DNA of 64,000 nt, from positions 125,205,518 to 125,269,517 of the forward strand of contig NC_092038.1 in assembly GCF_003086295.3 (NCBI RefSeq), given 5' to 3'. Below, piece by piece: positions 1-64,000 of this stretch. This DNA comes from Arachis hypogaea (taxonomy: Eukaryota > Streptophyta > Magnoliopsida > Fabales > Fabaceae). Position numbers and translations under genes: made by a program. Below the pieces are notes generated by a model. It saw only the letters and a program-made list of their open reading frames with translations, was not told the origin of the DNA and did no database searches. Positions within the stretch are counted from its first letter, which is position 1. The number at the start of each line of letters is the position of its first letter.

Positions 1-1
1 G

Positions 2-301
2 AGCACTATTAATAATGGGACCACTATAACAATTGCACCATCCCTGAATACAGATACTATACTAGCAGTATCAAACTTGGTTACAGTAGCAACTGGCTCA
101 AAAACAGCATCTCAAGTGACTACAAGGCCAACAATACTAACAACTATAAGGAGAGGCAGGCCTACTTTTGTAAGGGGTAATCTAATTTCTGCAAGAGGAA
201 GAGGCAGCACCTTTTGGAAAAGAGTGGCAACCACTTTAACTATACCACCAACTCCTATCCAATATGCAGTAGCTACACCACCACTAGAAGTGTCAATTTA
301 G
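2..301 (+). CDS. 3' end of an unidentified Thr-rich ORF (partial)
   Basis: The reading frame is open from base 2 of the window to a TAG at 299-301, so the true start lies to the left. The roughly 99 visible residues are rich in Thr, Ala and Ile, with a small basic Arg/Gly patch (IRRGRPTFVRGN, then SARGRGS). No domain can be recognised. Thr/Pro-rich basic tails of this kind occur at the C-terminus of MuDR-type transposases and similar plant repeat proteins, but that link is only a guess. The 3' flank is AT-rich non-coding DNA. A chance open frame cannot be excluded. Confidence 0.3.
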   Translation, partial: STINNGTTITIAPSLNTDTILAVSNLVTVATGSKTASQVTTRPTILTTIRRGRPTFVRGNLISARGRGSTFWKRVATTLTIPPTPIQYAVATPPLEVSI

Positions 302-2846
302 TCTAAACCTTAAGGTTGCCTCCAAAATAATTCTAGCTCATAGTCTCAAAAATTACAAAATTATATTTTGTAAGTTCGGCTCTAATTAAGCCCTTTCAAC
401 AAAATCAAAATAAGACTGGCCCTATAAGCCCTACAAGCCCTACCAATTTAATTTTTGATATTTTTGTATTTTTATCTGCTTTCTTAACTGGTGTTTGAGT
501 TGTGCTTCATTATTTCTTTGATAATACTATATGCTTTTACTGTTTCCTTTTCTTTTTAAATTATTTCAATTCAAGTTCTAGAAATGGCATATACTATTTT
601 ATTTCATTCTGTAGAAACTTTCCATTACATTATTCTTTATCCGGCGGCTATTAGGCGCCCATGTGAATCAAAATATATTAAGAAGAATTATAATAAAACT
701 TAAACAAATTTAATATTTTTTTATAATTACATATTCTCAAATTTATTTCATCAAATTATTCACCATAATTAATTACTATAGATAAGCGGAATAAAGTGTT
801 GCCAAATGATTTGAGTGATAATTTGTGAGGGGTCTTCTGAATATGTATTTTATCATTTTATGCACTTGCACAAATGTTTTTCTTTTATAAAATTTAGTTT
901 GAAAAGTTGTTTCAAAGTGTTATAATGCTCACTAATGTTTAATTTAGAATGTTAAACGAATTATTAAGAGTATGTCTAAAATAAGTATAATAATTTTGTG
1001 CGTATTAAATGAATTATATTTTATAAATTATTTTAAAGTCCATTACCTAGTGAGCTTCATAGTAAGTAATCAATTTGTTTTGTAAATGATTTTGCTGTTA
1101 GGTTCTTGCCTAGAAAAGATATAGCAAATACTGTAGCTTTCAGATGTCCTAACTTAGACAGAAAAGTCATAAACTCAACGAAATATCTGAGGACACATTT
1201 GAGTCTCCACTTTCTATATAATATATGTATATTGGAATATCTGTAATGTCTTTATATATTTAGTGTTTAGAATTTTAGAGATTTAGAATTTTAAATTTAT
1301 AATTTAAAATATAGAGATTATAATTTTAAGATTTACAAGTTTAGAAATTTATAATTTAGAATTTAAGAGTTATAATTTTATGATTTAGAATTTCGTATTT
1401 AATTTTTAAAATTTTAGAGATTTTACTTTAAGGTTTAAAATTTTATGAGTTTAAGATTTATAATTTTAAGAGTTAGAGTTTCAGGATTTAAGTTTTAAAA
1501 TTTAAAATTTTTGTATTTAGAGTTTATTCATTTTTCAGTGTGTATGTTCTGTTCTTTTGATTTTTTGATAGATATAGTTAAAGAGATATTATTAAAGAGT
1601 AAGGAGAAGGGTGATGAGATAATAAATGTCATGTTTGATTTCTTGATGTATATAGTTAAAAGTTGAATTTAATATGATCAATGCACATTATTTACATTTA
1701 TTTTTTAATTTTTTTTATTTTCTACGCATAAAAATGACAAAGGGATAGAAAAAGCTAATGACTTTTAATAAGTTTTATGTGTGTTGTTGAGATAGAGAAT
1801 GTATAAAGAAAAAAAGGATTAGGTGACTCATGGGTTGGCCTAGGGCTTTTGGCCTTGAAGACTTTTTAAAAATTTGACCCTATTAGTTATAAGATTTTTT
1901 ATTCTTCTAACCCTATAAAGTAGGGCCAAACATATTGACACCATTAACCACCACTCCCTCCTCAAACTAGGGTTAAATATATTGTTGTCAGACTTTTTAT
2001 TGGGTCTAAAGCTCTAATTTCAATAAGGCTATTGAGTGGTGCAGTCTCAGGTAATGGGTCTGGATTAATGACACAAGATCCAATGATTAGACCCATTTTT
2101 TAAGCCCAAACATCAACTCTATTTAGGCCACTAAGTGTGACTAAAAAAATTATCCTTTGAAAAGAAAAAAGTCATCTGAACTACCACCATTAAAGCCATC
2201 CACAAATAAAAAGAAGTGATATGAGATTCTTGGTTATTCAGTTGGATGTTATTGTTATTTTGGGTTTGAAGTATATTATTCTAAATATTTATGTTTTCTA
2301 TTTTTATGTTATGAGATGTTAGTGACTTAGTGCTACCCTAATTTTTTGTGAGATGTTAGTGCTATCCTATTTTTCTGTAAGATATTAGTGTTATTTTATA
2401 TCTGAAGTATATTACTATGAATAATTATGTTTTTTATTTTCATGTTATGTTAGTGATACTTTGTTGTGTCTAATTTGGATTATATGACTCTCCTATGAAC
2501 AATGGAGCTTATGATTTGAGACCTTGAGTATTGAATCCTTAAGTATTAGTGTTAAACAAAATATCTGTAATATTATTACATATTATAACTTGTCAATTAG
2601 AATGGAATTAGGATAGAATTTTGCTATATTCAACCCTGTTGCTACAACTATTTTTAAAGATAATACTATTTTTATATAATTTGTTCACATCACAACAACA
2701 ATAATTCATTCATAAAATAAGAATAAAATAGTATCCATTCATGATTAATTCGTTCACAGAAGAATAATTCATCTCAATTACAATGATTTCAACATTACAA
2801 AGTAATAAAATATTATTGTTAAACTCCTAAATTTTATACTATCTAC
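302..2846. other. AT-rich intergenic DNA, no gene seen
   Basis: No coding region or RNA gene is supported here. Positions about 1255-1530 consist of degenerate TTTAGAATTTT-like units. At about 2260-2460 a block containing GATGTTAGTG and TTATGTTTTCTATTTT recurs two or three times imperfectly. Both look like decayed tandem duplications. Confidence 0.5.
1255..1530. repeat. Degenerate AT-rich tandem repeat
   Basis: Units resembling TTTAGAATTTTAAGA and TTTATAATTTTAAG follow each other for about 270 bp with many substitutions. The period is irregular, near 10-20 bp. There is no coding potential. Confidence 0.5.
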
Positions 2847-3411
2847 CTACTTAGCCAAATATTCAAAGCAAAATTTAACCAAATTATAACATATACAAAT
2901 AAAAATCAGAAGCAATTCAACTCTCTTAAGATGCTTCTTCATTTCATTCACCACATGTAGCACTATCATCATCCTATCAATTTTCAAGCCATCCCACACT
3001 TGATATTGATTCTGCTTTTTTTTCTTTGATTTTAGATTGCACACCATGTTACTATTTTTCGAAGATACTTTTTTTTCCACACATTACTCTTGTATTTCAT
3101 CTAACTATTGAAAATATTCGCACCAGATTTGTGTGTTCTAGTACGAAACAAGAAATTCACGGATTAGAGAATGATTGAGCACTAAAATTGAATAACCAAA
3201 AAAGACGGAACAAAGAGAACTAGTGGATTACTTCGTTATATATCCATAAACATTTCAAACTTTCCTTTTACATATGGCATCGCAAAAATCATCTATCAGA
3301 ATTGCCAGTTATCTTCGATTTTAATAGAACCACTGAAAAAGAACAAAAACATGTTTTGTTGTAGATTTTGCTCACAATATCTGAATCACCATCCACTTCA
3401 AAAGTTTGCAT
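2847..3411 (-). pseudogene. Decayed GRF-type zinc-finger protein gene
   Basis: Reading the minus strand from an ATG at 3409-3411, a frame gives MQTFEVDGDSDIV, then the zinc-finger-like stretch CFCSFSVVLLKSKITGN, broken by an in-frame TGA before FLRCHM. After about 150 bp that look like an intron (GT after CATAT, AG just before AACACACAAATC), the frame resumes with CEYFQ, a TAG where Trp is expected, then LDE. This matches the C-terminal half of the GRF zinc finger (consensus CxFFxWxDE). It is followed by Lys-rich sequence, a short helix (MKKHLKRVELL) and a hydrophobic segment (ILICICYNL-like), as in plant GRF-ZF membrane proteins, ending with a stop at 2847. At least three nonsense changes make it a pseudogene. 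The family assignment rests on spacing and motif fit, not on a search. Confidence 0.5.
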
Positions 3412-6400
3412 GGATGGGTTTCGCAAATTTTCTACGAGCCCTAGTTATATGCATCTTCTAATTTTACAATTTAAAAAACTCGTGAACAAATAAAACAATT
3501 TAAGAACGGGGCAAATCCAATTGATTTAAGAAATTTTTAAATTGGATGTTGATTTATTTAATTAAAATTTTCAGTTTAAAATAAATTTGTCTTGTCAACA
3601 AAAATTGGTGGTTAGCTTAATATTATTTTTATTAAAGTACTCTATACGAAGATATACTTATCAAATTTTAAAATTATTCAAGTATCATTTTATTAATAAT
3701 AAAAATTAAATAGTATTTTATCAATACTAAAATTTTTTGGATATTAATTTAATATTTATCTTTATATTATTTATGAAATGAATCAATAATTATTAGAATA
3801 GCGCCCGACATCTAATTAATATCTAATAAGAACGATGTCGATAATAATAACAATGTCAATGCAATGAGAAAACTAGGTGCGATGAATAATTTGCCACATG
3901 CCATGGTTTGATAATTAGTAGTAGCAACTAAGTATGTTTGATTACAGTTTGTAAATGAAAGTTTGTATAAAATTGATTTTGCAAACTTGATTTTGATGAA
4001 AAGTAAGTTTGTATTGAAATAATTTATATTTGGCTATCTTTATATCAAAATGGATTATAGTAAAATAAATATTGTTTGGATTACACTATTCAAAATCACT
4101 TTTAAATGAAAAATTACTAAAATAGATATCAACTTAAATAATTTTTTTATATTATCCAGTTATTTTAATTTAGATATTTAAATAATTTTATTAATTAATT
4201 TTATAATAAAATTAATATTTATTTATTAAAATAAAAATAACATATAAAAATTAGCAAAATATATTTTATATTAAAAATAAGAAATATGAATTATATATAA
4301 GAGTATTTAATCAAATATATTACATTTTTTAAAATTTTAAATATTAACGTGAAAATGTTAGTTTAGTATTTTTTTACATCGTATTTTTGTTTTAATATTC
4401 TCAATAATCTTATTCTTAATATTATTTTGAAATCCAACGTTTATGATTTTATTAATACCTATGATTAATTTTTTATTTAATTTATTTTTTTTTAATGGGA
4501 TCATAATTTATATTATAAAAAAACTTACAATAAAAAATTGTATATACCAGAATTATAATTATACAAAAGAATACTAAAAATAATAAAATTAAATATTTAT
4601 CCTTGTAGAGATGGAAATAAATCTAAAAGTTCTTGATGATATATTTTATATAGTATATTTTTAGTTCTTTTAGTACTCTTTTTTAGTACCTATAGTTTTT
4701 TACTATTATTATTATTTATGGTTAATTTTTTGTTTAATTTACTTTACCTAATGTGATCAATAGATCATATTATGAAAAGATAATAATAAATATAATATAC
4801 AAAAATCACAATTATAAGAGTGTGTAATGTCAAATAAAAATTTAACAAAAAAATAAAAATAATAAATAATAGAAAAAGAGAGTTCATATAAGGAGAAATA
4901 ATAAGAATTTCATAAATAATACAATAACATGTTTGAAGGATAAAATTGGTAAAAAAAATAGATGTTTAGTGTAAATGACTAAAAACTGGTTAATGAAACG
5001 CAAAAATTAGAAATTATTGTTTCTGGCAAACTTGGATTTGACATCAAAATTACTTCTGTGTTTGTCAAATCAAAAATTAATCAAACAAAAAATTAAAACT
5101 TTCAATAAATTTAAACGTACTTTTCTTCTTCAAACAGATTTGCTAACACATTCTAGCAAAGATAATATATATAATTGAATTTTCTCTTTGGAATTGAAGA
5201 GAAGTCAGGGATGGTGCTCTTGACCAGTTGACCTTATATAGAATGATTCAAGGCTAAGTAATAGATATTGAGCTCATGGAAGAGCATGGAAGCTTTGAAG
5301 AACTTCAAGAGTCATTATTCCTCCACGCCTTTCTTAATATCATTTTTTAAAATTACATATTTAATTTGTGTGTCCTTTCAACGAGCTGATGTAATTTATA
5401 AGTTAATTAACTATTAAAATATCTAAATTAATTAAAGCTTGCAAAAGCTATTGCTTTCTTGTGTTTATTATATTATAATATTATTATATGTCTTAGAATT
5501 CATAATAAAATTCATATTAAAAATCTTTTATTTAAAAAGTCAACATATATATATCGGCTAATATTTTTTAAAATCTAATTATGAATATACAGTTTTTTTA
5601 ATTTTTTAATTTTAAATTTTTTTTCTCATTTATAGAACTGATCTTCTCTTTCTCTTTTTTTTTATTATCTGAAACCGTCATCATCTTTTTGTCATCAAAC
5701 TGAATTGATTATTGAGTCATTTTAGTTATTAATTTATCAACTTAAAAATTTAAACAATATAATTATAATTTAGTTAAAATAATCGAATTATAATAAAATA
5801 ATATATAAAACTAAAAATAAAAAAACAAAAATATAAATATATACTAATATAAATTTTAAAAATATATAAATTAAAAATATAAAATCAACTAAAATTTTAT
5901 AATCACGTGTAAATATAACATAAGAGTTTAATAAAAAAAAAGTCAAATTTTAAGGTTTATGTATGTATAATATTCACGGTGTTATATATTTTATATTTTA
6001 GAATAATAAAAAAAAACAAACAAAAAATTATTAGTTTAGGTATATCTTAATACGTAATTTTTATTTTTATTTAAAAATAAATATATTTATATCTTTTAAA
6101 TTTTAATATATATTTAATTTAAATTAAATAAATTATTTTTTAATATATATATACGTCGTCTTGTTATGAATAGTCCATTAAAAATACCAACACCCTCCGT
6201 TAAAAATACCAACACAAGAGTCATAAAAAAAAAGAAGACAGCAACACAAAAATCAACCAATTTTTAAGTTGGTCCAGTCAAACAATTTCTGACTGGTATA
6301 ATAATTTATGGACAGATCTTAAACAGGTAATTTTAACTTATCAACTAAATTGCATAATGAAATGGTTCTCGTTTTAACCGATTTATTTGGTCTCAATTTT

Positions 6401-8094
6401 AGAATAGAATAAAGTAGCAATTAGATATTTAAAAATTTCGACTTAAAATTAATTAATTTTTAAAAAAAATATTAATTAGATTTTTTATGATAATAAGTCA
6501 TAGATATATATGTTATTTTGTCAATAAATAATGCGAAATAAAATAGAGTTATCCATATATTTTATTATCTACAATGATGTGTGTTCCGTTGCTGTCACAT
6601 AATCATAAAAATAATGTAATTTTAGACAATAAAACATTCATTATTTTGAGTTTTATATAATCTATTTTCATCAACTATTTTTTATTTATAACAAATCTTA
6701 CTAAAACAGGTAAAATTTTACTCTAAAAATTATTATCTGTATAACAATCTTTCATAAATAGATACATCATAATATGTAACTAACAGTACATATAAATATC
6801 ATCATTAAATTTTACATAATAAATTAATAGAAGAGCATAATATGTCTACTATTTACTATCGTAAAAAATTAAATTAATACTTTTTTTAATTTAATTAATT
6901 TAAAATTAAAATCTTCAAGATCTAATGGTCGTTTTATTCTTGGTAATATTGATTGTCGTCTTTGTCATCTCTACTTTTACTCTTTTGTTTTCTGTCGGCA
7001 TATCGTGTCTCTGTTTTTACCTCCACTTATTCGGTTCTTCCTCGATCGTCCTTCCATATCTCTCTCTCTTGATCTACCGATTTATTTTAGATGTTTCTTA
7101 GTAGATAATTTTTTATATTTTTAGTAGATTCTAGATTTTTTTTTTTAATTTTGGATGTTTTGAGTATTTTCGTATGTATCTTAGGATCCGATTTTTTATT
7201 TTGGACATGAAGCTAAATATAGTTGCAAAGTTTATCAAGAGTCAGTATAAACCAATTAGAAATATATATGTGCTTGGATACTATATTCTATAATATTTTA
7301 GTTATATTCCAAGTTTCTAACAATATGTATGCCGGCGATGTATCTTGAGTTAACCGCTAGTAAGTTGTAAACCATGCATATATTGCATTTCGTAATAATA
7401 GTATGATGGCAAATTAAAGTTGCATGAGTTTAACATGATGCAATATTTGTATCGTGCTCTTTCTGTCGTTTTTTGGATCGAGGAACTCTATATGTATGTA
7501 ATGTATTAAATTAATTAAATGATATTATGCTCTTCAATAATTAGTTATATTATATATTGGATATATGTGATATTTTGTGCAGATATAGAGTTTTAAATTG
7601 CGGTTATAGTGGATTAATAGTAGATATTTGTGACTTCGAATGCGTCTGCTGGCATGGTGGCATAAAATTTCTAAAAATATACACAAAATTTAATTTGAAA
7701 AATATATATACTCATTGTAAAATGTAAACTTTCTTTTTATCGTAATTTCAAAATCTATATTAATATTGTAGAACGTAGGCACATATTAAAAAAAAAAAAA
7801 GAATCCCGTAATTAATTTATTTTATTTTTGTTTATTGTTTTCGGTTATTGGATGCAATAGCATAAGTCGGTGAGTGTCAGTTTGTGCAGGTATATAAATC
7901 GATATAAATGGATGTCACTTGGGTACGTACATTCGATAATAAGGAGGGGATGAAAGGAAGGCATAGTGATATATATATTAATATGAGCAACAAAGTGATG
8001 ATTTATAAAAGAAACACAATTGATGACATGTCTGTAACAGCAAACAACAAGTAATTAACCCTGCAAATTAAATTAAATTAAAAGACAGGACGAT
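3412..8094. other. AT-rich intergenic DNA, no gene seen
   Basis: This long AT-rich stretch contains no ORF, RNA gene or clear element end that I can defend. A weak TGTTTGATTA-type inverted similarity links about 3930 with about 5080, but it is too poor to call an element. A CT-rich patch lies at about 6955-7080. Confidence 0.5.
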
Positions 8095-8622
8095 TCAAGG
8101 TAGTAAAGGGATGGAAATGATAGAGGGAGTAGGGGATGAGGAAGGAGTAGGGGCTGGGGAAGGAGGAGTAGAGGGTGGAGTAGGGGTTGGGGAAGGAGGA
8201 GTAGAGGGTAGAGTAGGGGCTGAAGAAGGGGGAGCAGAGGGTGGAGGAGGGGGTGAAGGGGAGGAGAAGCCTAAAGGAGGTGGTTGGATGAGGGGATCAT
8301 GACGAGGCAGGGGATCCAGAAAGAATGGAGGACGAGGAGGTAGTAAGGGTGGAAATGGAAATCGAAATGGAAATGGAAATGGAAATGGACGTGGTCCAAT
8401 TCTAGTTCTAATTGGTGGAATAGTACGCTGCCTTAGAGGTAGAGGTGTTGTTGGAAGTGGACGGCCGATCAAAAGTACTGAGGGCATTAATGGAATAATA
8501 TTATTAGCATCATTGTTAACTTGTTGGCTCAAGCACATCCCTATTAACATTGACAATGATAATGCCAAACCTATCATCAACCGTTTCCCGCTATCCATAC
8601 TCATACTCATACTCATACTCAT
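8095..8622 (-). CDS. Secreted proline-rich protein (cell-wall type)
   Basis: A single-exon gene of 175 codons runs from the ATG at 8620-8622 to TGA at 8095-8097. A longer frame to 8628 begins with GTG, so this ATG is preferred. The protein starts with repeated Met-Ser encoded by an ACTCAT hexanucleotide run, followed by a hydrophobic signal-peptide core (MIGLALSLSMLIGMCLS, about residues 15-31). The mature part has a Phe-Pro repeat block (PFPFPFPFRFPFP) and a C-terminal half of Ser-Pro, Pro-Pro and Thr-Pro repeats (for example PSTPPSPTPTPPSTPPSP). This is typical of extracellular proline-rich or extensin-like proteins, though no SPPPP extensin core with Tyr is seen. A TATA sequence lies about 40 bp upstream. 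Two further small secreted proline-rich genes lie 5-7 kb away on the same strand; the one at 14 kb shares the FPFPFPF block. The function is unknown beyond probable wall localisation. Confidence 0.7.
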   Translation of the reverse strand: MSMSMSMSMDSGKRLMIGLALSLSMLIGMCLSQQVNNDANNIIPLMPSVLLIGRPLPTTPLPLRQRTIPPIRTRIGPRPFPFPFPFRFPFPPLLPPRPPFFLDPLPRHDPLIQPPPLGFSSPSPPPPPSAPPSSAPTLPSTPPSPTPTPPSTPPSPAPTPSSSPTPSIISIPLLP

Positions 8623-8660
8623 ACCCACTCACTTAATTATCTTCTACTCTCTACATCTCT

Positions 8661-8670
8661 TATATATATA
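8661..8670 (-). promoter_or_regulatory. Probable TATA box of the 8.1 kb proline-rich gene
   Basis: TATATATATA lies 38-48 bp before the ATG on the minus strand. The leader would be very short, so the exact start site is uncertain. Confidence 0.35.
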
Positions 8671-8995
8671 CACTCATATGCCTGCCTGCACCATCTAATT
8701 TCGACCACACAAAGAGCCATTTTCTCCTTTATTATTATTATTACATAACAATAATCTTTGTATACTTAATTGTTTATTATGTACTTATTTTCAAAGCAAA
8801 AGCATGAGATTATTTCCCTCTATAAATTTCAACCGTTATCCATAAACGACCACCAACAGGCCAGCAAATACTTTTAAGTTTGACCTTTTAAGGACAGGGA
8901 TATATCATATATATACCTCTCTTCATAATTTTTTTAACATCATGCTTGAAAGCCTTTTCAACTCTTCCATGCGGCCAAATCAACTTTCACATATT

Positions 8996-9554
8996 TTAAT
9001 ATTTGAGGTAAAATACCGTTTTGGTCCCTAATATTTGGAGTGAATTTTATTTCACTTTCTAACATTTTAATCATTCTATTTTTATTCTAAAACGTTTAAA
9101 ATGACATCGATGTTATCCGATTGTTAAATTTTTTACTAACACTTAATGAAATTGATATACTATTAATAATGTTTTTGTTAAAACTACATTTGCTTAATTT
9201 TCCTCTCCTGTTTTACCATCTCAACAAGTCCAAATTTCATTTTTCTACTCTCTTTTTCTTCCTCCTCAAATCCCTTTTGAAAAATTAATAGTGTAAAAAG
9301 AAGAGAAAAAAGGAGTAGAAAAATAGAATTTAGACTTGTTGTGAGAATAAAGATATGAGAAGAAAATTGAGCAAACGAAGTTTTAACAATTCAATTCCGT
9401 TAATTATTAGTAAAGAATAATTTGACGGTAGGATAATATTGATGTCAATTTTAAATATTTTGAGATAAAAATAATACGATCAAAATATTAAAACCCAAAA
9501 TAAAATTCATCCCAAAAATTGAAAATTAAAACAATATTTTACACTTAATATTTG
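8996..9554. mobile_element. Mutator-type fold-back MITE with 10-bp TSD
   Basis: The element body (9006-9544) is a long imperfect inverted repeat: AGGTAAAATACCGTTTTGG at the left end matches the reverse complement of the right end (GTGTAAAATATTGTTTTAA). Similarity continues inward on both sides to a centre near 9275, so the whole 539 bp can fold into one hairpin. It is flanked by the perfect direct repeat TTAATATTTG at 8996-9005 and 9545-9554. A 9-10 bp TSD with long TIRs is the Mutator (MULE) signature. It has no coding capacity. Confidence 0.8.
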
Positions 9555-9824
9555 TTACTTATGATTTAGTTTATAATTTGGGATTTTAAATTTGAGATAA
9601 CAAAAATCATTTGAAAAAATTAGCTGATATTAGATAAAAAAAGTTAATTTTTTAGTTGAATTCATTTATTTATTAAATTTATATAATTGTTTTTATCTAA
9701 TTATTTTTAACTTTATAAATATATATGTTGGTACATATATACAATCGTACATAAAATCATCTTTCACTTGTGAATTTAATAATAAAAAATACTATTCAGG
9801 CATTAAAAATCAATCACTCAATCA

Positions 9825-9885
<61 letters not shown>

Positions 9886-10339
9886 TGTTCATTTTTCTAA
9901 CCTGGCTAGCATGGTTGGCTAGCATGGTTGTTTAGTAATGGTTTCTTAATTGTAATAATAACTAACTTTACGGTAATTGTAATAACTAATTAGTTTATTA
10001 CCTTATGGTCATTTTGCACGCAACTCATCACAAAAAGGATTGATATATAAACCATACATACTTTAACTAATGCTACATAAAAATGTAATATAAAAAGATA
10101 AAAAAGTATATACAATTATTTTTATAAAAAGTTGATAGTTAGTAACTATTAAATAATAATTTAATTAATTTTATTAAATTATTTATTAATTTTTTACTAT
10201 TAACTTCATAAGAATATAATTACAGATAAGTTTATATCATACAAAAAATAGCACAATATATATAAATATTTTTCACAATATAGTTCATTTTGATAGGTAA
10301 GAAAACCTTAAAGAATCCTCATAATTTAAAATGGTAAAT
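9555..10339. other. AT-rich spacer with (AT)n microsatellite
   Basis: There is no gene. A pure (AT)n tract of about 25 units occupies roughly 9829-9880. Next to it is a short duplication of the words GGCTAGCATGGTTG at about 9904-9930. Confidence 0.6.
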
Positions 10340-10839
10340 GATGATAACTACGATGCACGCACAGAGATATGGGACACGACACAATACGGGACACATCGAT
10401 ATGCAAATTTTAAAATCTTATATAACATGGAAACACGCATATATATAAAATATAAAATATTTTTTAGATAAATCGTAATGATATTTTAATATTTTATTTA
10501 TATTAAAATATAAATTAATTTTTTAAATTATTTTTAATGTTTTATTTTAATTATATTAAGTATTTAAAATATTTTTTGTTTTAATAAATAATAATATATA
10601 CTATATCTAAATTTATTTTAAAAATATATATTAAGAATAAGACCGGACACATTGACACGTGATGGTATTTAAGTGTGTTCAATTGTGTCTGGAGAAGAAT
10701 CTTTTATCTTTTACTGAGACACGGTTTGAACACAGCAGACACGCGTGTCGGACGAGTGTTGATAAGTGTCATGTCTAAAATGTGTCCAACACATAAATAC
10801 AGCAACTCAACAAAGTGTCCGTGTTTCATAAGATGATAA
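10340..10839. mobile_element. hAT-type MITE, copy 1, 8-bp TSD
   Basis: The element body 10348-10831 (484 bp) begins CTACGATGCACG and ends GTGTTTCATAA; the reverse complement of the end resembles the start around GCACGG/ACACGG. It is flanked by the perfect 8-bp duplication GATGATAA (10340-10347 and 10832-10839), the TSD length of hAT elements. Both ends are GC-rich with repeated GACAC/GTGTC words, while the centre is AT-rich. A second copy with its own 8-bp TSD sits in intron 5 of the MADS-box gene (62642-63123). It has no coding capacity. Confidence 0.85.
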
Positions 10840-11173
10840 TAACAACCTCTTTTTGAGATGTAAACCTCCCAATTTTGCCAAAAAATTTCACTTATCACTC
10901 ACTCCCACCTCAGATTATTATAATGGTTTTTTTATTTTTATTTTATTTTATTTTTTTCTTTTGGTCATTATTTAAGATTTATATATTATAGAAAACAATA
11001 GAATTGTAGCAGCATGTATATATGCTTCCTGAACTTGAAGAGTCACTTACTAGCTAGATTATTATAACATTGTTCTTTTATTTATTTATTTTTAATTACC
11101 TGTTTCCTGTATTCATTTCTTCAATACCCCATGGTTCTTAAGACTAGAGGGAATATTTAGCCTTGGATATATG

Positions 11174-12748
11174 TTATTTTAAGAGTTAATAGTTAAAATT
11201 ATTTTTTTAAAAGAAATTCCAATCTTTATTTTTATTTTCGAAAGATAAATTTACTCAAAATTGTCTTTGAAAGATTTAAAATTAAGCATGTTAATTCTTT
11301 CGCTTATTTTATTACTAACAATGTTAATTTTGCTGACGTGACATGTTAGTTTTTTTTTGTCATTTTGGTCATGGGCTGTTAAGTTTAAGAAACAAAAACA
11401 GAATCCTAACTACCCAAAACCCTGATCGACCTGTATCCGTTTCGAAAATCCCTCCTCAACCCATCTAAGTAGCCTCGAGCCTCCATTCCCGTCCCGCTGG
11501 AACACAGACCCCGCAATGGTGGTTCTTCAAGCTTCAAGATGTGCACCGTCTCTAGTAACCACCGTCGTCGTCGCCGGATGTTGCAGAGATACCACACCTT
11601 GTCTGAATGTCAACATCTGCCACCTATCAAGCGTCTTAGAGTCCCTACTTCACAGCTGCTGCCACCGCCACATCGATGGTATAGTGCTTGCTTTTCACCC
11701 CCAATTCAATTCGATTAGTCACATCACAGAGCACTATTTGCAAAACGCGATCATCGTTGCGCCAAGGAGGACGACTTCGAACTTCCGTCGTCGTCATCGT
11801 CTTCTGAACGATATGCCTGATTGCCTGTTCGGTCTCCGCCCCTAATCTGAGCTTCCTCAAACGTATGCTCTTCTGTCCGTGGCTCCTGACGTCATCTGTT
11901 GCTGCCCCTGCTGCTGGTTCTGTTGACGCCGTTCGATCCTTGCTCTTCGGCGATTCTCGACGTCGTGTCGCGTCGGATCACTACCCTGAGTTCAGGGGGC
12001 GGGTTAATCGTCCAGGATTGCTCCAACGCTCCACCGAGTTCCATGGCTGCAATTTCGTGCGCCAATCTATTTCCCTCCCTTGGCGTTCAAGTGAACCCGA
12101 ACCTGTTATCCTCTCCTGCCAACTGTAAGATGTCCAACAATATTGGATCAATGTTCCCAACCCTGCTCTTTGATTTCAAATTGTGCACTAGAGATAAGCT
12201 ATCTAACTTAATAAGCAATTTCTATAATCCCAAATTGTTTGCAAGTATCATGGCGTTTCTAATTGCTTCTGCCTCTGCTTTTTAGGCTAGAGATTGCTCC
12301 AATTTTGAATGCTGACCCGAGAGAGAGGTCAGTTTGGGGTTTATGTTTGGATATAGAAACAGATACTGACGGGAGTTGATGCGAAGCCGCCATTGTAGGT
12401 GACGGTGGAAAAAATTAAACGATATCGACGAGGAGTCAGTAACTGTTGGAACTAGCATGGAGGCCGAGATGCGTAAAGGAGAAGGAGAGTCTATGATCTC
12501 CGAGTCGGGTCGTTGGGTTGAGGCTCCAATTTTCTAATAGTTTGAATCTTGATAAAAAAAAAAAAAACTAACGTGCCATGTCAGCAAAATTAAAGTTGTT
12601 AGTAATAGAATAGACGGAAGAACTAACGTAGTTAATTTTAAATCTTTTGAGAATGATTTTGATTAAATTTATTTTTTTAGAATGAGAATGAAAATCATAA
12701 TATCTTTTAGAAATGATTTTGATATTAAGTATTAACTCATTATTCTAA
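11174..12748. mobile_element. Pack-MULE-like element with long TIRs and GC-rich cargo
   Basis: Terminal inverted repeats of about 190 bp (about 11183-11370 and 12560-12739) share long words such as ATTACTAACA, TTAATTTTGCTGACGTG/GACATGG and AGATTTAAAATTAA. The flanks carry near-identical 9-bp repeats, TTATTTTAA (11174-11182) and TTATTCTAA (12740-12748). The interior (about 11400-12535) is far more GC-rich than its surroundings. It holds several short overlapping ORFs on both strands (for example plus-strand 11899-12285, 128 codons, and minus-strand 11645-11860), none of which resembles a known protein. The GC-rich cargo between Mutator-like ends suggests a captured host-gene fragment. Confidence 0.7.
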
Positions 12749-13075
12749 TGTCTTTTTTCCGATAACTGCTTCTATTTGTAACGACTATTATACACTGTTA
12801 TCAGTCCTTTTACTTTTAAGTTATCAACCATTTTAATTAAAAAAAAAAACTATTTTGAATATGCCTCGAAAATTTTTTAAGGGACTACTTCTTAGTTCTT
12901 AGTCTGTTGGTTATTAAATTTATAGAATAAAATATATATTGGTCATTTTTGCTTATAAGATTTGGTGACTTAGAATGAGAATTAAAATATCTCACTTTAT
13001 AAATTTGGAGACTAAGGAATTAATAAAAAAATGAAAACTAAATTAGCTTTTAAAAAAATTGTGATGAAATTTTGC

Positions 13076-13147
<72 letters not shown>

Positions 13148-13883
13148 TTAGTTTCTAATATTTAAGTATTTTTTTTAAGATCATTCCTAATATTTATCAA
13201 TAGTATTATTTATGTTTTTTAAATATATTTAATTAAATATTAAGGACAAAAATATATTTTAGCAAGAAAAAAATATTAATATATATGACTTAGATATATC
13301 TCTAAAGTGAAAAATTATAGAAATCAATATTTTTTATCAATATTAGTCAATATTTTGGGTTAATATTTTATTTTTATACTATTAAAATTTAAAATTTAAA
13401 ATTTAGTATTTAGTATTTAGTATTAGAATATTGACTAAATATTAACGAAAAATGATAAATATTGTTGGTCATGTAGCATATCAAATAAGTATTTCATTAA
13501 GTTCTTATCTTATTAGTAATTACTATTCAATGGAATGGTAAAGTTTGATAACTTTTTTACCCTAATATTTAATTGGCATCAACATATAAACACCCTTGCG
13601 AATAACACAATTAAAAGAAGAAGAGAAGAAATAGAACTTATATTATTTTTGTATATATAACAAACAAGAGAGTTATTTAATTTATCATTATAGTGGAGCA
13701 TGGAGTACAAGATAATATTGTATAGCATGAGAGTAAAAGCTAGTGTGAAAGTGCATGCATGATGTATGCATGTAGTGATGGTAACCCAACCGGAACAATA
13801 AACAAACAAGTAATAATGCATGCATATATATATCCAAGTACACACCATCAGAGAGCAATGGTGAAGTAAAGGGGTTCATGTAT
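12749..13883. other. AT-rich spacer with (AAT)n microsatellite
   Basis: There is no gene. A clean AAT/ATA trinucleotide tract of about 22 units spans roughly 13076-13143. The last few hundred bases before 13884 are probably 3' flank of the proline-rich gene on the minus strand. Confidence 0.6.
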
Positions 13884-14165
13884 TCAGGGTGCGGAGGTTG
13901 AAGAAGTTGAAGCCCAAGGTGGTGGTGGCATAAAGAAGGGTATGTCGGGAAAGTTGGGGAGTGGCGGCTGAGAAACCTGTGGTGGCGAATTTGGAAAGAA
14001 TGGTGGGAATGAGAACGGGAATGGGAATGGGAATGGGTATGATGGGTTCATTATTGGTGGTGCCGTTGTCTCCTGAAGCTGGCGAGCTGCCATGCCAATC
14101 TCCATCATTGATAAGTAAATAGCAATGAAGAATGCCAACATCATCATGCATCTCATGGAAGCCAT
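13884..14165 (-). CDS. Small secreted Pro/Phe-rich protein
   Basis: A single-exon ORF of 93 codons has its ATG at 14163-14165. An N-terminal signal peptide (MLAFFIAIYLSMMEIGMAA, about residues 9-27) is followed by RQLQETTAPP and then a Phe-Pro block (YPFPFPFPFSFPPFFP). The C-terminus is Pro-rich (PPPPWASTSSTSAP). The layout (signal peptide, then R-Q/N-L-hydrophobic-E just after cleavage) parallels the PELPK-like gene at 15.3 kb (ARNLLES), and the FPFP block matches the gene at 8.1 kb. A diverged local family of cell-wall proteins is therefore likely. The upstream region has an overlong TA/GA microsatellite at the expected TATA position. The function is not known. Confidence 0.65.
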   Translation of the reverse strand: MASMRCMMMLAFFIAIYLSMMEIGMAARQLQETTAPPIMNPSYPFPFPFPFSFPPFFPNSPPQVSQPPLPNFPDIPFFMPPPPWASTSSTSAP

Positions 14166-14211
14166 TGTTGATCACCACCATGCACTTGATCAGAGTACCT
14201 AGTAGCTCTCC

Positions 14212-14261
<50 letters not shown>
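14212..14261. repeat. Compound (TA)n(GA)n microsatellite in the promoter
   Basis: About ten TA units are followed by about fourteen GA units, starting roughly 47 bp upstream of the ATG of the 13.9 kb gene. On the minus strand the (TA)n part could serve as its TATA box and the (CT)n part as a GAGA-type element. Confidence 0.6.
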
Positions 14262-14264
<3 letters not shown>

Positions 14265-15295
14265 TATATTAATTTACAGCACCGTTTTGGTGGTTGATAT
14301 TTTTCTCTTGTTAGCTTACCTTCCTTATTAATGTATCCCATTAAATGAATTTAAATACAACCTTGATTCTATTACAACAAGCTAAGTACCTGGAAGGACT
14401 TGTAGTTGACTATTGATATTATCTATGTCATGGCGGCAACTACTCCCTCAAATAAACTTCAAAAGGATATTAATACCTCATGCATGTTTAAATTAGGTTT
14501 TTTTTTTTTTTGGAATCAATTTTTATATATATTAAGACTAGTTCTAAAAAATTAACTCATTTTAAGTTAATTTTATATCTCATTCCAACATAACTCAATA
14601 TATACAATAGTATATATCAAGCTTTTAGGTTTGACAAAGCGGGATCTTCTTCCAACAATAATAAACCACCTCCATCGTCGGTCCATTTAATTAGTTTCTT
14701 GTTGAGATTTGATTTTGAATCATGCTTAATAATGGTGGCATGGAAGGTGCCTTTACACTTTACAGTGCCATGCGATCATGAGTTTCATCAAAGTTTTAAT
14801 CACTTGAAGTGATAATAAATTCCGGATTATCTAGGCATATAATATAATAATATGAATTATCTGGGAAAAATAAAACACAATAAGCGTTGGCTTGGCATAT
14901 TAGGTTTAATTTGGAATTCATATAATCATTATTCAGAAATCCAAGATTTTACGTGAAACATTAGAACTGCAATATATGGAAGACTATTATATATATTAGG
15001 TAAATGATGATCACAAATTCAGCATCATATGCTGTGCACTGATTTTACAACCACTCTCTCCCTGGCCCAAGAGAGAGAGAGAGGAGGAATAAAAGGACTC
15101 ATAGAACTTAATTACCAAAAAAAAAAGAGGACTCAGAGAACTTGAATACTGACTACTGAGCACACCATGTGACATAATTATATCTTTAGTACAAATGAAA
15201 CCCCAATGGAGACCCTTTCAGACGAAGGTATATAAAAATAATTCACTCATCACACACACAATACAAAGAAATAAAGGAACAAATACTAGTTCAGT
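14262..15295. other. Intergenic, no gene seen
   Basis: AT-rich spacer containing short GA-rich runs (about 15067-15083). The part nearest 15296 is probably 3' UTR of the PELPK-like gene. I see no ORF or RNA gene. Confidence 0.5.
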
Positions 15296-15613
15296 CTAAG
15301 GAGTAGTGGCTGGATGGAGATTGGGAATTTCAGGAACCTTAGGAAGTTCTACCTTCGGGACAGCAGGCAGCTCTGGCTTAACCAGTGGTGGCACTGGCAG
15401 TTGAGGCAACTCCGGTTTAGGAATCTCGGGTATTGTAGGCAATTCTGGTTTAGGAATTTCTGGTAGCGTAGGCAACTCAGGAATGGGTAGGCTGGGTATT
15501 TCTGGCTCTGGTAATGTTGATTCTAGAAGGTTACGTGCATTTGCAACCTCATTGTATGAGGAAATAAGAAGCACAAGTGATAAAATGAATGACAAGAAAT
15601 GGCTAGAACCCAT
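15296..15613 (-). CDS. PELPK-repeat secreted cell-wall protein
   Basis: An intronless ORF of 105 codons runs from the ATG at 15611-15613 to TAG at 15296-15298. The first 26 residues are a signal peptide (SHFLSFILSLVLLISSYNEVANA), followed by RNLLES. The remainder is built from repeats of the form P-E-[LI]-P-x: PELPTLPEIPKPELPTIPEI, then KPELPQLP, KPELPAVPKVELPKVPEIP. This pentapeptide pattern matches Arabidopsis PELPK1, a secreted wall protein linked to germination and defence responses; that functional link is family knowledge. A clear TATA box lies upstream. It is the third member of a same-strand cluster of small Pro-rich secreted proteins. Confidence 0.75.
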   Translation of the reverse strand: MGSSHFLSFILSLVLLISSYNEVANARNLLESTLPEPEIPSLPIPELPTLPEIPKPELPTIPEIPKPELPQLPVPPLVKPELPAVPKVELPKVPEIPNLHPATTP

Positions 15614-15715
15614 AGTAGTAGCTATAAGATAGCAAGGGGCTTCTGAATCTGTTGTGGTATTAATCTATGCAAATGGTTTTGTTGGGTTTGTGATCATTTA
15701 CCATGAGTTATATGT

Positions 15716-15725
15716 GCTTTTATAG
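15716..15725 (-). promoter_or_regulatory. TATA box of the PELPK-like gene
   Basis: CTATAAAAGC on the minus strand, about 105 bp before the ATG. This is a good match to the plant TATA consensus, with room for a leader of about 70 nt. Confidence 0.6.
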
Positions 15726-17097
15726 ATAGGATTATAGGGTGGTGAGTATGGTGTTACTTGAATAGGTATCATGAACAACCTTGAGAATTGTTAGTTCAAC
15801 TTCTTACCAATATATCATTTTAATTATATAAATAATTTAACATATTCATAAGAATGGCCAAAATAATCATACCTACCACAGAACAAATCATTATGGCAAT
15901 GATCTTTGAAAGATTTCGATAATATCACCCGTGATCCACCTATGCCTCCTCCGTTTTAATTTGCTGCGTTTCGATCACAAGGAGCCCTTAACATTTTCTG
16001 CACCTTAAATAATCTCTTTAAAAGTTTGGTCAACTATTTCTTTCCCTCCATTATCTTAGCTTTATCTGTGAACTGCTTCAACAACTTGAAGATTATATTC
16101 TTTCGCTGGTAGTCTACATTTTCTTCCTCCTGGTTTCGAAACCCGTGGATGGAAATGCAAATATAAGTAAACAATTTATAACAGATGCACAATCAGAAAA
16201 GTGGCAGTAATGAACAGACATGTGCGACAGTGCGAGTGTGCATAAAGCTACACATACAGAATCACAGGAAAACAATACTGCCCTATTTGTATGGATAATT
16301 TGCACCAAAATTTCAAATTGATGGATAATTTGCATCGGAAAAGTATAAAATAATCAAATAGCAAACAATTTGATTGGAATAGTTTAAATCTGTAAAATTT
16401 GAACTGCAAAAGGTTGGCAAATCTCTTAGTTCACAAGAAGCGAAGCATTAACATGTGTTTGGTTAGGAGATCATATTTCATGGATGCACTCCATGTGTAA
16501 TTACTTCCTAACCAAACACACCCTTAAGTTGAGAAACTTCCTTGTTGGAAAATGAAAAATAAAAGATTGAGAAATAAATAAAGTGGTAACTTCTTTGGAG
16601 AAACCAATTAAAATTTTCGGTTTTTACTTGTCATATCAAAATGACATCGGATCAACACACTTCAGTTATATGGTGTTCTAAGTAAGATATGCAGCACCAT
16701 TGCACCAAGAATGCTGTTCATGTGGTTCAATCCAGAGCAAGTAGAATCCCCAAATAATTTCACTTTTGTTCCTGCGTGTAGCAATGAATTTGTTGTGTAG
16801 ACTTAAATGGATGAGTTGAGACTTTTTCACAGGAAGAAATGAGTTTTTCGGTCTTATAACTTAAAACTATTATAAGTGGCCCGGTGAAGGATTCAGACAT
16901 TAATTTTACTCAGAAACCATTCATAATTCATAAATGCACACGTGACACAAAAAGGATTTGTTCAAGACTTCAAATCAATTGAATTTCAATATTTCATAAA
17001 TTGTACTGATACACATAAGTCACCCTATGATTTAGTCATGCTACAAATATTAGAAGAAAAGAATAATATAATTTATACAGGGAAATAGAAGTAACAC
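15726..17097. other. Intergenic, one small fold-back
   Basis: There is no gene. A short inverted repeat (GTGTTTGGTTAGGA at about 16456-16469 against TCCTAACCAAACAC at about 16506-16519) brackets about 36 bp that hold a second small inverted repeat (CATGGATG..CTCCATG). It looks like a tiny fold-back element. The last part before 17098 is probably 3' UTR of the carbonic anhydrase gene. Confidence 0.5.
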
Positions 17098-19032
17098 TCA
17101 GCACCAAAACATTTTGTTTACAGCTGCAATTCTGCTATTTTTAGCCATTTTGGTTTCCCTGTAACTCATCGTCCATTTCTCAAAAGAACAGTCGATAAAG
17201 TCATAGTAACCACCATGAACATTTAGTTTTCCATTTGCTACCTTTTCTTCTATCCATGGATAAGTAAGTAGGTTTAACAAGGAATTGTTAACCGATTCCT
17301 GCATAAAAATCAATAGCAGTAACAAATTTTGATACTGTGGAATGTGGATAAGGCTTCCAGATTAAATCTACTAGCAAATTTTGTTACCTTCTCACAATGG
17401 CTGCACTGTTGATCAAAGTTCAGCTGAGAAGCAGCAGCTTCAGTTTTGATTCTGGCATTCTTTCCAACTACCACCCAGCTATTTATAAAGCTACTGGAAC
17501 TACTGGAAAAATATATAAATATCCAAACATGAAAAAAAACACATGCTATCAAAGAAAGTAAATAGACAGACAACAAGTCAACAACTAGAATCCAGCAATT
17601 CAACCTTTCATTGGCATCATCTTGCATACTCATAAGGGCACGTATTCCTCCACAGCAGCTGTGGCCAATGACTAAGATGTGCTCAACCTGAAATAACAAT
17701 AATATTTTATCGCCAATGGTTTAGAATCATAACATTAGAAACTTCGAAATAGTAAGGGTATTTCTTACTTCAAGGGTGTTCACAGCAAATTCTAGTGCAG
17801 CATTTGTTTCAGACGGCCCACTCTGTATCAGTAAATTGAATTAGAAGGGAGTACTAGGTATTGAATAGTTAGACATTTACAACTAAATAAATCACTAGCA
17901 CAGAGAGATATACCTCAAAGGGAGGAACCAAATTACCAACATTGCGGATCATGAATGCTTCTCCTGGATGAAATCCTAGAATATGAGAGGGGCAAACCCT
18001 AGAATCTGCACAGGCAATAACCATGAACTGCTCTTGGAATTGTTAGTCAGGAGTACTAGGTTTTGCTAATGTTTCATAAGATAAATTAAAGGAATGGACT
18101 TAGGGAAAACCAAGAAAGAGAGGGAACAATACCTTTGGTGCTTGAGCCTGGGCAAGTTCTTGGAAATGTTCTATGTTTTTCCTAGAAGAAAACAGAACAA
18201 ACATGAATTAAAGTTTGTGACATTTTTAGGCATCAGAAACGAACATTATGAAAAGGGATATTCTGAAGCTTACAAATATTTATTCTTCTTAAAACCCAAA
18301 AACCTATCTTTTAGATCACTAAATATATCACACTTATTTTCCACTTCAGGCAGAATCTGCAGCTTGCTCTTATTAGGATGTTGCTCAATTCTTTGACACT
18401 GCGCAAAAGCCTTCAAAGAGAACCCTTGCCTGCACCCCGCAAATATTAGAGAATTGAATATGAAGCCATAAAAGATAAGGAATTCCATTTTCAAAATAGT
18501 AAAAACAAGATTTGGAGCTAACGGAACAAGAGAAGAATGAAAGCAAGCATTAGGAAAATGCAACTCATCATACACACTAGACATCAAGATCCAATCCACG
18601 ATCACTCTTTAGAATTTATGTCATTTGCACAAAGCCTAGGGAATATCCAAAACTTGATAAAAATTTGAGTACTTGTCCAAAGTTTTGATAAATCAAGATT
18701 TTCAAATGATTGAAACACAAGAAAAATTGGAAGGGGTAAACAGAGAAAGGTGGAAAGACCTTGAATCCGTGAATAATTTCAAATGCGTATGCTGGATTTT
18801 CGCTGTTATGATGGATCGACCAAAGATCTGACACAGCAGCGTCAAGATCAGTATAGTATACAAAACAGAAAAGGGGTATATCTCGGGAGAGAGTGAAAAC
18901 TGAAAAGAAAAGTGTAGAACAGAATACCGTTGAAGCCCTGAATGCAGCATCTCCACGGGAGGAGGATAAAGGGAGAGACTTGGAGGCTAAGGGGTCTCCT
19001 GCTGAAACCGACAATGGTGCTGGAGCTGCCAT
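17098..19032 (-). CDS. BCA5: Beta carbonic anhydrase, probably plastid (BCA5-like), nine exons
   Basis: The enzyme interconverts CO2 and bicarbonate using Zn. The exon model on the minus strand is 19032-18928, 18827-18760, 18429-18274, 18181-18133, 18027-17914, 17822-17769, 17687-17605, 17490-17388 and 17298-17098. All introns are GT..AG, the phases agree, and the product is 310 aa. The N-terminus ([19 protein letters not shown]) is Ser/Ala-rich with few acidic residues, like a chloroplast transit peptide. The core holds [15 protein letters not shown] (Zn Cys plus the Asp-Arg dyad), [17 protein letters not shown], and [14 protein letters not shown] (Zn His and Cys). The C-terminus has [18 protein letters not shown] and ends FWC. 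All catalytic residues are present and no stops interrupt it, so it looks functional. An alternative upstream ATG at 19096 is out of frame with exon 2. The BCA5 name rests on recalled resemblance; beta-CA itself is secure. Confidence 0.9.
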
Positions 19033-21073
19033 TATGGAACTCAATCTCAGAAGGGTTTTGATTCTTTGAGAATTGGGGATTGAAGGAAAGAGCCATGCTT
19101 CAACAGTTATAACGTGAACCAGTGTTTTTGGATCGGGAAAACATGCACATCAATCTACTCCCATTAACACGGAGAAACCGAGAAAGAAACTCCAGCTTTA
19201 AATGTCAGACTATATATATATTTCTTTGTATTTTTTCTGCATTAGGGTATTATTAACATAAAAAGAAAAAAAAAAGTAGTTTAATTATATACTGTAGATT
19301 ATTAATAAAAACATTTAACTCTTTCGATTATCTAAATATATCTATAGAATAGAGTTGACCTTCTAAATCGATCATCATATAATGAGTGTTTAATTACTAT
19401 ATTACATATGTGATCATCATAGTATATCTCAATGATTACACACTAATCACAATTCTTAGCTATTAATTGAATACACATTATACACATTACCGTTAACATA
19501 CCTTTGGAAAAATGTATTTATCATGTGCTAAATAATAACCATTTGCTAACCATGTTTTCATCTCCTGTGATATATTGTACACGTGTTGCTCAACTTGTGA
19601 TTGTTTGGAAATATCTATAAAATTGGATCTGTATTCTATAATTCACCTTTCGATAACAGAACAGAGTAGTATTTGATCTTTCAAAGAAAAGTTTGCAGTT
19701 TTGGGTTGTCAGAGTAAAAAAATAATTTAATTGTACAACAGTGCTTTTTTTTTTTCCAATTAAGTTTCTAATTTTCCATCCCTTGTTCCAAGTCATAAAG
19801 GATTATGAGCTCTTCCATCCAAAGATGGATTCGATGGTGTTGCAAACACCAGCCAGTAGATATTGATTTGACGAGATTACATTGCAAATGAGATTTCCCT
19901 CTTATGTGGTTATGTGAGTTTACTTGGTTAGTGTAGTGAGTAGATTTGGGTATAACGATTGATGTTGGACATGAGGATCCACTAGATAACCAATTTGGAA
20001 AAGTATCAACTAGTAATTTCAGGATTTCCATGTTTCTTCTATCCACGTATATAGACAGTTTGCTTAGAGCTCACGAAACCAGAACTGCAAATGCAGAAAT
20101 TCTAATGAGGCTATTTCACAGGTCCCACACTTGAAAATATAATGTTAAGAGGCTAATTTTATTTCATGTCAAATCTTCCTAAACACATTCAGGAAAGTGA
20201 AAGATCGGAACTCTTTCGAAATTTTCATTAACCAACTTCTAAATTACTCCTCTTCATGACTAGCTTCCATCAAGATTTTGCAGTATAAGGATGCCGATCA
20301 AATCCACTTGGGATCTAGAAAAGGGTTTTAAATAGAATTATCATAGCACCTGGAATCATGCTTTATCACACAAATGTAAGCTTCAAGAATCATTAGTTCA
20401 TTATCCACCATTCATACACAGCACCTAGTACTAGTAGAGAGTAGAAACTCGATCCACAAGTGAAGTCAAGATACCACACGTGAAACAACAACCGCATTAA
20501 AGTTCTTAGGCAACTAGACAAACATTACAAAAGCAAATCATCAATAGCATTACAATACATGAGAAGCTAGAGTCTCAGACCAAAGAGGTATCTTCACACA
20601 CAAAATTTCCTTTCATCACGTTTTATAAGCCTTGGCCAACACTCAGCAACAAGGATGCGATCATAAGATTAGTACTACACATAGGCAACAACAATACAAA
20701 GGATAAGTTCTACTTCACTCCATGATAAAGGCTTCTTATTGAGAAAATCTCAGCTTCTTTCTAACCATTTTCAATTTCGGAGCATTTGAACAAATTAAAC
20801 ATGATGAGTGTGTGTGATTTGAATAAAACATCAATCAGCATTGTCAAAATATCATTCAACTTAAGACGCAGTACTATGATCACAATCTACATTAAGCAAT
20901 TCTCCTTAAATAGTTGAAATCAAAAGTAAAGGAGTTGCTGCCGCAAATTATTATATAATTTAACAATAACATGAATTCGCAACAGGCTCAGCATCATTTT
21001 GTGCGACAAGTGCAAACATACATGTAACATCTACATTCTACAACAAAGAAACAATAAACATGCATCTACAAGA
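19033..21073. other. Intergenic between carbonic anhydrase and J-protein genes
   Basis: The first bases carry the 5' leader and promoter of the carbonic anhydrase; no convincing TATA box is seen. About 19750-20130 is less AT-rich and has short open frames on both strands (for example 19946-20134 plus), with no family resemblance. The stretch ending at 21073 is probably 3' UTR of the J-protein gene. Confidence 0.5.
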
Positions 21074-22531
21074 CTAATTACCCTTAGCCTTATCATCTGC
21101 CACAACGTTGAGAATGGGCAAGCTACTGAGGAACTCATCAAGTCCCTCAAAGAACCCAATCCCTTCCATGTTATCCTCAGCATTCCCAGCAGCATTCCCT
21201 TCACGGACTCCTACGCGACGAGAAGGCTCTTCCGGGTCATTACTGAACTCCACATTCAAGTCCAAGTTCCCTCCACCCCTCCTCCTCGAACCACCCAATG
21301 CAACCTTCTTACTAGACTCTGGCCTTCCACCACTTGCCCCTGCAGCCCCACCGCCTCCGCCGCCACCATCCACAGCCCCACCGCCCACATTCTGATGCTG
21401 TGCACTACCCGGAATCACCTTCCTAGGTCTCCCAGCCTTCCTCGCTGAAGAACCGGGATCTCTTGGAGAAACTCTTGTCTTCTTCCTCGCCTTCTTAGAA
21501 CCAGTCCTCCAATCTCCATCATCAGAATCATCCTCGCTGGGATCCGAAAGCTCCACAAATGCCGCAGCAGCTTCGTCGTCATAGTAAGTCCAAGACGCCT
21601 TCCTCCGATTGGACCCCTTTAAGGGGCAGGGGAACAGCGGCGAAAATGGGTTCCAATTGGAAGAAAACCCGTTAATGTCCTTTGAATCCTGCGAAAATCC
21701 CAACGGGAAAAAACCCCAGCTGCAGAACGATGAGTCCTTTCCGTTCAGCGGCGGCGACCTTATCACCACCGCCTGGAATCCCCTGCGGCAGCTCTGGCAC
21801 CGCAGAGTGCACTCCTCGTAAACCCTAGGGTACTCATACAGAACGTAACAATAAGGACACGAGGTCCAGAAACTCGACTCCGTTGCCGCCGCGTCGTTCG
21901 AGGCCGCAGCGACGGCCGTCCGAGTCTGCCGAGCTGACTCGGCCGCTGTCCGATTCTGCACATTCGGATCGCTCGCGCCGCTCGCAGCGTCCTTAGATCT
22001 AGGGTTTCTCCTCGGCGTAGACTGAGGCTGAGCTTGCGTCAGGGGATTATGCTGGTGGTGCTGGTGATGGTGGGGCTGCTGCTGTGTCGCGGCCGGCGCC
22101 GGCGGAGGAGTGGAGGTGAGCAACCGGAGGTCTGCGTCGTACATGGCCTTCTTGGCGGGGTTGGAGAGGACCGACCAGGCATCGTGGATGAGGGAGAAGG
22201 CGTGTGCGGCGAAGGCGAAGGGGTTGCGGTGCGGGTCGAGGAGTAGGGCGAGGCGATGGTACTGAGCTGCGATGTGGTCGATGTTGGTGGAGTAACGGAG
22301 GATCTGAAGGATCCCGTACCAGTCGCGGTGCTGGTCGTTGATCCGCGTCTCACCGGCGAGAAGCGTGTCAATAACCGTCAAGAGGAGCTCAGACGCATCG
22401 AACGTTGGGTCGGATTCACGCGCCCGGATCGCGAAGGACTGAGCCCCATGCAAGTCACGTGCGCTCAGGAGCTTGTTGGCCGTGTAGAGCCAGCGCTCGG
22501 CTTCCGCTCTGTTGCCTCCTCCGCCGTCCAT
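21074..22531 (-). CDS. J-domain protein with C-terminal zinc ribbon, intronless
   Basis: A 485-codon single-exon gene runs from the ATG at 22529-22531 (MDGGGGNRAEAERW) to TAG at 21074-21076. The longer frame to 22570 begins with GTG and is not preferred. Residues about 1-60 form a helical N-terminal region (AERWLYTANKLLSARDLHGA) common to plant J-proteins of the DUF3444 type. The J-domain follows (DWYGILQILRYSTNIDHIAA, then YHRLALLLDPHRNPFAFAAH and ILxDAWSVLSNPAKKAMYD). The usual HPD triplet reads DPH, so classical Hsp70 stimulation may be altered. After a low-complexity Gln/His/Pro/Thr linker comes a zinc-ribbon motif (FWTSCPYCYVLYEYPRVYEE, LRCQSCRRGFQA). The C-terminus is acidic, then basic with an AT-hook-like KAGRPRK, and ends in LDLNVEF, an EAR-like motif. 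The function is unknown; nuclear localisation is plausible. Confidence 0.85.
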   Translation of the reverse strand: MDGGGGNRAEAERWLYTANKLLSARDLHGAQSFAIRARESDPTFDASELLLTVIDTLLAGETRINDQHRDWYGILQILRYSTNIDHIAAQYHRLALLLDPHRNPFAFAAHAFSLIHDAWSVLSNPAKKAMYDADLRLLTSTPPPAPAATQQQPHHHQHHQHNPLTQAQPQSTPRRNPRSKDAASGASDPNVQNRTAAESARQTRTAVAAASNDAAATESSFWTSCPYCYVLYEYPRVYEECTLRCQSCRRGFQAVVIRSPPLNGKDSSFCSWGFFPLGFSQDSKDINGFSSNWNPFSPLFPCPLKGSNRRKASWTYYDDEAAAAFVELSDPSEDDSDDGDWRTGSKKARKKTRVSPRDPGSSARKAGRPRKVIPGSAQHQNVGGGAVDGGGGGGGAAGASGGRPESSKKVALGGSRRRGGGNLDLNVEFSNDPEEPSRRVGVREGNAAGNAEDNMEGIGFFEGLDEFLSSLPILNVVADDKAKGN

Positions 22532-25122
22532 GGCGGGTCGTAGGAAGTGCGAATGGACGAAAAAGGACACTAGTTTGGGATTCTTAGGGGAGAAGAGAGC
22601 TGGGAAACGAGGGTAGTTTGGTCATTGCAGTGAGGTGCGTTCCTCGTGGCATGGTTGTAAGATAAACCCACTACTTCTACTTGCGAGTTTTGGGATAGTG
22701 TTGTCTGCTGCCTCCGCTTCGCCACTGTTTTTCAACCTTTGACTTCACTCTTTCCTCTCTGTGTTCAGGTAATAAAAGCCCAATCCTTTACTAACACTTT
22801 TCTACTTTTATAATTTTTATTTTATATGAATTTCATTTAATTTAGGACGCAATTCGAATTTATTATCCTTATTTAAGCGAATGAATAAATTAATTATTCG
22901 ATTAATTAAAATTAATTTTTAATTTAATAATTTAATAATATACTTTATTTTATATTTTTAAATATTAATAATAATTAATAATTAAAAATAACAAATTTTG
23001 ATAATTTTATCTAACATTCTTCTTTTATTTTTTTTATTATTGATTTTCATTTTCTTACCACTTAACATACATAACACTAACAATCAAATTTACACACTAC
23101 CATTTCAGTAATTTTTTATTCTTTCGGTTCTCTCCATTTTAATTAAGATATTTATTTATCGAGATTTCAAGAAAAATTAGTCATATATGCATTAAAGTAT
23201 TTAAAAATTTAAAACCTTGATTCTTTTCAGTTGAAAATTCCTACAAATTTTAAAAAATACTTTTGGCATTTCATTTTCCTAATAAAAATATTTTTATTAA
23301 AATTTTTTTTTTTTTTTTTTTTTGGTGAATGCCAACGTCTACACTACTGTGATTACAAATTGACAATACATCGTTGATATGTAGGTGGATTTGATGCAAG
23401 CCCAATCAGCTTTTGCTGCCTAAAAACTATTGAAGCTTTTCAAACCCAAAGAGGTTAGTTACAAAGAAAGTCTATTCACGTGAAATCTAAACAATATCCA
23501 TCTGGACAAATGCAGCAAGAAAAAATGGTGTCTTGTCCAAAAGAGAGATTCTTTTGTGCTCAACACATTCATGTCTCATTGAAGAAATTATCCATGTCCC
23601 GCTCTATCTTTCTTTTTGTCTCGCCTACGATGTAATGGGCTTTTCGCTTTTCTTAAAAGACAAAATAAGACTGTGCCCCAAGTCCAAAAAAAGAAAAGAT
23701 TGTGCCCATAATGTGTTGCCTCATGATCAAGTGAACCTATTTCCATATGATAATGTTAGAAAGATAAAAAAATAGTTAAAATTTATTTTATTTATTAATT
23801 ATTAATTATTAATTATTAATTATTAAATAATTAATAAATATTAAATAAGATAAATTAAAATTATTTTTTATTAATTTTTTTATTATCAAATATTTCTATT
23901 TCATATAATACTATAAAAAAGTTTTTAAGTATACTAATAATATATTAATATTTCAATAAATTTTAACTGTTAATTTTAATTATATATATTTTTTATAATT
24001 AAAATCAACAAAAAATTACTTAAATGTTTTAATATTATAATTCATGGCCGAAAACCGTGATTCCATAATTAATTATCCTGAACTAAAAGAAAGGTAAATA
24101 AAATAGCTTTCTTTTGTTTTTTTTATTGAAGTACTCTTTTTAGATAATTGAGAAAGATAAATTTTGTACAAATATCATTTCCTATAAATTTGTGAGTATC
24201 ACCATATAAGAAGCTGCCAGAATGAATCTAAGAAGGAGGGGGTAAATAAGAGAAAATAATATTTATAAAATGAAGTATATACTTCTTTTTTGTATTTTGG
24301 TCTTCTCGTCAACAAAATAATGTACATTAGAAATTATAGCACAAAGATCAATTTTCGCAAATAAGTTTATCGCTTTTGATTCCACATGACAAAAACGTGC
24401 TGAGAAGTGCATTATGCCAATAAAGGTATGGGTGCGAGTTATTATTACATTACAACCTAAATTAGATACTCGCCAAGATAGTGTAAAAGAAGACACACAC
24501 AATGGCCCAAGCCACCCAGACAGGTAGTTTGGGTATCGGATAATTTGACTTTTGACCGAAGGAAAGAGAAAATTGCTTGCTATATTATTAACTTCTTATA
24601 GGATACGTACGAAGTAGCAATTGATCCACCTACCTAGAAATCCATGTTTCTCTCCACTCTCCTATTTATTACTTTCTTTGGCACTAAAGAAAACGTGTTA
24701 TATAGAGTCTATTGACATGACATGACCTATTATTTTGAAAATTGAATTAAATTGCTAAGTTGGCCCAGGAGTACTCTCCATCTCGTCTTGGTTTTTCAAC
24801 TGAGGCATGATGCAGCATTGCACCCGCCGTGGCTACGGGTAAATGTATATTGAATTGGATATAATCAAATTTTTGATTTGATTTGATGTTAAAATTATTG
24901 GATCTAATTGAATTTAATATTTGCATTTTTTTAGTTTTGATTTGATCTGGATATTTGTAGATTAGATATTTGATATATTCATAAAATATAAAAATATTTT
25001 AAAAATTTTATTTTTATTAAAAATATGAATAAATATCTTTTTTTATTCATTTATATATATATATAATTATATACTATTAAAATATTATTAAAATTAATTT
25101 TTAAAATAATAAAAAAAATAAT
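22532..25122. other. AT-rich intergenic DNA left of the retrotransposon nest
   Basis: The first ~200 bp are GC-richer and probably hold the J-protein promoter. A T-run of about 20 at 23307-23326 may mark the poly(A) end of a minus-strand retroposed sequence, unproven. About 24830-25010 resembles degenerate TTGGATATAATCAAAT-type repeat DNA into which element C may have inserted. No gene is seen. Confidence 0.45.
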
Positions 25123-25351
25123 ACAATTGTTCTGCAGATTACCTGAAATCAGACTGATTGAGCTCGAATGTGTGGTCCAAACGTTAGAAAGAGGGGGCCC
25201 TAGACTGGTTCGCGTCTGTGAACCGCCTTCGAGTTGTTTGTATACTTGAATAGGAGGGGGTGGTACTTGCAAGACACTCCGATACCTAAGTCAGTAAGGA
25301 GTTAAGCAGGTTTAGAATATTGGAACTTTTAGATACCTGAGAGGTATCAGT

Positions 25352-25361
25352 CTATTTATAG
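25352..25361 (-). promoter_or_regulatory. TATA box in element C LTR
   Basis: CTATAAATAG on the minus strand within the 3' LTR. In the other LTR the equivalent site is degraded (TTTTTATAGG at about 52072-52081). Confidence 0.5.
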
Positions 25362-25933
25362 GTGACGTGCCAATAACCACCGTTGGAGTAGTTCCACTTC
25401 TGATGGTGGATAACCATTTCTTTATCTTAGGGTTGTTGAGATTTCCCTTTTAGAAGTGGGAGAGAGATTTACGAAGGCGTTATTCACTTAGATAAGTGTT
25501 AAGAACCTGCTTACGTCGAGCCCAACCTCTTGAAGGAGGTCGGATAAGCGGTGAAGGCTGATGAGCGGATAATTTATACGCTTTTTGGCATTGTTTTTAG
25601 GTAGTTTTTAGTAGGATCTAGCTACTTTTAGGGATGTTTTCATTAGTTTTTATGCTAAATTCACATTTCTAGACTTTACTATGAGTTTGTGTGTTTTTCT
25701 ATTATTTCAGGTATTTTCTGGTTGAAATTGAGGGACCTGAGCAAAACTCTGATAAGAAGGCTGACAAAGGACTGCTAATGCTGTTGGATTCTGAACTCCC
25801 TGCACTCGAAATGGATTTTCTGGAGCTACAGAATTTCAAATGGCGAGCTCTCAACGGCGTTGGAAAGTAGACATCCAAATCTTTCCAGCAATATATAATA
25901 GTCCATACTTTATTTGAGATTAGACGACGCAAA

Positions 25934-26043
25934 CTGGCGCTCAACGCCAGTTTCATGTTGCATTCTGGAGTCAAACGCTAGAAACACGTCACGAACCAGA
26001 GTTGAACGCCAAAAACACGTTACAACTTGGCGTTCAACTCCAA
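25934..26043 (+). repeat. 31-bp-period palindrome array in the U3 of element A (5' copy)
   Basis: Four units start at 25934, 25965, 25996 and 26027, each exactly 31 bp apart. Unit 1 is the palindrome CTGGCGCTCAACGCCAG. Units 3 and 4 are arms of a perfect 14-bp inverted repeat (GAGTTGAACGCCAA at 25999-26012 and its complement at 26027-26040). The array ends about 115 bp upstream of the LTR TATA box. The 3' LTR carries the same array from 34816. Confidence 0.85.
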
Positions 26044-26158
26044 GAGAAGTCTCTGCACGTGTAAAGCTCAAGCTCAGCCCAAGCACACACCAAGTGGGCC
26101 CTGGAAGTGGATTTCTGCATCAATCACTTATCTCTGTAACCCTAGTAGCTAGTTTTAG

Positions 26159-26166
26159 TATAAATA
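26159..26166 (+). promoter_or_regulatory. TATA box of element A 5' LTR
   Basis: TATAAATA about 600 bp into the LTR; the same site in the 3' LTR is 35041-35048. Element B has it at 41733 and 49649. Conservation across both elements supports promoter function. Confidence 0.7.
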
Positions 26167-27238
26167 GAACTTTTTACTATTGTACTAGTGTCTTTTGACC
26201 ACATCTTTGGACGCCTAGTCCTTAGACCAGGTCCTTCTCCCTATTTTCGAATTCATATCACATTTTTGGGGGCTGGCCATTCGGCCATGCCTGGACCATC
26301 ACTTATGTATTTTCAACGGTGGAGTTTCTACACACCATAGATTAAGGGTGTGGAGCTCTGCTGTACCTCAAGTTTTAATGCAATTACTACTATTTTCTAT
26401 TCAATTCAGTTTATTCCTGTTCTAAGATATTCGTTGCACTTCAACATGATGAATGTAATGATCCGTGACACTCATTATCATTCTCACCTATGAACGCGTG
26501 ACTGACAACCACTTCCGTTCTACCTTAGAGCGAACGCATATCTCTTGGATTCCTTAATCAGAATCTTCGTGGTATAAGCTAGAATTGATGGCGGCATTCA
26601 TGAGAATCCGAAAAGTCTAAACCTTGTCTGTGGTATTCTGAGTAGGATTCAGGGATTGAATGACTGTGACGAGCTTTAAACTCGCGATTGTTGGGCGTGA
26701 TGACAAATGCAAAAGAATCAATGGATTCTATTCCGACATGATCGATAACCGACAGATGATAGTCGTGCTGTGACGGAACATTTGGACCATTTTCACTGAG
26801 AGGACGGGATGTAGCCATTGACAATGGTGATGCCCTACATACAACTTGCCATGGAAAGGAGTAAGAAGGATTGAAGGAAGGCAGTGGGAAAGCAGAGATC
26901 CAACAGGGACAAAGCATCTCCATAAACTTATCTGAAATTCTCACCAATGATTTACATAAGTATTTCTATCTTTATTTTCTGTTTATTTATTATTATTATT
27001 CGAAAAATCCATAACCATGTATTATCCGCCTAACTGAGATTTACAAGATGACCATAGCTTGCTTCATACCAACAATCTCCGTGGGATCGACCCTTACTCA
27101 CGTAAGGTTTATTACTTGGACGACCCAGTGCACTTGCTGGTTAGTTGTGCGAAGTTGTGAAGAAAGTGCTGAGTTAGTAAATGCGCATACCAAGTTGAAT
27201 GCCATTATTAGAGATCACAATTTCGTGCACCAAGTTTT

Positions 27239-27256
27239 TGGCGCCATTGCCGGGGA
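27239..27256 (+). other. Primer-binding site of element A
   Basis: TGGCGCCATTGCCGGGGA, six bases after the LTR end. It resembles the Athila-lineage PBS (TGGCGCCGTTGCCGGGGA, complementary to a plant tRNA-Asp 3' end as I recall) with one G-to-A change. Confidence 0.7.
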
Positions 27257-28871
27257 TTGTTCGAGTTTGGACAACTGACGGTTCATCTTGTTGCTCAAAT
27301 TAGGTAATTTTCTTTTTTGTTTTATTTTCAAAAAAAAATTTTCAAAAATCTTTCAAAAATTTATCACCTGTTTTCAAAAATTTTCAGAGTTTTTAAGAAT
27401 GAATTCTAGAGTTTCATGTAACATGTTGAAGCCTGGTTGGCTGTAAAGCCATGTCTAATTCCTGGATCGGAGCTTTAGACTAACATTATATGATTCCTGG
27501 GATTCTGATTGAGGACTTTGGATTCATTACTTCCTTTTTCCAAAATATGTTTTCGAAAAATATAAAATAAAATACAAAAAAATTTATAAAATCATAAAAT
27601 TCAAAAATATTTTATGTTGCTTGTTTGAGTCTTGAGTCAATTTTTAAGTTCGGTGTCAATTGCATGTTTTAAAAATTTTATGCATTTTTCGAAAATTCAT
27701 GCATGGTGTTCTTCATGATCTTCAAGTTGTTCTTAATAAGTCTTCTTGTTTGATCTTGATGTTTTGTTGTTTTTCATGTGCATTTTTGCATTCATAGTGT
27801 CTAAGCATTAAAGATTTCTAAGTTTAGTGTCTTGCATGTTTTCTTTGCATAAAAACTTTTTCAAAAATATGTTCTTGATGTTCATCATGATCTTCATAGT
27901 GTTCTTGGTGTTCATCTTGACATTCATAGTGTTCTTGCATGCATTCTTTGTTTTGATCTAAAAAGAAAAGAGAAAAACCCAAAAATGACGTTTTATTTTT
28001 TCTTTCTCATCATTAAAAATTCAAAAATAAAAAAATATCTTCTCCTTATTTCTCTCAAAATTTCAAAAATTTGAGTTGACTTAGTCAAAAATTTTTAAAA
28101 CTTAGCTATTTCTTATAAGTTAAGTCGAATTTTCAATTTTAAAAATCTTATCTTTTCAAAATCTTTTTCAAAAATCAAATCTTTTTCATTTTTCTTTTAT
28201 ATTTTCGAAAATTTTAAAAAATTTATTTCCAAAATCTTTATTCATGATTTTCAAAAACTTCACTAACAATTAATGTGATTGATTCAAAAATTTGAAGTTT
28301 GTTACTTTCTTGTTAAGAAAGGTTCAATCTTTAAATTCTAGAATCATATCTTTTAGTTTCTTGTTAGTCAAGCAATTAATTTTAATTTTAAAAAAATTAA
28401 ATCTTTTCCAACCATATCTTTTTAATCATATCTTTTTATCATATATTTTTAAATCATATCTTTTTCAACTAACTAATTGACTTTTTGTTTGTTTCTTATC
28501 TTTTTCAAAACCACCAACTACTTTCCCTTCTCTAATTTTCGAAAATTCCTCACCCCTTTTTAAAATTCTTTTTTTTAATTAATTGTTTCAAATTTTAATT
28601 CTAATTTTATTTCTTCCTTTAATTTTCGAAAATCACTAACTTATTTCTAAAAATTAATTTTCAAAAATTCCTCCCTTTCATCTTCTTCTATTTATTTATT
28701 TATTTATTAACACTTCTCTTCATCTCAAGAATCTGAACCTATCTTCACCCTTGTGTTTGGATTTTTACCTTTTCCTTCTTCTATTCCCTTTTTCTTCTAC
28801 TAACATAAAGGAATCTCTCTACTGTGGTAAAGAGGATCCCTATTATTATTTTCTGTTCCCTTCTTTTTCAT
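27257..28871 (+). other. AT-rich leader of element A
   Basis: Non-coding, with many TTTTCAAAAAT and TTTTCGAAAA words and two degenerate copies of the TAAGTTTGGTGTC motif (27645, 27818). Element B has an equivalent leader at 42779-44425 that additionally contains a palindrome array. Confidence 0.6.
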
Positions 28872-31182
28872 ATGAGTAGGAGCAAGGACAAGAATATTCT
28901 TGTTGAAGCAGATCCTAAACCTGAAAGGACTCTGAAGAGAAAACTAAGAGAAGCTAAATTACAACAATCCAGAGATAACCTTACAGAAAATTTCGAAAAA
29001 GAAGAGGAGATGGCAGCCGAAAATAATAATGCAAGGAGGATGCTGGGTGATTACACTACACCTACTTCCAAGTTTGATGGAAGAAGCATCTCAATCCCTA
29101 CCATTGGAGCAAACAATTTTGAGCTAAAACCTCAACTGGTTGCTCTAATCAGAACTGCAAGTTTCATGGACTTTCATCAGAAGATCCCTACCAATTTTTA
29201 ACTGAGTTCTTGCAGATCTATGAGACTGTTAAGACTAATGGAGTAGATCCTGAAGTCTACAGGCTCATGCTTTTTCCTTTGCTGTGAGAGACAGGGCTAG
29301 AACATGGTTGGACTCACAACCTAAAGATAGCCTGGACTCTTGGGGATAAGCTGGTCGCGGCCTTCTTTGCTAAGTTCTTTCCTCCTCAAAAGCTGAGCAA
29401 GCTTAGAGTGGATGTTCAGACCTTCAAACAAAAAGATGGTGAATCCCTCTATGAAGCTTGGAAAAGATACAAGCAGATGACCAAAAGGTGTCCTTCTGAC
29501 ATGCTTTCTGAATGGACCATTTTGGATATATTCTATTATGGTCTATCTGAATTCTCTAAGATGTCACTGGACCATTCTGCAGGTGGATTCATTCACCTAA
29601 AGAAAATGCCTGCAGAAGCTCAAGACTCATTGACATGGTTGCAAATAACCAATTCATGTATACTTCTGAGAGGAATTTCGTGAGTAATGGGACGCCTCAA
29701 AGGAAGGGAGTCCTTGAAATTGATGCTCTGAATGCCATATTGGCTCAGAACAAAATGTTGACTCAGCAAGTCAATATGATTTCTCAAAGTCTGAATGGAT
29801 GGCAAAATGCATCCAACAGTACTAAAGAGGCATCTTCTGAAGAAGAAGCTTATGATCCTGAGAACCCTGCAATGGCAGAGGTAAATTATATGGGTGAACC
29901 TTATGGAAACACCTATAATTCATCATGGAGAAATCATCCAAATTTCTCATGAAAGGATCAACAAAAGCCTCAACAAGGCTTTAATAATGGTGGCAGAAAT
30001 AGGCTCAGCAATAGCAAGCCTTATCCATCATCTTCTCAGCAACAGACAGAGAATTCTGAGCAGAGCACCTCTAATTTAGCAAACTTAATCTCTGATCTGT
30101 CTAAGGCCACTTTAAGTTTCATGAGTGAAACAAGGTCCTCCATTAGAAATTTGGAGGCACAAGTGGGCCAGCTGAGTAAGAAAGTCACTGAAACTCCTCC
30201 TAGTACTCTCCCAAGCAATACTGAAGAGAATCCAAAAAGAGAGTGCAAGGCCATTGACATAATTAACATGGCCAAACCTAGGGAGGAAGGGGAGGACGTG
30301 AATCCCAATGAGGAAGACCTCATGGGACGTCTCTCAAGCAAGAAAGAGCTCCCTATTGAGGACCCAAAGGGATCTGAAGGTCATATAGAGACCATAGAGA
30401 TCCCATTAAACCTCCTTCTGTCATTCATGAGCTCTGAAGACTATTCTTCCTCTGATGAGGATGAAAATGTAACTGGAGAGCAAGTTGCTCAATATCTAGG
30501 AGCCATCATGAAGCTGAATGCCAAATTGTTTGGTAATGAGACTTGGGAAGGTGAACCTCCCTTGCTCATTAGTGAACTAGATACATGGGTTCAGCAAACC
30601 TTACCTTAAAAGAGACAAGATCCTGGAAAATTCTTAATACCATGTACCATAGGCACCATGACCTTTGAAAAGGCTCTGTGTGACCTAGGGTCGGGCATAA
30701 ATCTTATGCCACTCTCTGTAATGGAGAAGCTGGGGATCATCGAGGTATAGCCTACCATATTCTCATTACAAATGGCAGACAAGTCAGTAAGACAAGCTTA
30801 TGGATTGGTAGAGGACGTGTTAGTAAAGATTGAAGGCCTTTACATCCCTACTGATTTCATAATCTTAGACACTAGGAAGGAAGAGGATGAATGCATCATC
30901 CTTTGAAGACCTTTCCTAGCCACAACAGGAGCTGTGATAGATGTTAATAGAGGAGAATTAGTCCTTCAATTGATTGGGGACTACCTTGTGTTTAAAACCC
31001 AAGGGTGTTCCTCTACAACCATGGAGAGGAAGCATGAAAAGCTTCTCTCAGTACAGAGTCAGACAAAGCCCCCACAATCAAACTCTAAGTTTGGTGTTGT
31101 GAGGCCACAGCCAAACTCTAAGTTTGGTGTTGACTCCCCACATCCAAACTCTAAGTTTGGTGTTGGGAGTCTACAATATTGA
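28872..31182 (+). pseudogene. Broken gag-protease ORF of element A
   Basis: This begins at ATG 28872 (MSRSKDKNILVEADPKPERT) and would run about 770 codons, but is interrupted. A frameshift after 29170, further shifts near 29260-29290 and 29610, and stops at about 29950, 30607, 30748 and 30904 leave pieces at 28872-29201, 29408-29683, 29635-29952, 30121-30609 and 30934-31182. The gag part (LDSQPKDSLDSWG, then PPQKLSKLRVDVQTFKQKDG) matches plant retrotransposon gag of the Athila kind; no CCHC knuckle is seen. The protease part has [19 protein letters not shown] (usual D-[ST]-G triad replaced by DLG) and RPFLATTGAVIDV. The C-terminus contains three SKFGV units encoded by the CTAAGTTTGGTGT motif. 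Element B has the better-preserved copy. Confidence 0.85.
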
Positions 31183-31410
31183 CCTGATCACCTGTGAGAC
31201 TCCATGAGAGCCCACTGTCAAGCTAGTGACATTAAAGGAGCGCTTATTGGAAGGCAACCCAATTTTTATTTATCTAATATTATTTTTATTTTATTTTTCC
31301 TTTATGTTTTATTATGTTCATGATCATATGGAGTCACAAAAATAAATACTAAAATTAAAAATAGAATCAAAAATAGCAGAAGAAAAAGCACACCCTGGAG
31401 GAAGGGCTTA

Positions 31411-31715
31411 CTGGCGTTTAAACGCCAGCAAGGAGCATCTGGCTGGCGTTCAACGCCAGAACAGAGCACGGATCTGGCGTTGAACGCCAGAAACAAGCAT
31501 CATCCTGGCGTTTAAACGCCAGAAATACACCCTGAGAAGAGCTGATGCTGAACGCCAGAAACAAGCATGGAACTGGCGTTCAACGCCAGAAACATGCTGC
31601 AAATGGGCGTTGAACGCCCAAAACAAGCATGAAGCTGGCGTTCAACGCCAGAAACAAGCATCAATCTGGCGTTGAATGCCAGGATTGCATGCAGAGGGCG
31701 TTTTACACGCCTCAT
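31411..31715 (+). repeat. 31-bp-period palindrome array in element A interior
   Basis: About nine units. The GGCG core begins at 31413, 31445, 31476, 31507, 31575, 31606, 31637 and 31668: steps of 32, 31, 31, 68, 31, 31, 31. The 68 gap contains one degenerate half-unit at 31542. Units are perfect or near-perfect palindromes (CTGGCGTTTAAACGCCAG, CTGGCGTTCAACGCCAG, TGGGCGTTGAACGCCCA) separated by about 14 bp such as AAACAAGCATGAAG. No ORF spans the array. Confidence 0.9.
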
Positions 31716-31990
31716 TGGTGCAGGGATGTAAATCCTTGACACCTCAGGATCTGTGGACCCCATAGGATCCCTACCTACCTCAACTCACCCTCTCTCTCTT
31801 TTTCACACAATCCAATAAACACTCTTACCCAAAACCCTTCACTAATCACCTCAATCTCTCTTCTCTATCACCTCTTCACCACTCACATCCATCCACTCTT
31901 CCCCATAAACCCCACATACCTTCAAAATTCAAAATCTCTTTCCCACCCAAACCCACCCTAAATAGCCGAACCTACTCCCTCTCCCTTCAC

Positions 31991-31998
31991 TATATAAA
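31991..31998 (+). promoter_or_regulatory. Putative internal TATA box for ORF3 of element A
   Basis: TATATAAA inside a long pyrimidine-rich tract (about 31780-32110), 198 bp before the ORF3 ATG. Element B has the same sequence at the same relative place (47421-47428). This suggests a separate ORF3 transcript. Confidence 0.5.
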
Positions 31999-32117
31999 CC
32001 CCTCTATCCTTCTTCATTTTCACACACCACAACCCTCTCTTCTTCACGTTGGCCAAAACCACACACCTCTCCCTTTCCTCCATATTTTCTTCTTCTTCTT
32101 CTCTTCTTTCTTCTTTT

Positions 32118-32150
32118 GCTCGAGGGCGAGCAATTTTCTAAGTTTGGTGT
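32118..32150 (+). promoter_or_regulatory. Stem-loop plus AAGTTTGGTGT signal before ORF3 (element A)
   Basis: GCTCG-AGGG-CGAGC can form a 5-bp stem with a 4-nt loop, followed after 8 nt by AAGTTTGGTGTGG. The same arrangement with a changed but still paired stem (GCTTG-GGGA-CAAGC) abuts the 3' LTR at 34406-34440. See findings. Confidence 0.6.
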
Positions 32151-32188
32151 GGTAAAAGCATAGCCTTTTTATTTTTCCATAACCACTT

Positions 32189-33343
32189 ATGGCACCTAAG
32201 GCCAGAGAAACCTCTAGAAAAGGGAAAGGGAAAACAAAAGCTTCCACTTCTGAGTCATGGGAGATGGAGAGATTCATCTCTAAAGCCCATCAAGACCACT
32301 TCTATGAAGTTGTGGCCAAGAAGAAGGTGATCCCTGAGGTCCCTTTCAAGCTCAAGAAAAATGAGTATCCGAAGATCCGACATGAGATTCAAAGAAGAGG
32401 TTGGGAAGTTCTTACCAACCCCATTCAACAAGTCAGAACCTTAATGGTTCAAGAGTTCTATGCCAATGCATGGATCACTAGGAACCATGATCAAAGTGTG
32501 AACCCGAATCCAAAGAATTATCTTACAATGGTTCGGGGGAAATACTTAGATTTTAGTCTGGAAAATGTGAGGTTAGCATTCAACTTGCCCATGATGCAAG
32601 GAGATGCATGCCCCTACACTAGAAGGGTCAACTTTGATAAAAAATTAGACCAAATCCTTATGGACATATTTGTGGAAGGAGCTCAATGGAAAAGAGACTC
32701 CAAAGGCAAGCCGGTTCAATTAAGAAGACTGGACCTCAAGCCTGTGGCTAGAGGATGGTTGGAGTTCATCCAACGCTCTATCATCCCCACTAGCAATCGA
32801 TCCAAAGTTACTGTGGATCAGGCCATCATGATTCATAGCATCATGAATGGAGAGGAAGTAGAAGTTCATGAAGTCATCTCCCTTGAATTCTACAAAATAG
32901 CCGAAAAGTCCTTCATCATGGCAAGGCTAGCTTTTTCTCATCTTATTTGCCATCTATGTTGCTCAGCTGGAGTTACCATAGAAGGAGACATCCCCATTGA
33001 GAAGGATAAGCCCATCACTAAGAAGAGGATGAAGCAAACAAGAGAGCCCACTCATGGATCCCAAGAGACGCATGAGGAAGCTCATCACCAAGAAATCCCA
33101 GAAATGCCTCAAGGGATGCACTTTCCTTCCAACAATTATTGGGAACAACTCAACACTTCTCTGGAAGACTTGAGTTACAATATGGATCAATTAAGGGTGG
33201 AATATCAAGAGCATTCTATCATTCTCCATGAAATTAGAGAAGATCAAAGAGCAATGAGGGAGGAGCAACAAAGGCAAGGAAGAGACATAGAAGAGCTCAA
33301 GGACATCATTGGTTCTTCAAGAAGAAAGCGCCACCATCACTGA
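32189..33343 (+). CDS. ORF3 of element A: plant-transposon-domain protein, intact
   Basis: An uninterrupted 384-codon ORF starts at ATG 32189. It has a basic N-terminus (MAPKARETSRKGKGKTKAST), then a region with EFYANAWITRNHDQ, MVRGKYLDFSLENVRLAFNL and RGWLEFIQRSIIPTSNRSKV. This matches the putative plant transposon protein domain (Pfam PF20167, from memory) carried by Athila-like elements and their relatives. The last ~100 residues form a predicted coiled coil (LDQLRVEYQEHSIILHEI, then REEQQRQGRDIEELKDII) and end with a basic RRKRHHH tail. It lies downstream of its own TATA box, pyrimidine-rich leader and stem-loop signal. It is open although the gag-protease of the same element has several lesions. 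The molecular role of the family is not established. Confidence 0.75.
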   Translation: MAPKARETSRKGKGKTKASTSESWEMERFISKAHQDHFYEVVAKKKVIPEVPFKLKKNEYPKIRHEIQRRGWEVLTNPIQQVRTLMVQEFYANAWITRNHDQSVNPNPKNYLTMVRGKYLDFSLENVRLAFNLPMMQGDACPYTRRVNFDKKLDQILMDIFVEGAQWKRDSKGKPVQLRRLDLKPVARGWLEFIQRSIIPTSNRSKVTVDQAIMIHSIMNGEEVEVHEVISLEFYKIAEKSFIMARLAFSHLICHLCCSAGVTIEGDIPIEKDKPITKKRMKQTREPTHGSQETHEEAHHQEIPEMPQGMHFPSNNYWEQLNTSLEDLSYNMDQLRVEYQEHSIILHEIREDQRAMREEQQRQGRDIEELKDIIGSSRRKRHHH

Positions 33344-34440
33344 GGTGGACTCATTCCTTGTTCTTATTTCTCTGTTTTTCGGTTTTTATGCTTAATGTTT
33401 ATCTATGTTTGTGTCTTTTCTACATGATCATTAGTATTTAGTAACTATGTCTTAATGCTATAAATAATTCCATAAATCATTCACCTCTCTTAAATGAAAA
33501 ATGTTTCAATACAAAAGAATAAGAAGTGCATGAGTTTCGAATTTATCCTTGAATTTAGTTTAATTATATTGATGTGGTGACAATACTTTTTATCTTCTGA
33601 ATGAATACTTGAACAGTGCATATTTTTTATCTTGCTGTTTATGAATGTTAAAATTGTTGGCTCTTGAAAGAATGATGAATAAAGAGAAATGTTACTGATA
33701 ATCTGAAAAATCATAAATTTGATTCTTGAAGCAAGAAAAAGCAGTGAATAGCAAAAGCTTGTGGAAAAAAAAAGTGGCAAAAAAAATAGAAAAAAAAAGA
33801 AAAAGCAAGCAGAAAAAGCCAATAGCCCTTAAAACCAAAAGGCAAGGGTAAAAAGGATCCAAGGCTTTGAGCATCAATGGATAGGAGGGCCCAAGAAAAT
33901 AAAATACAGGCCTAAGCGGCTAAATCAAGCTGTCCCTAACCATGTGCTTATGGCATGCAGGTCCAAGTGAAAAGCTTGAGACTGAGTGGTTAAAGTCGTG
34001 ATCCAAAGCAAAAAGAGTGTGCTTAAGAGCTCTGGACACCTCTAACTGGGGACTTTAGCAAAGCTGAGTCACAATCTGAAAAGGTTCACCCAGTCATGTG
34101 TTTGTGGCATTTATGTATCCGGTGGTAATACTGGAAAACAAAATGCTTAGGGCCACGGCCAAGACTCATAAAAGTAGCTGTGTTCAAGAATCAACATACT
34201 TAACTAGGAGAATCAATAACACTATCTGAAATTCTAAGTTCCTATAGATGCCAATCATTCTAAACTTCAAAGGATAAAGTAAGATGCCAAAACTATTAAG
34301 AAGCAAAAAGCTACAAGTCCCGCTCATCTAATTAGAACTAATATTCATTGATATTCTGAGATTTATAGTATGTTCTCTTCTTTTTATCCTATTTGATTTT
34401 CAGTTGCTTGGGGACAAGCAACAATTTAAGTTTGGTGTTG
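33344..34440 (+). other. 3' non-coding region of element A
   Basis: No ORF, with an A-rich patch at about 33765-33815. It ends in the stem-loop (34406-34419) and TTAAGTTTGGTGTTG (34426-34440) that touch the 3' LTR. No ordinary purine-only tract is present at the LTR border. Confidence 0.6.
34406..34440 (+). promoter_or_regulatory. Stem-loop plus TTAAGTTTGGTGTTG at the PPT position (element A)
   Basis: GCTTG-GGGA-CAAGC followed by TTAAGTTTGGTGTTG, the last base immediately preceding the LTR TG. Plus-strand priming should occur here, but the tract is G/T-rich, not polypurine. Confidence 0.6.
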
Positions 34441-36115
34441 TGATGAGCGGATAATTTATACGCTTTTTGGCATTGTTTTTAGGTAGTTTTTAGTAGGATC
34501 TAGCTACTTTTAGGGATGTTTTCATTAGTTTTTATGCTAAATTCACATTTCTGGACTTTACTATGAGTTTGTGTATTTTTCTATGATTTTAGGTATTTTC
34601 TGGCTGAAATTGAGGGACCTGAGCAAAACTGTGATAAGAAGGCTGACAAAGGACTGCTGATGTTGTTGGATTCTGACCTTCCTGCACTCAAAATGGATTT
34701 TCTGGAGCTACAGAACTCCAAATGGTGCGATCTCAACAGTGTTTGAAAGTAGACATCCAGAGCTTTCCAGCAATATATAATAGTCCATACTTTATTCGAG
34801 ATTAGATGATGCAAACTGGCACTCAACGCCAGTTTCATGTTGCATTCTGGAGTCAAACACCAGAAACACGTCACGAACCAGAGTTGAACGCCAAAAACAC
34901 GTTACAACTTGGCGTTTAACTCCAAGAGAAGCCTCTGCACGTGTAAAGCTCAAGCTCAGCCCAAGCACACACCAAGTGGGCCCTGGAAGTGGATTTCTGC
35001 ATCAATCACTTATCTCTGTAACCCTAGTAGCTAGTTTTAGTATAAATAGAACTTTTTACTATTGTACTAGTGTCTTTTGACCACATCTTTGGACGCCTAG
35101 TCCTTAGACCAGGTCCTTCTCCCTATTTTCGAATTCATATCACATTTTTGGGGGCTGGCCATTCGGCCATGCCTGGACCATCACTTATGTATTTTCAACG
35201 GTGGAGTTTCTACACACCATAGATTAAGGGTGTGGAGCTCTGCTGTACCTCGAGTTTTAATGCAATTACTACTATTTTCTATTCAATTCAGTTTATTCCT
35301 GTTCTAAGATATTCGTTGCACTTCAACATGATGAATGTAATGATCCGTGACACTCATTATCATTCTCACCTATGAACGCGTGACTGACAACCATTTCCGT
35401 TCTACCTTAGACCGAACGCATATCTCTTGGATTCCTTAATCAGAATCTTCGTGGTATAAGCTAGAATTGATGGCGGCATTCATGAAAATCCGAAAAGTCT
35501 AAACCTTGTCTGTGGTATTCTGAGTAGGATTCAGGGATTGAATGACTGTGATGAGCTTCAAACTCGCGATTGTTGGGCATGATGACAAACGCAAAAGAAT
35601 CAATGGATTCTATTCCGACATGATCGATAACCGACAGATGATTAGCCGTGCTGTGACGGAGCATTTGGACCATTTTCACTGAGAGGACGGGATGTAGCCA
35701 TTGACAATGGTGATGCCCTACATACAGCTTGCCATGGAAAGGAGTAAGAAGGATTGAAGGAAGGCAGTGGGAAAGCAGAGATCCAACAGGGACAAAGCAT
35801 CTCCATACACTTATTTGAAATTCTCACCAATGATTTACATAAGTATTTCTATCTTTATTTTCTGTTTATTTATTATTATTATTCGAAAAATCCATAACCA
35901 TGTATTATCCGCCTAACTAAGATTTACAAGATGACCATAGCTTGCTTCATACTAACAATCTCCGTGGGATCGACCCTTACTCACGTAAGGTTTATTACTT
36001 GGACGACCCAGTGCACTTGCTGGTTAGTTGTGCGAAGTTGTGAAGAAAGTGTTGATTTAGTAAATGCGCATACCAAGTTGAATGCCATTATTAGAGATCA
36101 CAATTTCATGCACCA
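34441..36115 (+). repeat. 3' LTR of element A
   Basis: 1,675 bp, from TGATGAGCGG to ATGCACCA, followed by the AAGGC duplication. Its palindrome array begins at 34816 and its TATA box at 35041. Confidence 0.9.
34816..34925 (+). repeat. 31-bp-period palindrome array in the U3 of element A (3' copy)
   Basis: Units start at 34816, 34847, 34878 and 34909, each 31 bp apart, with substitutions relative to the 5' copy (CTGGCACTCAACGCCAG in unit 1). Confidence 0.8.
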
Positions 36116-36461
36116 AAGGCCAACCTGCTGGATTGGGCCTTTTAGCTTAATTTGGGCCTGGCTGATTATTTGGACCAAGATATGAATAGTGCCCCTACTT
36201 GAGGCCGATCTCTTCAATAGGAGTTGGACTTGAGTATCGATAGAGCTTGGGATTGCCTAAGTCGTTATCCTCTTCCTGAGTTTGGGGAACCGACATGATT
36301 TCAAGTTGAAAAAACCGATGTGATTTCAAATCATCAATCGTCGTGTCTTATCAACCGTCGCGTTCGTTTGGCTTTTTGCATTTACACATGGGGGCAGTTA
36401 CATTGGTAATGGCACGTTCTTTTAATAATTGCGTCATTTTACTATTATGCCCCTAGTATGT

Positions 36462-36468
36462 TATAAAT
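36462..36468 (+). promoter_or_regulatory. Putative TATA box of the antisense ORF of element C
   Basis: TATAAAT, followed by a pyrimidine-rich stretch (TCTCTTTCTCTTTCTTCTTTT). It lies about 270 bp inside element C next to its 3' LTR, on the strand opposite to pol. A candidate leader intron (GTTAGT at about 36630, ending ATATAG at about 36830) separates it from the ATG at 36867. Confidence 0.4.
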
Positions 36469-36866
36469 GCCTTTTGTCTCTTTCTCTTTCTTCTTTTCGA
36501 ATTCTTCCTTCGTACTTTCTTCTTTGTTCAAAAGATCTTCGCGCTTTGGTGCTTGTTGTTTCCGTTCTTGGGATTTTCAGCGCTTTCAGCATCCCCTTCC
36601 TTCTTGCTGTCAGTTTTCCTCCAAGAAAGGTTAGTCTTTCGTTACTTTTCACTCTTTATTGGCTTCATTTTTTTATTCAGTGTGCTGAATAATGGACGAA
36701 GAGGTTCAGAGTAGGTTTTTGTGGTGCTTTCGCTATTTGTTGCAGGAAACTTTGGGATTTTTGTGTTTTTCTTTTTACCAAAATCGTTTCTTTTAATGCG
36801 ATCGGTTGCTTTTTATTTGTGCAATATAGGTATATCTTCTTGTATATCTTTTTCCCATTTCTGAAA

Positions 36867-38670
36867 ATGTCTTCTCGGATCACGAAGGCTCTATTAGAAT
36901 GGGTAGATTCCTCTGTCTTGTCTGAACACCCCATCATCGATAGTGTTTTTATTACCGAACTTCGTAAACAGCATAGAATTTGCAGTTCTGATGTTGATGA
37001 AGCAAAGTATGAATTAGTGGCCCTGAACCCAGAGGACCGGGTTTGCTGTGGGAGAATGAAAGATTCTGACCCCCATTTCTTTTTTGCGTGCGACTGTCTG
37101 TTCACCCGTTTAGGGGTTACTTTTTCCTTTTCCGACTTTGAGATGGATGTGATATCCCACTGTAGGGTAGCTCCTTCCCAGCTTCACCCCAATTCCTGGG
37201 ATTTTCTCAAGATTTACAAGCTTGTCAGCCATGCACTTGATTTTTCGATCTCTTTAAAGAATTTTTTCTATCTTTTTCATTTAACAAAACCTGTTAGTGC
37301 TAAAAACAAGCAGCAGTGGGTTTCCTTCCGAGCTATACAAGGCCGAAAAGTTTTTTCCATTTTTGATGAGTCTTTCCATGACTTCAAAAATTTCTTCTTT
37401 AAAGTTTAAGCTGTTGAAGGTCATCATTCCTTTTTCCTAAATGAAAATAATGAGCCCCGATTTTCTTTATACTGGGTTGAGACTTCCCCCGTAGAGAAAT
37501 ATGGCTTGGTAAATTTGGACGAGGTAGAGGAGGTTGTGGTAGAGTTTTTTCGAGTGGCTTGGGGACGTGCTCCAAACTTGGACACCAAGAAATTTTTTCT
37601 TGTATCTCTGAGCTATGTCAGGACCGAGCTAGGTAGTTTTTGTGTATGATTTTGTAGGTGACTTTTCTTACTTTTGACTTGTGCACCAATTGCTTTTGCT
37701 TCCTTTTTTCATAAAAATGAAGAGTGGGTCAAGAGCTGCTTATCAAAAGGTGCAGGAAGCCAAGAGAAATGCTCATGCCCAAGCTGCTGCACAAGAGGTC
37801 GGAACTTCTGCCACTCCTCCTTAGCTTTAAAGCTTGGATTTGGGGACTTCCTCCCAGCCAATTTTGGTAAATCCAATTCCTACTCCTCCTCTTCCTCCTC
37901 CTGCCCCTGTCCCTCCTATCATTTCTTTCTCAGAACCTGAGAAGAAAAAATGCAAGATCTCAAAAGCCGGTGCCTCTAACGTCGGAGACACCGGCTTTGA
38001 CGGAGTAAAAGTTTATAGGAAGCACATCCTTCTGTATAGCCAAATTGTTATGGATGATGCCGCTATCCGTAACCATCTTCAAATTTTAATCCAAGGAGAA
38101 ATTTGGACTACCGGGATCTGTACCTCTCTTCTTGATATATTAGAAAAAACCCCTTTGAGTGTGACCCAACACTCTTTAGAGAATCTCCAGGGGCGAATTG
38201 CTATGTATCAAGAGGATGAGAAGAGGCTACAAGAGGAGAATGATAGGCTGAAAGAAGAACTCTTCCAAGCCCGGAAAAGAGAGAAACAGTTAATAGGTTC
38301 TTGTGCCATGGCTGAGGGTTTGAAGGAGAAGGTTGAGCAGAATTATGTACGCATCTTTTCGGCCAATGTTGACTTGAAAAGGGAGGTGGAGCAGCCTCGG
38401 GAGGGTTACCAGGACTTGGAGGACTCCATTGTCAAGGGTACTGAGGAGGTGTTTAGGGTGTTGAAAGAACAGGTCGGAGTCATTGCTCCTGACCTGGACC
38501 TTTCATCTCTTCATCTTGACAAGGTTGTCATTAATGGAGAGATAGTTTTTTCTCCTCATCCTGAAACTGACTCCGAGCTTAAGACCGCGGGACAGCGCAT
38601 AATCGAATCCCCTCCCCGGGATACCGGTCCAACTGAGGGGTCACAGCCGAGCTCTTCAGCCCCTCCCTAG
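36867..38670 (+). pseudogene. Antisense additional ORF of element C (plant gypsy-type transposon domain)
   Basis: This lies on the strand opposite to element C pol, in its 3' region. The first part (36867-37409) starts MSSRITKALLEWVDSSVLSE and contains the RVAPSQLHPNSWDFLK signature of the 'putative gypsy-type transposon' domain (Pfam PF04195, from memory). A TAA at 37407-37409 is followed by about 220 more in-frame bases (for example AWGRAPNLDTKKFF), so it looks premature. The second part (about 37717-38670) has MKSGSRAAYQKVQEAKRNAH, two stops near 37822-37830, then a Pro-rich stretch and a long coiled coil (EDEKRLQEENDRLKEELFQ, then AEGLKEKVEQN). An intron probably joins the parts, but its borders are unresolved. 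Tat-lineage elements are known to carry such antisense ORFs; their function is unknown. Confidence 0.7.
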
Positions 38671-39742
38671 GCAGACCTGACTTCTGGTGTCGGAGATTCC
38701 TCCTACCCCTCTGACTTCCACAACTAAACTGGCCTCCTCTCCTGCTGATGACTCCAACCCTTTGATTGGCCCTATGTGATATTCTTATTAAGGCCTGGCT
38801 TGTGGGACCTTTTGATAAATAATTTTTTATGTTTTGTATATTTTGTGGATGGCTGCTGACTTTTGATCCTTTTTAATAAGATCTTTAAACAACAACCTTT
38901 ATTTTCTAGTCCTTTTTGGATAGGACTTTTAACGAAGTAATCGCTTGTGATGACATTTATTATTCCTTTTGTTGAAGGTTTCATAAGGTCTTTTGTGACA
39001 AAATTTTTTACTGTTTTTGAGTTTCACAAAGCTTTTGAAAAACTTTTACTACTAGATAATCTCGCTACAATCTAATAAGGTTTTTGAGAAACTTTTTGTT
39101 AAGTAATCTCAATTTTGGTAAGGTTTATGTGAGAACACTTCTACCGTTGATCCTTTTAAGTGATTTTCGTATTTCTCGCTTTTCATTATTTTATTTGCCT
39201 ACGTTCAACTTCGTTTTGCTTATTAAATCGTTTTCGTGAGTTAGATTATTTTTGCGATTCATTTCGTCCTACTCGATTTTTCCGACTCACAAGTTGTTTG
39301 CAATTATATTTTCGAGCTGTCATGATCGTCTTTTACAATCTCTTTACACCAACTTGTACCTTGTCACTTTATCCTGTCGACCACGTAGGTTGGGCAGCAA
39401 ATTTTCACGTTTTTTCGAACTTAAGTCGGTGCGTATCATAGTAGTAATGAAAATTCACAAAGAAATGAATACTATCATTAATGAAGAAGTAAATTACAAA
39501 AGTGATTTTGGCTACTAAGGGACTTAGAGTTTTAATCCCCTAGCCCTCGCTTTGATGCCTCATTAAAACCCCCTTCAGGAAAATCCTCTTCGGGAAAAAA
39601 CCGTGAAGTCAGGAAAAAGAGTATATCAGGGAGTGGGGTTCGCTTCTAGCTGTAATATCTCTTCATATTGCAAGCGTGCCACGACCTTGGAAGCTCGGAG
39701 CTTCCTAGGTTGGACACTTTATAGTAGCCTTTTCCCAGGACC
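38671..39742 (-). other. Non-coding 3' region of element C
   Basis: This segment lies between the integrase C-terminal remnant and the antisense ORF. It is T-rich on the plus strand and only short chance frames are present. Confidence 0.5.
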
Positions 39743-40877
39743 TCAACTATCTTGTATGGTCCCTTCCAGTTTTGCGGCTAGCTTTTCTTCGCCCAACTTG
39801 TTTACTCCGATGTCATTCCGAAGGAGGACTAAGTCGTTTGTAGCGAAACTTCTTCGAATGACTTTTTGGTTATACCTTGTTGCCATCCTTTGCTTTAAGT
39901 CTGCTTGTCTTATTTGCGCTTGTTCTCGGACCTCCGAAAGTAGCTCGAGTTCCTCTTTTAGGGATTGGATGTTATCAACCTCATCGTAGAATGTCGCCCA
40001 TAGACTCTGCTCATTAATCTCTATTGGGATCATGGCTTCTACTCCATATGCAAGTTAGAAAGGTGTTTCACCCATGGTTGAGTGAGGTGTAGTTCTGTAA
40101 GCCCATAATACTTGAGGAAGTTCTTCAGTCCATACCTCCTTTGCTTCTTGGTGTCTTTTCTTTAACCCTGCTAATATAACCCTATTAGTTGCCTCAGCTT
40201 GTCCGTTTGTGTGGGGATGCTCAACCAAAGTGAACTGGTGTTTTATCTTCATGCTAGCCACCAAGCTTCTGAATGTAGAATCAGTAAATAGTATGCCATT
40301 ATCAGTAGTTATAGAGTGAAGGACTCCAAACTGGGTGATGATATTTCTGTATAAAAACCTCCAACTTCTTTGTGTCGTTATGGTAGCCAGTGGCTCCGCT
40401 TCTATCCACTTAGTAAAGTAGTCCACTCCTACAATAAGAAACTTTACTTGTCCAAGTGCTTGAGGAAAAGATCCAAGTAGATCTAATCCCCATTTTGCAA
40501 ATGGCCATGGAGAAGTTATACTAATAAGTTCTTCTGGGAGGCCACATGAAAGTTTGTGTGCATCTAGCAAGGTTGGCACTTTTTTATGAAGTCGGTGGCG
40601 TCTTTTTGTAGGGTCGGCCAAAAGAACCAACTAGTCTCACCTTTCTAGCTAGAGACCTCGCTCCAAGGTGATTTTCACAAATCCCATTATGTACTTCTTC
40701 CAGGACTTCTTCTGTCTTAGAGTTTGGGACGCACTTCAACAATGGTGTAGATATCTCTCTTCTATAAAGGACATTTTGTATTAACTTGTAGTTTTGTGCT
40801 TTCCTTTTTAGTTTCTGGACCTCCTTTTGCTCCTCAGGAAGGATGTCGAATTTCAGATATTCGACCAAGGGTGCCAT
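39743..40877 (-). pseudogene. Integrase remnant of element C
   Basis: Minus-strand frames give, in order: a zinc-binding region (40877-40584) ending in a disrupted HHCC-like segment (EEVHNGICENHLGARSLARK); the catalytic core (40630-40055) with VDYFTKWIEAEPL, then ITTDNGILF, then EHPHTNGQAEATNRV supplying the D, D and E residues, and WAYRTTPHSTMGETPF; and a C-terminal domain (40033-39743) with YNQKVIRRSFATNDLVLLRN and LAAKLEG. Frame changes near 40600 and 40040, plus truncation after LEGTIQDS, show that it is broken. The catalytic triad itself is intact. Ty3-gypsy integrase is secure. Confidence 0.85.
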
Positions 40878-41537
40878 CCATCCGAGGTCTAAGCTATAGA
40901 TAGTCGAGACGTCTGGCTTGCTATCCGCCTTGACGACTGAAGGTTCCTGGAGAGTTTCTTACATCAGGCTCCTATTGTTTTCCCCCAGTTTGGTACTTGC
41001 TAGTTTGGAAAGAGCATCGGCTCTACTGTTGAGCTTCTTTGTTATATGTCTTACTTTAGTTTTAAGAAATTGCCTGAGATGCTCCAGCGATTTTTCCAAA
41101 TACCTTTTCATGTTAGGGTCTTTTGCTTGGTACTCTGATGAGCGGATAATTTATACGCTTTTTGGCATTATTTTTAGTATGTTTTTAGTATGTTTTAGTT
41201 AGTTTTTAGTATATTTCTATTAGTTTTTAGTTAAAATTCTCTTTTCTGGACTTTACTATGAGTTTGTGTATTTTTCTATGATTTCAGGTATTTTCTGGCT
41301 GAAATTGAGGGACTTGAGCAAAAATCTGATTCAGAGGCTGAAAAGGACTGCAGATGCTGTTGGATTCTGACCTCCCTGTACTCAAAGTGGATTTTCTAGA
41401 GCTAAAGAAGCCCAATTGGCACGCTCTCAACGGCGTTGAAAAGTAGACATTCTGGGCTTTCCAGCAATGTATAATAGTCCATACTTTTCCCGAGATTTGA
41501 TGGCCCAAACCGGCGTTCTAAATCAGCTCAAAACTGC

Positions 41538-41616
41538 CCGGCGTTAAACGCCGGAACTAGCACAAGAATGGGAGTTAAACGCCCAAACTGGCATAAAAGC
41601 TGGCGTTTAACTCCAA
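41538..41616 (+). repeat. 31-bp-period palindrome array in the U3 of element B (5' copy)
   Basis: Units start at 41538 (CCGGCGTTAAACGCCGG), 41569 (TGGGAGTTAAACGCCCA) and 41600 (CTGGCGTTTAACTCCAA), exactly 31 bp apart. A partial unit lies at 41510. The 3' LTR copy is at 49454-49532. Confidence 0.85.
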
Positions 41617-41732
41617 GAGAAGTCTCTACATGAAAATGCTTCAATGCTCAGCCCAAGCACACACCAAGTGGGCCCGAAAGTGGATTTTTATGTCATTTAC
41701 TCATCCTTGTAAATCCTAGGCTACTAGTTCTC

Positions 41733-41740
41733 TATAAATA
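41733..41740 (+). promoter_or_regulatory. TATA box of element B 5' LTR
   Basis: TATAAATA, equivalent to 26159 in element A and to 49649-49656 in the 3' LTR of B. Confidence 0.65.
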
Positions 41741-42760
41741 GGACATTTTGCTATTGTATTTTCACCTTTGGACGTTTAGCTCTTAGATCATGGGGGCTGG
41801 CCTCACGGCCATGCCTGGACCTTGTTCTTATGTATTTTCAACGGTGGAGTTTCTACACACCATAGATTAAGGTGTAGAGCTCTGCTGTACCTCGAGTATT
41901 AATGCAATTACTATTGTTCTTCTATTCAATTCAGCTTGTTCTTATTCCAAGATATACATTTGCACCCAAGAACATGATTAATGTGATGATTATGTGACAC
42001 TCATCATCATTCTCACTTATGAACGAGTGCCTGACAACCACTTCTGTTCTACAAGCAAACAAGACTTGAATGTTTATCTCTTGGATCCCTTAATCGGAAT
42101 CTTCGTGGTATAAGCTAGAACTGATGGCGGCATTCAAGAGAATCCGGAAGGTCTAAACCTTGTCTGTGGTATTCTGAGTAGGATTCAATGATTAAATGAC
42201 TGTGACGAGCTTCAAACTCGCGATTGTGGGGCGTTAGTGACAGACGCAAAAGAATCACTGGATTCTATTCCGACATGATCGAGAACCGACAGCTGAATAG
42301 TCGTGCCGTGACAGGGTGCGTTGAACATTTTCACTGAGAGGATGGGAGGTAGCCACTGACAACAGTGAAACCCTACATACAGCTTGCCATGGAAAGGAGT
42401 AAGAAGGATTGGATGAAGACAGTAGGAAAGCAGAGAGACGGAAGGGACAAAGCATCTCCATACGCTTATCTGAAATTCTTACCAATGAATTACATAAGTA
42501 TCTCTATCTTTATCTTTATGTTTCATACATCATCCATAACCATTTGAGTTTGCCTGACTAAGATTTACAAGGTGACCATAGCTTGCTTCATACCAACAAT
42601 CTCCGTGGGATCGACCCTTACTCGCGTAAGGTTTATTACTTGGAAGACCCAGTACACTTGCTGGTTAGTTGTGCGAAGTTGTGATAAAGAGTTGAGATTA
42701 CAATTGTGCGTACCATGTTGATGGCGCCATTGATGATCACAATTTCTTGCACCAAGTTTT

Positions 42761-42778
42761 TGGTGCCATTGCCGGGGA
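42761..42778 (+). other. Primer-binding site of element B
   Basis: TGGTGCCATTGCCGGGGA, preceded by AGTTTT exactly as in element A, with C-to-T at the fourth base. It lies 21 bp from the LTR end as defined by the integrated 3' LTR, against 6 bp in element A. Confidence 0.65.
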
Positions 42779-44425
42779 TTGTTTGAGTTTGGACAACTGA
42801 CAGTTCATCTTGTTGCTTAGATTAGGTATTTTTCAGAATTCTTAAGAATGAATTCTAGAGTTTCATAATGATTTGTTGAAGTCTGGCTAGCTGTGAAGCC
42901 ATGTCTAATTTTATTGGACCGAGGTTTCAACTTATCATCACAAGAGCTTGTTGATTTCTATCAATCTTGCTGTTGGAGCAATGATCTGCTAAGGCTTGGC
43001 TGGCCATTGGCCATGTCTAGTGTTTTGGACCGGAGCTTTCTTTGAAAGCTTGGCTGGCTATGAAGCCATGTCTAATTCCTGGACCGGAGTCTTAGACTAG
43101 CATTGCAATGATTCCTGGAATTCTCATTAAAAATTTTGATATCTTTATTTTCTTTTCCACTTAATTTTCGAAAAACCACAAAAAAAATTACAAAATCATA
43201 AAAACCAAAAAAAAATTTATGTTTCTTATTGAGACACTAGTCTCATTTTAAGTTTGGTGTCAATTGGATGTTTCAGTTCTTCTTGCATTCATTCATGTGT
43301 CGTAAGTGATCTTCAAGATGTTCTTGATGATTTCCTTGCTCTGATCTTTGAATTCTCTTGACTTGAGTGTTTTGTGTTTCTCATGTGCATTCTATTTTTT
43401 TAGTGTCAGTAGTATACAAACTTCTAAGTTTGGTGTCCTGCATGCATTGTTTATTTGATTTTAGTTGCATTTTGATTATTCCTCATTATTAAAAATCCAA
43501 ACAAATATTTTTAATTTGTGTCTTTTCAAGTCAATAATACAGAGAATTGAAGACTCAGAACATACAGCAGAAGAATTACACAGAAAAAGTTGGGCGTTCA
43601 AAACGCCTAGTGAGGAAGACAAACTGGCGTTTAAACGCCAGCCAGGGTGCCTGGCTGGGCGTTTAACGCCCAAAAGGGGTGAGTTTTGGGCGTTAAATGC
43701 CAAAATGTGCACCATTCTGGCCGTTTAACGCCAGGATGGCACAAGAGGGAAGATTCTGTTTTCAATTCAATTTTTTTTCAAGTTTTAAATATTTTTCAAA
43801 ATCAAATCTTTTTCAAATCATATCTTTTCAATCATATGCTTTCAAAATAAATTTCTTTCCATTTTCAAAAATACTTGCTAACAATTAGTGATTTGATTCA
43901 ACAATTCAAGTATGTTGCCTTTTCTGTTGAGAAAGGTTTAATGTTTGAATCATGTCTTTTCTTGTTAGCCAAGTCATTAATTTTCAAAATCATATCTTTT
44001 TAAATTGCTTTTCAAATCATATCTTCTCAATCACATCTTTTTAAAACCATAACTTTTCAATCATATCTTCTTAATCATATCTTTTTCAAAATAGTTTTCA
44101 ATCAAATCTTTTTTATTTCTAATTTCAAAATCTTTTTCAAAAATCACTTGATTTCTTTTCCACTCTTGGTTTTCGAAAATCAATTAGTGTTTTTCAAAAT
44201 GTTTTTTTTAAATCTTTTAATTAATTTTCGAAAATTTCTTCCCCTCTTCTCACATCCTTCTATTTATGGACTAACACTCCTCCTCAATGCACAATTCGAA
44301 CTCTATCTTTCTAAGTTTGAATTCTTCTACCTCTTCCTTCTATTTTTCTTTTCCTCTGACACCTTAAGGAATCTCTATACTGTGACATAGAGGATTCCAT
44401 ATTTTCTTGTTTTCTTCTCTTTCAT
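42779..44425 (+). other. AT-rich leader of element B
   Basis: Non-coding. It contains AAGTTTGGTGT motifs at 43248 and 43423, a five-unit palindrome array at 43591-43734 and TTTTCGAAAA words. Short repeated segments (GGCTGGCTGTGAAGCCATGTC type) occur at 42880-43090. Confidence 0.6.
43591..43734 (+). repeat. Palindrome array in the leader of element B
   Basis: Five palindromic units with cores at about 43593, 43626, 43658, 43689 and 43719 (steps 33, 32, 31, 30). Examples are CTGGCGTTTAAACGCCAG and TGGGCGTTTAACGCCCA. Element A lacks an array at this place. Confidence 0.8.
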
Positions 44426-46741
44426 ATGAGCAGGAGCAAAGACAAAAGCATTCTTGTTGAGGCTGACCCTGAACCTGAAAGGACCTTGAAGCGAAAGCTA
44501 AGAGAAGCTAAGGCACAACTCTCTGTAGAGGACCTAACAGAAATTTTCAAACAAGAAGAACCCATGGCAGCCGAAAACAACAACAAAGCCAACAATGCAA
44601 GGAAGGTGCTGAGTGACTTTACTGCACCTACTCCTGACTTTTATGGGAGAAGCATCTGTATCCCTGCCATTGGAGCAAACAACTTTGAGCTTAAGCCTCA
44701 ATTAGTTTCTCTGATGCAACAGAATTGCAAGTTCCATGGACTTCCATTGGAAGATCCTCATCAGTTTTTAGCTGAGTTCTTGCAAATCTGTGACACTGTC
44801 AAGACTAATGGGGTTGACCCTGAGGTCTACAGACTTATGCTATTCCCTTTTGCTGTAAGAGACAGAGCTAGGACATGGTTGGACTCACAACCTAAAGAAA
44901 GCCTGAACTCTTGGGAAAAGCTAGTCAATGCCTTATTGGCAAAGTTCTTTCCACCTCAAAAATTGAGTAAGCTTAGAGTGGAAGTCCAAACCTTCAGACA
45001 GAAGGAAGGTGAATCCCTCTATGAAGCTTGGGAAAGATACAAACAATTAATCAGAAAGTGTCCCTCTGACATGCTTTCTGAATGGAGCATCATAGGTATT
45101 TTCTATGATGGTCTGTCTGAACTGTCCAAGATGTCTTTGGATAGCTCTGCTGGAGGATCTCTTCATCTGAAGAAGACGCCTACAGAAGCTCAAGAGCTCA
45201 TTGAAATGGTTGCAAATAACCAATTCATGTACACTTCTGAAAGGAATCCTGTGAACAATGGGACGAATCAGAAGAAATGAATTCTTGAGATTGATACTCT
45301 GAATGCCATATTGGCTCAGAACAAAATATTGACTCAGCAAGTCAATATGATTTCTTAAAGTCTGTCTGGAATGCAAGCTGCACCAGGCAGTACTAAGGAC
45401 GCTTCATCTGAAGAAGAAGCTTATGATCCTGAGAACCCTTCAATGGAAGAGGTGAATTACATGGGAGAACCCTATGGAAACACCTATAACCCTTCATGGA
45501 GAAATCATCCAAATCTTTCATGGAAGGATCAACAGAGACCTCAACAAGGTTTCAACAACAATAATGGTGGAAGAAACAGGTTTAGCAATGGCAAGCCTTT
45601 TCCATCATCTTCTCAGCAACAGACAGAGAATTCTAAGCAGAGCCACTCTGACTTAGCAACCATGGTCTCTGATCTAATCAAAACCACTCAAAGTTTCATG
45701 ACTGAAACAAGGTCCTCCATTAGAAACTTGGAGGCACAAGTGGGTCAGCTGAGTAAGAAAATTACTGAACTCCCTCCTAGCACTCTTCTAAGTAATACAA
45801 AAGAGAATCTAAAAGGAGAGTGCAAGGCCTTTAACATGACCTACATGTCCGAATTTGGAGAGGAGGAAGAGGCATTGAGTGCCATTGAGGAAGGCCTCAA
45901 TGGACGTTCACTGGCCTCCAATGAGTTCCCTAAAGAGGGACCATGGGAATCTGAGACTCCCACTGAGACCATAGAGATTCCATTGGACTTACTTCTGCCA
46001 TACATGAGCTCTGATGAGTATTCTTCCTCTGATGAGGATGAGTATGTCACCGAAGAGCAAGTTGCTAAATACCTTGGAGCAATCATGAGGCTAAATGACA
46101 AGTTATTTGGTAATGAGACCTGGGAGGATGAACCCCCTTTGCTCACCAAAGAATTGGATGACTTGTCTAGGCAGAAACTACCTCAAAAGAGACAAGATCT
46201 TGGGAAGTTCTCAATACCTTGTGCCACAGGCACCATGACCTTCAAGAAGGCCTTGTGTGACCTAGGGTCAAGTGTAAACCTCATGCCTCTCTCTGTAATG
46301 GAGAAGCTAGGGATCTTTGAGGTACAAGCTGCAAGAATCTCACTAGAGATGGCAGACAATTCAAGAAAACAAGCTTATGGGCTTGTAGAGGATGTTCTGG
46401 TAAAGATTGAAGACCATTACATCCCCGTTGATTTCATAGTCCTAGAGACTGGGAAGTGCATGGATGAATCCATCATCCTTGGCAGACCCTTCCTAGCCAC
46501 AACAAAGGTTGTGATTGATGTTGACAGAGGAGAATTGATCATTCAAATGAATGAAGAATCCTTTGTGTTTAAGGCTCAAGGATATCCCTCTGTCACCATG
46601 GAGAGGAAGCATGAAGAGCTTCTCTCAAAACAGAGTCAAACAGAGCCCCCACAGTCAAACTCTAAGTTTGGTGTTAGGAGGCCACAACCAAATTCTAAGT
46701 TTGGTGTTGGGAGGTTCCAACATTGCTCTGAGCATCTGTGA
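44426..46741 (+). pseudogene. gag-protease ORF of element B with two in-frame stops
   Basis: One frame runs from ATG 44426 (MSRSKDKSILVEADPEPERT) to TGA at 46739-46741, about 770 codons. It is broken only by TGA at 45278-45280 and TAA at 45356-45358; element A has sense codons at both places. Gag residues about 85-290 include LEDPHQFLAEFLQICDTVKT and FFPPQKLSKLRVEVQTFRQK (plant retrotransposon gag fold). There is no CCHC knuckle. The protease-like region has [19 protein letters not shown] and IILGRPFLATTKVVIDVDRG. The C-terminus carries two SKFGV repeats encoded by CTAAGTTTGGTGT. No reverse transcriptase follows. Termination would release gag alone unless the stops are read through. Confidence 0.85.
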
Positions 46742-46946
46742 GGCTCCATGAGAGCCCACTGTCAAGCTACTGACATTAAAGAAGCGCTTGTTGGGAGGCA
46801 ACCCAATGTTATATTTATCTATTTTTTTCTTTGTTATTTTATGTTTTCTATAGGTTGATGATCATGAGAAGTCACAAAATCAATTGAAAAAACAAAAATA
46901 GAATGAAAAACAGAAAGAAAATAGCACACCCTGGAGGAAGAACCTG

Positions 46947-47118
46947 CTGGCGTTTAAACGCCAGTAAGGGCAGCAAATGGGCGTTTAACGCCCAGTCTGG
47001 CACCATTCTGGGCGTTTAACTCCAGAAAGGGGCACCAGACTGGCGTTAAACGCCAGGAAATGGCAAGAAGTTGGCGTTAAACGCCATAAATGGGCACCAG
47101 TCCGGCGTTTAACGCCAA
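46947..47118 (+). repeat. 31-bp-period palindrome array in element B interior
   Basis: Six units have GGCG cores at 46949, 46980, 47011, 47042, 47073 and 47104, every step exactly 31 bp. Units include CTGGCGTTTAAACGCCAG, TGGGCGTTTAACGCCCA and CTGGCGTTAAACGCCAG. Spacers are about 14 bp and differ in sequence. The position, between gag-protease and the ORF3 promoter region, matches element A. Confidence 0.9.
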
Positions 47119-47420
47119 AATTGGCATAGAGAGCATTTTTGCTCGCCACTTGGTGCAGGGATGACTTTTCCTTGACACCTCAGGATCTGTGGACCCCACA
47201 GGATCCCCACCTACCCCACCACTCTCTCTCTTCTTCACCCATTCACCAATCACCTCCACACCTCTTCCCCAAAAATCCCTCACCTATCAAATTCCATCTT
47301 TCTCTTCACCACTCACATCCATCCTTCATAAAACCCCACCCACCTCACCATTCAAATTCAAACCACTTTCCCTCCCAAACCCACCCTCACATAGCCGAAC
47401 CTTACCCCTCTCTCCAATCC

Positions 47421-47428
47421 TATATAAA
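47421..47428 (+). promoter_or_regulatory. Putative internal TATA box for ORF3 of element B
   Basis: TATATAAA in a pyrimidine-rich stretch, 193 bp upstream of the ORF3 ATG, conserved with element A (31991). Confidence 0.5.
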
Positions 47429-47548
47429 CCCATCTTCACCCCTTCATTTTCACACAACCTAAACACTACTTCTCCCCCTTTGGCCGAACCACATAGCCAC
47501 CTCCATCTCCTCTATTTCTTCTTCTTCTACTCTCTTCTGTCTTCTTTT

Positions 47549-47583
47549 GCTCGAGGACGAGCAAACCTTCTAAGTTTGGTGTG
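47549..47583 (+). promoter_or_regulatory. Stem-loop plus CTAAGTTTGGTGTG before ORF3 (element B)
   Basis: GCTCG-AGGA-CGAGC stem-loop, followed by CTAAGTTTGGTGTG at 47570-47583, 38 bp before the ORF3 ATG. Confidence 0.6.
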
Positions 47584-47620
47584 ATAAAAGCATTGCTTTT
47601 TGTTTTTTTCATAACCATTT

Positions 47621-48132
47621 ATGGCACCTAAGGCCAGAGAAACCTCTAGAAAGAGGAAAGGGAAGGCAAAAGCTTCCACCTCCGAGTCATGGGAGATGGA
47701 GAGATTCATCTCAAGGGTGCATCATGACCACTTCTATGAAGTTGTGGCCATGAAGAAGGTGATCCCTAAGGTCCCTTTCAAACTCAAAAAAGGTCAACTT
47801 TGATCAAAGGTTGGACCAAGTCCTCATGGATACCACTAAGAAAAGGATGGAGTAAATAAGAGAATCCCACTCATCATGAAATCCCTGAGATGCCTCAAGG
47901 GATGCACTTTCCTCCACAACACTATTGGGAGCAAATAAACACCTCCCTAGGAGAATTGAGTTCCAACATGGGACAACTAAGGGTGGAGCACCAAGAACAT
48001 TCCATTCTCCTCCATGAAATTAGAGAAGATCAAAGAATCATGAGAGAGGAGCAACAAAGGCAAGGAAGAGACATTGAGGAGCTCAAGCACTCCATAAGAT
48101 CTTCAAGAGGAAGAACAAGCCGCCATCACTAA
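47621..48132 (+). pseudogene. ORF3 of element B, internally deleted
   Basis: The start (MAPKARETSRKRKGKAKAST) and the C-terminal coiled coil (REEQQRQGRDIEELKHSI) match ORF3 of element A. Two internal blocks are missing: about 265 bp after KVPFKLKK and about 345 bp before a remnant of TKKRM. The central plant-transposon domain is lost and the frame is shifted, with stops at about 47803 and 47853. The C-terminal segment stays open from 47890 to 48132. Confidence 0.8.
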
Positions 48133-49070
48133 GGTGGACCCGTTCTTTAATCTCCTTGTCCTTTATTTTCCTGTTTTTCGAAAATTATGCTTTATGCTTT
48201 ATTTATGTTTGTGTCTTATGATCATTAGTGTCTTAGTGTATATGCCTTAAAGTTATGAATATCCTATGAATCCATCACCTTTCTTAAATGAAAACTGTTT
48301 TTATTACAAAAGAACAAGAAGTGCATGATTTCGAATTCATCCTTAAAACTAGCTTAATTATTTTGATGTGGTGATAATACTTTTTGTTTTCTGAATGTAT
48401 GCTTGAACAGTGCATATGTCTTTCGAATTTGTTGTTCAAGAATGTTAAAATTGTTGGCTCTTGAAAGAATAATGAAAAAGGAGAAATGTTACTAAGGATC
48501 TGAAAAATCATCAAATTGATTCTTGAAGCAAGAAAAAGCAGTGAAAAGCTTGTAGAAAAAAAAAGAGAGTATATGCGAAAAAAAAGAGAAGAAAGAGAGG
48601 AAAAAGAAAAAGAAAAAAGTAATAAAGCTATGATCCAAGGCAAAAATAGTGTGCTTAAGAACCCTGGACAACTCTAATTGGGGACTCTAGCAAAGCTGAG
48701 TCACAATCTGAAAAGGTTCACCCAGTTATGTGTCTGTGACATGTATGTATCCGGTGGTAATACTGGAAAACAGAGTGCTTTGGGCCACGGCCAAGACTCA
48801 TAAAGTAGCTGTGTTCAAGAATCAACATACTTAACTAGGAGAATCAATAACACTATCTGAATTCTGAGTTCCTATAGATGCCAATCATTCTGAACCTCAA
48901 AGGATAAAGTGAGATGGCAAAACTGTTCAGAGGCAAAAAGCTACTAGTCCCGCTCATCTAATTGGAGCTAAGTTTCATTGATAGTTTGGAATTTATAGTA
49001 TATTCTCTTCTTTTTATCCTATTTGATTTTCAGTTGCTTGGGGACAAGCAACAATTTAAGTTTGGTGTTG
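48133..49070 (+). other. 3' non-coding region of element B
   Basis: Homologous to 33344-34440 in element A. An A/G-rich tract lies at about 48560-48625. It ends with the stem-loop (49036-49049) and TTAAGTTTGGTGTTG (49056-49070) directly against the 3' LTR. Confidence 0.6.
49036..49070 (+). promoter_or_regulatory. Stem-loop plus TTAAGTTTGGTGTTG at the PPT position (element B)
   Basis: Identical to the element A signal (34406-34440), although the surrounding sequences have diverged. Confidence 0.6.
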
Positions 49071-50655
49071 TGATGAGCAGATAATTTATACGCTTTTTGG
49101 CATTATGTTTTAGTTAGTTTTTAGTATATTTTTATTAGTTTTTAGTCAAAATTCACTTTTATGGACTTTACTATGAGTTTGTGTGTTTTTTTTGTGATTT
49201 CAGGTATTTTCTGGCTGAAATTGAGGGACTTGAGTAAAAATCTGATTCAGAGGCTGAAAAGGACTGCAGATGCTGTTGGATTCTGACCTCCCTGCACTCG
49301 AAGTGGATTTTCTGGAGCTACAGAAGCCCAATTGGCGCGCTCTCAACGACGTTGGAAAGTAGACATCCTGGGCTTTCCAGCAATGTATAATAGTTCATAC
49401 TTTACTCGAGATTTGATGGCCCAAACCGGCGTTCTAAATCAGCTCAAAACTGCCCGGCGTTAAACGCCGGAACTGGTACAAGAATGGGAGTTAAACGCCC
49501 AAACTGGCATAAAAGCTGGCGTTTAACTCCAAGAGAAGTCTCTACACGAAAATGCTTTAATGTTCAGCCCAAGCACACACCAAGTGGGCCCGGAAGTGGA
49601 TTTTTATGTCATTTATTCATCCTTGTAAACCCTAGGCTACTAGTTCTCTATAAATAGGACCTTTTGCTATTGTATTTTCATCTTTGGACGTTTAGTTCTT
49701 AGATCATGGGGGCTGGCCTCACGGGCATGTCTGGACATTGTTCTTATGTATTTTCAACGGTGGAGTTTCTACACACCATAGATTAAGGTGTGGAGCTCTG
49801 CTGTACCTCGAGTATTAATGCAATTACTATTGTTCTTCTATTCAATTCAGCTTGTTCTTATTCCAAGATATTCATTTGCACCCAAGAACATGATGAATGT
49901 GATGATTATGTGACACTCATCATCATTCTCACTTATGAACGAGTGCCTGACAACCACTTCTGTTCTACAAGCAAACAAGGCTTGAATGTTTATCTCTTGG
50001 ATCCCTTAATCGGAATCTTCGTGGTATAAGCTAGACCTGATGGCGGCATTCAAGAGAATCCGGAAGGTCTAAACCTTGTCTGTGGTATTCTGAGTAGGAT
50101 TCAATGATTGAATGACTGTGACGAGCTTCAAACTCGCGATTGTGGGGCGTTAGTGACAGACGCAAAAGAATCACTGGATTCTATTCCGACATGATCGAGA
50201 ACCGACAGCTGAATAGCCATGCCGTGACAGGGTGCGTTGAACATTTTCACTGAGAGGATGGGAGGTAGCCACTAACAATGGTGAAACACTACATACAGCT
50301 TACCATGGAAAGGAGTAAGAAGGATTGGATGAAGACAGTAGGAAAGCAGAGAGACGGAAGGGACAAAGCATCTCCATACGCTTATCTGAAATTCTTACCA
50401 ATGAATTACATAAGTATCTCTATCTTTATCTTTATGTTTCATACATCATCCATAACCATTTGAGTTTGCCTGACTAATATTTACAAGGTGACCATAGCTT
50501 GCTTCATACCAACAATCTCCGTGGGATCGACCCTTACTCGCGTAAGGTTTATTACTTGGACGACCCAGTACACTTGCTGGTTAGTTGTGCGAAGTTGTGA
50601 TAAAGAGTTGAGATTACAATTGTGCGTACCATGTTGATGGCGCCATTGATGATCA
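49071..50655 (+). repeat. 3' LTR of element B
   Basis: 1,585 bp, from TGATGAGCAG to GATGATCA, followed by the TACTC duplication. Its palindrome array is at 49454-49532 (units at 49454, 49485 and 49516) and its TATA box at 49649. Confidence 0.9.
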
Positions 50656-50704
50656 TACTCTCCATTAATTTGGGAAGTAATTACTTGATAGTCGCTGAAA
50701 ATTA

Positions 50705-50986
50705 TCACCTTGCTAGCGCCATCTTCTTGGCGTCTTTTAACCCTGCGATTAGAGCTTCATATTCAGCATGGTTATTGGAAACAGGGAACTCAAATTTTAA
50801 GGATACTTCTATTTGTATTCCCTCTTGATTGATCAGTATTATACCAGCTCCGCTTCCAACCATATTGGATAATCCATCCACATATATCTCCCAGGTTGTG
50901 GATGCATCTTCTAGGTCACCTGCATATTCTGCTATGGAGTCGGTGAGGTATTGAGTTTTGATTGCAGTCCGAGTTTCGTAATTCAA
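50705..50986 (-). pseudogene. RNase H remnant of element C
   Basis: The minus-strand frame contains WEIYVDGLSNMVGSGAGIIL (first catalytic Asp in YVDG), IEVSLKFEFPVSNNHAEYEA (catalytic Glu) and LIAGLKDAKKMALAR. The NNxAEYEALIAG signature is that of the archaeal-like RNase H found in the Tat lineage of Ty3-gypsy (family knowledge). Downstream coding is cut at 50660 by element B and continues beyond it at 41130. Confidence 0.8.
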
Positions 50987-51297
50987 ATCGAACTTGGATA
51001 GCTCTATAGTTCATTGAACCATTCTACCCACAATATCTATTTTCTGAAGGATTTGCTTAATGGGTTGGTTCGTTCGAACTCTTATGGTGTGAGCTTGAAA
51101 ATAAGGTCGTAGCCTTCTAGACACTACAATTAAGGCATATGCAAATTTTTCAAGTTTTTGGTACCTCAATTTAGGGCCTTCTAGCGCCTTACTAGCAAAC
51201 TAGATAGGATGCTATCTGACCTCATCTTCCTGTATTAAGGGTGATGCCACAGCTTTCTTAGCGATAGCTAAATACAATATGAGCTCTTCCCCTTCTT

Positions 51298-51730
51298 TCA
51301 GCTGAGCTCTTCATATTCAGGAGCCCATTCGAATTGATATTCTCTTCTAAGTAGCGAAAAAAGTGGTAAGGATCTTAATGCTGATCCTGCCAAGAATCTC
51401 GATAGAGCTGCAAGTCTTTCGTTTAATTGCTGAACTTCTTTTAAACAAGTTGGGCTCTGAATTTCTAGGATTGTTCTACACTTATCGGGGTTGGCTTCAA
51501 TTCCCCTTTGTGTTATCATAAATCCTAAAATTTTTTCTGCTTCCATTATGAAGGCGCACTTAGTGGGATTTAATCTCATCCCGTACCTTCTTATGGTGTT
51601 GAAGTCTTGTGAGAGGTGCAAACACCTTATTCATCAAACTTTGATAGGTGGCTCCTGAATTTTTTAATCCAAATAGCATCACCACGTTGCAGTAGTTTGC
51701 TTTAGGCGTGATGAAGGATGTATTATTGCT
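51298..51730 (-). pseudogene. Reverse transcriptase remnant of element C, catalytic block deleted
   Basis: The minus-strand frames show ITPKANYCNVVMLFGLKNSG followed by ATYQSLMNKVFA (RT fingers/palm) and, after a frame change near 51620, HLSQDFNTIRRYGMRLNPTK, then CAFIMEAEKILGFMITQRGI and RFLAGSALRSLPLFSLLRR. The YVDD catalytic segment that belongs between NKVF and the FNTIRRY block is absent, so about 30 codons are deleted. The upstream end joins a gag-like acidic stub almost directly, which implies a second large deletion. Confidence 0.8.
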
Positions 51731-51827
51731 TGGTCGTTATTGACCGCGTCCTGATGCTCTTGGTCGGACTCAGATGCAGTGTGTCCGTCTTCATGCTGGT
51801 CGTCCACCATTGTGCATTGATCTTCGA

Positions 51828-51845
51828 GTCCTTGCAACGGCGCCA
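51828..51845 (-). other. Primer-binding site of element C
   Basis: TGGCGCCGTTGCAAGGAC on the minus strand, one base after the LTR end. Confidence 0.6.
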
Positions 51846-51846
51846 A

Positions 51847-52334
51847 TGTTTCAGGGGTTACTTGAAACTAGACTGATTGGGCTCGAATGTGTGGCCCAAA
51901 CGTTAGAAAGAGAGGGCCCTAGACTGGTTCGCGTCCGTGAACCGCCTTTTGAGTTGTTTGTATGCTTGAATAGGAGGGGGTGGTACCTGCAAGACATTCT
52001 GATGCCTAAGTCAGCAAGGGGTTAAGCAGGTTTAGAATATTTAAACTTTTAGATACCTGAGAGGTGTCAATGTTTTTATAGGTGACGTGCCAATAACCAC
52101 CATTAGAATAGTTCCATTTTCAATGATGGATAACTGTCCTTTTATATTAGGGTTGTTGAAATTTTCTTTTTAGAAGTGGGAGAAAGATTTATAGAGGTAA
52201 TTATTCACTTAGATAAGTGATGTCGAGTCCGACTTTATGAAGAAAATCGGATAAGCGGTGAATGCCAACTTGCTAGATTGGACTTTTTACCTTAATTTAA
52301 GCTTTGACTAATTATTTAAGGTACGATATGAGCA
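51847..52334 (-). repeat. 5' LTR of element C
   Basis: 488 bp on the minus strand, from TGCTCATATC (at 52334) to CTGAAACA (at 51847), followed directly by the primer site. The ACAAT duplication follows at 52335-52339. Confidence 0.85.
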
Positions 52335-52339
52335 ACAAT

Positions 52340-53309
52340 ATATATAATAATTATTAATTTAAATAAAATATAAAAAATATTTATTTATTAATTTTTGTGA
52401 ATTTATAAATATACAAATACTTATTAAAAATTTGTAATCCAACTTTATTAATATGCGGATCAAATTGAATTCGATTCGATAATCTTACTAATTAGATTAA
52501 TATTCGTAATCTTTGAGTCGGATTAAACATTGAAAAGATGAGAAACAACAATCAAAGTAACGTTTCACTTGCTTGGTTAACAATGTTATGATTATATATA
52601 TATATATATTTGGTGTACGTGGAAGCAGGGACATACGGGTGAGTGGAGGTCTCGGTCTCTTCAATTTTTTTAAAAAAATAATAATAATAAGTTATTAAAT
52701 ATGATTTAATGTTTTTAAAAAATTTATTTAATATTTAATTTAGTATAAATAAGAGTAAAGTATATTTTTTTTTTGAAATTTAATAAAAGTTTTAAAAATA
52801 TTCTTAAATTTTATTTTGTTTCAATGTTGTTTTATAAATTTTTTATTTGCATAAAAAATATATTTTTAACAGCTAATTTTTTAAAAAATTTAAGACCGGT
52901 TCAACAACAATTTTATAAGAACAACCACTCGACACAAGTAAATCAAACATAATTTTCATGCATTATTATTAGATTGGTCTTAAATTTTTTGAAAATTTAG
53001 CCGTCGAGTATATATATGATGCAAATTAAAAACTTTTGGACAAAATTAAAATAAAATAAAACTTATGGATATTTTTAAAACTTTTGTCAAACTTCAAGAA
53101 TAAAAGTATACTTTATCTTATAAATAATAGTCTTGTCCAACTTAAATATTAATGATTTCTAATATCTACAAAGTAAGTAACAATATTAAAAAAATATGAA
53201 AAAGATATTATTACTAATATTTTTTATTTAAATAAAATATTTTAAATCCATAAAGTAGATTCTTTTTTCTTGTAATCGCCTTTTTTTATTTATTTGGTAT
53301 TAATTCTCT
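52340..53309. other. AT-rich DNA right of the nest
   Basis: There is no gene. About 52620-52670 holds a GC-richer word (GGTGAGTGGAGGTCTCGGTCT) of the kind seen at one end of plant hAT elements. It may belong to the transposase remnant that follows. Confidence 0.4.
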
Positions 53310-53490
53310 CTATTTCAACTACTACAACTGAAAGATCTTTTTTAGCTATGAATATTGTGAAGAATGACTAAAAAACAAAATGAAAGATGAATTTTTTATT
53401 AATTATCTTTTAATTATATTGAAAAAAAAATTGTTAAAAAATTTGACACAAATTCTATTATCGATAAATTTTATAATATCAAGAATCGAC
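53310..53490 (+). pseudogene. hAT transposase C-terminal remnant (TTF-type zinc-finger protein)
   Basis: Translated fragments read TTTTERSFLAMNIVKND, then a stop, then MKDEFFINYLLIILKKKLL. They correspond to the hAT dimerisation region of plant TTF-type zinc-finger transposases (pattern ERSFSAMNIVKNRLRN, then MxDEFLxDCLVxYIEKEI). Several stops and AT-drift mark it as dead. The rest of the transposase is not recognisable to the left. Confidence 0.6.
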
Positions 53491-53934
53491 TACTTTATTA
53501 ATAAAAAGTATACACATATTTTTTACACTTTAAAATATATTTTCTATCGGTATATTTTTATAATATATTTTATATTATATAATTTTTTGTATAATTTTTT
53601 AATATTATATATATCATTGACCTCTCATAATAATATTTCTGGATTTGTTTCTGCGTGAAAGCAACTCCTTATCATCTTCTTTGGACTCAATATTTACCAA
53701 TGCAACGAATTTCTTTTTGGCGATCACATAATTTATTTATATATCATCGTATATGTTAAAAGCGCAGTATGACAAAAATAAGTTATACCTAAAAGTATAT
53801 AGGACGTAGTTATATTATCAAATTCAAATATAAAAGTACACATGTTTTTATATATAAATGGACATTTTTAGGGTCTAATAGGGATTATTATTAATTAACT
53901 ATGATAGAAAAGCTAGCACAGCAGGGGAGCGTGC

Positions 53935-56028
53935 TTATTTTTTTGACTTGGGCTTCTTCACGATCATCACCGAACAGTGAGCATGATGAGTGCAGTGGTC
54001 ACTCACACTTCCTAGAACAACTCTGCAACAATAAATATAACTTGTATAATAATTAACATTCTCGTATTATTAATTATTAGCAATGAACATAAATTTATTA
54101 AAAACAAATTGATTAAAATTGTCAACAAATTATAATTCAAATATCATATTCTTTCTATTTTCACCTAAAAATTTTTTGTTCAAGTCTTATTCCTAATTTA
54201 AAAAAAAAATACACAACAAATTGGTTAAAACTAAACTACACTGAAAATAATTATCACAAATCTTTATTTGTCTCTTTAATATTTTGTTTCATTAAATACG
54301 TTAAGTTTATTTAAAAATATATTAGATCATTTCCTATGTTAAAATAAATAAGGAAAAAAATATCTGGTTTAAGTTTTTTTAATAAGAAGATAAATATCTT
54401 AGGTATTAAATTATAATCTGATAGAAAACACAATGTTCGATTATTTTGTTTATAAATCTACACACATGCTGCAAAGTAGTAAGATACATCTTTTTTTTTC
54501 TATATCTACAAAATAAAAATTGTTCATAAAAGAACTTTTAGATGTAAAAAGTATTCTCTGGTTTAATTAATGATATCCGTATATATATACCTTTTGATAG
54601 CTCCATAACCACGACTACCTAAAACCAACAGGGATGCACGGTGCCTATCAACAGCATCACACAACACATTCCTAGCATCACCCTCAACAATTTCCACCAA
54701 AGCTCCGTGAACCTAAAATTTAACATAACCAGCCAGATTTATAAATCAATTAGGTCCTTGTCATAAACAAATTTAAAGTTTATGTTTACTACTAAAACAA
54801 AAAACGGTAATTTTGAAAACATCTAACAAATGTAACTAAAATTAACATCACATTTTTTCTACTATTTGATAAATTTTTTTATTTTTTTTTTCAAATTGAA
54901 AAGTATTATCAAGTAGTAAAAAAAGATAATATAAATTTTAACCTCAATAATACTTAAAAAGTATAACTAAAATTAATATAAAATTTTTCTATTTGGTAAC
55001 ACTTCTTAATTTGATCACATTTTTTATTTTTATTTTTTATAAATTGAAAAGTATAATCAAATAGTAAAAATGTGATGTTAATTTTAGTTACCTTTTTTAG
55101 GTGTTTTCAAAATTATTTTATAGTTATTATTGTGGTCACCATAATTATAACTACCATAATAACATTTAAATGTGTGTGAGAGAGAGAGTCAAAGAGAGTC
55201 ACATTAGAGCGCAGCATAGACATTTTTTTTAACTTGGATAGGATCACCACAAAATTATATATGTACTATACCGATTAAAATATGGTTAATGTTCTAAGGA
55301 AAAAGAAAGAGAAGATGTACAATACCGATTTACTAGTGCAAATTTGCTTAGCTTTTTCTGTAACTTGATCAGCGACCAATTTGAGCTCCAAATCTACGGC
55401 AGGGAAAATTTCAGGCCCTATGGCCACTGCTATATATATATAACATGAAGAATATAAATATATATATGTATAGTAATAGTATACCAATGTTAAAGTGTAT
55501 GTTATGTATGTATATACATATATAAGATGAATAATTTGAATTGAGAAATATTAGAGGCGATGAGACCAGACATCATAATCTATTATTTGAATAATTCTAT
55601 ACATCTAAGTCTTTTTGTTAATTAAATTTAAAATAAAATTTATTAAAAATTATTTTAAATCTTATTATTTAATTTAATTGAACTTGATTTATAAAAAAAT
55701 TTAAATATATAATATTATTTTTATTATTTTATTTTTATTTAATTACTTAACTATTAATTCTATTTTTTAGTCTAATTTATTGATGATTAACAGCATAAAA
55801 AATAATTATTTAATATTTTTGATATGAATTACCAGGAGTAGGTCCTGCCACGGTACCAATAGGAACGGAAGGAAAGGGTTTTGCATAGACAATAACAAGA
55901 TCGAAAGGAGCATCTGAGCCAAATGGGGTGAAGAAATGGTCAAGAGACCACTCCAGTGCATACTGGCTATTCTCTGTTTGATCCATGGCTAACACCATCA
56001 CCCTCTTCTCTGAAGAACTACTCGACAT
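53935..56028 (-). CDS. Universal stress protein (USPA-like), four exons
   Basis: The exon model on the minus strand is 56028-55833, 55429-55326, 54712-54591 and 54022-53935. All introns are GT..AG with matching phase, giving 169 aa. The start is ATG 56026-56028 (MSSSSSEKRVMVLAMDQTEN); a longer frame to 56043 begins with TTG. The UspA fold is evident: beta-1 with VMVLAMDQTENSQYALEW, beta-2 with DLVIVYAKP, and the nucleotide-binding signature LGSRGYGAIKRVVLGSVSDH, matching G-2x-G-9x-G[ST]. The C-terminus is CSVMIVKKPKSKK. The ATP-binding motif is complete, so this belongs to the ATP-binding class. Plant members act in the cytosol in stress responses (family knowledge). A TATA box lies about 75 bp before the ATG. 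The long AT-rich introns contain no recognisable insertions. Confidence 0.9.
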
Positions 56029-56095
56029 TTTTCCACATATCAAACTTACCTAAACCAACGCATACATACAGCCTTAATTAATTAATGCTTGCCTA

Positions 56096-56108
56096 CCTAT
56101 TTATATAC
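56096..56108 (-). promoter_or_regulatory. TATA box of the universal stress protein gene
   Basis: GTATATAAATAGG on the minus strand, about 70 bp before the ATG: a strong consensus match. A (TA)n microsatellite follows about 40 bp further upstream. Confidence 0.65.
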
Positions 56109-56139
56109 GGTAGGGGTTCGCCAACCATTATTTTCACAC

Positions 56140-56142
<3 letters not shown>

Positions 56143-56180
<38 letters not shown>
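56143..56180. repeat. (TA)n microsatellite
   Basis: About nineteen TA units upstream of the universal stress protein promoter. Confidence 0.8.
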
Positions 56181-56183
<3 letters not shown>

Positions 56184-56589
56184 ACAACTACACGTACATG
56201 TACGGCTACACCTATATATTTAATTTATGGTAGAGACTTATCTGTAATTAATTTTATATAAAGTTAGAAGTTAATTAAAAATCGTTAAATGATAATTTTA
56301 CAAATTTAATTAAATTACCGTCTAACAACTCTTATTAACTAAACTGTTATTTAAAAATCACCAAATCTGTGGTGTAAACTACTTTAAACTCTAAATGACT
56401 ATTGATGCAACGATGAGGTAGCGTAACAAAAAGGCTGCCATGAGTGAGTGTGAGAAGGCAGAGAAGCTTTCAAGGAATATTTATATCTATATCAGGTTAT
56501 TATCTTCTTAAGTTGTTTAATTAAAAAAAAAGACTTTTCGTATTCACGAGAGGAAATATTCAATTGAAAATTTCATCCCAAATATATAT

Positions 56590-56715
56590 AAATTTATACT
56601 AAAATTAATTATTAATATAAAATGTATACTAAAATATAAAAATAAATTAAATAATATATATTTATATATAAATATATAATAACTGATTTTAGTATATAAT
56701 AATATCTTTTATAAA
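56590..56715. mobile_element. Short AT-rich fold-back MITE, copy 1
   Basis: It begins TATACTAAAATTAATTATTA and ends CTGATTTTAGTATATAA, so the termini are inverted. It contains the family core ACTAAAATATAAAAATAAATT. It is the most diverged copy but one. Confidence 0.6.
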
Positions 56716-57246
56716 TAACACAAGATAAAGGTTAGGGTTTAACTTAATATTCTTTCTTTTATTTAGACAATAATAATTAGATACAATATTCTCACTAATT
56801 GAAGAAGTTAACGTACTAACTTTATATGAGTTGTTATTAGTATAAAAAAATATATGAATATATTTTTCTTAACAATCGTTTTTTTGGCTGAATTTCTTAT
56901 ATTTTGTAAAACAAAATTTCATTTCTTTATAATTTGACGACTTTAATGATTTATCTTGTAATTCTCTTCTCATTAAATGGAATTTGTTTTTAAAGTAAAC
57001 GTATCCTGATATATAACAACTTTAAATTTATATTTACCTATCGTTTCAGTTGATACCTCATATCTAGTTAATAAAAAAGAATAATAATATCACTTCTGTT
57101 TTTTTAAAATGTCACCCTATATGTAATTTTTTTTTTGTGTATCATAAAGAAAATGAGTGATATTATAAAAATAGAAGCAACCATATTTATTCTCGTTAAT
57201 AAAGTTAAATAAATAAAAAAATAAACATTATATATATAATCATGTT

Positions 57247-57380
57247 AAATGTACATAAAAAATAAATTATTTGTACAAAATATATGTTAAAATATAAAAT
57301 ATGAATTAAAATAAATTAAACAATACATATATTTATATACAAATATACGATAGTTAATTTTTAATGTACATATAATATTT
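57247..57380. mobile_element. Short AT-rich fold-back MITE, copy 2 (degenerate)
   Basis: It shares the core ATATATGTTAAAATATAAAA and CATATATTTATATACAAATA with the other copies. Its termini (ATGTACATAAAA and TTAATGTACAT) are inverted. Confidence 0.5.
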
Positions 57381-57637
57381 TTATTATTTATAACATAAAT
57401 AACAACGATTAGAAATAAATTAATTTGAAATTATTTATTTAAAAAGAAACCAACTACTTAAATATAGAAAGGGTATGAATGACATTTTGGGATATAAATG
57501 TTTTAAAGTGACTGATTTAGTCTTTTGATCTTTATTTATCATTAGTCTATTAGTATCTAAATTTATAAACCCATAGGTAAACCTTCCTATTGTGTGTGTA
57601 GATTTAACTTTAGAATAAAAAGTGTTATGTTACGTAC

Positions 57638-57785
57638 ATTAAAATTAGTCATTAAAGTCAGCTACTAATATAAAATATATGTTAAAATATAAATATATAT
57701 TAAAAATAAATTAAACTACACATATATTTATATAACAAATATATTAATAATTAATTTTAGTGGCTAATTTTAGTATATAAATAAC
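57638..57785. mobile_element. Short AT-rich fold-back MITE, copy 3
   Basis: TACATTAAAATTAGTCATTA at the left, GTGGCTAATTTTAGTATATA at the right (inverted), and the family core in the middle. Confidence 0.65.
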
Positions 57786-58156
57786 GTTTCTCGAATAAAG
57801 ATTAGAAGGTCTTCCATTATAAAGTTAAAAACTGGTTTATCTTATAATTTATAAATTTAAAGACTAATAAGTTAATAAAAATACATTGAAAATCAATTAA
57901 ATTTGTACTAAAAAGTTATACGCTTCAATAAAATTTTAATCTTTATAATATATTTTATTTTGATTCTTACATTTTGTTTAGTTTTAATCCAATAAAATAT
58001 AATAAAATAAAAGAGTTTCTTTCACTTTTTAATAAAAAGAACTAATAATAAAACGGAATAGAAAACTTTTGATTTTTTAATTTTAAAATTAAAAAAAAAA
58101 AACATGTATTTTATAATAACAAGAAATTCTTTAAACTATATTTTTAGAATTATATT

Positions 58157-58312
58157 ACGTGTACACTAAAATCAGACATTAAAATTAGTTATTAGTATAA
58201 AATATATGTTAAAATATAAATATATATTAAAAATAAATTAAATTATACATATATATTTATACAAAAATATATTAGTAGTCAATTTTAGTGACTAATTTTA
58301 ATATATAAATAA
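58157..58312. mobile_element. Short AT-rich fold-back MITE, copy 4
   Basis: GTGTACACTAAAATCAGACA at the left, TAGTGACTAATTTTAATATA at the right, with the core TATGTTAAAATATAAATATA. Confidence 0.65.
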
Positions 58313-59119
58313 TATCTTTAAAACTTTTATATACATAGAAAAAGGAAAAAAGAAAGCTGGCATGGGAAGAAGGTAAGGCGTACGAGGGTATTGATATGTG
58401 TACGAGGGTTACACTTTCCCAGTCGTTCCCATCGATGCAATATAATGGATGCCTGTACGGAACTCCAGGCACAAGCGATAATAAAATTACCATAATATAG
58501 CCTCGTCAATAAAATAAATATTTATTTTTATTTGAAATTATTAGTTAACTTTTTTTAAATAATTTAATATATTTAATTAAATTATTATTTAATTATTAAT
58601 TTTATATAAAAAATAATTATGTATGAATATTTATTTATTAACAAATAATAAATAAATAATAAAAATTTACATGTAATTATGTCATTGTTTTTGTATAAAA
58701 TTGATAGTAAAAAATTATTAAATAATTTAATAGATTTAATTAAATTTATTAATTTTATATGAAGATAACCTTTTTTTTTGTACTAGGGTATCCATCAGAT
58801 TGGAAGCTTAATGACTAAATTCTCGAGAACTACAAAGACAGATAAAATAGACGTCTCTCTCAAATAAATAAGCTCCATTCTCATTTTTCAGTGAATATCA
58901 AATCCGAAAAAGATGATTAAGAGACACAGACCTTCATCCATTTGTGATAATTTACATTGGTCACATAAAGATAAATAAATTGGAACATTAAACTTTTACT
59001 TTTTTTTTTGCTAAATAAAAACCAGGAGTGCAGGAGAGAGTTCAAGATAGAAAAACAAAAAAGATAAAGAAAAATTTAATGGCAATAGTAGCAGTATTCG
59101 TACAGCAAGTATCGAGTGG

Positions 59120-59789
59120 TGGCCAATGAAAATAAAGCTCAGAACCCCACACCCACACCCACATCCCACATCCCACTCCACCATTTATATTTCTGAGGAA
59201 TTCGGAATACATATTCGGCACTCAAATTGTTTTGGAATCGGGACTCTCAAATCTCATACCCTCACCTCACTTTCTTCATTCATTCCTGCCACCGCATCAA
59301 CCTCCCTTGTAAGCTCCACTCTTCTCACCATTCAAATTCCGTGCTTTCATTTAATTAATATCCACCTGTTTTTTCTTTTTTTTTTGTCAACCAAATATAT
59401 CCTTGTGATTGAAGCAGATAGACCTGTTCTTAGTTTTTCCTATCTTGAATCTGTAATTCATTTCTCTCTCTACTTTAATTTAGTGTAATATATATTTTCA
59501 CATGTATTATCAACATGGAGAACGCTAAAAGTTAGATTTATATTATGAGTTGCTTCACTGAATGAAGGGTAAGGTATTTAATCGATTGATCAGATTTAAT
59601 TAGTTTATGTTTTTCATTGCTTTTCGCAAGAAACTGATGATGAAGAACTACTATTACTGGTATTACTATTTAATTTGTAGTTGATTCTCCTATTATGTCT
59701 AATCTCTTTGTCCCCTTTAAAGTACCCCTTGATCTTAGATGTAGTTAATAATAATGGGGGTTTGGACTTTGGGATAGGGAAATTAAAGA
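59120..59789 (+). promoter_or_regulatory. Leader region of the MADS-box gene
   Basis: A/C- then T/C-rich sequence (CCCACACCCACACCCACATC at about 59146) typical of a plant 5' UTR. A possible leader intron begins at GTAAGC (about 59310), but the acceptor is not clear. The exact transcription start is not determined. Confidence 0.35.
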
Positions 59790-62700
59790 ATGACAAGGAA
59801 GAAGATAGAGATAAAGAAGATCGACAACATAAGTTCAAGGCAAGTTACCTTCTCAAAGAGGAGGAAAGGGCTCTTCAAGAAGGCTCAGGAGCTTAACACT
59901 CTCTGTGATGCTGAAATTGCTCTCATTGTCTTCTCCACAACCAGCAAGCTTTTTCAATATGCTACTTCAAGGTATATTCTATATACTATATACTATATAC
60001 AACTGCATTCTCACTATCCAGTACTCTTATTTATCTTACACCAATGGGAAGACATATTATTATATGAAGAACATTTTTTGTTGACTATATATAATTTTAT
60101 ATGAGAAAGAAAATCAAGTGTGCTTCTTTTTGTTTTTTTTTTGAAATAATAAGAGTGAAAAATGACATTATTAGTTATATATTGTCTAAAAAGAATTGGT
60201 CACCTAAACTTTTTTCATTAGGAAATATAAATTAATGAATCATTTTAGTACTATTTTTGAGAATAAAAAGTACAACAAAAGTTGTTCATTATTTACTATT
60301 TTCTAAAAAAGAAAGTATTGATTTGTTTGTTTTTTTTTTTTATTCTCTCTCATCTTTTTTTATCTTTTTTCTTTTTTAATTTTACTTTAGAATTGGATGG
60401 CTCTTACTCAAAAACTACATTATAAACAAGGTGATAAAGTGTTTTTGTAGTTGTTTAAGCCTTATTATTTTCCTAATTTTAAGTGATGTGAGGATTTCTT
60501 ACACTCTTGTGCTAATTTCATGCTCAAACTGAACGGGACTTATTGGACATACATGAAGAGGGTAAAATAACAAGAAGAAGAGGATTGAATTTGATACCAA
60601 CTTAAATTGATGTAACCTACGAACAAAGATGTACACGGCATTATTTGATTTCTCAAAGATACAAAGAATCAAAGAATTAACAATTTCAATTCATGAAAAA
60701 TAATACATCCAGATAAATATCATATGCATTTTTTAAAAACCGAAATATAATGAACTAATGTACCTTTTAGGGATAGAATGATCTAAAAGAATATTTCAAA
60801 AAACTAAATTAATATCTTGTGTATATGTCTTTAACGAATTATATTAATATCATACCTTTCCGTAACTTTTTATTTTAGAAAATCCAAATCATCGTATCTA
60901 ATTATTAATCTCGTTGTTCATCTAATTTTAGGTATGTAATGTTTGTGAAGTCTTAATTTTGTGAGCATTGTTAACAATGTAGAACATGCGTGCATGAATT
61001 TTCTGGATGTAGTTGTATGTAATATGTTGGATTTGTTGTTTTCAGTATGCAACAATTAATAGAAAGACGTAATCAGCACTCACCAATTCAAAAATCGGAT
61101 CCTCCATCCGCTGTGCTGCAGGTATCAATTGTATTGCACCAAGTTCTTGTACTAGGTAGCTACTTGCCACAATTATGAATTTATAATATCGTCAAAAAGG
61201 CAACTACAAATTATCTTTCTGTAGATAAAGAATATCCAAAACTGAGTTTGGTAGGTATTTTGAGACACAAAATATAGAGATGTGAAATATTTGCGCTTTG
61301 TCTTTAGTTTTACTCCTATCTCATTGATCTTAGATTTTGGGTAGATAGAATACTGTATAGATTATGTAATAAGAGTCGTATAATTGCAGAGATTGTTTGT
61401 AAGAATGGTATAATTGTTCATCATCATGGCCGTACTATTTTGTGTTTTCTGTTTAATTCTTGCACAAATGCAACTCCAGAGCTGTTTGTCTTCGTGTCTT
61501 TGAATTGAACCACTCTCTTTGTGGGCCTAATACCAAGTTGGATTATCTATCAATGATAAAATCTTCCTCATGCTTGTTTTGGCTTTGTTTAGAAGGCATT
61601 GTTGCTATCTATACAAACATACCTATTTAATTATGGACTATTATGATACATCTACACTAAAATTAACTATCAAATTAACTATTAGTATAAAATACATGTT
61701 AAAATATAAATATATATTAAAAATGAATTAAATTACATATGTATTTATACACAAATATATTGATAGTTGATTTTGGTGTATAAATAGTATTTTTATTTAA
61801 TTATTTATTTCTTGTTGATTGAATGTCAAGCATAATTCAATTATTTAAAAAAAAAACCTAGGGATTGGTTTTATACTTTTGGGCTTTGTGTGGATACTTG
61901 GTCTAAATTCTTGACAGCAATAATTTCTTGACAAGTATTGTGGATTCTGAATTGGAAACATTAAAGTGGGTGCGGAATATATGTACGTGGATTATATATT
62001 TATTGTCTTTAATATATCATCAATGATGAAATTAAGAATATTTTGGGAATTTTATGCATAGGTTGAGAGTGGTGCTGCCTCCAACTATGATATGCTGCGC
62101 AAGAAAGAAGAACAAAAGGCTCGTGAACTCAGGTATATATACAATGCAACAACCTAGCTAGCTGCTAGTGGTATTTGATTAATTAGAGATCCACATGTTT
62201 GATGCAATTTTAATTATACATACATATGAGTGATTATGAAATATATGGTCTAATTTGCAACTGTGAGATAGGCAGTTAAATGGTGAAGATCTTCAAGGAT
62301 TGACACTAAACGAACTCAACAAATTAGAAGAGCAACTTATAAAAGGTCTCTCTAATGCTTCAAAAGTAAAGGTTTGATGAATTTCTGATGCTTTAGCACT
62401 TGCAGATTACTCATATATGATCATTTATATATCTTGCTGATGTAATATTAATGCCAATGTGTTTCATCAGGATGAATTATTTACACAAGAGATCTACACC
62501 CTTAAGAGAAAGGTAAAAGTATATAGCTAAACCAAACTCACTAGCTCATACATTTCAAATTCAAACCCATATGGTTAATATGATTTTAATTTGTTCTACA
62601 CATTTATAGTCTAATCATGAGAGAGAAATTATTGTTGTAGTCTACGATGCACGGATACTGACACGGGACACAGGACACGACACGACACAGGATACGCCGA

Positions 62701-63461
62701 CACGCGAATTTTAAAATCTTAAATGACACGGGACACGCATATATATAAAATATAAAGTATTTTTAGATAAATTGTAATGATATTTTGATATTTTATTGAT
62801 ATTAAAATATAAATTAAAATTTTTAATTATTTTTAATGTCTTATTTTAATTATATCTTTAAAATATTTTTTGTTTTAATAAATAATAATATATACTATAT
62901 CTAAATTTATTTAAGAATATATGTTAAGAATAAGACTGGACACGCGGACACGTGATGGTATTTAAGTGTGTCCAGGCGTGTCCGGGAAAGAATTTTTTTA
63001 TTTTTTATTAAGACATGGTTGGACACAGCAGACACGTGTATCAAACGAGTGTTGGTGAGTGTCGTATCCAAAATGTGTCGACATGCGGATACGATAACTC
63101 AGCGAAGTGTCCGTGCTTTATAGGTTGTAGTTAAAATACTTATTAGGACTTTTTTCCATTCTAAATGCCATATTCTTTTATTGAGTGGAGCATAAACTCA
63201 CTAGTGTAATTTGCAGGGAGCAGTACTGACCGAAGAGAACCATAAATTGAAACAGGTAAAGGTTTCTCCGAACTCGTGCTTTAATTTAATTTGTTAATAT
63301 TGCCTTTAAAATTAAACGATGATCTCATTAAGAATTATAATGATGGAATAGATATCATCAAGCTTTGCAAATGAGCAAAGGAGTTCATTTAAATCCATTG
63401 TCTGCAATTCATCTTATCTTCCTGAAGAAGATCATGGTAGAGACACAAATCTAAAGCTGGG
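59790..63461 (+). CDS. MADS-box transcription factor, SVP/AGL24/JOINTLESS type (3' end outside window)
   Basis: This is a type II (MIKC) MADS factor. The exon model is 59790-59971, 61046-61121, 62062-62132, 62272-62371, 62471-62512, 63217-63255 and 63352-63461, with GT..AG borders and consistent phases; one or more exons should follow. The MADS domain (residues 1-60) has [20 protein letters not shown], then [20 protein letters not shown]. The I region starts [20 protein letters not shown]. The K domain includes [40 protein letters not shown] and [18 protein letters not shown]. The C-terminal exon ends in DTNLKLG, the start of the LKLGL motif typical of SVP-clade proteins. SVP/AGL24 homologues bind CArG boxes and control flowering time, dormancy or abscission (family knowledge). 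Introns 2 and 5 carry MITEs. Confidence 0.9.
61653..61790. mobile_element. Short AT-rich fold-back MITE, copy 5, in MADS-box intron 2
   Basis: CTACACTAAAATTAACTATC at the left, GATTTTGGTGTATA at the right (inverted), and the same core as the 56.6-58.3 kb copies. It lies in the intron after the second coding exon. Confidence 0.65.
62634..63131. mobile_element. hAT-type MITE, copy 2, in MADS-box intron 5
   Basis: The body 62642-63123 (482 bp) begins CTACGATGCACGG and ends GTGCTTTATAGG, nearly collinear with copy 1 at 10348-10831. It is flanked by the perfect 8-bp repeat GTTGTAGT (62634-62641 and 63124-63131). It sits about 85 bp before the acceptor of exon 6. Confidence 0.85.
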
Positions 63462-64000
63462 GTGAGTCAAAAAGCACTTTAATTACCCTCTAAGGTTTAT
63501 TTAATTTTTGGAAAGTTTGGATGTAAATTTCTGGCAAAAGAAGGAAAGAAATAAAAAGGTTAGATTAAATATTTTTTTTTTTTAGGAATTATTATAGGTT
63601 AACTATATAAGATGTTTACAGTTATAATATGTTTTTTCTTTTTTGAGAAAATAAGAATAATGATTTGAGAGATTATTTTCAATCCGAATACTTTTCTAAA
63701 ACATATTAAAATCTATAAATATATATGTCACTTTTGAAATCTCTTAATTGAAAGTAATGTTAAAGTTCTTTTGATAATTCCGCTCCACAGTGTTTTAAAT
63801 ATTCACATAAAGGAAAACAGATTAAATTATATTGTAGCATTTCATATAGGTTCTTTTATTATTATTATTTTTTCTACTTCTAATTGATCCGATACATGCT
63901 GGTAAAGATAGAAGACTTTTAGCTAGATATAATGGTTTTTCATGTCAAAAGTAAATCTCTGCAAAAACTGTGGATTGTTTGGTTACTTTAACTCATTTGA
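63462..64000 (+). other. Intron of the MADS-box gene running to the window edge
   Basis: It starts with GTGAGT after exon 7. No further exon could be identified before the window ends. Confidence 0.5.

Follow-up and report, generated by a model that had tools for sequence, protein, structure and literature searches.

Arrays of a palindromic 31-bp unit in two pol-less peanut LTR retrotransposons as candidate cis-regulatory sites

In a window of 64,000 nucleotides of the Arachis hypogaea genome (the whole stretch analysed), short palindromes recur about every 31 bp in two related LTR retrotransposons, which raises the question of what such arrays may serve. We lean, with modest confidence, towards reading them as cis-regulatory sites for a putative dimeric DNA-binding factor, probably host-encoded, that would serve both the LTR promoter and an internal promoter of an additional gene, ORF2. 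The elements and their parts are as follows.

Element A, 25559-36115, + strand: full-length, pol-less LTR retrotransposon with a 5-bp TSD (AAGGC) and ends
Element B, 41136-50655, + strand: full-length, pol-less, of a subfamily related to A, with a 5-bp TSD (TACTC)
Probable PBS, 27239-27258 in A and 42761-42780 in B, + strand: assigned by position
gag of B, 44426-45280, + strand: PF03732
gag end and aspartic protease-like region of B, 45371-46741, + strand: protease matches below the Pfam cut-off
ORF2 of A, 32189-33343, + strand: 384 aa, PF20167, predicted helix at 315-380
ORF2 remnant of B, 47621-48132, + strand: internally shortened

The 5' and 3' LTRs are 97.1% identical in A and 95.5% identical in B, and the PBS of both elements presumably resembles tRNA-Asp. 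Beside PF03732, gag gave a Ty3 capsid match below the Pfam cut-off. Judged by the ORF lists (at least 110 aa) and by their sizes, A and B have no room for RT or IN, and the array and ORF2 come within ~1 kb after gag-PR. Seven of the eight published FIDEL primers match A or B with at most 3 mismatches, three of them exactly and inside an LTR (FIDEL197R and FIDEL412R in the A 5' LTR, FIDEL496R in both B LTRs); FIDEL496F has no site in A or B within 3 mismatches, and the FIDEL274 primer pair maps outside their LTRs. On sequence evidence, A and B belong to the Ty3/gypsy-type elements of Arachis, and the published primers relate them to FIDEL. FIDEL is an autonomous Ty3/gypsy element with pol, whereas A and B are without it.

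We located 37 units of CTGGCGTTNAACGCCAG, some degenerate, in seven arrays, the number already given by the sequence-only reading of this DNA. Four arrays occupy the four LTRs, two stand before ORF2 and one lies in the leader of B.

A 5' LTR array, 25934-26043, no strand: 4 units, steps 31-31-31
A 3' LTR array, 34816-34925, no strand: 4 units, steps 31-31-31
B 5' LTR array, 41510-41616, no strand: 4 units, steps 28-31-31
B 3' LTR array, 49426-49532, no strand: 4 units, steps 28-31-31
B leader array, 43591-43734, no strand: 5 units, between PBS and gag
A pre-ORF2 array, 31411-31713, no strand: 10 units, with one 37-bp step inside
B pre-ORF2 array, 46947-47118, no strand: 6 units

Every coordinate listed in the sequence-only reading carries a unit, and two groups that it kept apart in A (31445-31507 and 31575-31668) both fall within the single 10-unit array. 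Its positions follow two conventions: some give the start of the 17-mer, others the G that opens GGCG, 2 bp further on. The arrays are not a product of chance, because neither sites with all 16 arm bases matched (9 here) nor site pairs (at least 12/16) exactly 31 bp apart (19 here) occurred in 60 first-order Markov sequences. The B leader array shares 73.9% identity with the pre-ORF2 array of the same element, and no leader array was found in A. The LTR units of A are degenerate, with 4 to 7 of 8 arm pairs, which counts against a cis-regulatory role.

From these arrangements we infer protein binding, activation, promoter use and a route of copying. A putative dimeric protein would bind each site, a dyad whose half-site is GGCGTT. 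The LTR array would act as the upstream activating region of the promoter that makes genomic RNA, and the pre-ORF2 array would work with a further promoter inside the element, from which the conserved ORF2 protein would be made. Growth of the arrays would have proceeded through tandem duplications of the 31-bp unit (a 17-bp dyad and a 14-nt linker), and the leader array of subfamily B may be a copy of one of them. The candidate promoters are marked by TATA-like boxes.

TATA-like box of the A 5' LTR, 26159-26164, + strand: 116 bp past the array
TATA-like boxes of the remaining LTRs, at 35041, 41733 and 49649, + strand: motif matches
Internal TATA-like box of A, 31991-31998, + strand: CTATATAAACCC, between array and ORF2
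Internal TATA-like box of B, 47421-47428, + strand: motif as in A, between array and ORF2

The distance from the end of the LTR array to the box is 116 bp in one subfamily and 117 bp in the other, and it is kept although the LTRs of A and B differ by 12.1% substitutions (186) and 51 gap openings. This distance counts in favour of the cis-regulatory reading. Against it count the probability of finding TATAWA by chance in this 160-bp LTR stretch (7% in A, 10% in B) and the commonness of TATAWA in elements as AT-rich as these (A: 9 found vs 6.1 expected; B: 4 found vs 4.2 expected). Before ORF2, the presence of TATATAAA in both elements is again favourable; by chance it arose in the array-ORF2 stretch in 0.4% of Markov sequences for A and in 0/2000 for B, and the internal boxes are not two independent cases, since A and B are homologous. 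Two further observations weigh on the other side: the array-to-ORF2 stretch shows no special conservation between A and B (46 mismatches and 34 gap openings over 436 aligned positions), and no TATAWA lies between the B leader array and gag.

The remaining promoter evidence, which we count as favourable, concerns expression and ORF2 itself. The stretch between the FIDEL412 primers in B (41431-41613) is 183 bp, the published amplicon size, and covers the B 5' LTR array except its last 3 bases; in the available text of PMC3496627, the FIDEL412 qRT-PCR amplicon had the top stress ratio of four (1.74-fold), and FIDEL-type elements are reported as a significant part of the peanut genome and as stress-induced. 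That text makes no mention of "palindrom-" or "hairpin". ORF2 has a dN/dS of 0.13 (141 codons), which indicates purifying selection and thus a protein worth expressing.

The same purifying selection would suit an element-encoded binder, in which the ORF2 protein, as a dimer, would occupy the dyads and regulate its own family by activation or anti-silencing. ORF2 adjoins the array, and its predicted long C-terminal helix (315-380, pLDDT 80-93 over 331-370) could dimerise. The remaining model, however, is poor (mean pLDDT 49.9), no relative with a solved structure was found, and PF20167 names no DNA-binding role. We regard this explanation as very improbable, and equally so its specific form, in which an ORF2 dimer would bind the dyads of all copies in trans via that helix. 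If it were true, pol-less elements would carry their own regulator together with a binding-site cassette in the LTR, internal promoter and leader. A link to the plant mobile domain was dropped, as Pfam yields PF20167 alone.

The period had been described as nearly invariant, but steps of 28, 29, 30, 32, 33 and 37 bp also occur in the window, and the spacer (14 nt in 19/24, 3' LTRs left out) is a steadier quantity than the period. Steps in 13 related copies, which were read via an antisense frame that favours copies whose array stays open there, and with residue patterns for the dyads written after the proteins were seen, were exactly 31 bp in 55/76, 30-32 bp in 65/76 and 36-38 bp in 9/76. A query with the LTR array gave no match. 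The spacing in these 13 copies counts in favour of the cis-regulatory reading, and their sharp peak at 31, in a partial test, differs from the broad distribution that had been named as the mark of a mere young tandem duplication. One helical turn of DNA takes 10.5 bp, so that steps of 36-38 bp correspond to ~3.5 turns. Steps of this length, found repeatedly within arrays of the related copies and a single time in A, break the helical phase; they weaken the earlier proposal that all sites face one side of the DNA and count against our preferred reading.

Regular spacing alone might also come from mutation. Tandem duplication by slippage or RT template switching could leave functionless arrays that are alike through shared ancestry, an account we consider unlikely, though worth keeping in view. 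Recent LTR divergence is poor in indels (99 substitutions to 3 gaps between 5' and 3' LTRs), and with this ratio there is no deficit of spacer indels (P 0.96), so that a constant period requires no selection; with the A-B substitution:gap ratio, a deficit is present (P 1e-5 to 3e-4). The argument that a fixed period proves selection was rejected because its outcome hinges on the assumed indel rate, a dependence that also counts against the cis-regulatory reading. The presence of arrays is labile as well, the leader array being confined to B. On the other hand, this type of array precedes both TATA-like boxes in both subfamilies, which counts against a neutral origin.

The arms of the palindromes bear on the same choice. 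In the core GGCGTT/AACGCC it is the sequence that is conserved: units differ by 0.14 in the core half-sites vs 0.62 in the spacers of the same arrays, a gap somewhat inflated because units were picked by likeness to the dyad. We count the difference in favour of cis-regulatory sites and against a neutral array, and the selection of units as a point against the former. Core changes in the window units are one-sided and none is compensated; core pair 5, for example, reads 20 C-G, 3 A-G, 3 C-T, 1 C-A, 1 T-G and 0 A-T. This pattern is favourable to our reading, as it resembles that of a binding site, unlike that of a stem. The compensating arm variation reported earlier holds for the two outer pairs in the window (43/56 cells Watson-Crick vs 26.8 by shuffling) but not for the core, and the outer-pair link is weak in other copies (odds ratio 3.3, P 0.03, 75 units; odds ratio 2.6, P 0.14, 61 distinct contexts). 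Arms thus change independently in the core, and to some extent in the outer pairs as well, as the sequence-only reading expected of a young tandem duplication, which therefore stays a live rival. The symmetry of the outer pairs could arise neutrally from one arm copied onto the other, yet such copying would correct the core pairs too, and these stay one-sided. The arrays are also rich in CpG (o/e 0.89-1.29 vs 0.08-0.11 in gag-PR); this follows from the two CpG within the motif, and the A pre-ORF2 array is the only one longer than 200 bp.

Packaging signals often lie in the leader, where the B leader array sits, and the arrays might act as RNA, in packaging, dimerisation or export, or as folded transcripts that feed host small-RNA silencing, as reported for maize Sirevirus palindromes. 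Folding z-scores of -12.7 (A pre-ORF2), -6.7 (B leader) and -9.1 (B pre-ORF2) and the covarying outer pairs in the window are consistent with such a role; the LTR array region appears transcribed, if the FIDEL412 amplicon is the stretch identified above. Small RNAs are in excess on Sirevirus palindromes, according to the available text of PMC10760457 and PMC5311732. However, any near-identical palindrome array folds well, whatever its role, and the predicted folds of the three arrays mostly join neighbouring palindromes, so the row of equal hairpins proposed earlier is not supported. Sense G-U mismatches (8) are not above A-C mismatches (13), core changes are uncompensated, and outer covariation is weak in other copies. 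We judge an RNA role rather improbable.

For the arrays close to the LTR promoter, DNA sites bound by a dimer are the reading best supported: their position, the sequence conservation of the core and an analogue in the literature speak for it. Because Sirevirus palindromes lie upstream of the LTR TATA box and of env (available text of PMC2829016), the earlier remark that no named element of this kind was known is wrong in kind. Both systems have many short dyad repeats in these two locations, a likeness we count in favour of cis-regulation, and the Sirevirus motif is CpG-rich, forms CpG islands and was proposed to support an internal promoter. They differ in superfamily (Ty1/copia vs the Ty3/gypsy-type A and B, on gag PF03732 and the FIDEL primers, A and B being without RT) and in the core (CGG-CCG in 12/13 Sirevirus elements vs GGCGTT-AACGCC); a single LTR unit of B has CCGG-CCGG outer arms on its two sides. 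The extra ORF is env in Sireviruses; in A and B it is ORF2 (PF20167), preceded by the arrays at 31411-31713 and 46947-47118. The leader array and the fixed 31-bp unit are absent from the Sirevirus description in that text. In maize, Sirevirus palindromes likewise cluster in the cis-region of the LTR, where the predicted RNA structure is strong, and are documented as small-RNA hotspots (available text of PMC10760457 and PMC5311732).

A Sirevirus-like layout that is carried by a Ty3/gypsy family, uses a different motif in units of 31 bp and has a further copy in the leader looks new on this comparison; arrays of this sort in a Ty3/gypsy element were not found in the literature searched, with subscription journals mostly outside it. 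If the cis-regulatory reading is true, two unrelated plant retrotransposon superfamilies have reached one layout, with dyad arrays ahead of both the LTR promoter and an extra gene, and the shared layout would suggest that both need the same thing, probably an internal promoter from which the extra protein is expressed. The Sirevirus authors found no conclusive internal promoter and left the question open (available text of PMC2829016). In peanut, such a promoter is directly testable, given the TATA-like box that separates array and ORF2 in A and B.

Among other systems, Retand likewise combines tandem arrays with extra ORFs between gag-pol and the 3' LTR and includes some non-autonomous members, but there the extra ORFs run mainly antisense and most of them are TRP28 (PF04195), whereas ORF2 is sense and PF20167 (available text of PMC11963269). 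Five motif variants searched as text gave no literature match; another short palindromic repeat described in a grass is not related in sequence (available text of PMC10578108). Rfam at the gathering threshold (25500-50700) gave nothing in the arrays and one match outside them. In viral contigs, a 31-period pair gave 0 matches and a single 15-mer palindrome matched at least 120 stretches, which we take as unrelated, as we do four paired-dyad loci in the prokaryote genomes of Prauserella and Novosphingobium.

The palindromes lie in two related retrotransposon subfamilies. Each unit (dyad) is typically a 17-bp palindrome with the core GGCGTT/AACGCC, an array is a row of such units, and ORF2 is an extra sense ORF before the 3′ LTR:

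25559–36115, plus strand, element A
41136–50655, plus strand, element B
31411–31713, pre-ORF2 array of A
46947–47118, pre-ORF2 array of B
43591–43734, leader array of B
32189–33343, plus strand, ORF2 of A
47621–48132, plus strand, ORF2 remnant of B

On checking, the CTGGCGTTNAACGCCAG dyad and its variants were located at the positions named in the sequence-only reading. All 16 arm bases were matched at 9 sites in the window, and 19 site pairs (sites with at least 12 of 16 arm bases) were separated by exactly 31 bp, while 60 first-order Markov sequences contained neither a full 16/16 site nor such a pair. The seven arrays comprised 37 units, part of them degenerate. The palindrome arrays are real, and a regulatory role is most likely.

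LTR pair identity by self-comparison was 97.1% in A and 95.5% in B, and 5-bp target-site duplications flanked both (A: AAGGC; B: TACTC), indicating ordinary full-length insertions. Both elements showed the order gag and protease-like sequence, array, ORF2; the gag/protease-like coding formed two long frames in B and only short pieces (≥110 aa) in A. Judged by ORF lists and sizes, neither element has space for reverse transcriptase and integrase. Seven of eight published FIDEL primers matched A or B at ≤3 mismatches, with three of the seven matching an LTR perfectly; the eighth had no match at this threshold, and the FIDEL274 pair mapped outside the LTRs. FIDEL is Ty3/gypsy according to PMC3496627, and the primer matches and ORF content mark A and B as relatives of FIDEL without pol. 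The FIDEL412 qRT-PCR primers in that paper bounded 41431–41613 in B, a 183-bp interval equal to the published amplicon size, which takes in the LTR array of B except its last 3 bases. The stressed/unstressed ratio given there for FIDEL412 was 1.74-fold, the highest among four FIDEL sequences; because the primers mismatch B (2 and 1), the published template was a relative rather than the B copy.

The ORF2 protein of A (384 aa) matched PF20167 (E = 1.1e-33), and the named sources among 42 ORF2 homologues were Arachis (hypogaea, stenosperma, ipaensis) or Stylosanthes. Together with the FIDEL primer matches, this assigns the window to Arachis, with peanut the likeliest species. Between A and B, ORF2 gave dN 0.087 and dS 0.669 (ratio 0.13, 141 codons), which marks it as a selected protein; the ratio for a gag/protease piece was 0.36 (162 codons). 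At 47790–47870, the ORF2 of B has lost a large middle part relative to A. Within B gag, 44969–45076 (minus strand) matched Rfam snoR71 at 40.2 bits (cut-off 40), perhaps through overlap between that Rfam family and retrotransposon sequence.

The period had been described as nearly invariant at 31 bp. Pairs at 31 bp did exceed chance, but steps of 28, 29, 30, 32, 33 and 37 bp also occurred, and the spacer was the more constant quantity (14 nt in 19 of the 24 spacers outside the 3′ LTRs). The four 18-bp palindromes with a next unit had steps of 32 bp (two), 31 bp (one) and 37 bp (one). At least 80 substitutions had accumulated within the 19 spacers of 14 nt, versus five spacers of other length. 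An indel deficit in spacers was clear at the A–B ratio of 3.6–4.4 substitutions per gap (P = 1e-5 to 3e-4); no deficit appeared at 99:3, the ratio within the LTR pairs of A and B (P = 0.96). Constant spacing is only suggestive of selection.

Further copies came from 13 proteins (Arachis hypogaea, 1; ENA contigs, 11; JGI contig, 1) matched by an antisense frame across the A pre-ORF2 array (E up to 2.6e-6). Steps were located by recognizing the dyad in each of its three frames through residue patterns composed after the proteins had been seen, and four steps of the window's own frame were excluded. In this sample, biased toward arrays staying open in the antisense frame and non-independent because several copies are plainly close relatives, 55 of 76 steps were exactly 31 bp, 10 were 30 or 32, nine were 36–38, one was 44 and one, starting at a doubtful read, was 79. 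Since steps of 36–38 bp shift the helical phase of dyads by roughly half a turn, the proposed binding on one DNA face is no strict rule and is not well supported.

The sequence-only reading had also held that the arms vary in a compensating manner. In a set of 28 units that omits the 3′ LTRs and a unit whose arm carries an inserted base, 43 of 56 cells at the outer two pairs were Watson-Crick, whereas shuffling gave a mean of 26.8 and equalled the observed count in 0 of 5000 shuffles; for 18 distinct units the values were 23 of 36 against 14.3 (7 of 5000). No excess pairing was found in the same 28 units for the four GGCG pairs (97/112 vs 98.1) or the two TT/AA pairs (51/56 vs 51.1), and pair 5 showed one-sided changes with no compensated A-T, which is only suggestive because few double changes are expected there. 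Mismatches were sense G-U (8), A-C (13) and other (12). In the 13 copies (83 dyads read, 8 undecided), the outer-pair association was weak (odds ratio 3.3, P = 0.03, 75 units; 2.6, P = 0.14, 61 distinct contexts). Compensation in the window's units was limited to the outer pairs.

Core half-sites differed between units by 0.14 versus 0.62 for 14-nt spacers (22 units of 17 bp), and within arrays by 0.10 versus 0.38 (A pre-ORF2) and 0.03 versus 0.58 (B pre-ORF2), a contrast somewhat inflated because units were picked by likeness to the dyad. RNA folding z-scores of the three internal arrays were −12.7, −6.7 and −9.1; the predicted helices joined mostly adjacent palindromes, which lends little support to the suggested row of RNA hairpins. 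Selection on a DNA word fits better than selection on a stem, leaving a residual flank symmetry that is only partly explained.

The distance from the end of the LTR array to the following TATA-like box is 116 bp in A and 117 bp in B, nearly equal despite 186 substitutions and 51 gap openings between the A and B LTRs. TATAWA followed the LTR array by chance in 7–10% of Markov sequences and overall was not above chance (A: 9 vs 6.1 expected; B: 4 vs 4.2). Both elements carry CTATATAAACCC downstream of the pre-ORF2 array, at a distance of 278 bp from the array end in A and 303 bp in B, and TATATAAA arose by chance in the array-ORF2 stretch in 0.4% (A) and 0/2000 (B) of Markov sequences. Conservation of that stretch was unremarkable, with 46 mismatches and 34 gap openings in 436 aligned positions. 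A candidate internal promoter for ORF2 is plausible. The leader array of B (five units) lies between the primer-binding site and gag; no such array was found in this interval of A, nor TATAWA between the B array and gag. A near-dyad, GAGAAG(T/C)CTCT, follows the last unit in 4/4 LTRs (26044–26057, 34926–34939, 41617–41630 and 49533–49546).

No named element of this kind had been recognized at the outset, but Bousios et al. 2010 (PMC2829016) describe a close parallel. In Sirevirus LTRs, dyad repeats lie upstream of the TATA box; all but one have a CGG-CCG core. Further copies occur upstream of env (77/79 linker copies); the repeats form CpG islands, and regulation and an internal env promoter were suggested, the promoter not being conclusively identified. 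Two later papers (PMC10760457, PMC5311732) report maize Sirevirus palindromes to be small-RNA hotspots with strong predicted structure. On these texts, the peanut arrays share the layout and probable role and differ in superfamily, core motif and unit length. Additional to what the texts describe are a leader array and a TATA-like box ahead of the extra ORF. The available portions of openly licensed papers yielded no description of peanut-type arrays. What appears new is the Sirevirus-like layout in another superfamily, with another core motif and unit length; the layout itself was already known. CpG observed/expected was 0.89–1.29 in arrays, 0.65–0.74 in whole LTRs and 0.08–0.11 in gag-protease sequence, the array richness stemming largely from the motif itself because each full dyad holds two CpG.

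AAGTTTGGTGT occurred 11 times in A and B (31087, 31120, 31153, 32140, 34428, 43250, 43426, 46664, 46697, 47572 and 49058), at the expected polypurine-tract site directly before both 3′ LTRs, in the B leader and in tandem 33-bp repeats in gag-protease sequence, recalling the multiple polypurine tracts of Sireviruses (PMC2829016). In Prauserella and Novosphingobium genomes, GGCGTTNAACGCC dyad pairs 30–33 bp apart occurred at four loci and are perhaps operators.
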